Virus record (IMG/VR): IMGVR_UViG_3300042448_001478
Span: 1 to 29,067 of that record
Direction: 5' to 3' (one strand)
From: a virus
Length of the DNA stretch: 29,067 nt
A model generated the notes under the pieces. It did not search any database. It worked only from the letters and a program-made list of their open reading frames with translations, and was not told the DNA's origin. A program made the translations under genes and the position numbers. The stretch's first letter is position 1, and the number at the start of each line of letters is the position of its first letter. Below, piece by piece: positions 1 through 29,067 of the stretch.

Positions 1-1148
1 GTACCAGGGTTAAAGTTAGAAAGAATGTTACTGTGGAAATGCATTGTGTCTCCTAAAATATTATCTTCTACAGGTAGACCTTCAATGGATAATCCTTTTT
101 CCCATCCAGTAACAATAGTGTTGAAAACAGAAGTTGCGGTATTTCTTCTTAATCTGAAAGCCTTTTCAAATTTTTCACCAATTGGTAGGGAAACCGTCCC
201 GTTAGCTTTAGCCCCAATTATTGTGAAGTTAGAAAAAATAGGTGCCGTCAATGGTTGTGCCGCACTACCTTGTGAGTCATTATCCGATTCAAAACAATTT
301 GAGTCGCCAGGAGCGTCTGACAAATTTTCATTTCTAATCGACAAACCAAATTGAACATTACCTCTGTATCCAAAGTCAGTATCAAAGTCATCATCAATTG
401 ATGAATATGCAATTAAGTGTTTACAATTTACAGTTCCTCCAAACCACTCAAAAGAGTCGTCACCAGAGTAACTTACTTGTACGTAATCAACTAACGTTTG
501 ATTACCTACAGAACCAAAAGTAATACCATTTATCTCTTTGTTTGGTTCAAGTGGAATACCTGCAAACTCAATACGTACGAATCTAATTACACCTGAGTCA
601 TCGTTATCGTTAGTACCTCCGTGTTGTGTAAAATTTGTAGCCGTAAGTCCTTCAATATTTGCAACACCACCAGGTTGGTTGTTAATAGCATTACCCAAGA
701 TAATAACACCACCCCAATCACCACCAGTTCTTTGTTGAATTGGATTGTTAGATGTAAAAACAATTGGATTAAATTGTTCTCCGTCAGCGATAAGTTTAGA
801 ACCTCTTGTAACAATCAAAGTTCCTTGTGTTGTGTAGTCACCTCTGATAATTGTTCCCGGTAAAATAGTAAGAGTTGCTCCGTTTTTAACATAAACCTTG
901 TTTTGAAGTTTGATTACTCCTGACCAAGTTGTATTTGTTGTGATGTCCGTACTAACGGTTGTTTGTGTTGTTGGGTAATTTGTATTTTCTGGATCAAAAT
1001 TAGACCACCCATAAGTCCAATCTGTTTGTGGTGTATTGTCTGTTACAGGAAATCCTCCCTTATAATCAGTGTCAGTCCAAAACTGACTTTGTGCGTTTGT
1101 TAAGAAAACAAACATTAACATTACGATACTTGCGTAAATTTTTTTCAT
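1..1148 (-). CDS. Secreted beta-helix surface protein (partial, C-terminus off window)
   Basis: The frame stays open from the ATG at 1148 to the left edge (382 codons), so only the N-terminal part is visible. It begins with a signal peptide: MKK, a hydrophobic core (IVMLMFVFL), then a likely cleavage after TNA, typical of Bacteroidota exported proteins. The mature part has strings such as GATLTILPGTIIRGD, GGDWGGVIILGNA, INGITFGSVG, VSYSGDDSFEWFGG and DDDFDTDFGY. I recognise these from a large flavobacterial family of right-handed beta-helix surface proteins that often end in a type IX secretion (Por) sorting domain; that end would lie outside this window. Its role is unknown, presumably cell-surface or extracellular. 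It has a TATATTTG promoter box 25 nt upstream. It is less AT-rich than its neighbours and looks like a host-derived gene. An island junction with host DNA cannot be excluded. Confidence 0.85.
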   Translation of the reverse strand, partial: MKKIYASIVMLMFVFLTNAQSQFWTDTDYKGGFPVTDNTPQTDWTYGWSNFDPENTNYPTTQTTVSTDITTNTTWSGVIKLQNKVYVKNGATLTILPGTIIRGDYTTQGTLIVTRGSKLIADGEQFNPIVFTSNNPIQQRTGGDWGGVIILGNAINNQPGGVANIEGLTATNFTQHGGTNDNDDSGVIRFVRIEFAGIPLEPNKEINGITFGSVGNQTLVDYVQVSYSGDDSFEWFGGTVNCKHLIAYSSIDDDFDTDFGYRGNVQFGLSIRNENLSDAPGDSNCFESDNDSQGSAAQPLTAPIFSNFTIIGAKANGTVSLPIGEKFEKAFRLRRNTATSVFNTIVTGWEKGLSIEGLPVEDNILGDTMHFHSNILSNFNPG

Positions 1149-1173
1149 ATTTTATTTTTATATTTTTATTACA

Positions 1174-1181
1174 CAAATATA
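1174..1181 (-). promoter_or_regulatory. Bacteroidota-type -7 box (TATATTTG)
   Basis: The minus strand reads TATATTTG, matching the TAnnTTTG -7 element of the Bacteroidota primary sigma factor, 25 nt before the ATG at 1148. A TTTG at the usual 19-20 nt spacing upstream is not seen, so the -33 half is weak. Confidence 0.5.
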
Positions 1182-1259
1182 TAGTCCAACAAATAGGTTA
1201 AATCAATTCACTTACCACAATTTAACAAAACCCTAATACCCTTAACTTTTGGTTAACAT

Positions 1260-1286
1260 AAAAACCCCCACATTTCTGTGAGGGTT
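1260..1286 (-). terminator. Intrinsic terminator after the 1311-2741 unit
   Basis: On the minus strand a 10-bp stem (1263-1272 with 1277-1286, one G-U pair) closes a GAAA tetraloop and is followed by a T run. It lies about 25 nt past the stop of the gene ending at 1311. Confidence 0.8.
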
Positions 1287-1310
1287 CCATATAATTTGTC
1301 AAGTTTGCTT

Positions 1311-1595
1311 TTACCATTTGTCAACATCTGTAAGATCTAAAGTTACATCAGCTAATCCACTATAGACCTCAACTATTTGACCAATTCCATTTGAAGTAAA
1401 CCTATATTCATAATCACCGTACTTACCGTATATTGCTTTGATGTGTTCTTGCCACTCCTCCAATTTTTTAACCTGATCCTCATCAAGAGTAAAAGTTTTA
1501 ACTTTTTTTGATGGAGTAGGTGGTATTTCATTGTCATTTACTTCACCATTTATTCTCAAATACATTTTTTTAATGTTTTTATTTAAATTATCCAT
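1311..1595 (-). CDS. Hypothetical 94-aa protein
   Basis: I do not recognise this protein. It has a basic N-terminus (MDNLNKNIKKMYLRI), a proline/lysine linker around residues 25-35, a predicted helix (DEDQVKKLEEWQEHIKAIYG) and an acidic tail (DVTLDLTDVDKW). It is the last gene of a unit starting at 2741: it begins 17 nt after the stop of the 312-aa gene and ends just before a strong terminator. The 17-nt spacer is an A/T-only leader (TTTTAAAAAATTATAAT) nearly identical to the one before the RNA ligase start at 3898, which supports this ATG. Confidence 0.75.
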   Translation of the reverse strand: MDNLNKNIKKMYLRINGEVNDNEIPPTPSKKVKTFTLDEDQVKKLEEWQEHIKAIYGKYGDYEYRFTSNGIGQIVEVYSGLADVTLDLTDVDKW

Positions 1596-1612
1596 ATTAT
1601 AATTTTTTAAAA

Positions 1613-2551
1613 TTATGGTAAATTATCACCAATCTCAAGTGGATTTGTAGGTCTTAATCTGTGAACTCTTTCTTGTAAATTATTTAACATTTCAGACACA
1701 CTTTCCTCCACAGGATTTATCATATCATCCAATAAATCATCCACCGGTATTTCCTCTCCATGTCTATATTTTTTCATGTTTTCCAATTCACTTTCACCAA
1801 ATAACTTATAGTTAAAATTTTTATTTTTAGCCTCAGATTTCATTTCACCAATCAATTTATGTAATAATTCTACCGGAATACCTGTCTCCATTGAATCTAC
1901 TCTATCGTCTTTTTGATTGAATATTTGAATTTGATAACTATTATGGTAAAATCCAAATTTCACATTATTAACTTTATCAATTAAATATACAAGTACTCCG
2001 TCTTTTGAGTGATTGTAGAAATAACTAGGTTCCTGAACTGAAGCAGTACACCATCTAGTTTGATAACCATATGAAACAGATGCCGCATAAGTTAATGGTT
2101 TAATACACAAATATTGATCGTCCTCGTAAATAACTTTAACTTCTTTTTTGGCCATTTTAAATAAGTTACGATTTTTAGCTTGGAATACCTCACTTGTAAC
2201 CATTTCCCAACTATCGTATTTACTAATGTCTTTTTCATTAGTTAATCCTCTTTCCATAAATTCACAAAAATGAATAAATGAATCAACTTCATCCCAACCA
2301 TATAAATTACTAAGTATTTTTTTTGTAATCCAACCATCAAACGTACTGTCATTTAAAACTTGATCAATCTTTCTTTCCCTATGTGAAGAATCTCTTACCA
2401 AGAAATCCTGTTCATTATCAAAATTTTTTTTAAGTATTTTAACTAAAAATTGTGTATACTTTTTAGTCTCACTATTATCTAATTTACCCATTAAATCAAC
2501 TAAACTAATGTTAATTGAATTGTTTTCTTTTTTAATTTTCTTAATTCCCAT
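1613..2551 (-). CDS. Phage protein with recurring IYxDD...KP...WC domain
   Basis: This 312-aa soluble protein has no family I can name. Its N-terminal ~135 residues look helical and charged. Residues ~139-220 hold a compact block: VIYEDDQYLCIKP (140-152), TRWCTAS (165-171), YFYNHSKDGVLVYLIDK (177-193), then KFGFY and QIFNQKDDRVDS. The same order of motifs (IY-acidic-DD, KP, WC, YN, VIDK) recurs in the 629-aa protein at 22350-24239, so this is a domain used at least twice in this genome. The C-terminus is acidic and helical. It starts 11 nt inside the end of the membrane-protein gene (2541-2551 overlap), so the two are probably translated in a coupled way. It lacks the N-terminal leader seen on the 629-aa protein. 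Gene status is secure; function unknown. Confidence 0.85.
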   Translation of the reverse strand: MGIKKIKKENNSINISLVDLMGKLDNSETKKYTQFLVKILKKNFDNEQDFLVRDSSHRERKIDQVLNDSTFDGWITKKILSNLYGWDEVDSFIHFCEFMERGLTNEKDISKYDSWEMVTSEVFQAKNRNLFKMAKKEVKVIYEDDQYLCIKPLTYAASVSYGYQTRWCTASVQEPSYFYNHSKDGVLVYLIDKVNNVKFGFYHNSYQIQIFNQKDDRVDSMETGIPVELLHKLIGEMKSEAKNKNFNYKLFGESELENMKKYRHGEEIPVDDLLDDMINPVEESVSEMLNNLQERVHRLRPTNPLEIGDNLP

Positions 2552-2741
2552 TTTCTATATTTTTTTCTTCTAATGATGTTCCAAGTATATATAACTCAAA
2601 AACTATTGTTATTACAATCTGAAAGAACCCGCTTAATATCCACCAATTAAGTGGATTGTAATCATTCTCTATCAATAAAATAATTGCGTAGATTAAAAGA
2701 TTCTTTGATAGGAATGAAAATACATTTAATTTTTGTTCCAT
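2541..2741 (-). CDS. Small two-helix membrane protein
   Basis: This 66-aa protein has two hydrophobic segments: about residues 13-25 (LLIYAIILLIE) and 33-54 (WWILSGFFQIVITIVFELYIL), then a charged tail (EEKNIENGN). It is first in a unit with the 312-aa and 94-aa genes and overlaps the former by 11 nt. No signal peptidase site or conserved motif is seen. It could be a small inner-membrane effector or a lysis-related protein, but nothing in the sequence proves either. Confidence 0.65.
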   Translation of the reverse strand: MEQKLNVFSFLSKNLLIYAIILLIENDYNPLNWWILSGFFQIVITIVFELYILGTSLEEKNIENGN

Positions 2742-2757
2742 GTTATTTAATAATAAT

Positions 2758-2793
2758 AAAAAAAAGTGACCCCATCAAGTTAATGGGAGTCAC
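2758..2793 (-). terminator. Intrinsic terminator overlapping the RNA ligase stop
   Basis: On the minus strand GTGAC-T-CCCAT pairs with ATGGG-GTCAC (one bulged T) around a 7-nt loop and runs into eight Ts. The 5' arm encodes the last residues of the RNA ligase, and its stop codon lies in the loop. Confidence 0.85.
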
Positions 2794-3898
2794 CTACGTT
2801 ATTTTTTTCACTAAATATACTATAATCAGGATTGATAACTTTAGATACCTTTCTACGATCACCAGTAACAGATTTAACAACTATACCTTCGTGAGGAACT
2901 TTAGTTCCTTCTATAAAGTTACTAAAGACATATTTGTCTTGTTCTTCTTTATTCCAATTACCTTGATACAATAATTCAACTTTAGGTAATTCTAAACAAT
3001 CAAAGTGTACAGTTTCATTAAGGTATGGTTGGTAAACACCATCAACCTCTATGTCAAACCCAACAAATTTAACATCAGTTAAACCATAGTCATAGTTTTT
3101 TTGTATTCCACCACCATATATCTCACCATATATTACAACACCTTCAGTTAACTCATTTGGTTCGTATGTGTCTTTTACGTAATCCCATAATTTACCTCTT
3201 ATATCGTATTGGTTTGCAACAGTATTCCATACATCGGTATTGTAGAAACCTTGAGAGTCAGATCCTTTTTCAACATTATGAGAACCATAAACGTATTCAA
3301 ATGCCGCCCATTGGTTTCCAAATAACATTTTGATACGATCTAATAAAGAAAGTTTTTTCTTTCTAACTATCCCATAACGAGCGTTAGTCCCATGTAACTT
3401 ACGAGTTATAACAACCTCATCTTCCTTATTGAACATATCAGGTACGTTCTTTTGATTAGGAAATTTGTAATATACTTTGAAGTTAGGATTTTGGTGGTAT
3501 TTAAATTTTCTACCCCCACTTAACTGAACCATCTTAACTGGTGGTTCGTATTTGAACACTTCAAGTAACTCCATGCAGTCAGAACCATCATATCTATATT
3601 TATCAGGTACAAACCCTATTGGTATTATTAAACATTCAGAATAAACCTTACGAAGTTTTATAGTTCTTACTCTCTGACCTTTACGAAGATAACTTGTAAC
3701 ACCTAAGTCATCAGAAAGTTTTTGTGGTATAACCGCATCGGTAGTTGCAACAACAACCATATCACCAACTTGGTATTCACCTTTCTTGGTGATGGCTTGC
3801 CAACCACCAACCAATGCAAGTTCAATGTTATCCGCACCTTCTATTGGTATAATCTCACCGATCAAACCAACATAACATACACTATTATTATTTTCCAT
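2780..3898 (-). CDS. RNA ligase, DRB0094 (Rnl5-like) family
   Basis: This 372-aa enzyme should seal RNA 3'-OH and 5'-phosphate ends using ATP through a lysyl-AMP intermediate. All nucleotidyltransferase motifs are visible: motif I TRKLHGTN with K167 as the likely adenylated lysine, motif III YGEIYG (257-262), motif IIIa FVGFDIEV (278-285), motif IV EGIVVK (337-342), and motif V around KVSKVINP (350-357). The first ~110 residues (CYVGLIGEIIPIEGADNIEL, then VGDMVVVATTDAVIP) match the N-terminal OB-like domain known from the Deinococcus DRB0094 ligase family. It follows small genes from the promoter near 4655 and ends in a strong terminator. A P-loop kinase and a metallophosphoesterase lie just upstream (5210-6252), so an RNA end-healing and sealing pathway is plausible, possibly against host tRNA-cutting defences (inference). 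Confidence 0.9.
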   Translation of the reverse strand: MENNNSVCYVGLIGEIIPIEGADNIELALVGGWQAITKKGEYQVGDMVVVATTDAVIPQKLSDDLGVTSYLRKGQRVRTIKLRKVYSECLIIPIGFVPDKYRYDGSDCMELLEVFKYEPPVKMVQLSGGRKFKYHQNPNFKVYYKFPNQKNVPDMFNKEDEVVITRKLHGTNARYGIVRKKKLSLLDRIKMLFGNQWAAFEYVYGSHNVEKGSDSQGFYNTDVWNTVANQYDIRGKLWDYVKDTYEPNELTEGVVIYGEIYGGGIQKNYDYGLTDVKFVGFDIEVDGVYQPYLNETVHFDCLELPKVELLYQGNWNKEEQDKYVFSNFIEGTKVPHEGIVVKSVTGDRRKVSKVINPDYSIFSEKNNVGDSH

Positions 3899-3909
3899 TT
3901 TATAATTTT

Positions 3910-4272
3910 TTAATTATCATATAAACCAAGTTCTTGATCATCCTTCATCATTTTTACCAAAAGAGCCTCTCTACTATATTTTCTTATTAGTTTGAATGTC
4001 TCTCCAATATCAGTAAAATCAGATGGTGGGCTATCATTTCTACCTGGTAAAAATATTAATGTAAATCCGTGATTACCCGCAAATTTTTCAGTTACTCTTT
4101 TACCACAGATTTCAGTAATATATACCCAAGGGAAGTTTCCTGATAGTTTTACATCAATTCCAATTTTTTTTAATCTCTCCACAAATACCGTGATTTTATC
4201 ACCAGTTAATTTTGTGCTTGTTTCTGTTTCCATTTCTATATATGTTCCAAATTTAGTTTCTCTTGTTTTCAT
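3910..4272 (-). CDS. Conserved phage hypothetical protein (120 aa)
   Basis: Not assigned to a named family. The central part has a distinctive pattern: NFPWVYITEICGKRVTEKF (residues ~46-64), GNHGFTLIFLPGR, then a helical C-terminus. From memory, proteins with 'FPWxYL...NGKRVTEKF...HGFTI.F' occur in many phages without known function. It overlaps the upstream 73-aa gene by 4 nt (ATGA), and an 11-nt A/T-only spacer separates it from the RNA ligase start. It is therefore probably co-expressed with the ligase. Confidence 0.8.
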   Translation of the reverse strand: MKTRETKFGTYIEMETETSTKLTGDKITVFVERLKKIGIDVKLSGNFPWVYITEICGKRVTEKFAGNHGFTLIFLPGRNDSPPSDFTDIGETFKLIRKYSREALLVKMMKDDQELGLYDN

Positions 4273-4490
4273 CTTAATACGTATCTATGAATTACTATTA
4301 CTAATTTACCATTGAATAATGCTCGGTCTGTTTGAATGTCAATATCCATCATACCCAAGTCTTCCTTAAGTCTGTTGGATTGGATTTCAACTTCGTGTTC
4401 CGCATCTTTCTCATTTTTGAAGAACCCAAAATAGGAATCACATTTCCCTGTCTTATCACACACTCCGTAAATCATCTCTCTTTGATCCAT
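4269..4490 (-). CDS. Hypothetical 73-aa protein
   Basis: Unrecognised small protein: an N-terminal MIYGVCDKTGKCDSYFGFF, a charged helix (NEKDAEHEVEIQSNRLKED), and a beta-like end (GKLVIVIHRYVLR). The pattern 'YGV...FxxxxDAExEVE' suggests a small alpha/beta fold. It overlaps the upstream 63-aa gene by 35 nt, which is long. A second ATG at codon 6 (4475) is an alternative start but still overlaps. Its stop overlaps the next start by 4 nt. Confidence 0.65.
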   Translation of the reverse strand: MDQREMIYGVCDKTGKCDSYFGFFKNEKDAEHEVEIQSNRLKEDLGMMDIDIQTDRALFNGKLVIVIHRYVLR

Positions 4491-4647
4491 AACATTCTAA
4501 TTTTTTGTTTTTAATATTCCACAAATCTTTCACCCCTTCGGTCATATGACAATTATGTTTCTTTCCTGTTCTTTTACCGAACTCCACAATCATATCATTA
4601 TGACGATTTTTAATAACGTGAGGACATTCCTTACATGGGGTTTTCAT
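4456..4647 (-). CDS. Small Cys/His-rich protein (DUF6283-like)
   Basis: This 63-aa protein begins MKTPCKECPH and continues with HNCHMTEG and later KKLECYGS. The spaced PCxxCPH, HxCHMT and final Cys look like a zinc-binding knuckle and resemble the small phage DUF6283 type ('PCxxCP'), though I cannot confirm membership. It is the first gene after the TATCTTTG box at 4655-4662, only 7 nt from its ATG, so its mRNA would be almost leaderless. It heads the unit ending with RNA ligase. Confidence 0.65.
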   Translation of the reverse strand: MKTPCKECPHVIKNRHNDMIVEFGKRTGKKHNCHMTEGVKDLWNIKNKKLECYGSKRDDLRSV

Positions 4648-4654
4648 ATAAGAA

Positions 4655-4662
4655 CAAAGATA
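4655..4662 (-). promoter_or_regulatory. Host-type -7 box (TATCTTTG) before the RNA ligase unit
   Basis: The minus strand has TATCTTTG 7 nt before the ATG at 4647. No clear TTTG at the expected -33 spacing. It would drive the genes from 4647 down to 2780. Confidence 0.5.
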
Positions 4663-4697
4663 GTAAAATAATCTAAACTAACTACTATTTTTTGAAT

Positions 4698-5183
4698 TTA
4701 AATTCGGTTTTTATTTTTCATCAGTTGTTGATGTAGTTCCCAATTGATTATACTATTCTCTCTTAATGTATGTGGGAATTTATTTCCAATCTTATTTATA
4801 AGATCTTCAGAGAATTCTATTCCGTGTCTATATTCAAACTCATCAACAAGACGATCAGTGGGTAAATTTTTATTCTTTAAAAGAATGTATGCTCCTAAAT
4901 CCGCTTCTAATTCATCATTTTCAGATCTTGGACCATCATGGTTTAATATTAAATGTGATATTTCGTGTGCCTCTATAAAACGTAAATCATCCATAGTTAA
5001 TCCATCTTCCCCTAAAAAAACCTCACCATCTATAAAAATTGTTTTAAATTCAGGAACATAAAACCCATAACCATAATCATTAAAAAATTCATTTAATTGA
5101 CCATAATTTGGATTTTCTTTAAATACAACGGTAATTTGTGTTCCAGGTAAAAATTGTGAGTCATAAGCAAACGTATCATTCAT
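4698..5183 (-). CDS. ImmA/IrrE-like zinc metallopeptidase
   Basis: This 161-aa protein has a clear HExxH zinc site, FIEAHEISHLIL (H73, E74, H77), followed by ELEADLGAYILL, where E91 or E93 should be the third zinc ligand. The HExxH plus ExEAD spacing fits the ImmA/IrrE (M78-type) peptidases, which often cleave repressors. A phage copy might cut a phage or host regulator (inference). There is no helix-turn-helix domain, so the regulator would be another protein. It starts 26 nt after the metallophosphoesterase stop. An ATATTTATT element lies just upstream of its ATG (about 5187-5195). The C-terminus is basic and helical. Confidence 0.8.
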   Translation of the reverse strand: MNDTFAYDSQFLPGTQITVVFKENPNYGQLNEFFNDYGYGFYVPEFKTIFIDGEVFLGEDGLTMDDLRFIEAHEISHLILNHDGPRSENDELEADLGAYILLKNKNLPTDRLVDEFEYRHGIEFSEDLINKIGNKFPHTLRENSIINWELHQQLMKNKNRI

Positions 5184-5209
5184 AGTAATAAATATATTGG
5201 AGTTGTCAT

Positions 5210-5863
5210 TTAACCTACAACCCCAACTATATCATCTAGATGGTGATCATTATCAATTTCAGAAACAATGTCTCGTTTATCCATCATGTGTACAATCTCA
5301 GTTAAACTATATGGGTATAGGTTGTTACCATCCATACCAACATCTAATCTTTTACCTTTACCCCATTTTTTACTTGCAGGTAAGTGAACGTGTCCGTGAA
5401 GGTGAACAACACCTTTGTTAAGTCCATTCCAACTTGCAAATGGATAGTGAGTCATTACAAAGTTCTCACCAACAATGTTAACCTGTAAGTAATCACTAAC
5501 AGATAAGAACATATCTTTAATGTTATCCCTATTGTTTCTGATATGGTGATCATGGTTTCCAAGAACCAAGTGAATGTTTTTACATACCAATCTGTCCAAG
5601 AAAATTTTAATAAACTCAAAACCACCAAATGAAACGTCACCTAACATAATTAATGTGTCGTTTTGACCAACCTTTGAATTGATATTATCAACCAATGTGT
5701 TATTCATTAGTTCTAACGTTTGGAAATCTCTTGTATTATCTTTCGGTACTTTCCCATCAAGTGTTCTCCAACCGGTAACTCCTCTACAAATGTTTTTATG
5801 GTTGTAGTGCGGATCAGACGTGACCCACACTCTACCTGTTGTTAATATTTTATCAAATTTCAT
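5210..5863 (-). CDS. Calcineurin-like metallophosphoesterase
   Basis: This 217-aa enzyme has the full two-metal signature: SDPHYNH (D17, H19), MLGDVSFGG (G75-D76), LGNHDHH (102-108), THYP (H139) and HGHVH (156-160). It belongs to the calcineurin-like phosphoesterases; the 'SDxHxxHxNI' start is a subfamily common in phages and bacteria, and its substrate is not settled. Its ATG overlaps the kinase stop by one base (TAATG), so the two are translationally coupled. Together with the kinase and the nearby RNA ligase it could act as the end-healing phosphatase or cyclic phosphodiesterase of RNA repair (inference). It is not the PPP-like subfamily (GDxVDRGP) found in bacterial Pnkp. Confidence 0.9.
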   Translation of the reverse strand: MKFDKILTTGRVWVTSDPHYNHKNICRGVTGWRTLDGKVPKDNTRDFQTLELMNNTLVDNINSKVGQNDTLIMLGDVSFGGFEFIKIFLDRLVCKNIHLVLGNHDHHIRNNRDNIKDMFLSVSDYLQVNIVGENFVMTHYPFASWNGLNKGVVHLHGHVHLPASKKWGKGKRLDVGMDGNNLYPYSLTEIVHMMDKRDIVSEIDNDHHLDDIVGVVG

Positions 5864-6252
5864 TATAATTTTATTTCAAAACGGTTACGCATTAATTCTA
5901 TTTTATCTTCAGGACAATCGTGTTTATTTGTTCCTCCGTGTCTATTTTCCACAATAATAGAGGTCACATAATAACCATACTTAATTGCCAATTCATAATA
6001 TGGTTGAAGTTCCCATTCTTGTGTGAATGTGTTTGAGACTGCAATTTTTGGTGTGTTTGACTCCATTGCATATCCAACATATTGTTGACACTCTTTATGA
6101 GCTTCTTTTATTTCAGACGCAATAAAATTGTAGTTCCCATCATTATCATAAAAATAATGATCCGCTTCAAACACATTTGAGGTTAATTGTTTTGCAAAAG
6201 TTGTCTTACCACTTCCCGGTATTCCTCTAACTAAATATATCATTTTTTCCAT
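5863..6252 (-). CDS. P-loop kinase, polynucleotide-kinase/N4BP2-like
   Basis: This 129-aa protein has a Walker A loop, RGIPGSGKTT (residues 9-18), then EADHYF (30-34), SEIKEAHKECQQ, VSNTFTQEWEL (72-82) and a C-terminal arginine helix (MRNRFEI). This order (G-x-PGSGKT, ADxYF, AHxxC, NTFT) is that of the small P-loop kinases related to N4BP2 and polynucleotide kinase, so 5'-OH nucleic-acid phosphorylation is the best guess. The frame opens upstream at 6297, but that extension would translate the promoter box at 6257-6264. I therefore chose the ATG at 6252; the ATG at 6243 (MIYLVRG) is equally possible. It is coupled by TAATG to the phosphoesterase. Confidence 0.85.
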   Translation of the reverse strand: MEKMIYLVRGIPGSGKTTFAKQLTSNVFEADHYFYDNDGNYNFIASEIKEAHKECQQYVGYAMESNTPKIAVSNTFTQEWELQPYYELAIKYGYYVTSIIVENRHGGTNKHDCPEDKIELMRNRFEIKL

Positions 6253-6256
6253 AATA

Positions 6257-6264
6257 CAAATATA
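6257..6264 (-). promoter_or_regulatory. Host-type -7 box (TATATTTG) before kinase
   Basis: TATATTTG on the minus strand ends 4 nt before the ATG at 6252, so a transcript would start at or near this codon. The preceding terminator's T tract occupies the -33 position (TTTT, not TTTG, at 19 nt spacing). Confidence 0.5.
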
Positions 6265-6279
6265 TAAAAAAAACGGCAT

Positions 6280-6305
6280 AAAAAAAAGGGAGATCAATCT
6301 CCCTT
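6280..6305 (-). terminator. Intrinsic terminator after the 693-aa gene
   Basis: Minus strand AAGGGAG pairs with CTCCCTT around a 6-nt loop (ATTGAT) and is followed by eight Ts. It lies 20 nt past the stop at 6326. Confidence 0.85.
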
Positions 6306-6325
6306 CATAAATTTATTGTTTTTTA

Positions 6326-8407
6326 TTAATATATCGTTACATTTCCCGATGGTGTAATTGGGGCAACTGGGGCAACTGGGGCAACTGGGGTAACTGGTTT
6401 AATTTGAGCTCCACCTGTAAGTGCCAACATAATTTTATTTAATGTGCTTTGATATGTTTTGCAATTTACCTTTAAATTTAAATGTTTTTTTATCTTTCTT
6501 AAGCTATCACAATATTCTGAATTACGTACATCTCTTCGTTTTTTAGTCTCCACATCACCTGTACTTGAAGTACGACTTCTTGTACTTCCCTTAGTTCTTG
6601 TGCTTCCCTTAGTTCTTGTGCCTGAGTTATTTCTATCTCTTTTAATAACCTCTTGAGTACCATTTTTTGCGTCTTCACCAAATAAAACTCTTTGTGTTGA
6701 TCCTCCTGTAGTCCCACTAGATAAAAAATCAGCATCAATAACTACAGTATATTCAGTTACATTAGTTATTTTAAAATACCCATCATTACCACTTAATTGT
6801 TCATCTACAGTTTCAGGAGTAACTTTAATCCAATTACCAATAACATAATTATGTTTTTTACCTGAATAAACTTTATTTGAATCAGAACCTTTGTATTTTT
6901 TAATTAAATCAAAAGTTGGCTGATCAACAACACCATCAGTTCTTAATACTGGAGTAACCGTTTTACCATAATTGGTTTGAAATTCTTTTACCTTAGCCTC
7001 AGTTTCAGGTCCAAATGTTCCACCCTTTGCCCCTAACTGTTTTTGAATTAATGTAACATCGTCACCCTTAGATTTTTTTGCTGCCGATAATTCAAATGGG
7101 GGTGGTTGTATTGCCATTATTGATGCGTAAGTTGCATCATCAACAACACCATCAATTCTTAATGGTGTAGTAAGTTTAGCACCTTCTGTTTTTTGGTGAT
7201 TAATTACTGCAGCTAATGTCTTTGGTCCAAAAGTTGGATTTTTTTCCACAGGTAATCCTAATTTACTTTGTATCTTACCAACTTCTTCACCTGTATCTTT
7301 TAATTTCAATTCTACCTCAGTTAATAAATTGTGTCTGAAACCTTTATGTCTATAACTTTCATTTGTAAAATTTTCTTCACGAGCAGGATCTGTGGTTAAA
7401 GCAATTTTTCCACCACTATCTATAACCGCATTATAATCCCAAGCAATAGTTGATAGTGAGACTTCTAAATATTTACTTGGACAATTAAAGTTAACGGTAA
7501 TGCCTGACCCATCGTCTTTCATTATCACACCTTGATCAATAGCACTATCTTTAGGACCTTGTTTTTGAACCCCAAAAATAAAACTTTTAATAGTTGGATT
7601 GGTAACGTCTAATTTATAACCTACACCGTTAGGGAAATTTTTTACTGGTGTTTTTATTAATGCCGGATGATTAGTTATACAATCATATCCTTCAAATGAT
7701 ACTTGATTAGCGGAATTACCTCCACCACCAATTGTATACTCTATTGGTTTGTCTTTAAACCCTGATTTCTTCCACTCGGCATAAGCTTTATCTTTATTTA
7801 TTAATTTACCATCCCACCAACCAGATTTTTTTAATCCTTCATCCCATTTTATTTTATCTGTTGATCTTTTTTCGTCATAGTCTTTTTTAAGTGTTCCTGT
7901 TTTTTTAATTGTTCTACGAAATACTTCAAGGGATGGATTTGCTACATAAGTGTATGAATACAAACCACCCTCATACAATTTCTCCCAAAAATTATCATCA
8001 TCAGCATAACCTTTTTCTTGAGCAAGTTCTATTCCCAAACACCATTCTGGAAAACCTAAAGTATTAATTAGTCTTTTAACTTTATTTTCGTCAGTAAATG
8101 TTTTTGAATGTTCAATCCCAATACCTTCCACCGCCCGACTAGCAATAGTCTCATTTGCTGGACCATAATTTAAATTATTACAGTTTGATTTTAATTTAAT
8201 AATAAGTTGTGAAGCCGCAGTACTATTATTCGCCGGAGATAATGTTTTATTTAATTTTTCTGCTTTCAATAAACTACCATCATTTAAACAAAAACCACCA
8301 GCCGGACATTTTTCTAACGACTTTTCATCCTCATTTAACAAACCATAATTTTCATTTAGACTTTGTCTAACAATATTTTTTATAAAACTATCTATCATTC
8401 TTTTCAT
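6326..8407 (-). CDS. Large protein with two peptidoglycan-binding-like domains
   Basis: This 693-aa protein begins with a helical leader (MIDSFIKNIVRQSLNE) like those of five other proteins in the window. Residues ~40-130 look helical with cysteines. Two PG_binding_1-type units follow: ~372-430 (IQSKLGLP...FGPKTLAAV...LRIDGVVDDATY) and ~448-505 (LIQKQLGA...FGPETEAKV...LRTDGVVDQPTF). They differ enough to be an old duplication. Residues ~595-612 are a GSTRTK repeat, then a CDSLRKIKKHLN helix with paired cysteines, and the C-terminus is a PVA repeat ending SGNVTIY. No catalytic lysozyme or amidase motif is seen. It starts 3 nt after the 70-aa gene, which also holds one such domain. A virion or periplasm-acting cell-wall-binding protein is likely; the exact role is unknown. 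Confidence 0.85.
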   Translation of the reverse strand: MKRMIDSFIKNIVRQSLNENYGLLNEDEKSLEKCPAGGFCLNDGSLLKAEKLNKTLSPANNSTAASQLIIKLKSNCNNLNYGPANETIASRAVEGIGIEHSKTFTDENKVKRLINTLGFPEWCLGIELAQEKGYADDDNFWEKLYEGGLYSYTYVANPSLEVFRRTIKKTGTLKKDYDEKRSTDKIKWDEGLKKSGWWDGKLINKDKAYAEWKKSGFKDKPIEYTIGGGGNSANQVSFEGYDCITNHPALIKTPVKNFPNGVGYKLDVTNPTIKSFIFGVQKQGPKDSAIDQGVIMKDDGSGITVNFNCPSKYLEVSLSTIAWDYNAVIDSGGKIALTTDPAREENFTNESYRHKGFRHNLLTEVELKLKDTGEEVGKIQSKLGLPVEKNPTFGPKTLAAVINHQKTEGAKLTTPLRIDGVVDDATYASIMAIQPPPFELSAAKKSKGDDVTLIQKQLGAKGGTFGPETEAKVKEFQTNYGKTVTPVLRTDGVVDQPTFDLIKKYKGSDSNKVYSGKKHNYVIGNWIKVTPETVDEQLSGNDGYFKITNVTEYTVVIDADFLSSGTTGGSTQRVLFGEDAKNGTQEVIKRDRNNSGTRTKGSTRTKGSTRSRTSSTGDVETKKRRDVRNSEYCDSLRKIKKHLNLKVNCKTYQSTLNKIMLALTGGAQIKPVTPVAPVAPVAPITPSGNVTIY
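6361..6396 (+). repeat. Four tandem 9-bp repeats (GGGCAACTG)
   Basis: Three exact copies of GGGCAACTG and one GGGTAACTG follow each other. Read on the minus strand they encode the P-V-A/T repeat at the C-terminus of the 693-aa protein. Such short exact repeats can change copy number by slippage without breaking the frame. Confidence 0.9.
6579..6628 (+). repeat. 18-bp tandem repeat, about 2.8 copies
   Basis: Units at 6579-6596 and 6597-6614 (CTTGT[A/G]CTTCCCTTAGTT) are followed by a partial third. They encode a six-residue GSTRTK repeat (minus strand) that forms a basic Ser/Thr linker in the 693-aa protein. Confidence 0.85.
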
Positions 8408-8410
8408 ATC

Positions 8411-8623
8411 TTATCCTATATTTAAAGCATTTTTTATGGCCCTAAGCGTTAAAATACCCATTTTACCGTCAACATCTAAACCTGCACTTTTATTTGAGTT
8501 TAACCAACTCTGTATATCTGCAGTTGTATAATTACTTTGTTCAACCAAAATATTTGTTTTTACACCATGTTGACTCAAAATGTTTCTGATTTCACTTTCC
8601 GTTAATTTTATTTTAGGTAACAT
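8411..8623 (-). CDS. Small leader plus peptidoglycan-binding-like domain protein
   Basis: This 70-aa protein has two parts. Residues 1-28 are the shared leader (KIKLTESEIRNILSQ, then NILVEQ); KLTE-S and LVE-Q both resemble prohead-protease cut sites. Residues ~34-70 (DIQSWLNSNKSAGLDVDGKMG, then TLRAIKNALNIG) match the core of a PG_binding_1 unit: helix, D-G-K-x-G loop, then a T-x-x-A-I helix. It lies 3 nt upstream of the 693-aa gene in the same orientation, so the two are co-expressed. It is shorter than usual for the domain, and the first helix may be incomplete. Confidence 0.8.
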   Translation of the reverse strand: MLPKIKLTESEIRNILSQHGVKTNILVEQSNYTTADIQSWLNSNKSAGLDVDGKMGILTLRAIKNALNIG

Positions 8624-8651
8624 AAATATTGCTTATTAAATTTATTTATTA

Positions 8652-8660
8652 TATAAATAT
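8652..8660 (-). promoter_or_regulatory. ATATTTATA element, candidate phage promoter
   Basis: Minus strand ATATTTATA lies 28 nt before the ATG at 8623. The same [AC]TATTTATA word occurs before at least eight other starts here, several with the shared leader. It could be a -10-like late element; this is inference from recurrence only. Confidence 0.35.
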
Positions 8661-8682
8661 AACCATATAATAAAAAATAAAT

Positions 8683-8705
8683 AAAAAAAGGGAACCGAAG
8701 TTCCC
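8683..8705 (-). terminator. Intrinsic terminator with UUCG loop
   Basis: Minus strand GGGAAC-TTCG-GTTCCC followed by seven Ts: a perfect 6-bp stem with the very stable C(UUCG)G loop. It ends the transcript of the gene at 8771-9046. The stretch 8706-8770 between is its 3' UTR; I see no gene there. Confidence 0.9.
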
Positions 8706-8770
8706 ATTTTAGGCCCGACATTGAATATTTGTCTGACTCCACCACCTTATTTTTCTAAACAAGGAAACAA

Positions 8771-9046
8771 TTATATTGTTACCAACGCCTCAATTTTACT
8801 TTTAACTTGTTCAGTTAAGGAAACTTGTTTAACGTTTGTGAAAATAACAGAGTCTTTCAAAACTTTACTTGGAATATGAACCAAGAATGTATCACCATTG
8901 AAGAAACTTAGGTCTTCTTCTAATACCAATGATCCGTGCACCATCTTCAAAAAGATTTTGAATTGCGTCTGATCCATGAATGTCTCGTTGATTAAATCAC
9001 CAAACTTATCACTAACTACTTTTATATTAAAACCCATCTTATTCAT
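8771..9046 (-). CDS. Hypothetical 91-aa protein
   Basis: Unrecognised. It looks alpha/beta: MGFNIKVVSDKFGDLINETF, then a helix (DQTQFKIFLKMVHG), strands around DTFLVHIPSKVL and VIFTNVKQVSL, and a C-terminal helix. It has a complete host-type promoter whose -7 box ends 4 nt before the ATG at 9046, so the mRNA may be leaderless. An ATG 9 nt further in (MGFNIK) is an alternative start. A UUCG terminator follows, so this is a single-gene transcript. Confidence 0.7.
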   Translation of the reverse strand: MNKMGFNIKVVSDKFGDLINETFMDQTQFKIFLKMVHGSLVLEEDLSFFNGDTFLVHIPSKVLKDSVIFTNVKQVSLTEQVKSKIEALVTI

Positions 9047-9050
9047 ATAT

Positions 9051-9081
9051 CAAAGATACTAAATTATTTAACAATAACAAA
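9051..9081 (-). promoter_or_regulatory. Perfect Bacteroidota promoter TTTG-N19-TATCTTTG
   Basis: Minus strand TTTG (9081-9078), a 19-nt spacer, and TATCTTTG (9058-9051) match the Bacteroidota primary-sigma consensus exactly. The -33 half lies inside the end of the upstream gene (9064-9396). The box ends 4 nt before the ATG at 9046. Confidence 0.8.
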
Positions 9082-9396
9082 TTTTCTACCAACTTTTTTT
9101 AGTGTCCCAACAAAATCATTTTTATGGTCAATACCTCCCCAAAACCCAGATCCGTCTGACCAAACACCTTTTTTATTATTTTTATAAACCATTTCACCAT
9201 CAAATGTAATGTATTCAGGTTGGTCATTTTTAGTCAAAGCATAAGCTCTTGTTATTTCTCTATTCTCAGATGGTGAGTAATTACCTAACCAATCTTGTCT
9301 ACATAAAAATGTTGCCTGACCAACAATTATTTCTTGTTCATCAAGGGTTGCTTTCTTGTTAAATTTTTTCTTGAATGTGTTAATGTAAGTTCCCAT
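9064..9396 (-). CDS. Hypothetical 110-aa protein
   Basis: Unrecognised small soluble protein: basic start (MGTYINTFKKKFNKKATLDE), then GQATFLCRQDWLGNYSPS, EYITFDGEMVYKNNKKGVW, GFWGGIDHKNDF, and a basic end (LKKVGRKFVIVK). Many aromatic residues and short strands suggest a beta fold. The frame is open up to 9453, but that extension would translate the promoter at 9413-9444, so the ATG at 9396 is chosen, giving a ~10-nt leader. Its 3' end carries the -33 box of the next gene. Confidence 0.75.
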   Translation of the reverse strand: MGTYINTFKKKFNKKATLDEQEIIVGQATFLCRQDWLGNYSPSENREITRAYALTKNDQPEYITFDGEMVYKNNKKGVWSDGSGFWGGIDHKNDFVGTLKKVGRKFVIVK

Positions 9397-9412
9397 ATGT
9401 TTTTTATTTATA

Positions 9413-9444
9413 CAAATATACAAATAAAATTGACATCGCACAAA
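9413..9444 (-). promoter_or_regulatory. Bacteroidota promoter TTTG-N20-TATATTTG
   Basis: Minus strand TTTG (9444-9441), a 20-nt spacer and TATATTTG (9420-9413). The TTTG is formed by the end of the T tract of the preceding terminator. It drives the 110-aa gene. Confidence 0.75.
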
Positions 9445-9479
9445 AAATCCCATAGTTTTTTCTCAAAAAATATGGGATT
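9441..9479 (-). terminator. Long hairpin terminator after NUDIX gene
   Basis: Minus strand AATCCCATA pairs exactly with TATGGGATT, extended inward by six T-A pairs past one bulge to a GAG loop, and followed by TTTTTTG. It lies about 100 nt past the NUDIX stop. I see no gene in 9480-9580. Confidence 0.8.
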
Positions 9480-9580
9480 AATATTGATAAACCAATTAAT
9501 TCATAGAAAGGAAGGGTATTGGTTGTTTTTGTGTAATATAAATATACAATACTTTAGTAAAAGTCAATGAATTTTTACTT

Positions 9581-9991
9581 TTAAGACAAAATTTTTGTTA
9601 AAATCTTATATAACTCCTCATTTTTTTCTACAGGAAGGTCTTCTAACGTAAAAAACCCACAATCTGAATGTTCGTGACCATCTTCTGCCTTATCCAAGTT
9701 TGGCATCTTTTTTTCATCAGATTCATATAAATACACATAAATTAAACCCTTTGGTTCTCCTTTTTTATTTTTCTTTGTTATGAATCCAACCAAACTTATA
9801 TCCTGATCAATCTTAATATTTGTTTCCTCATAAAATTCACGATAAGCACAATCTTTTGGTGTTTCATTTTTTTCTAAATGACCTGTTGGAATAAACCATT
9901 CCCCTGAATAAGTTTCGTGGTCAGCACGTTTACATAACAAAACTTTATCACCAAATTTTAATATTACACCTGAACTTCTATTTGATTTCAT
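9581..9991 (-). CDS. NUDIX hydrolase
   Basis: This 136-aa protein hydrolyses a nucleoside diphosphate linked to another group; the true substrate cannot be read from sequence. The Nudix box runs from G37 to I59: G-x5-E43-x7-R51-E52-x2-E55-E56-T-N58-I, with Asn where the consensus has Gly. Upstream, EWFIPTGH is the usual strand before the box. It is likely the MutT/ADP-ribose type by size. The start at 9991 faces the DUF192 gene start at 10015 across only 23 nt. Phage NUDIX enzymes have been linked to nucleotide-pool cleaning and RNA decapping; which applies here is unknown. Confidence 0.9.
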   Translation of the reverse strand: MKSNRSSGVILKFGDKVLLCKRADHETYSGEWFIPTGHLEKNETPKDCAYREFYEETNIKIDQDISLVGFITKKNKKGEPKGLIYVYLYESDEKKMPNLDKAEDGHEHSDCGFFTLEDLPVEKNEELYKILTKILS

Positions 9992-10014
9992 AATAAGAAT
10001 ATATTTATAACTAT
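9992..10014. promoter_or_regulatory. 23-nt divergent start region with ATATTTATA
   Basis: The whole spacer between divergent ATGs at 9991 (-) and 10015 (+) is AT-only except two bases. It contains ATATTTATA at 10001-10009 on the plus strand, 5 nt before the plus ATG; the minus strand reads TATAAATAT. Both transcripts must have very short or no leaders, or start inside the neighbouring gene. Confidence 0.4.
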
Positions 10015-10362
10015 ATGGAGTTAATAGTAAATAATAATTTATTCAATGTCAAATGTGTAATAACCACTAAAGACATACAAAAAGGTATGATGGGTAAAAA
10101 ATTTGACAAAAGTTTTGATGGTATGTTATTCATAATGAAGGACAGTAATCATTCTTTTTGGATGAAGGACTGTATCATCTCTTTAGATATAATTTTTATA
10201 AAAAATAATAAAATCAACAAAATACATAATAATTGTAAACCATGTAATACACCTGAGTGTGATCGTTATACTGGTAATGGTGATATGATATTAGAACTTA
10301 AAGGTGGTACTTGTATAAAGTATGATATTACCGAAGGTGATACCATAATGTTACAAGATTAA
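10015..10362 (+). CDS. DUF192 family protein
   Basis: This 115-aa protein matches the DUF192 (UPF0127) pattern: KGMMGKKF (23-30), DGMLFIM (35-41), HSFWMKDCIISLDIIFI (46-62), then a cysteine-rich NNCKPCNTPECDRY, ILELKGG and EGDTI. DUF192 is a small beta-barrel family common in bacteria and archaea; its biochemical role is not established. The added CxxC-x-n-C cluster in the middle is typical of many members. It is an isolated plus-strand gene between two minus-strand genes, ending 2 nt before the convergent stop of the DHH protein with no terminator between them. Confidence 0.85.
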   Translation: MELIVNNNLFNVKCVITTKDIQKGMMGKKFDKSFDGMLFIMKDSNHSFWMKDCIISLDIIFIKNNKINKIHNNCKPCNTPECDRYTGNGDMILELKGGTCIKYDITEGDTIMLQD

Positions 10363-10364
10363 TA

Positions 10365-11921
10365 TTATCTATTATTTGGTCTGAATCTCATTTGATTTGA
10401 TTTTACTGCCGACCTTGAAAATCTTAATCCTTGACCTTGTTTTCTAGCATTTCCTAATGACCTTGCGTGTTCGGTCATTTCAACCTCAAAATTTGGTTCA
10501 TATCTATTACCACTATCTTCATTAATTTTTTCTTTCAAAACTCTAACAAATTCATTCTGTACCATCTTGGTAAATTTAATATAAGGTGTATCATCTGACT
10601 CTTCATTATATTTGTATTTATCTTTAGGTGGTCTTTTAGATCTACCTAAATAACTTAAACCAGAAATGTTAGTAATACATTTATGTCCCCCACTATTAGA
10701 TTGAATTAAATCCCAAGCGTTTACACTAATAGAATCTAACATTCTCATTTCTTTATCTGTTAAATTACTGAATGGTTTTTTCATTGCTTCTTCAACATCA
10801 CCAAGTATATCCTCCCCATCTGCCATTTGTTTAAATTCTTTACCATATAAGGCGTTAAAATCTCTGAATGTAAAACCAACTGATTGTTCACCAAAACCTT
10901 TTCCTGATTCTGATATCCATTTTATTGTTGATAAAGGAATGTCCTTGTCTTGTAATTGTGATTTCCACTTGTTTAAGACATCATCTTTGATCTCACCTAA
11001 ATTTACACCTTTAAGTGCTCTTTCTTTCTTAAATGGATTACAAGACGCTTGTACCAATCCTAATGGCCAAGCAATCACCAAGAAGTCCGCATCAGGATTA
11101 TTTCTGAATGGTGTGTATCTATCATATGATCCTGGTTTCATCATACTACCTCCACCATACTGAACTATAATTTTATCATCAACTTTAACATTTTTGTGAG
11201 TTTTCATTGTTTGAACATAACTCTCTTTGTTTTTTTCTAAATCTCCAACATCAGCATAACTTTTTTCTTTGATCTGAGATCTGATGTTTAACAATATACT
11301 TAATAACGATGGATTTGCATTCATTACAATATTTTCCAAGAACCCTGGTTTGTTTTTGAATGCCAATAATAATTTATTAGCAACCATACCCATTATCATT
11401 TTGTTTTTTTGTAGTGATTGATCCTTATCTACCTTAAACAAATAGTTCATTACTTGTTCAGGACTAATATCATGTTGAGCATAATTTGCTGAATCCACCG
11501 TAGATATCAAAGTGATATCGTCAGATGGAAAAATATCTCTTGGAGATACGGTTTGAGATATTGTCTCAACGTTAGATCTTGAAGATTTAAAATTAGTTGA
11601 GGTACCTTGCTCAACTCCCGCTTGTGTGTCGTGGTGGTCAGTATGTATAATGAACATTGGTTTACCGTGAGCAAAGTCAACTAACACCGGCATAACATCA
11701 CCCTCAGCATCCAACTTCTTAATTGCAAATTCCTTATCACCATATTGAATGATCTCAGCATCTACCACCTTTATTCCGTTTTGTTCTAAGTAACTTTTCA
11801 TACCTAAAGCGGTGGTTACACCATCTAAATCTTGGTGAAAATATATCTTAGCCTCAGGGTATCTTTTAGATAATTCTCTGATGTTTCTTATTCCTGATTC
11901 CGTTATTAACTTTTTCTTCAT
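10365..11921 (-). CDS. DHH-family phosphoesterase-like protein with shared leader
   Basis: This 518-aa protein has the DHH superfamily layout: YFHQDLDGVTTALGM (D31, D33), LVDFAHG (80-86, D82), HTDHHDT (DHH 95-97) and STVDSANYAQHD (D143), followed by a distal SGGHKCITNISGL (409-421) that resembles the GGH motif of the DHHA1 substrate domain. The family includes RecJ nuclease and nanoRNA or cyclic-dinucleotide phosphodiesterases; the exact substrate here is unknown. It starts with KKLITESGIRNI, the leader shared with other proteins, where LITE-S is a good prohead-protease-like cut. A CTATTTATA element lies 3 nt upstream of the ATG. The C-terminus is basic and disordered. Cargo carried in the capsid is a possibility (inference). 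Confidence 0.8.
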   Translation of the reverse strand: MKKKLITESGIRNIRELSKRYPEAKIYFHQDLDGVTTALGMKSYLEQNGIKVVDAEIIQYGDKEFAIKKLDAEGDVMPVLVDFAHGKPMFIIHTDHHDTQAGVEQGTSTNFKSSRSNVETISQTVSPRDIFPSDDITLISTVDSANYAQHDISPEQVMNYLFKVDKDQSLQKNKMIMGMVANKLLLAFKNKPGFLENIVMNANPSLLSILLNIRSQIKEKSYADVGDLEKNKESYVQTMKTHKNVKVDDKIIVQYGGGSMMKPGSYDRYTPFRNNPDADFLVIAWPLGLVQASCNPFKKERALKGVNLGEIKDDVLNKWKSQLQDKDIPLSTIKWISESGKGFGEQSVGFTFRDFNALYGKEFKQMADGEDILGDVEEAMKKPFSNLTDKEMRMLDSISVNAWDLIQSNSGGHKCITNISGLSYLGRSKRPPKDKYKYNEESDDTPYIKFTKMVQNEFVRVLKEKINEDSGNRYEPNFEVEMTEHARSLGNARKQGQGLRFSRSAVKSNQMRFRPNNR

Positions 11922-12041
11922 AGTTATAAATAGTTTTCAACAAAAAAAAGTTTGCAGATAATAAATTAAAACTCAGAAATGGTGTGATCTCCCCATTCAT
12001 AATCATCTTCCATAATAAATAATTTGTTATAAATACTACGT

Positions 12042-12072
12042 AAAAATAAAAAATCCCATTTAATTAAATGGG
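12042..12072 (-). terminator. Palindromic terminator across the methylase stop
   Basis: Positions 12055-12072 are a perfect 18-bp palindrome (CCCATTTAATTAAATGGG), followed on the minus strand by ATTTTTTATTTTTA. The stop codon of the DNA methylase lies in its centre. It closes the seven-gene unit that begins at 16518. Confidence 0.8.
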
Positions 12073-12911
12073 AGTTCTTTTATTTGTTCTAAAGCTTTGA
12101 AATAATTAATTCTTGTTTCGGCAATTTGTTTGTAATTTTCACTTAACTCAATACCTAACCATCTACGTTCTAATATCTGAGCCGCCACTAATGTTGTACC
12201 TGAACCAGCAAATGGATCTAATATTACATCGTTCTTGTAGGATAGTATCTTAATAGCCTTGGTCGGTATGTCCATTGAGAAAGTTGCCTTGGTGAGTGAT
12301 TTAGTATCTGCAAAGTAATTCCACTGACCAAATACAAGTTCCATAAACTCTTTCTTATCTTTTTCTTCATATACAATTTTTTTCTTTAATGTCCCGTCTT
12401 CCTGTTCAATTTCAGTAGGTGTTCCTTTCCACTGAGGTTCTCCTTTAACCTTTTTAATGTGGTGTTTTTTGTATGCTAATATCACACACTCCTTTGGATT
12501 ATAAATATACGGACTTGATGGACTCATCCAAGAACCCCATGCCGTTGTCTTAGATCTATGTGGCGATTCTTCTTCAAGATCAACGATACCAAAGAACCCA
12601 AATCCAATTTGTTTCATTAACTGATACATCTCAGAAACAAAGAAAATTCTCCCACCTTTCTTTTGTCTGTTAATCTCATAAGGAATGTTAAGTGCAATAC
12701 GACCATCATCTTTTAATACGTTATACGCTTCAGTTAACCAGTTCTTAGCAAATACTAAATACTCATCAAATTCAACATCGTCGTCGTGTACATCATAATC
12801 AATACCGACTCCATATGGAGGCGATGTACAAATTAAATCAACGGATCCTTCAGGTAATGTTTTCATTACTTCAATACAATCCCCACTTATAATTTTTCCT
12901 GTTTCTATCAT
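12060..12911 (-). CDS. DNA methyltransferase, class beta (SPPY type)
   Basis: This 283-aa protein has motif IV first, DLICTSPPYG (25-34), and the AdoMet-binding motif late, DPFAGSGTTLVAA (232-244), followed by RRWLGIELSENY. That order defines class-beta amino-methyltransferases. SPPY rather than DPPY favours N4-cytosine, although adenine cannot be excluded. The middle has a possible target-recognition region with SPHRSKTTAWGSW. No restriction enzyme is nearby, so it is a solitary methylase, probably protecting phage DNA from host restriction. It is the last gene of the unit with glutamine synthetase, 16 nt after the membrane-protein gene. Confidence 0.9.
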   Translation of the reverse strand: MIETGKIISGDCIEVMKTLPEGSVDLICTSPPYGVGIDYDVHDDDVEFDEYLVFAKNWLTEAYNVLKDDGRIALNIPYEINRQKKGGRIFFVSEMYQLMKQIGFGFFGIVDLEEESPHRSKTTAWGSWMSPSSPYIYNPKECVILAYKKHHIKKVKGEPQWKGTPTEIEQEDGTLKKKIVYEEKDKKEFMELVFGQWNYFADTKSLTKATFSMDIPTKAIKILSYKNDVILDPFAGSGTTLVAAQILERRWLGIELSENYKQIAETRINYFKALEQIKELPFN

Positions 12912-12927
12912 TATTTTATTTATTTAT

Positions 12928-13248
12928 TTAAATTACACTTGTTATTGCTTGAGCTAGTTTATATCCTGTGAAGGCACCTATTGCTGCCGAACCCGGTAAA
13001 ACAATAAACTTACCCAACATAGTTTCATATTTCTTCCTATTAACAATATAAGAAATTAATATGTAATAGGCAATGTAGTTGATTAAAACCAAAAAGTCCA
13101 ACTCTTTTGTAACAAAAACCACAATTGAATTTCCAAGAAATCCCCACATAAAATTAATAAGTGTTTCACGGATTAACTCACCAGGAGTTGTGATCGCATC
13201 TAATATCCCAATCTCTTTATTAAGTCCCTTTTTATTTTTAATTTCCAT
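12928..13248 (-). CDS. Small membrane protein (106 aa)
   Basis: After a charged N-terminus (MEIKNKKGLNKEIG) it has about three hydrophobic stretches: ~31-47 (LINFMWGFLGNSIVVFV), ~51-68 (DFLVLINYIAYYILISYIV) and ~81-104 (FIVLPGSAAIGAFTGYKLAQ), separated by NRKKYETMLG. No family is recognised. The small-residue-rich last helix resembles holin-like or small channel proteins, but there is no endolysin next to it. It overlaps the end of the RmlB gene by 11 nt, so it is translated from the same mRNA. Confidence 0.7.
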   Translation of the reverse strand: MEIKNKKGLNKEIGILDAITTPGELIRETLINFMWGFLGNSIVVFVTKELDFLVLINYIAYYILISYIVNRKKYETMLGKFIVLPGSAAIGAFTGYKLAQAITSVI

Positions 13249-14167
13249 ATTGTCTATCTAAGTAATCAAATAAATTTAAAAACTTAGGAATCTCACCATT
13301 TTTAGTTATATAATATTCTCTTAGTTTTGTACAATTAAGACCATATTTCCTATCATGACCTAATCTGTCTTCAACGTATTTAACATCAACCTCTTTGTTT
13401 AAAATATAAGAAATATTTTTAATAATGTCCAAATTTGTCACTCTGAAAGTTGTTCCAATATTATAAGTGGTGTTTACAATTTCATCGTCAAACATTAAAT
13501 CACAAATGACTTTTACATTATCATAAACATACATCCATTCTCTAACTTGTAATCCGTCACCATAAACTGGAATTGGTTTACCTTCACCGATAGATCTTGC
13601 AATTGTTGGTAAGAATTTTTCCTCAAACTGATGTTCACCAAAATTATTACAAGTTCTTGTGATGATATATGGTAAACCATAAGTTCTATTAGCAGATAAA
13701 ACTAACATATCAGATGCCGCTTTAGTTGCGGAATAATATGAGCTAGACTTTAAACTATCATCTTCAGTTGCCGTATGATTAATTGAAAAATGTTCATCCA
13801 TATCCCCATAAACCTCATCGGTTGAAATGTGTATGAATTTTTTAATATTTTTATTATTTCTTGATATCTCTAATAAATTAAATGTTCCTTCAACATTAGT
13901 TCTAACAAATGGTAGCCCATTCTTAATTGAATTGTCGACGTGAGACTCAGCAGCAAAGTGAACCATGTAATCAAAATCACCAAGTTCATCTGCCGTTACA
14001 TCACAAATGTCTTTTTGTAAAAAAGAAACATTGTGTTTAATATTCATTCTACGACCAGCGTATGTTAGTTTATCAACACAAAGAACATCACATTCAAAGT
14101 TATCTAATAGGTGATTTATAAATGCGGATCCTATAAACCCCGCTCCTCCTGTTACTACTATTTTCAT
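13238..14167 (-). CDS. rmlB: dTDP-glucose 4,6-dehydratase-like epimerase/dehydratase
   Basis: This 309-aa extended short-chain dehydrogenase has GGAGFIG (7-13) for NAD binding, VDKLTYAG (31-38), HFAAESHVDNS (70-80), TDEVYG (116-121, catalytic Asp-Glu), YxxxK at Y145-K149, and the substrate region NNFGEHQFEEKFLP with PVYGDGLQVREW. This combination is the RmlB signature: dTDP-glucose to dTDP-4-keto-6-deoxyglucose, the first committed step to rhamnose and other deoxysugars. The frame opens earlier at 14206, but the ATG at 14167 overlaps the upstream stop as ATGA and begins directly with the NAD-binding strand, so it is preferred. No other sugar gene is in the window; it may modify host surface sugars or phage DNA or protein. 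Confidence 0.9.
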   Translation of the reverse strand: MKIVVTGGAGFIGSAFINHLLDNFECDVLCVDKLTYAGRRMNIKHNVSFLQKDICDVTADELGDFDYMVHFAAESHVDNSIKNGLPFVRTNVEGTFNLLEISRNNKNIKKFIHISTDEVYGDMDEHFSINHTATEDDSLKSSSYYSATKAASDMLVLSANRTYGLPYIITRTCNNFGEHQFEEKFLPTIARSIGEGKPIPVYGDGLQVREWMYVYDNVKVICDLMFDDEIVNTTYNIGTTFRVTNLDIIKNISYILNKEVDVKYVEDRLGHDRKYGLNCTKLREYYITKNGEIPKFLNLFDYLDRQYGN

Positions 14168-14430
14168 TTTTTCTCTAGTGTTTCTATATGATGTTGCAAG
14201 TACCATAATGCTTTCTTAAGGTCCTGTAACTCTTTATCTTTTTTTCCAGCTCTTGAAATATACTTTACCGTATTTCCTAAACTAAATCCTAAATCCCAAG
14301 CATCAATAACTTTTATTGCCTCATAAAGATTATTCTCTCCTCCGTAATGGTTAGGATGATTAACTTGTTCTACTTTTGGTGGAGGACACTCACAAAATAC
14401 GTTAGCTCCACATACACATTCTTTTTCCAT
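14164..14430 (-). CDS. DUF3310 phage protein
   Basis: This 88-aa protein has the DUF3310 core: NHPNHYGG (24-31), EAIKVIDAWDLGFSLGNTVK, then YISRAGKKDKELQDLKKALWYL. DUF3310 proteins are widespread in phages and usually called nucleotide-kinase-like, without proven activity. Here the core is preceded by a cysteine-rich N-terminus, CVCGANVFCECPPP (C6, C8, C14, C16), which could bind zinc. Its start overlaps the glutamine synthetase stop by one base (TAATG) and its stop overlaps the RmlB start as ATGA, so all three are translationally coupled. Confidence 0.9.
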   Translation of the reverse strand: MEKECVCGANVFCECPPPKVEQVNHPNHYGGENNLYEAIKVIDAWDLGFSLGNTVKYISRAGKKDKELQDLKKALWYLQHHIETLEKK

Positions 14431-15548
14431 TATTCTTCTCTATATTCTTTTAATAATTCATCATTTGAAATTGTTCCGTATTTTTCATTAAGACCTTCCA
14501 TATCAACATCCTTACTCATCATTATTTTAACATCGTAGATTTGATCGGTAGTATTTAAAGATATGTCAATTTCTTTAATAATTTTGTATGGGTCAGCATT
14601 TGATCCAGGTCTTCTATCCTCAACATAACCTTTCCAATTTTTTGCAGTATCTCTTGGAATTCTAATTGATGCTCCACGATCTGAAACCCCCCAACTAAAT
14701 TTATCAATTGATTGTGTTTCAAATTTACCAGTTAAACGAAGATTGTTATCTGACCCGTAAGCTTTAATGTGAGCCTCATGTCTTACTTCAAACGCATTAA
14801 ATAATGACATAAAATATTTTTCGTTACCATCATTTCTCATTTTATCTGTGGAGAAATTTGCATGAAGTCCAGATCCGTTCCATTCTCCTTTTTGAATTGG
14901 TTTTGGATGTAGATTAACCCCATAATTATATTTTTCAGAGATTTTATATAAAAAGTACCTGGTCATCCACAAATCATCACCCGCCTTTAATTTACCTTTT
15001 GAAAATACTTGGTATTCCCATTGACCTAATGCAACCTCAGCGTTGATCCCTGTAATATCAATTCCGTATTTTAAACACATATCCATATGTTCTTCAACAA
15101 AATCTCTTCCTGCAACATATTCACCAACACCACAATAATATTTACCTTGTGGTTCCAAGTTGTTTTCATTGTGCCCTAAAATACATTTGTTATTTCTATC
15201 GTAGATAAAATATTCTTGTTCAAACCCAAACCACAAATCTTCTTGATCTCCAATTAGTTTTGATCTTGTGTTAGTTTCGTGTGGTGTACCATCAGAATTC
15301 ATTACTTCACATAACACGTAAATTGTGTTTGTATTATCACAAAAATAATGTCTAACAGGTATTAAAATACAATCAGAACTATTACCTTCCGCTTGTAATG
15401 TTGATGACCCATCAAAGTTCCATTCAGGGAAATTATTTAGAACTAAACAATTTTTAATTTGCTCATAGTCCACAATTTTAATCTTACTTCTAAGGTTTGG
15501 CTCCGGTATATATCCGTCAATCCACACATATTCTAACTTAACTTTCAT
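14430..15548 (-). CDS. Glutamine synthetase, type II (eukaryote-like)
   Basis: This 372-aa enzyme makes glutamine from glutamate, ammonia and ATP. All GSII motifs are visible: WNFDGSST (43-50), FGFEQEYF (107-114), EVALGQWEYQ (171-180), NGSGLHANFST (224-234), RLTGKFET (271-278), RGASIRIPR (291-299) and YVEDRRPGSNADPY (308-321). Its length is normal and no catalytic signature is broken. It resembles the short GSII form rather than the 470-aa GSI or the long GSIII common in Bacteroidota. It overlaps DUF3310 and the 60-aa gene by 1 and 4 nt. A phage-borne copy would supply glutamine, the nitrogen donor for purine, CTP and amino-sugar synthesis, during infection (inference). Confidence 0.93.
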   Translation of the reverse strand: MKVKLEYVWIDGYIPEPNLRSKIKIVDYEQIKNCLVLNNFPEWNFDGSSTLQAEGNSSDCILIPVRHYFCDNTNTIYVLCEVMNSDGTPHETNTRSKLIGDQEDLWFGFEQEYFIYDRNNKCILGHNENNLEPQGKYYCGVGEYVAGRDFVEEHMDMCLKYGIDITGINAEVALGQWEYQVFSKGKLKAGDDLWMTRYFLYKISEKYNYGVNLHPKPIQKGEWNGSGLHANFSTDKMRNDGNEKYFMSLFNAFEVRHEAHIKAYGSDNNLRLTGKFETQSIDKFSWGVSDRGASIRIPRDTAKNWKGYVEDRRPGSNADPYKIIKEIDISLNTTDQIYDVKIMMSKDVDMEGLNEKYGTISNDELLKEYREE

Positions 15549-15727
15549 TTATTTTTATTTATGTATTTTATTATTTCTTCCTCATTTTTTCCCTCATTAA
15601 ACATCCTGTAGACATTGCGTGAAAATTCATCCGTACACAATACTGCGTCGGCATCTAAATAATTCATAATATCTGTAAGGTGGTTAAGGATGTTCTCTTT
15701 CTTTAAAAATCTTTTGTTAAAACCCAT
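15545..15727 (-). CDS. Hypothetical 60-aa protein
   Basis: Small helical protein with a basic start (MGFNKRFLKKENILNHL), then YLDADAVLCTDEFSRNVYRMF and a charged helical end (EEEIIKYINKNK). No family recognised. It sits 2 nt after the stop of the 262-aa gene and overlaps the glutamine synthetase start as ATGA, so it is embedded in the unit; this arrangement is the best evidence that it is real. It could be a regulator or partner of the next gene, but nothing shows that. Confidence 0.65.
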   Translation of the reverse strand: MGFNKRFLKKENILNHLTDIMNYLDADAVLCTDEFSRNVYRMFNEGKNEEEIIKYINKNK

Positions 15728-15729
15728 TT

Positions 15730-16518
15730 TTAATCTTCTAAAAATTCTTTTTCTTTTTTCTTGTCCTCTTGTTCAATATTGTAATTTCTCGTTTGATTAA
15801 TTAACATTATTGTTTTTCTTTTAAATAATGGTAATAATGTTTCTTCAATTGGGAAATCACCTTTACTAATCATTTCTAACACCGGTAACTTTGTTTTGTT
15901 TTCGGTCTCAGAAAATGTAGTTATTATCTTTGGTATTGTCAATTTGTTTTTATCATCACAATAAATTAATTTAACATTTGTCTTATTTTCTGGTGATTTT
16001 TTTGCTGCCGGAGATACTTCATACTCCCAAACATAATACTTGTTGTCTCTCTTATCCAAATGGAAGAAGAAACCTTTGTTAGATAAAATTTCTTTTTTAT
16101 TCTTCCTGTATTTTGCCTCAATACTATCATAAACTAATGTCCACACAGATTTTGCAATATTGAAATATTCCGTCATCCTTGGTGCAGTGTATTGTAAAAT
16201 TTTTGTGAATTCTTCATATTCATCAGTTGACATTTCAGGAACACTTTTAATTTTAAGATCTTTCACTAAAAGTTCGTCATCAACTGAATTAAATTTTTTG
16301 TTTGTATATATGATTTTCTTATCCCTGATAAGTGTTTGTATGTTTGCTAAATGTAATGATAATTCTATAAATCCAGGGTAAAGTTCCATGTTATCTAACT
16401 TTTCACCCATACGTTGGAAATATGATAGTAATTTATATTCCTTATGTTCACTATCAATTGGCTTTTCAAACATCCAATCGGTGTTCATTACAAATTCTAT
16501 TTTTTTATTTCTTGCCAT
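15730..16518 (-). CDS. Conserved phage hypothetical protein (262 aa)
   Basis: Unnamed protein starting KIEFVMNTDWMFEKPIDSEH, with ELYPGFIELSLHLANIQTL at ~60-78 and a charged linker, ending in a Glu/Lys helix (EQEDKKKEKEFLED). I recall similar starts ('xFVMNTDWMF...PIDxEHK') in other large phage genomes, without function. It is first in the unit that continues through glutamine synthetase to the methylase. The 41-nt upstream gap has TATGTTTA about 10 nt before the ATG, a near match to the TAnnTTTG box. Soluble, no signal peptide. Confidence 0.8.
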   Translation of the reverse strand: MARNKKIEFVMNTDWMFEKPIDSEHKEYKLLSYFQRMGEKLDNMELYPGFIELSLHLANIQTLIRDKKIIYTNKKFNSVDDELLVKDLKIKSVPEMSTDEYEEFTKILQYTAPRMTEYFNIAKSVWTLVYDSIEAKYRKNKKEILSNKGFFFHLDKRDNKYYVWEYEVSPAAKKSPENKTNVKLIYCDDKNKLTIPKIITTFSETENKTKLPVLEMISKGDFPIEETLLPLFKRKTIMLINQTRNYNIEQEDKKKEKEFLED

Positions 16519-16559
16519 TACCCATAAACATAATAATATAATTGTATTCTGTAAAGGTA

Positions 16560-18095
16560 TTAGTCAGTTCTCATTACAACAAAAGTTGAATCATTAACTG
16601 AAACGGTATCATATTCATTGTTGTAACTACTTATTACACTATAATCATTCTCATCTATTAAATCATTTATTAAACTTTGTCTATCTATAAAATTATTATA
16701 GTCATCACCCATTTGATCTAACCAACGCATTGGGTCATCTCTAATTTCTCCTAACCTATCCTCAACGGCTTCTTCAACCTCATCGTCATTTAAATCACCA
16801 TCTGGGTCGTCTCTTATATCTTGTATTTCAACATCAATGTCTTCTATTTCACTTTCAATTTCTTCAACCCTTGATTCATTATCCGACTCATGTTCACCAT
16901 CCTCATCTTCATCTTCATAAGTTACTGACTCAACTTTTTTACCGTTTTGGTAAATTTGCCATTTATTTTCAGACCATTCAACAATTAAAATATTATCCAT
17001 ATAATCATTAAATTTGAAGTATTTTAAATCTTCAATATCTTCCTCTATAAGAGGAGATCTAGCTCCACTTGAAATTAAATATTTTTCGGTTTGAAGTGAC
17101 CTTTTTTGGTTTTGTAATTTTTCAATTTCTTTATCTTGTTTAACACTAGTTTCCCTACTAACATCATAATTTTCAGGATCGTCCATAACCCATTCACGAA
17201 CCGCGTCTTCATAATATTCTGCAACTTCGTCACCATCAATATGGTAAGATAAAGTATTTTTATCAAAATTACTTAAATCATTTAACAATTCATCATAATA
17301 CTCTTTAAGAGAACTATCCGCTTCATTTTCAGTTCCAACCGCATAAACATAACCACTAGCATCATTATGTATTGACCTAAATGTATGTAAGTCATAATGG
17401 GAACTTTCAGGTATTAAATCATACACATCATTATCTTTGTCCTTAAGTTCATCAATCTCGGATTGCAAATCATTTTGTTCAATCTCCAATTCATCAACAA
17501 TTTCAGAATCTTCCTCGTTATCTATTCTTTCCTCAAGTTCTTCCATTCTTTTTTCTAAATCTTCTAATTCTTCACGTTCTGGTCCATCTAAATATCCAAT
17601 ATCACCTTCTTGAACCATATAGTCAAAAACTGCGTTTGCCATTAAACCTTCTTTATCAATATTAGAATTATTTAGATCCCATTCACCATCTTCTCTTCTT
17701 TGTCTTGCTTCAGCCCTTAAAGCCATTTCTTTTCTTCTATCAAGTTCTTTACTATATGGTGTGTCCCAATAACTTAAACTACCACCAACTGTAACACCTT
17801 CAAGACTTACAATACCTGTGGAACGAACATTTAAATCACCAGTCACAATTAACTCACCCAAATTAGTTATTTGTTTTAAACCAATTAAAGATAAGCTACC
17901 ATTAACTCTTATTTTTTTACCCTTGAAATCAGGAAACTTAGGAATCGCTTGTGCTTTGTAATTAACAGACTTTAGTAAATCAATATATTCTTGGGGTGTA
18001 AAATCTTCATACTCAACACTATCATCTTGTTCAATAATAATATTCTTTATTAATCCAATTAAATCACTCTCGTTAATCCTTACAACTTTTTTCAT
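16560..18095 (-). CDS. Strongly acidic coiled-coil protein with shared leader
   Basis: This 511-aa protein begins KKVVRINESDLIGLIKNIIIEQ, the clearest example of the leader shared by six proteins here. Residues ~60-112 form a short beta-solenoid-like run (LIGLKQITNLGELIVTGDL, LEGVTVGGSL). The rest is extremely rich in Asp and Glu with long coiled-coil stretches (~170-225 and ~400-450) and a basic segment LDRRKEMALRAEARQRRED. No enzyme motif is seen. It could mimic DNA, act as a scaffold or be packaged cargo; none is proven. An ATATTTATT element lies 5 nt before the ATG. It is divergent from the small CxC protein at 18178. Confidence 0.8.
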   Translation of the reverse strand: MKKVVRINESDLIGLIKNIIIEQDDSVEYEDFTPQEYIDLLKSVNYKAQAIPKFPDFKGKKIRVNGSLSLIGLKQITNLGELIVTGDLNVRSTGIVSLEGVTVGGSLSYWDTPYSKELDRRKEMALRAEARQRREDGEWDLNNSNIDKEGLMANAVFDYMVQEGDIGYLDGPEREELEDLEKRMEELEERIDNEEDSEIVDELEIEQNDLQSEIDELKDKDNDVYDLIPESSHYDLHTFRSIHNDASGYVYAVGTENEADSSLKEYYDELLNDLSNFDKNTLSYHIDGDEVAEYYEDAVREWVMDDPENYDVSRETSVKQDKEIEKLQNQKRSLQTEKYLISSGARSPLIEEDIEDLKYFKFNDYMDNILIVEWSENKWQIYQNGKKVESVTYEDEDEDGEHESDNESRVEEIESEIEDIDVEIQDIRDDPDGDLNDDEVEEAVEDRLGEIRDDPMRWLDQMGDDYNNFIDRQSLINDLIDENDYSVISSYNNEYDTVSVNDSTFVVMRTD

Positions 18096-18177
18096 ATTAC
18101 AATAAATATTTAATGGTTTACAAAATATGATACTTCTCTGATATTTATAATTAAATAAACCTATTAAAACAAATATT
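18096..18177. promoter_or_regulatory. Divergent intergenic region with ATATTTATA elements
   Basis: The 82-nt spacer has ATATTTATA at 18141-18149 on the plus strand (28 nt before the ATG at 18178) and ATATTTATT on the minus strand at 18109-18101 (5 nt before the ATG at 18095). These match the element found before other leader-type genes. Confidence 0.35.
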
Positions 18178-18318
18178 ATGGGATGCGGATGTAAAAATAA
18201 AGCGAATCAACAAAATGTACAAGCACCTCAACAAGCTCCTAAACAACCAGCAACGAATCATTCTACGGTTCAAGAGTCGGTAAAGAAAATTGTTGAGAAG
18301 TATTACAACAAAAAGTAA
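18178..18318 (+). CDS. Small MGCGC protein (46 aa)
   Basis: A short gene with ATG at 18178 and TAA at 18316-18318. The protein starts MGCGCKNKANQQ, has a Gln/Pro/Ala-rich middle (APQQAPKQPATN) and a helical end (VKKIVEKYYNKK). 'MGCGCK' small proteins are known to me from several large phages of aquatic bacteria, without function; the CxC might bind metal, or the cysteines might be lipidated or crosslinked. A strong terminator follows at 18344-18371 and an ATATTTATA element precedes, so it forms a complete single-gene transcript, which argues that it is real. Confidence 0.7.
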   Translation: MGCGCKNKANQQNVQAPQQAPKQPATNHSTVQESVKKIVEKYYNKK

Positions 18319-18343
18319 TCGGTGGTTATTGGTTAAAAAGTTT

Positions 18344-18371
18344 AGGTGGGAAGTATTTTCCACCTTTTTTT
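18344..18371 (+). terminator. Intrinsic terminator after MGCGC gene
   Basis: AGGTGGGAA pairs with TTTCCACCT (one G-U) around a GTAT loop and is followed by seven Ts. The next gene's ATATTTATA element (18372-18380) begins immediately after the T run. Confidence 0.9.
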
Positions 18372-18384
18372 ATATTTATAAGTT

Positions 18385-19479
18385 ATGAATGATATTGAAG
18401 AACTAATTGAAGAATTTAATAATAATAATTGGAATGGTATATCCAAAATATTCAATAATAGGATTGAGGTATTTTTAAGTTTTATACTTAGAAAAGGTTT
18501 AATTGATGAGTTAGACTTATCCAACATACCTTATAATAACGTACCCTCATTTGATTTTTTAGTTAAAACAAAAATTTTAGATAAATTTGAATATAAATCT
18601 ATACCAGAAGTTCTTGAGAATGATTTTCTTTTACATAAAATACAACAGGATCCTGAAGTTTGGTTGGAATGGCTAACTAAAAATATTCTAAGGGATGTTG
18701 AAAGAAGATCAGATGGTTATTACCTATTCTTAAGAGACTCTAAAGAACTTGCCGAACTATTTAATGATCGTGGTCGCGATACTACGGCAAAAGATGTTGC
18801 AGAACACGTATTAGGTGAAGATTACTATGAAGATTTTTATGATTCAACCAATAATGTTTATGAAGATGTAATTGAAGAATTAGATGTTGAAAATGTTATA
18901 AAATTAAGAAATTATATATTCAGAGAAATTGGTAATGTTGAGTTTTCATTAGAAAAATATGACTCAGAGTTTTTTGAAGGTTTATCTGAAGAACAAGGAA
19001 CTGAAGGTTATTTCATAATCAAAGAAGAAAATTTAGATGAATTGATTAAGAATGAAGAAGCAATGAAACAACTTTTATATGATGATTTATCTGAATTAGA
19101 AAGTGAACTAAGTAATATTCATAATAATGCATATAATGGGGCATACCAAAGTGAAATATATGGTTTAATTTGGTCAGAGTTGGATATACACTTTGTTGGT
19201 AGAGTAATTGACGAACAAACCAAAATAGGTGAAACAACTAAATGGGTACAATATGTTAAAATACGTGACTTACAAGGTAATGTGGAAAAATTTCTTTCCA
19301 GTCGTGTGGGTAGTGAATATAATGAAGATAAATTAGATTACGAGGGTAGTTATACAACTATGATGAAACAACTAATGGATGATGGTGAATATGATTGGTT
19401 AGACTTTAGAATACCTGATTACCCAGATTACGGTTTAGTTACCAAAGATATAAATGATATATTCGGAGACTATATTTAA
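18385..19479 (+). CDS. Acidic hypothetical protein (364 aa)
   Basis: Unrecognised acidic protein starting MNDIEELIEEFNNNNWNG, without the leader seen on its divergent neighbour. Features: DPEVWLEWLTKNILRDVERR (~93-112), DTTAKDVAEHVLGEDYYEDFYD (~132-153), a central acidic helix (~225-255) and IHNNAYNGAYQSEIYGLIW (~244-262). The last element weakly recalls SIHNDASGYVYAVGTE in the 511-aa protein, so the two may be distant relatives. The ATATTTATA element ends 4 nt before the ATG, directly behind a terminator, which means its transcript must be leaderless or nearly so if this element is the promoter. Confidence 0.75.
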   Translation: MNDIEELIEEFNNNNWNGISKIFNNRIEVFLSFILRKGLIDELDLSNIPYNNVPSFDFLVKTKILDKFEYKSIPEVLENDFLLHKIQQDPEVWLEWLTKNILRDVERRSDGYYLFLRDSKELAELFNDRGRDTTAKDVAEHVLGEDYYEDFYDSTNNVYEDVIEELDVENVIKLRNYIFREIGNVEFSLEKYDSEFFEGLSEEQGTEGYFIIKEENLDELIKNEEAMKQLLYDDLSELESELSNIHNNAYNGAYQSEIYGLIWSELDIHFVGRVIDEQTKIGETTKWVQYVKIRDLQGNVEKFLSSRVGSEYNEDKLDYEGSYTTMMKQLMDDGEYDWLDFRIPDYPDYGLVTKDINDIFGDYI

Positions 19480-19530
19480 CTAAACTATTTATATATTCAT
19501 TTAAAACTCATATTCATTACAAAAAAAGAT

Positions 19531-20220
19531 ATGAGATTAATCAATAAAAATTCAAGACGAGGCATAGTAAATTTATTTGCCGATTTCATCGTTTCCAAAA
19601 TTGACCCAAAAGAAAAATCAATTATACAAATCACAGATTGTGAGGTATTCATGGTTCTTAATGGTCAGACCACAAGCGAAACAGAACTTAACATTGATGA
19701 GTTAAAAAATGAATTCAATGAAACCTATAAGGAGATTCTTAAATCGTTAGGTTTAGAACATTTCAACGTTATTAATATAATCAAATACGGTGTTGATATA
19801 TTACCAATTGAAACAGGTTGGGTTGATACAAATAAAAATGTATTTGTTAAGGAGAATAAATCATTTGATGAAATTTCAATTAGTTCCGAGTTTCCATATG
19901 GTTATAGTTTACGTACAGGTAGATCTATGGTTTACTACTCACATTATATACTTAACCAAATTTCATCAACAATCGGGTCAGAAAGTATATTTATTCATTT
20001 CTTACCTAAAGTTGATGATGAGGCGGATATTAAAGTTGTGACTACATCAATGTATAACCCACAAACAATCAGATCACTAATTTTAGACGTATTTGACTTT
20101 GATTTAGAGGACTTCTCCAATAGAATGGAGTCTTATGACCTTACCCAAGATATATTGGATCCTGAGGGAGAAAAACCATACTTGGTTCAGGACAGATTAG
20201 AGGATGTAATTATATTCTAA
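19531..20220 (+). CDS. Hypothetical 229-aa protein
   Basis: Unrecognised soluble alpha/beta protein. Visible blocks: MRLINKNSRRGIVNLFADF at the start, IIQITDCEVFMVLNGQT (~31-47), NVINIIKYGVDILPIETGW (~79-97), SSEFPYGYSLRTGRSMVYYSHYILNQI (~120-146), then an acidic C-terminus (DFDLEDFSNRME, LVQDRLEDVIIF). No catalytic motif could be assigned. CTATTTATA lies 37 nt upstream (19485-19493), and AAAAAAAGAT precedes the ATG. It ends at a bidirectional terminator shared with glutaredoxin. Confidence 0.75.
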   Translation: MRLINKNSRRGIVNLFADFIVSKIDPKEKSIIQITDCEVFMVLNGQTTSETELNIDELKNEFNETYKEILKSLGLEHFNVINIIKYGVDILPIETGWVDTNKNVFVKENKSFDEISISSEFPYGYSLRTGRSMVYYSHYILNQISSTIGSESIFIHFLPKVDDEADIKVVTTSMYNPQTIRSLILDVFDFDLEDFSNRMESYDLTQDILDPEGEKPYLVQDRLEDVIIF

Positions 20221-20224
20221 AAAG

Positions 20225-20253
20225 AAACCCCACTCTTATTAGGAATGGGGTTT
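20225..20253. terminator. Bidirectional terminator between convergent genes
   Basis: AAACCCCA (20225-20232) pairs with TGGGGTTT (20246-20253), and two more pairs form inside after one mismatch. Plus-strand readout continues TATATT; minus-strand readout continues CTTTTT. It serves the 229-aa gene and the glutaredoxin gene. Confidence 0.8.
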
Positions 20254-20257
20254 TATA

Positions 20258-20545
20258 TTATCTTTCGTAAAACTCTTTGATGATTTTTACACCTTCATCA
20301 AGTTCATCATAATCTCTTTCAGGAGCATAAAGTTCAGTTTTAGAATTTTCTTGTCCTGGTGACTCAATTAACATAAATGCCGGAACATATTCATTATTAG
20401 TAATTGAAACAAACATATCGTATTCATCGCTATGTTCGTCAATATCTCTATCAATATAAGGTATATCTTCTTTATCCAACATTTCCTTAAGTGTTTTACA
20501 ATGACCACATGATTTCATTGAAAATATGATTGCTAACTTATCCAT
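20258..20545 (-). CDS. Glutaredoxin-like protein
   Basis: This 95-aa protein starts KLAIIFSMKSCGHCKTL with a CGHC active site (C13, C16), followed by DIPYIDRDID and EYVPAFMLIE, where the Val-Pro gives the cis-proline of the thioredoxin fold. The 10-residue insert GQENSKTELY near residue 65 is unusual. Glutaredoxins use glutathione or a reductase to reduce disulfides such as that of ribonucleotide reductase. It overlaps the thioredoxin gene by 8 nt, so both redoxins are co-expressed. Confidence 0.8.
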   Translation of the reverse strand: MDKLAIIFSMKSCGHCKTLKEMLDKEDIPYIDRDIDEHSDEYDMFVSITNNEYVPAFMLIESPGQENSKTELYAPERDYDELDEGVKIIKEFYER

Positions 20546-20852
20546 TGATTAATTCTGTTAGGATCCCGTTTATTTGACCCTCATTCATCATACCAACTTT
20601 AGTATCAATGATGTTACCATTTTGGAACACTTTAATTGTTGGGATACTTCTTATCCCCAATGATGCCCCAAATTCTCTATTTAAATCTACATTCATTGTA
20701 CACATTTCAACGTTTGATGTGTTTTGAGATGAAACTTTTTCAAATAAAGGTTTCATCATTTTGCACGGACCACACCATTCGGCCCAGAATTCTACAATAA
20801 CTTTTTTACCTGAGTTAATTTTTTCTTGTAAATCTACACTACTAATTTCCAT
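20538..20852 (-). CDS. Thioredoxin
   Basis: This 104-aa protein has the full thioredoxin core: VIVEFWAEWCGPCKMMKP with the canonical WCGPC (C27, C30), the D-x-N strand (CTMNVDLN), RSIPTIKVF with the cis-proline P71, and a C-terminal helix. Length is normal. It reduces protein disulfides; in phages it often feeds ribonucleotide reductase or serves as a polymerase processivity factor, but neither partner is in the window. It starts 2 nt after the stop of the 107-aa gene. Confidence 0.92.
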   Translation of the reverse strand: MEISSVDLQEKINSGKKVIVEFWAEWCGPCKMMKPLFEKVSSQNTSNVEMCTMNVDLNREFGASLGIRSIPTIKVFQNGNIIDTKVGMMNEGQINGILTELING

Positions 20853-20854
20853 TT

Positions 20855-21178
20855 TTATTTAATTTTTGATAAGTTTTTAATGAAGAATGATACTTCGTTT
20901 AATTGATCCATATCGTAATAAATTTTCATCTGATACGACATATCTGCGACCTCCATTTTAGATAAATATAAGTAAAACCCAGATTTATGTTTAAGTATTG
21001 ATTCTAAATGATTAAGTTCAAATTCAAACTCAACACTATCTAAGTATTCAATTTCAAATTTCTTTTCTATTAATGTCTTAGGTGTTAATCCTATAGTACT
21101 ATTAACTTTAATAATACCATATAATTTATCATGTCTTTCTTTTAAGATATCCAAAAAATCATTCTCACGTTTAAACAT
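20855..21178 (-). CDS. Hypothetical 107-aa protein
   Basis: Unrecognised. Mostly charged helices: NDFLDILKERHDKLYGII, then EIEYLDSVEFEFELNHLESIL and MEVADMSYQMKIYYDMDQL, with a basic end. It is the first gene of the redoxin unit, 2 nt upstream of thioredoxin. The 46-nt gap before it holds the DUF932 terminator and ATTTATAGTCAAT just before the ATG, which resembles the ATTTATAGTAGT before 25385. It might be a redoxin partner, but only position suggests it. Confidence 0.7.
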   Translation of the reverse strand: MFKRENDFLDILKERHDKLYGIIKVNSTIGLTPKTLIEKKFEIEYLDSVEFEFELNHLESILKHKSGFYLYLSKMEVADMSYQMKIYYDMDQLNEVSFFIKNLSKIK

Positions 21179-21192
21179 ATTGACTATAAATT

Positions 21193-21217
21193 AAAAAAGT
21201 GGGGTTGTTCACCCCAC
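21193..21217 (-). terminator. Intrinsic terminator after DUF932 gene
   Basis: Minus strand GTGGGGT pairs exactly with ACCCCAC around a GAACA loop and is followed by six Ts, only 8 nt past the stop at 21225. Confidence 0.9.
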
Positions 21218-21224
21218 GTTTCTT

Positions 21225-21980
21225 TTAGATCATTGACTCAGCGGTCTCCCAAAGTTTTGTATTTATTGCGTTTACCGCCATAATATTTTTCAAACCTCTT
21301 AACCCTGTCTTACGACCACTTTGTGATCTGTACTCAACACCACCTCGTACAAATTTCTCTTGTACTACGTTGAAAACTTTCCAAAGGTCATCTCCTTCAT
21401 CTTCGTTACGGTTAGGTGTTAACAAGTTAGCTAAATCAAGTGTTGAAGGAACTGAACCTGTTGCCCATCTAAGTTTAGATGCTTTTTGAACGAACTCAAC
21501 TTTTTCATCCATAGTAAGTTGACGTTCCATCATTCTTCCAACAGAGTGTTGAATCATTGGTAATTTCTTTGCGAAACTTTCCGTTAACATTTTAACATCG
21601 TCAAGTTGGAAATCTTTGTGTCGGATTCGGAATTGGTCTGCTACTGACGTAGGAACCGTTAATCCGTTACTACACACCAATCTGTGAAGACCTGCACTCA
21701 TTGAGAATGCCGACATACCATTGTGAGAGTTTTTGATGATTGCTTCAACCAAAGTATCACCAACCGATGGAAGTTGTCCATTACGGAACTTAACTTCGTG
21801 TAGGGCGTGGATACCAGTGCCATTTTGTTTAACAGATGAAATTTCCCACCCTTCTCTATCAAAGAACTCCATGATCTTGTCTGTAGGGACAAACTCATAC
21901 TTGTTTGTCATTTTTGACGATGGAGATGTTGCGAAGATTGATGGTGCGGTTGACTTGATTAATTCTGGAGTATAGATCAT
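21225..21980 (-). CDS. DUF932 phage/plasmid-like protein
   Basis: This 251-aa protein matches DUF932: TDKIMEFFDREGWEI at ~33-47, ALHEVKFR at ~59-66, the central SHNGMSAFSMSAGLHRLVCSNGL (~89-111), FRIRHKDFQLDDVKML, and a C-terminal part TGLRGLKNIMAVN. DUF932 proteins are frequent in phages and plasmids; their function is not known. It is more GC-rich than its neighbours and forms a single-gene transcript with a good host-type promoter (22006-22036) and its own terminator, so it is probably well expressed and early. Confidence 0.88.
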   Translation of the reverse strand: MIYTPELIKSTAPSIFATSPSSKMTNKYEFVPTDKIMEFFDREGWEISSVKQNGTGIHALHEVKFRNGQLPSVGDTLVEAIIKNSHNGMSAFSMSAGLHRLVCSNGLTVPTSVADQFRIRHKDFQLDDVKMLTESFAKKLPMIQHSVGRMMERQLTMDEKVEFVQKASKLRWATGSVPSTLDLANLLTPNRNEDEGDDLWKVFNVVQEKFVRGGVEYRSQSGRKTGLRGLKNIMAVNAINTKLWETAESMI

Positions 21981-22005
21981 ATAATTAGTTTTTTAGATTA
22001 CCTTA

Positions 22006-22036
22006 CAAAGATAGTCAATTTTTTGGATTCTACAAG
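22006..22036 (-). promoter_or_regulatory. Host-type promoter CTTG-N19-TATCTTTG
   Basis: Minus strand TATCTTTG (22013-22006) with CTTG (one mismatch to TTTG) at exactly 19 nt spacing. It lies 25 nt before the DUF932 ATG. Confidence 0.65.
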
Positions 22037-22053
22037 CCTTTACATAAAAAAAA

Positions 22054-22350
22054 TCAATTAAGTATGATATCCCCAAACTTAGTCTTTTGAATAAATCCTT
22101 TAACTTTGTTTGTATAACTTAACTTTTGGTTTAATTCAGGTGATTTAAGATCAACCACAACATCAATAATTTGTTGTTTGGTTAATACAAAGTCTTCACC
22201 TTTCTCATAGTTCTCAATAGATTTTTCTTTCATCTTTTGAAAGAATTCTTCTTTTTGTACCTCACCAACAAGATCCATAAAATCACCTGGATTTTTTTCA
22301 AAAAAGGTTATTAGTTGACTAATATAAATTTCTATGTCTACGTTCATCAT
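22054..22350 (-). CDS. Hypothetical 98-aa protein
   Basis: Small helical protein: MMNVDIEIYISQLITFF, GDFMDLVGEVQKEEFFQKM, then EDFVLTKQQIIDVVVDL and NKVKGFIQKTKFGDIILN. No family recognised. The frame opens at 22371 inside the preceding gene, but the ATG at 22350 overlaps its stop as TAATG, as at other junctions in this window, and is preferred (ATG at 22347 is possible). It is co-transcribed with the 629-aa protein. No terminator hairpin is seen before 22014. Confidence 0.7.
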   Translation of the reverse strand: MMNVDIEIYISQLITFFEKNPGDFMDLVGEVQKEEFFQKMKEKSIENYEKGEDFVLTKQQIIDVVVDLKSPELNQKLSYTNKVKGFIQKTKFGDIILN

Positions 22351-24239
22351 TAAGATCTTATAGGTCCACAATGTTTCTTCAATTCAGGAGGGAAATTAAT
22401 AAACCAGAACCCTTCATCTTCTGTCATGTATTCTTCTAATTTTGCGGGTATTCTCATATTAGGATTTGAATGCTCCGTTGAGAAGAAGTTCAAACAATAC
22501 AATTCACCAAACGCTTCAGGAATACTTTCCAATTGTGGGTTATTAGGTAAGTTTATAAATTTTAATTTGGTACAATTTCCAATACTTTCAGGGATTGACT
22601 TAACCATATTATCAATAATCAATGTTTTTAATTCGGTTAATTTACCAATACTTTCCGGTATATCCAAGGCAATTGGAGTTTTACTTGTATTTTCCATTTG
22701 GATCATAGTTGTATTAGTTGGGATGTGTTGAAAGAAATCATCAAACCCAAATAATGCAACATACTTGGAGTTATCATCTTTTGGATATTCAAGACCAACA
22801 TAACCACTACTACTAACTCCGGCTAATTGACCTGAGAATTTTTCTCTTAATTTTTTCTTATTTTCTTTCATTATAGGACTATTGATGAATGCAATATCGG
22901 CATCATTCAATTGACCTAAACTTTTTGTCATCAACCCTTGAAGTTTTCTTGCCGCATAATATTTCAAAACGCTAGGTTCAGAATCATTGATCATTTCAGC
23001 AGTCAAGTCCATTCCCAACCCTAAGTATTTGTTTTTAAGATTTTCGGTAAAGTTACGATAAATTTCATTACCATTATTTCTATATGTTAAATCAGGACTT
23101 GAAAGCTCAAGCCACATTTCGGCCGCTTGTTCACTACCAAGTTCTTTAATCGCATCTTTATTGATGGTAGTATTTTTATAGTCATTCAGTACTTTTTGTT
23201 CAGCAGCACTCAATGGATCCGCAACAAACAAATGTTCTTTACCTTTTAATTTTGGAACTTTACTTACAATTGTACTCCATTCTTCTCTCCTATGACCTGA
23301 ATAACCTCCTGACATATTTTGACCATCCGCAATTCGTTTTCCGCCATAAGGCTCAACTAATATGACAACTGAATAGTTAAGGTCACCAAATGGTTTATCT
23401 TTATCAATAACATAATAAATTGTTAAGTTATTACCCAAACGATAATTGTAATACATATTACCACCACCTGATTTAGATATACACCAACTTCTTCCGTTAG
23501 CCAATTTAATACATTGTTCCTTACCACTTGGTTTGAAGATTAATAAGTTATCATCATCATATATTGTTTCAATGTCAGAATAATCATCTTTCTTATCATT
23601 AATATCATCAGTTAAATCACCCATACCATCTAATGTATGTTCAAGTTCATCAAAACTCATAAACAACAATGGTGGTAAATTTGCAGGTAACCTATGATAT
23701 AGATCCAAATATGTTGACACATAATAAATTAATTGTTCAGGTGTTACATTAACCTTATCATCTTTAAATTTCTTAAGTGCCGCTGATGTTAACATAGTAT
23801 TAAACTTACTCTGTAAAAACTCAACCAATTTCAAATAAGGCATTTTAAGAACGTCTCTTTGATTTATAGGTAGGATTGGAAACAATTCGTAAAACTTACG
23901 TAATGCCAATTTAACCGCATTTTTGTCGGCACCTTTATTGGCTTCCATATATTTTTTGAATATACTTTTTTCTTGTTTTTTAATCTCTTTTGATAAAACA
24001 ATGTTCTTAACAATAGTATAAGTTAATTTGGTGATATCTCTTTGATCTTGAGGTAACCCATTTTTATATTTCTCAAATGCGTTAATAACTGCCGTAATTT
24101 GTTCTTCAGTATCTCTAGTTGTAGGTTTAAATTTGTCAATTAAAAATTTAATGACTTTTTCAGACATTGCCTCACTTACAATACGTTTACCGTTTGTGTT
24201 TTCTTTTATGACAGATGTTAATACCTTAATTAATTCCAT
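22350..24239 (-). CDS. Large protein: leader, WC domain and leucine-rich repeats
   Basis: This 629-aa protein has three recognisable parts. Residues 1-25 (ELIKVLTSVIKEN, then RIVSEAM) fit the shared leader; VSE-A is a good prohead-protease-like cut. Residues ~225-310 hold the recurring domain: IYDDDNLLIFKP (226-237), GRSWCISK (249-256), MYYNY and IYYVIDKDK, then a glycine-rich end. It matches the order in the 312-aa protein at 1613-2551. Residues ~525-590 are two to three leucine-rich repeats (LDIPESIGKLTELKTL, SIPESIGNCTKLKFI, SIPEAFGELYCL), a protein-binding fold. No catalytic motif is known for the WC domain. An ATATTTATA element lies 13 nt before the ATG. Confidence 0.85.
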   Translation of the reverse strand: MELIKVLTSVIKENTNGKRIVSEAMSEKVIKFLIDKFKPTTRDTEEQITAVINAFEKYKNGLPQDQRDITKLTYTIVKNIVLSKEIKKQEKSIFKKYMEANKGADKNAVKLALRKFYELFPILPINQRDVLKMPYLKLVEFLQSKFNTMLTSAALKKFKDDKVNVTPEQLIYYVSTYLDLYHRLPANLPPLLFMSFDELEHTLDGMGDLTDDINDKKDDYSDIETIYDDDNLLIFKPSGKEQCIKLANGRSWCISKSGGGNMYYNYRLGNNLTIYYVIDKDKPFGDLNYSVVILVEPYGGKRIADGQNMSGGYSGHRREEWSTIVSKVPKLKGKEHLFVADPLSAAEQKVLNDYKNTTINKDAIKELGSEQAAEMWLELSSPDLTYRNNGNEIYRNFTENLKNKYLGLGMDLTAEMINDSEPSVLKYYAARKLQGLMTKSLGQLNDADIAFINSPIMKENKKKLREKFSGQLAGVSSSGYVGLEYPKDDNSKYVALFGFDDFFQHIPTNTTMIQMENTSKTPIALDIPESIGKLTELKTLIIDNMVKSIPESIGNCTKLKFINLPNNPQLESIPEAFGELYCLNFFSTEHSNPNMRIPAKLEEYMTEDEGFWFINFPPELKKHCGPIRS

Positions 24240-24282
24240 AATAAGTTTTTAATATAAATATTCCAATAGTATAAAAAAATGA

Positions 24283-25122
24283 TTAGTAATTCATTATTAA
24301 TAATTCCTCACCCATATTTTGTTTTGTTCCCTTTTTTGCCGCTGCCGCTTTAGCAAACTCTTTTTTCTCCCATTTGTACTGATCTTCAGGAAACCATTCG
24401 TGTAATAATTCAAAATCATAGTACGATAAACTGAATTTACCTTCCATATTTATTAAAGATTTTGAAAGTCTTTCGTGGTCTTCCCTATCAAAATCATGAT
24501 TAGAATAATAGTTTTCAGTCTTCCAATATGGTGGATCCACATAGAAGTAAGTTGTTGGTGAATCATACTTTTCAATCACCTCAGCAAAATCCATATTCTC
24601 TACATCACTTATTCTTAAAAAATGTTCAACCCAATCAGGTTTCATTAATTTATCTCGGAATGTTAAGTATTTAGATTTGTACTTACCTTTTAAGTCAATG
24701 AAAGAACTTTTTTCAGGTTTAGATCCTGAGAACACTTGTGTTAAAACATACGCATATTTAGCAGCAACATCATAATTACCAGGTTCTACCCTGAAATTTT
24801 CATCAAATATTTCAGCCTGAAAGCTGATAAATTGTTCTTTATATATTGATGGTGTAATTTCCACACCAAATTGTTGACATGGGATTGCGTTGATTGATTC
24901 CAATAATCTTTCAGGGTTCTTAATACATTCAAATAAATTATGGTTAAGTGGGTTGAAGTCATTATACACAACTTTCTTTAGATTTGGGAACTGACTTAGA
25001 TCCATATTAAAGAAACACCAAAACATCCCACCGAATGTTTCAACATATGTTTCCATATCTTTATCATAGAAAGGGACTATCCACTTTCCTATCTTACTCT
25101 TACCTCCGATATAACTTAACAT
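24283..25122 (-). CDS. DNA adenine methylase, D12 (Dam) class
   Basis: This 279-aa protein has the D12-class order: motif X YIGGKSKIGKWI (4-15), motif I VETFGGMFW (27-35), VVYNDFN (51-57) and motif IV YVDPPYW (173-179), then SLSYYDF. It should methylate adenine N6 in a short site. Motif I is unusual: FGGMFW instead of the common FAGGGA or FGGGGS. Near the C-terminus is an alanine/lysine run (FAKAAAAKKGTKQ) before GEELLIMNY. It lies 43 nt before the 629-aa gene in the same direction. No matching restriction enzyme is present, so it is a solitary methylase. Confidence 0.88.
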   Translation of the reverse strand: MLSYIGGKSKIGKWIVPFYDKDMETYVETFGGMFWCFFNMDLSQFPNLKKVVYNDFNPLNHNLFECIKNPERLLESINAIPCQQFGVEITPSIYKEQFISFQAEIFDENFRVEPGNYDVAAKYAYVLTQVFSGSKPEKSSFIDLKGKYKSKYLTFRDKLMKPDWVEHFLRISDVENMDFAEVIEKYDSPTTYFYVDPPYWKTENYYSNHDFDREDHERLSKSLINMEGKFSLSYYDFELLHEWFPEDQYKWEKKEFAKAAAAKKGTKQNMGEELLIMNY

Positions 25123-25187
25123 AGATAAAATATAAGATATTTATGGTAATCAGTCAATGGAAGTTTTTTAAAAAAAAATACATATAT

Positions 25188-25218
25188 TTTGGCAGAACCA
25201 AAAAAAACACTATCTTTG
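25188..25218 (+). promoter_or_regulatory. Perfect Bacteroidota promoter TTTG-N19-TATCTTTG
   Basis: TTTG (25188-25191), a 19-nt spacer, and TATCTTTG (25211-25218) on the plus strand match the consensus exactly. The next good start codon (25385) is 166 nt away, so the transcript begins with a long non-coding stretch. Confidence 0.8.
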
Positions 25219-25222
25219 TATT

Positions 25223-25370
25223 GTTGATGTGGGTAACACTACTGAAAACAAGGATGTCAGTACTCCTATTTAACAATCTGAACGCCAGGTGTAGGGTGTG
25301 TCTATACGGGTTAATTACCTCAACCTAATCGGTGAAAAAAATTAAGACCTCTCATTTTTGGGGGGTCTTA
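25223..25370 (+). ncRNA. Candidate structured non-coding RNA
   Basis: A perfect host-type promoter points at this stretch. It is richer in G and C than its surroundings and lacks a convincing ORF: the only frame (25227-25328, 33 codons) uses codons such as CTG, CTC, AGG and GGG that neighbours avoid. Visible hairpins: TACTGA (25240-25245) with TCAGTA (25257-25262), six exact pairs; GTGTAG (25289-25294) with CTATAC (25302-25307), one G-U pair; GGTT with AACC (25309-25325); and a final nine-pair stem (25343-25351 with 25362-25370) that could end the RNA, though it lacks a plus-strand T run. It may be a free phage small RNA or a leader of the 163-aa gene. It matches no RNA family I know. Confidence 0.4.
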
Positions 25371-25379
25371 CTATTTATA
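25371..25379 (+). promoter_or_regulatory. CTATTTATA element before the 163-aa gene
   Basis: CTATTTATA directly follows the last hairpin of the candidate RNA and ends 5 nt before the ATG at 25385. It is one of the clearest cases of the element that recurs close to start codons in this window. Confidence 0.35.
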
Positions 25380-25384
25380 GTAGT

Positions 25385-25876
25385 ATGAAATTACTTAATA
25401 CGATAAAAAATCTTATCCTTGAGGGAAGACAGTTATTGGACAGATATGATGTTGGTGGTATAAACGTTGACATTTTTTATAATGACCATTCAAATATAGC
25501 GATAAGTAATTCATCATATGGTAGACAATCAATTGAGGATATAAATGAATCAATTATTGACATTTTAGACATTATTGTTGAGGTATCTATAAACATACTT
25601 AATTCTACGGGTAAAATACAAGGTAAAGATCATTCTATTTTAATTAAAGACTATATGATAGGTGTTGATTACCATGTTTGGGTTACCCAATCTAAAAATG
25701 GTGATTTATTTTTAACTATTAATACATCAATTGGTCACCCAAAAAGTTTACCAATTGGTCAAAATGATAAAACAATAATTATAACTAAATCAGGAGATAC
25801 TCTAATAAAAGAACAATTTAAAAATAATAACTTTACTAAAATTGTAAAAGGTGATATTATTTTATATATAATATAA
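25385..25876 (+). CDS. Hypothetical 163-aa protein with shared leader
   Basis: The protein begins MKLLNTIKNLILEGRQLLD: LILE-G is the best match in the window to a T4-type prohead-protease site, and IKNLILE parallels IKNIIIE of the 511-aa protein. The rest is beta-rich and soluble (VGGINVDIFYNDHSNIAIS, then DYMIGVDYHVWVTQ, GDLFLTINTSIGHPKSLP, DKTIIITKSGDTLI); no family recognised. The frame extends to a TTG at 25358, but that would translate the CTATTTATA element and part of a hairpin, so the ATG at 25385 is chosen. The 52-aa gene follows after 3 nt. Confidence 0.75.
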   Translation: MKLLNTIKNLILEGRQLLDRYDVGGINVDIFYNDHSNIAISNSSYGRQSIEDINESIIDILDIIVEVSINILNSTGKIQGKDHSILIKDYMIGVDYHVWVTQSKNGDLFLTINTSIGHPKSLPIGQNDKTIIITKSGDTLIKEQFKNNNFTKIVKGDIILYII

Positions 25877-25879
25877 TTT

Positions 25880-26038
25880 ATGGAAAAGAAAGAAGCAACA
25901 CAAGTAACAGGATGTAAAAAGTGTAATCAAACAACAGGTAAAACACAAAAATTTGTTTTTATTACTGGTGGTATTATGTTTGCCCTATCAATATATGGTG
26001 CAATAGCCCTATATAAAGACATCATGTCCTTATTTTAA
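25880..26038 (+). CDS. Small CxxC single-pass membrane protein (52 aa)
   Basis: A short gene (ATG 25880, TAA 26036-26038). It starts MEKKEATQVTGCKKCNQTTG with a CxxC, then one hydrophobic segment (~24-45: FVFITGGIMFALSIYGAIALY) and ends KDIMSLF. Probably an inner-membrane protein with its N-terminus on the basic cytoplasmic side. It lies 3 nt after the 163-aa gene. Its stop overlaps the convergent DnaJ stop within the palindrome TTAA (26035-26038), so the two genes share their last bases. Confidence 0.7.
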   Translation: MEKKEATQVTGCKKCNQTTGKTQKFVFITGGIMFALSIYGAIALYKDIMSLF

Positions 26039-26943
26039 GGTCTTTCAAACCTAACAATCCGATTAATTAATAGATCCCCAATTTGACCTACCTTAAATCC
26101 TTTACCTTTAACCCTCAAAGGTTTTGAGGAATCAAATAATTTAGGTAATTTAATATTTAATTCACCATCAGGATGAGGTATGTTTATATCCTCCTTTATA
26201 ATATCTTCATAGTTTAAATAAGAGTTATAAATTAAATGTGGTCCGTTCTTAAAGAAACCATTATCTTCCACTAAATTAACCCTTATTACCAAATCCCCAA
26301 ATCTACCATTTTTAAAATCACCCACATTTGACATTCTTATGAATTGACCATCCTCTAACCCATGAGGTATTTTAACATCCAATGTTTTCATCTCATCTTT
26401 AGTCTCCGATCCATTACATGAATAACAAGCGTTTATAGTTATTTTACCGGTACCTGAACAAGTCTCACACATCATATTAACAACTTGTATGAACATACCC
26501 GTACCCATTTGTTTCATAACACTACCAGCACCATTACAGGTAGTACATACCTTCTTCTCCCCTCCTGATCCACTACAAACATTACAACTAGTCTTTCTCT
26601 TGTATGTAATTTGTTTGTTCCTACTTAAATATGAATCCAACACACCTATGTTTACCGTAATCACACTAGTGTGAGTATCTTGTCTTTGTCGTTGTTGATT
26701 GAATGAATGAAACATATCAGCAAAATTACTACCGAATGGGTTACTCCGTTGATTATCGTATTGACTTCGTTTATTTGCGTCTCCAATCGTATCATATGCC
26801 TCAGTAATCTTCTTAAACTTTTCTTCATCACCACCTTTGTCGGGATGATTTTCTTTTGCTAGGTTTCTATATACCTTCTTGATGTCTTCTTGTGTTGCTT
26901 TTTCGTCAACACCTAAAACCTCATAATAGTTATCATTATTCAT
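26035..26943 (-). CDS. dnaJ: DnaJ-like co-chaperone
   Basis: This 302-aa protein has a J domain (YYEVLGV ... HPDKGG, HPD at 33-35, QYDNQ), then a zinc domain with four repeats CNVCSGSG, CTTCNGAG, CETCSGTG and CYSCNGSE (~120-180), and a C-terminal substrate domain (LDVKIPHGLEDGQFIRM ... GRFGDLVIRV). It stimulates Hsp70 (DnaK) and delivers clients to it. It is shorter than bacterial DnaJ (about 375 aa): the Gly/Phe linker is nearly missing (only NPFGSNFADMF), and the fourth zinc repeat ends SE rather than GxG. A phage copy probably steers host DnaK towards virion assembly or replication, as the lambda and T4 chaperone dependence suggests (inference). Confidence 0.92.
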   Translation of the reverse strand: MNNDNYYEVLGVDEKATQEDIKKVYRNLAKENHPDKGGDEEKFKKITEAYDTIGDANKRSQYDNQRSNPFGSNFADMFHSFNQQRQRQDTHTSVITVNIGVLDSYLSRNKQITYKRKTSCNVCSGSGGEKKVCTTCNGAGSVMKQMGTGMFIQVVNMMCETCSGTGKITINACYSCNGSETKDEMKTLDVKIPHGLEDGQFIRMSNVGDFKNGRFGDLVIRVNLVEDNGFFKNGPHLIYNSYLNYEDIIKEDINIPHPDGELNIKLPKLFDSSKPLRVKGKGFKVGQIGDLLINRIVRFERP

Positions 26944-26988
26944 TTATAAAAAAAATTTAATATACTTAATTAAAGAGTGATCAATATT

Positions 26989-27624
26989 ATGAACTATTTA
27001 ATCGTACTATTCAAAAATAAAGAAAGAAAAAAAATAATAAAGTCGTTTAAGACTTACGAGAACGCCAAAAAGTTCTACGATGGTAAAATAGTAGGTAATA
27101 AAGACATTAGATTCAACACCTTATTTGAAAATGGTAAATCCTGTTCATTTGAAATTGGTTTACTTGAAAAGAACTCTAAAAATTTTGATTCATACTTTAT
27201 TAAGGATGAACTAGGTCGTCAAATAAAAGTGGAGTTGGATAATAGAGATTACACAATACTTTCTGTTTCTGAATTATTGGTGGAGGAGTTAATTTACGAC
27301 ATACAAACCTCATCTAAAATTTCATTTGATAAGTTTGTTAAAAATTATCTACCTAAAGATGGGTTGAAACTTGTATCTAAAATTAACAACAAAATTGTAG
27401 TTCAAAATGACGATAAGTTTAATTGTTTCTCTTTGAAGTCTGTTAATGAATCTGGTAGGTTCCTTGACGTATTAGGTAAATTTCTACAGGATAAAAATAG
27501 AATGGATTGTATATTGGTTCCTGACTCAAGTAAGTCACAAAAGAAATACATTTATGATATTTTAGAAAAAGGGGGAATCCCTAAATCAAAGTTGTATAGG
27601 ACTTACACAACATATAAAAGATAG
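26989..27624 (+). CDS. Hypothetical 211-aa protein
   Basis: Unrecognised, rich in Lys. It starts MNYLIVLFKNKERKKIIKSF with TYENAKKFYDG, then SCSFEIGLLEK and LGRQIKVELDN (beta), helices around LLVEELIYDIQTSSKISF, and a C-terminal half with RMDCILVPDSSKSQKKYIYD and GGIPKSKLYRTYTTYKR. The end looks like a small alpha/beta nucleotide-fold piece but no motif is decisive. A GTG at 26977 would add four residues; the ATG is preferred. It is divergent from dnaJ (45 nt) and its stop abuts the stop of the convergent 103-aa gene without a terminator. Confidence 0.75.
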   Translation: MNYLIVLFKNKERKKIIKSFKTYENAKKFYDGKIVGNKDIRFNTLFENGKSCSFEIGLLEKNSKNFDSYFIKDELGRQIKVELDNRDYTILSVSELLVEELIYDIQTSSKISFDKFVKNYLPKDGLKLVSKINNKIVVQNDDKFNCFSLKSVNESGRFLDVLGKFLQDKNRMDCILVPDSSKSQKKYIYDILEKGGIPKSKLYRTYTTYKR

Positions 27625-27936
27625 TTATTTTAAATAATTTTTTATTAATCTTTTAATGAAACCTTCTTTTTTAATTACAATTGGTTCTTCAATAGGTTTT
27701 TCTTCTTCATATGAATTTTCTAATATGAATATTACCTCAACACCCGAAAGATCAATTTTAAATTTAGTATAGTTACTATCAATTTCTCTAAAGTTTTTTT
27801 GAACTTCTTTAAAATCAACTTCCGGTAATTCAAACACTATTGCCGTTTTACCATCGGGAAATAAAGATTGGGTGGCATCTGTAATCATTGCCAATTTTTC
27901 CATTACCCCAACAATACTTTCTTTATTCTCTTCCAT
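27625..27936 (-). CDS. Hypothetical 103-aa protein
   Basis: Small protein with an acidic start (MEENKESIVGVMEKL), a strand-helix core (TAIVFELPEVDFKEVQKNF, FKIDLSGVEVIFILE), an acidic linker (EEEKPIEEP) and a basic amphipathic end (GFIKRLIKNYLK) that could bind membrane or nucleic acid. No family recognised. It is last in a five-gene overlapping cluster and overlaps the preceding gene by 34 nt. Confidence 0.65.
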   Translation of the reverse strand: MEENKESIVGVMEKLAMITDATQSLFPDGKTAIVFELPEVDFKEVQKNFREIDSNYTKFKIDLSGVEVIFILENSYEEEKPIEEPIVIKKEGFIKRLIKNYLK

Positions 27937-28103
27937 AATGTCATTTTCTCAACATTGACTTTTACAATGTCTTCTTTCTTTAATTGTTTGATTTGATTGA
28001 TAAATTTACTTTTATTTCTTTCAACTTCAATCTTATCTTTTTCCAATTCATTATTTAACCACTCAATTTGAGTTTCTAACTGGGTTTGTATTTTCTTCTC
28101 CAT
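27903..28103 (-). CDS. Small coiled-coil protein (66 aa)
   Basis: Almost entirely a charged coiled coil (ETQIEWLNNELEKDKIEVER, FINQIKQLKKEDIVKV), ending WKRIKKVLLG, a basic tail similar in character to the end of the following 103-aa protein (FIKRLIKNYLK). It overlaps the 142-aa gene by 41 nt and the 103-aa gene by 34 nt in different frames. These long overlaps reduce confidence, but the coiled-coil pattern and steady neighbour order favour a real gene. Confidence 0.55.
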   Translation of the reverse strand: MEKKIQTQLETQIEWLNNELEKDKIEVERNKSKFINQIKQLKKEDIVKVNVEKMTLWKRIKKVLLG

Positions 28104-28491
28104 CTTCTAATTCAATTTTTTGATCGTCGGAAATTTCAAATTTTAATGCTTGTAGATTATCTAAATTTTGTTTTTCAAAAATAGATTTTAACTCATTAAC
28201 TTTGGTTTGGAACAGTTTATCCTTTTCCTCTCTTTCTTTATTATATTTAATAATGTTTCTGAGATTGTTAATAATCTTCTCAACCTCTTCTTCATTAAAG
28301 GTACTAACAAATGAAAAGAATCTTTTACCTGTTTCAGTAGATTCATTTTCTAATAACGTTTCTTCATCAACAAACTTTTTTGGTATTTTCCATGTGTTAG
28401 GAAAATGTATGTCAAATGAAAGATATGTTTTCAACTTTCTTACGGATTGTAAGTATGGTGATAAAGTATTAAATTCGGTAAAAAAACTCAT
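28063..28491 (-). CDS. Hypothetical 142-aa protein
   Basis: Unrecognised. N-terminal part: FFTEFNTLSPYLQSVRKLKT then FDIHFPNTWKIPKKF; then a long charged helix (~78-125: FNEEEVEKIINNLRNIIKYN and onward) and an acidic, Asn-rich tail (ELEDGEENTNPVRNSN). The phrase 'DxxFPxxWKIPKKF' may be a useful search seed. It overlaps the upstream membrane-protein stop as ATGA (28488-28491) and the downstream gene by 41 nt. Confidence 0.7.
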   Translation of the reverse strand: MSFFTEFNTLSPYLQSVRKLKTYLSFDIHFPNTWKIPKKFVDEETLLENESTETGKRFFSFVSTFNEEEVEKIINNLRNIIKYNKEREEKDKLFQTKVNELKSIFEKQNLDNLQALKFEISDDQKIELEDGEENTNPVRNSN

Positions 28492-28682
28492 AAAAAATTT
28501 TGTATTGTGTAAGTTATAACATAAGACAATGAAATGCCTTGGAATAATATTTCCCTATTACTCATAACCAATCTTTCAGGTAAAGTTTGTAATAGGGAAA
28601 ATATAAATTTTACAACAACTCTAAATACTGAGAGAGCTGAAAAAATGAACATAAAAAGATATAAAGTATCAATATTAGTCAT
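28488..28682 (-). CDS. Small membrane protein (64 aa)
   Basis: Two hydrophobic segments: ~7-31 (LYLFMFIFSALSVFRVVVKF) and ~47-62 (LFQGISLSYVITYTIQ), separated by a loop with LPERLVMSNRE. No signal peptide site or known family. The start overlaps the end of the H1-like gene by 8 nt, and the stop overlaps the next ATG. It could be holin-like by size, but no lysis partner is adjacent. Confidence 0.6.
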   Translation of the reverse strand: MTNIDTLYLFMFIFSALSVFRVVVKFIFSLLQTLPERLVMSNREILFQGISLSYVITYTIQNFL

Positions 28683-28848
28683 TTTTCTTAGAATCTAAGA
28701 TTTCACCTCTTAATGTTTGCAATAATGCTTTTAATTCTTGAGATGTTTTTCTTGCTCTTGTTCCTGCACTTTTATTTCCTGCAAAAAACTTAGTCGTGTC
28801 AGCACTTAATAGTTCAACTAGTGTTTTAATTTGTTCTAACGTTTCCAT
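28675..28848 (-). CDS. Histone H1-like (Hc1-type) small protein
   Basis: A 57-aa gene with ATG at 28848 and TAA at 28675-28677. The protein has KFFAGNKSAGTRARKTSQEL (20-39) and then KALLQTLRGEILDSKK. 'GNKxAGTRARK...EL' followed by 'LRxEI...KK' is the signature of the small histone H1-like proteins of Bacteroidota, thought to bind DNA. It lacks the long Lys/Ala tail of chlamydial Hc1. It is first of the overlapping five-gene cluster ending at 27625. A phage copy might compact phage DNA or alter host nucleoid structure (inference). Confidence 0.75.
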   Translation of the reverse strand: METLEQIKTLVELLSADTTKFFAGNKSAGTRARKTSQELKALLQTLRGEILDSKKND

Positions 28849-28912
28849 TTTTTAAATGTATTTTATTGTTTATGTAATTTAATTATACCTCACTAACTTA
28901 CCTTAGTAAATA

Positions 28913-29067
28913 CTATAGTACCAAATTTTTATCCAAACTCCTGTAAATATTAAGTATCATATCTAAATCAGATTGGGTAAATGGTTTTTCTAAGTCAAAC
29001 ACATCTCTAAAGAAAACATTAATAGAATCTTTAATTTTTTTATCAACTTGATTATAATATATTTCAG
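28913..29067 (-). CDS. C-terminal end of a hypothetical protein (partial)
   Basis: An open frame enters from the right edge and stops at TAG (28913-28915), giving 50 residues: starts EIYYNQVDKKIKDSINVFF, then RDVFDLEKPFTQSDLDMILN and ends RSLDKNLVL. Composition and AT-rich codons fit the neighbouring genes, but the start is outside the window, so this is only moderately supported. The 64 nt to the H1-like gene show no terminator. Confidence 0.5.
   Translation of the reverse strand, partial: EIYYNQVDKKIKDSINVFFRDVFDLEKPFTQSDLDMILNIYRSLDKNLVL

Follow-up and report, generated by a model that had tools for sequence, protein, structure and literature searches.

Several proteins with unrelated bodies encoded in the window, by which we mean the whole 29,067-nucleotide stretch of virus DNA analysed here, open with a short N-terminal leader that recurs on many other viral proteins. 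We consider it probable, at roughly 0.78, that this is a lineage-specific, capsid-targeting and protease-cleaved leader of a group of large T4-like phages, working like the CTS of T4. From their sequences, we infer that four to six window proteins are such head cargo. Many carriers apparently belong to the bS21 group, whose phages have been predicted to infect Bacteroidetes (PMC9723584).

Results

Leaders in the window

A preliminary description had pointed to six window proteins sharing one N-terminal leader. The ORF check of the window found the six ORFs and their peptides at the starts that it gave; the one at 25385 is an inner ATG of a longer ORF, for which the ORF tool starts at a TTG (25358). 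The 44 window genes were scored, against an empirical null of 1708 internal stretches, with a profile of 110 leaders taken one per body cluster, mostly without kinship to window proteins and all selected for having the final Glu. Four of the six proteins fit this helix-plus-Glu profile, each with an empirical p ≤ 0.0023, whereas 8411-8623 (p = 0.13) and 10365-11921 (p = 0.17) do not and have only the [LI]TES element in common. A common leader was thus borne out for four proteins; the fifth has a leader of another type and the sixth, a DHH-like protein, is an uncertain case. The six peptides do not make up a single uniform motif. The features are as follows (window positions; ↓, candidate cut).

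6326..8407, minus: leader-bearing protein, PG_binding_1 at residues 448-500 (PF01471, E = 2.5e-8)
8330..8407, minus: leader MKRMIDSFIKNIVRQSLNE↓NYGLLNE↓ of this peptidoglycan-binding protein, two candidate sites (p = 0.0006)
8411..8623, minus: 70-aa protein, body matching the C-terminal region of a G020 protein of 423 aa
8540..8623, minus: its other-type leader MLPKIKLTESEIRNILSQHGVKTNILVE↓Q ([VIL][LI]xE↓[QEG] kept here in relatives)
8653..8659, minus: TATTTAT before 8411-8623
10365..11921, minus: DHH-like protein, set membership uncertain (PF01368, E = 0.0012, under cut-off)
11898..11921, minus: its possible very short leader MKKKLITE↓S, uncertain (relatives keep [LI]xE↓[ST]GIRD)
11926..11932, minus: TATTTAT before 10365-11921
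16560..18095, minus: leader-bearing protein, 511 aa, no family over cut-off (Pfam), no fold match (Foldseek)
18030..18095, minus: its canonical leader MKKVVRINESDLIGLIKNIIIE↓Q (p < 0.0006; E22 in 97% of 32 relatives)
18102..18108, minus: TATTTAT before 16560-18095
22350..24239, minus: leader-bearing protein, weak LRR match (PF23598, E = 1.7e-5, under its cut-off)
24171..24239, minus: half leader MELIKVLTSVIKE↓N of this LRR-like protein, plus second candidate site RIVSE↓A (p = 0.0006)
24254..24260, minus: TATTTAT before 22350-24239
25372..25378, plus: TATTTAT before the ATG at 25385
25385..25876, plus: leader-bearing protein, no family (Pfam)
25385..25423, plus: its half leader MKLLNTIKNLILE↓G (p = 0.0023)

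The AF2 model of 16560-18095 displays low confidence at residues 1-7 (pLDDT < 50), a separate helix at 9-23 and a confident body from about residue 29; Foldseek with this model gave a best E of 0.92. In six relatives of 6326-8407, 18 of the first 26 residues are invariant versus 96 of the 667 in the rest. All eight N-termini from distant relatives of 22350-24239 close a hydrophobic stretch with [IV]xE↓[NQV], and the L180 relative of 25385-25876, aligned from the same Met, begins MNLLPLLKSIIVE↓S. The 423-aa protein that matches the body of 8411-8623 has a different N-terminus. The DHH protein, previously counted as a full member, is without the second element, and any leader on it would be no more than a very short LITE↓S. 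Among the two proposed cell-wall binders, 6326-8407 has its Pfam match and the other has none. An assignment of the leader to a HeH/LEM or SAP domain was rejected at Pfam E values of 0.06-0.08, under cut-off. Searching three window proteins against named phages by tblastn returned no match; for the DHH protein, the matches came from four records of uncultured huge phages and no others.

Leaders beyond the window

The earlier observation of similar N-termini on unrelated bodies extends far beyond the window, the leader being both N-terminal and modular across virus contigs. In one sample of these, TES-type leaders open 244 proteins at 137 loci, with 143 body clusters. Column information in 230 aligned leaders is high up to residue 22-23 and then below 0.4 bit; of these leaders, 195 have I, L or V at residue 20, 165 have E at residue 22, and 87 have Q directly behind the site. 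Across 781 ORFs that differ in their starts (167,159 aa; many are orthologues), matches to the TES expression number 46 at residues 4-13, two at residues 14-61 and 11 further along. The 86 sources of these ORFs comprise the window, 80 contigs reached via a leaderless 262-aa protein and five reached via 6326-8407, which bears a leader. The full profile proved almost confined to protein starts, with 34 N-terminal matches versus one internal match among 1107 ORFs of seven genomes, some training contigs belonging to the same records. The lone internal match follows an inner Met, and the start was probably called too early there. Up to 14 carriers were found by the full profile in one genome (G020).

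In a motif-free test, non-homologous proteins of the same genome sharing an N-terminal segment (score ≥ 45) formed 108 pairs in G020, 13 in G016 and 41 in G011, versus between zero and two for each of the three control stretches taken from every genome. The same DNA pattern was met in at least 120 stretches of virus contigs versus four in the prokaryote genome collection, and across the two collections scanned the leader is almost exclusively viral. A tblastn of a 23-aa leader consensus against named phages gave no match, a result that says little with so short a query. The notion of one motif for all cargo had to be given up, since several leader families coexist in one genome. [LIV]xE↓Q at residues 7-37 is enriched 4.1-fold in G020 (p = 2.6e-6), 5.0-fold in G016 (p = 5.6e-4) and 3.2-fold in G011 (p = 8.8e-3). 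In immuto, a cultured relative, E↓Q is not enriched (0.6-fold) and the full profile gives no match. Other recurrent N-termini ending in [LI]xE were recognized by eye in this phage.

Candidate cut site and protein bodies

The cut was initially placed at LTE↓S, which now appears less likely than a position after the helix-ending Glu (residue 22 in the canonical leader), because orthologues of 16560-18095 change or lose TES (replaced by EG, EN, EH, EQ or ED, or absent) while their final Glu is 97% kept, and because half leaders have no TES. The Glu that ends the helix is hence the most likely candidate cut site. As for the suggested rule of (L/I)-x-E before A, G or S, its first part stands, the site ending in L/I-x-E, but the next residue is often Gln and Val occurs at P3.

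Most leader bodies are without known family. The few known ones include PG_binding_1, LysM and phage lysozyme, and SET, UPF0227, a weak PIN match and a weak terminase PHROG are also found. Leaders borne equally by cytoplasmic enzymes were looked for in Pfam with one leader protein per cluster, and no replication or nucleotide enzyme was met. An enrichment of cell-wall domains was dropped, because control proteins hold such domains as well (Glucosaminidase, Peptidase_M23).

Protease, capsid and head-module genes

The T4 gp21-like protease that was to be sought elsewhere is present in 36 of the 79 leader-bearing records but neither in the window nor in its 28 kin records, which are fragments without head module (longest, 95.7 kb). 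T4-type gp23 passes the cut-off in 35 of the 79, and 34 of these 35 also have the gp21-family (S77) protease; in the sole exception, the gp23 match lies at the contig edge. In a first set of 42 records (39 leader-pattern matches and three leader-carrying window kin, picked mostly for length), S77 and gp23 over cut-off occur in the same 22 records, 21 of which also have Portal_T4; the remaining 20 records gave neither a portal nor a gp23 match passing the cut-off, one of them, G008, having a weak gp23 match. A second set of 37 pattern-match records, searched as a check, yielded S77 in 14, gp23 in 13 and both in 12; where one gene only was found (G073, G086 and G097), it lies no more than ~3 kb from the end of the contig on the side where its partner is expected. 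Both genes are present in all 11 records above 200 kb, and neither in three pattern-match records above 120 kb (G021, G029 and G094). For the most part, the window and G020, a record having protease and capsid genes, are collinear, and the 262-aa marker of the window is present in six of the 22 protease-bearing records. Since this marker and the protease are ~123 kb apart in G020, short contigs would miss the protease.

Within the head module, the capsid site E60↓A/S aligns to T4 gp23 E65↓A66 in 22/22. The family 'YMFFSNLEQ' opens in 16/16 with a leader ending in E, five full and 11 half, the half leaders of the head module having no TES at all. A terminase-adjoining family has a site, picked by eye, in 12/12 (E↓A in 11, E↓Q in one), and in LR756508, 13 of the 54 ORFs surrounding the capsid and protease genes bear a related leader, as matched by an expression written after viewing them. 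In one head-module family the leader is swapped, yet the E persists and the mature start behind it stays similar. Ungapped identities before/after the site (family 9, 0.22/0.33; family 16, 0.24/0.26; family 11, 0.48/0.20) reveal no clear break and are uninformative. Of the 22 gp22-like proteins, 11 have their top-scoring leader-like segment around residue 38, where the sequence is conserved (for example IRQLVKESLKEQ), and these segments rank in the best 0.05% of internal windows. This gives only a hint that the leader might mimic the scaffold, because the gp22-like proteins are orthologues and the per-protein chance is several percent.

An upstream motif, TATTTATA, is common to leader and head genes. 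Among genes with at least 40 nt of non-coding upstream sequence, TATTTATA/ATATTTAT precedes 25/28 leader genes (versus others, p = 5.5e-11), 17/39 head genes (p = 0.019) and 58/227 others; the enrichment is weak in G016, at p = 0.023 for leader genes and p = 0.19 for head genes. The T4 late promoter TATAAATA was tried as upstream motif and rejected (head 4%, leader 11%, other 7%), the motif actually found being TATTTATA on the coding strand. In the window, 6326-8407 comes 3 nt after 8411-8623.

Discussion

The T4-like working of the leader could be pictured as follows. A helix of ~12-15 residues, with the TESD box as its cap in canonical leaders, would dock the cargo onto the prohead core. A gp21-family protease would then cut after the helix-ending Glu, at [ILV]xE before Q, A, S, N, T or E, and, as the sites suggest, this cut would free the mature protein inside the head. 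In the weakest step, some cargo, perhaps the cell-wall-binding and lysozyme-like proteins, may be ejected with the DNA. Counting against this picture are the window and its 28 kin records without an S77 gene, the three records above 120 kb having neither gene, the frequent Gln after the site, the missing E↓Q enrichment in immuto, the 65/230 leaders lacking E at residue 22, the weak motif enrichment in G016, and bodies such as SET, UPF0227, the weak PIN match and the weak terminase PHROG. The odds seem about even for an open packaging code, in which several leader families per genome would converge on one protease and any late protein gaining a leader would become head cargo.

The leader might instead dock to the head or another virion structure and stay uncut, the Glu being a helix end or part of a binding face. 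The TESD-type capping box and amphipathic helix (seen by eye), the modelled helix 9-23, the lack of E at residue 22 in 65/230 leaders and the Gln after the site, which differs from T4, would all suit such docking. We nevertheless find it unlikely, since the Glu outlasts the rest of the leader in relatives, different leader families of one genome finish with the same [IL]xE↓Q, and the head-module family with a changed leader retains E before a similar mature start. Still less probable is a role unrelated to the head, in which the leader would send late proteins to a host-cell location such as the division site or the envelope, where they would act in lysis or on the cell wall. PG_binding_1, LysM and phage lysozyme bodies would fit this role, but most bodies are without known function, the controls leave a cell-wall enrichment unsupported, the leader is by eye neither a signal peptide nor a membrane helix, and it also sits on head-module genes, with its relative in the capsid/protease region of LR756508.

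The upstream motif that leader genes have in common could suggest that it is the nucleic acid (DNA or RNA) that is conserved, as a regulatory element or translation start, with the peptide as a by-product. This very improbable reading is largely contradicted by mixed synonymous codons at conserved residues, T8 being encoded by ACA 61, ACC 32, ACT 32 and ACG 10 times. Finally, two window proteins fail the profile, which would suit a chance likeness of lysine- and leucine-rich N-termini, or paralogous proteins. This explanation, the least credible of all, is contradicted by the motif-free pair controls (0, 2 and 1 pairs in G020 versus 108) and by the body clustering.

Phage-injected proteins can disarm hosts, and they are hard to find because they have no common domain. 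Should the leader prove to be a packaging tag, profiling residues 1-22 would yield lists of putative head cargo for many large phages that are uncultured, and it would become testable which proteins accompany the DNA into the cell. If the open code is true as well, the injected set of these phages could be deduced from their sequences, a telltale feature being mature proteins that start with Gln, and it would already comprise 143 body clusters, nearly all without known function. No such leader is described in the titles and abstract openings of the literature searched on capsid targeting and prohead proteases, few subscription journals being included. The strings LTESDL, RIVKRV and MKKIIRL are absent from the literature searched, most subscription journals lying outside it.

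Among known systems, the bS21-encoding Bacteroidetes phages have the same head module and an S21-like ORF opposite the protease strand, and the accessible part of their description does not mention a leader (PMC9723584). Here, the S21-like ORF is on the strand opposite the protease in 18/22 records, Pfam S21 being confirmed for one (E = 8.5e-10). The propeptides of gp45 and gp225 of the phiKZ-like phage SPN3US (20 and 24 residues) are similarly short, N-terminal and cut after Glu by a prohead protease, a cut that is predicted in our case; however, their motif is AxE, which differs from that of our leaders (P3 = I, L or V in 195/230), and the accessible text reports no common leader family (PMC10052503). 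The closest parallel would be the T4 CTS, whose function and L/I-X-E cutting rule are given in PMC9026906. Replacing the Glu of the T4 site by Asp inhibits processing, while targeting is still permitted (PMC9026906). As in IPI, IPII, IPIII and Alt, cut by gp21, a short N-terminal peptide ending in L/I-x-E is found on unrelated bodies, and gp21-, gp23- and gp20-family genes occur in the same genomes as the leader. T4 ipII and ipIII begin MKTYQEFIAE↓A and Alt begins MELITELFDE↓D; compared by eye, there is no likeness to MKTYQEFIAE beyond the end motif. Unlike the T4 CTS, the leader has a different sequence, 22 instead of 10 residues and a TESD box, and Gln often follows its site, whereas the capsid sites here are E↓A/S. 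In contrast to the four such cargo proteins of T4 (PMC9026906), there are up to 14 carriers per genome and 143 body clusters in a single sample.

A recurrent leader on unrelated proteins

A degenerate DNA pattern for the first 12 codons of the leader matched at least 120 times in virus contigs, several of which hold two to four copies, and four times among 84,980 bacterial and archaeal genomes. Aligned on their TES residues, 230 distinct leaders carry high information from residue 1 to residue 22 or 23 and low information thereafter. TES-type starts occur on 244 proteins, 176 of which come from contigs that the DNA pattern had picked out; the 244 make up 143 body clusters. Across seven genomes, the full profile gave 34 N-terminal matches and a single internal one, which probably reflects a start called too early. 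A motif-free test for non-homologous pairs sharing their N-termini (score of at least 45) returned 108 pairs in G020, 13 in G016 and 41 in G011, three leader-bearing records, against zero to two in control stretches. It also disclosed further recurrent N-termini in these genomes, for example MNLQExIRKILRE, MKKFLITEEEKSRILGMHKSAIAREFLGE/Q and one around INxYITE/Q (a slash marks the predicted cut). Since synonymous codons are mixed at the conserved leader residues, the peptide is what is kept.

The six open reading frames singled out in the preliminary description are all present in the window with the peptides it gave; the two elements it regarded as common to them both exist, but are not carried by all six. 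A profile of 110 leaders (each body cluster in the fetched contigs contributing one, and all chosen with the final Glu), scored on 44 window genes, matched the helix-plus-Glu element in 16560-18095, 6326-8407, 22350-24239 (LRR-like) and 25385-25876 (empirical p ≤ 0.0023), with no match for 8411-8623 (p = 0.13) or the DHH-like 10365-11921 (p = 0.17). The former bears another leader type, KLTES[ED]IRxILxxHGVKxN[IVL][LI]xE/, conserved among its relatives. In the latter, only [LI]xE/[ST]GIRD is conserved near the start, and its leader is very short at most because the DHH-like domain starts at about residue 26. An AlphaFold model of 16560-18095 displays the leader as a separate low-confidence helix (residues 9-23), with blocks from residue 31 onward mostly near 90.

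Two local likenesses between different proteins were noticed as well. Residues 481-518, at the C-terminal end of the DHH-like protein, are 66% identical across 38 residues to a central part of another G020 protein of 430 residues, located at 97421 and beginning MNLQEHIRKVLKE. The G020 homologue of the leaderless window protein 1613-2551 has about 58 residues in common with the LRR-like protein 22350-24239, which does bear a leader, at 38% identity. By eye, the window also holds genes for a nucleotide-sugar epimerase (13238-14206), a glutamine synthetase-like protein (14430-15548), thioredoxin/glutaredoxin-like proteins (20258-20852) and a DnaJ-like protein (26035-26943).

A predicted cleavage site at the final glutamate

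Section 2.5 of PMC9026906 reports the removal of 65 residues from T4 gp23. The corresponding E65/A66 aligns with [LI][NY]E/A or S in all 22 capsid proteins of leader-bearing records. In the family adjoining the capsid gene, the leaders vary and give way to starts such as E/ATGDSSGSRGSY, closely resembling the mature capsid start E/ATSDGSSGSF; the expression used fits 14 of its 18 members and not the other four. In the family adjoining the terminase, leaders of 7-43 residues end in E/A (11 of 12) or E/Q (one), at sites chosen by eye. All 16 members of the YMFFSNLEQ head-module family carry a leader, five in the full form (TES box, helix and final Glu) and 11 in the half form lacking TES, e.g. 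MRNIDNIIRKVIKE/Q; full and half forms therefore interchange on one head-module protein. This protein is small and conserved (YMFFSNLEQMKRQC..., L098:5628-6134) and belongs to the head modules of 16 records.

The window's own families behave like these head-module families. Among relatives of 16560-18095, TESDL varies and the last Glu stays (97% of 32); in the LRR family, eight of eight additional N-termini end their hydrophobic stretch in [IV]xE/[NQV]; and in the 6326-8407 family, 18 of the first 26 residues are invariant versus 96 of the 667 later ones. Near N-termini, [LIV]xE/Q is three- to five-fold enriched in three genomes, and occurs without enrichment in the cultured phage relative immuto.

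Prohead protease, capsid and portal genes

A T4 gp21-like protease, anticipated in the preliminary description, was found in many leader-bearing records but not in the window or its closest kin. The search covered 79 records in two sets. In the first (n = 42; 39 matched by the leader pattern plus three kin of the window, chosen mostly by length), Peptidase_S77 occurred in 22, gp23 scored above cut-off in exactly those 22, and the T4 portal was found in 21 of these 22 and in none of the other 20. In the second set, a later check (n = 37), S77 was present in 14, gp23 in 13 and both in 12; in the three records with one gene only, the contig runs out no more than about 3 kb away, in the direction expected for the other. 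Both genes were found in 11/11 records above 200 kb, and neither in the leader-bearing G021, G029 and G094 (120-175 kb). G020 is largely collinear with the window between 34 and 89 kb and has its protease and capsid genes farther along, at 168-172 kb; the window's leaderless 262-aa marker was found in six of the 22 protease-bearing records (67% identity in G041).

Inteins were also noticed, with Intein_splicing matches in the G020 portal (L264:2873-5968, E 2.4e-16) and the S77 protease of the phage record LR756508 (L281:4505-6229, E 9.5e-5); split or partial portal matches in long ORFs suggest insertions in G005 and G041 as well. The 269-kb record G102 (that of L205) has two S77 and two gp23 genes, at about 31-35 kb and 233-238 kb, either a double T4-type head module or a joined assembly.

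Bodies carried by the leader

With one protein per cluster, Pfam recognised 12 families in 143 leader proteins: PG_binding_1 (three times), LysM and phage lysozyme (in the same protein), SET, UPF0227 and some matches of lower strength. Of the 21 families that PHROGs gave, 12 are named endolysin, though from few proteins; terminase and tape-measure families were matched weakly. As controls, leaderless proteins of matched length were drawn from these contigs after removal of homologues of leader bodies and of TES-like starts. They yielded 54 Pfam families, the 25 listed including ribonucleotide reductase, SmpB, DnaB, thioredoxin, sigma-70, Glucosaminidase and Peptidase_M23. In PHROGs they yielded 102 families, and the 25 listed include several endolysins. 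Set against these controls, leader bodies are therefore mostly without known family and lack replication enzymes (Pfam, one protein per cluster). Cell-wall domains showed no demonstrated enrichment over the controls, which hold them too.

An upstream motif

Leader genes are here those picked by the profile or by a less strict start expression. In G020, 28/37 of them have TATTTATA or ATATTTAT within 60 nt, versus 52/301 other genes (p = 1.1e-12); the counts are 7/12 versus 28/111 in G016 (p = 0.023) and 10/16 versus 20/120 in G011 (p = 2.2e-4). When the upstream non-coding sequence is required to span 40 nt or more, the motif is found at 25/28 leader, 17/39 head and 58/227 other genes of the three genomes. 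Ahead of leader and head genes, a ATATTTATA-like motif has its peaks at distances of about 12 and 20-29 nt. In the window, TATTTAT accompanies five of the six leader genes versus 4/38 others (p = 6.4e-4), the sixth starting 3 nt after another leader gene. TATTTAT-type motifs upstream of leader genes include:

11926-11932, TATTTAT-type motif
18102-18108, TATTTAT-type motif
24254-24260, TATTTAT-type motif
25372-25378, TATTTAT-type motif

The motif may act as a late promoter or as a signal for translation, the latter being considered because many of these phages have an S21-like gene. As described in PMC9723584, core structural genes of bS21 phages are highly expressed in a phase that its authors take as late infection.

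Relation to the T4 system

In the 484-kb phage record LR756508, a different leader, around M[KR]hTExKLRxIIKEEIxxVLxE, starts 13 of 54 ORFs in a 41.5-kb region that contains the protease and capsid genes, as counted with an expression written after viewing the starts; the principle may therefore extend beyond the present phage group. Near the LR756508 capsid gene (L281:25721-31600), several similar proteins begin with short [LI]xE leaders. In some of them YRGT comes next, and by eye we take this to resemble ADP-ribosyltransferases such as T4 Alt, a likeness unsupported by Pfam.

The leader is probably, as predicted from sequence, the counterpart of the T4 capsid targeting sequence in this phage group, with packaging, cutting and injection as putative steps. 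No homology to the T4 peptide is claimed; the two would be alike in their working.
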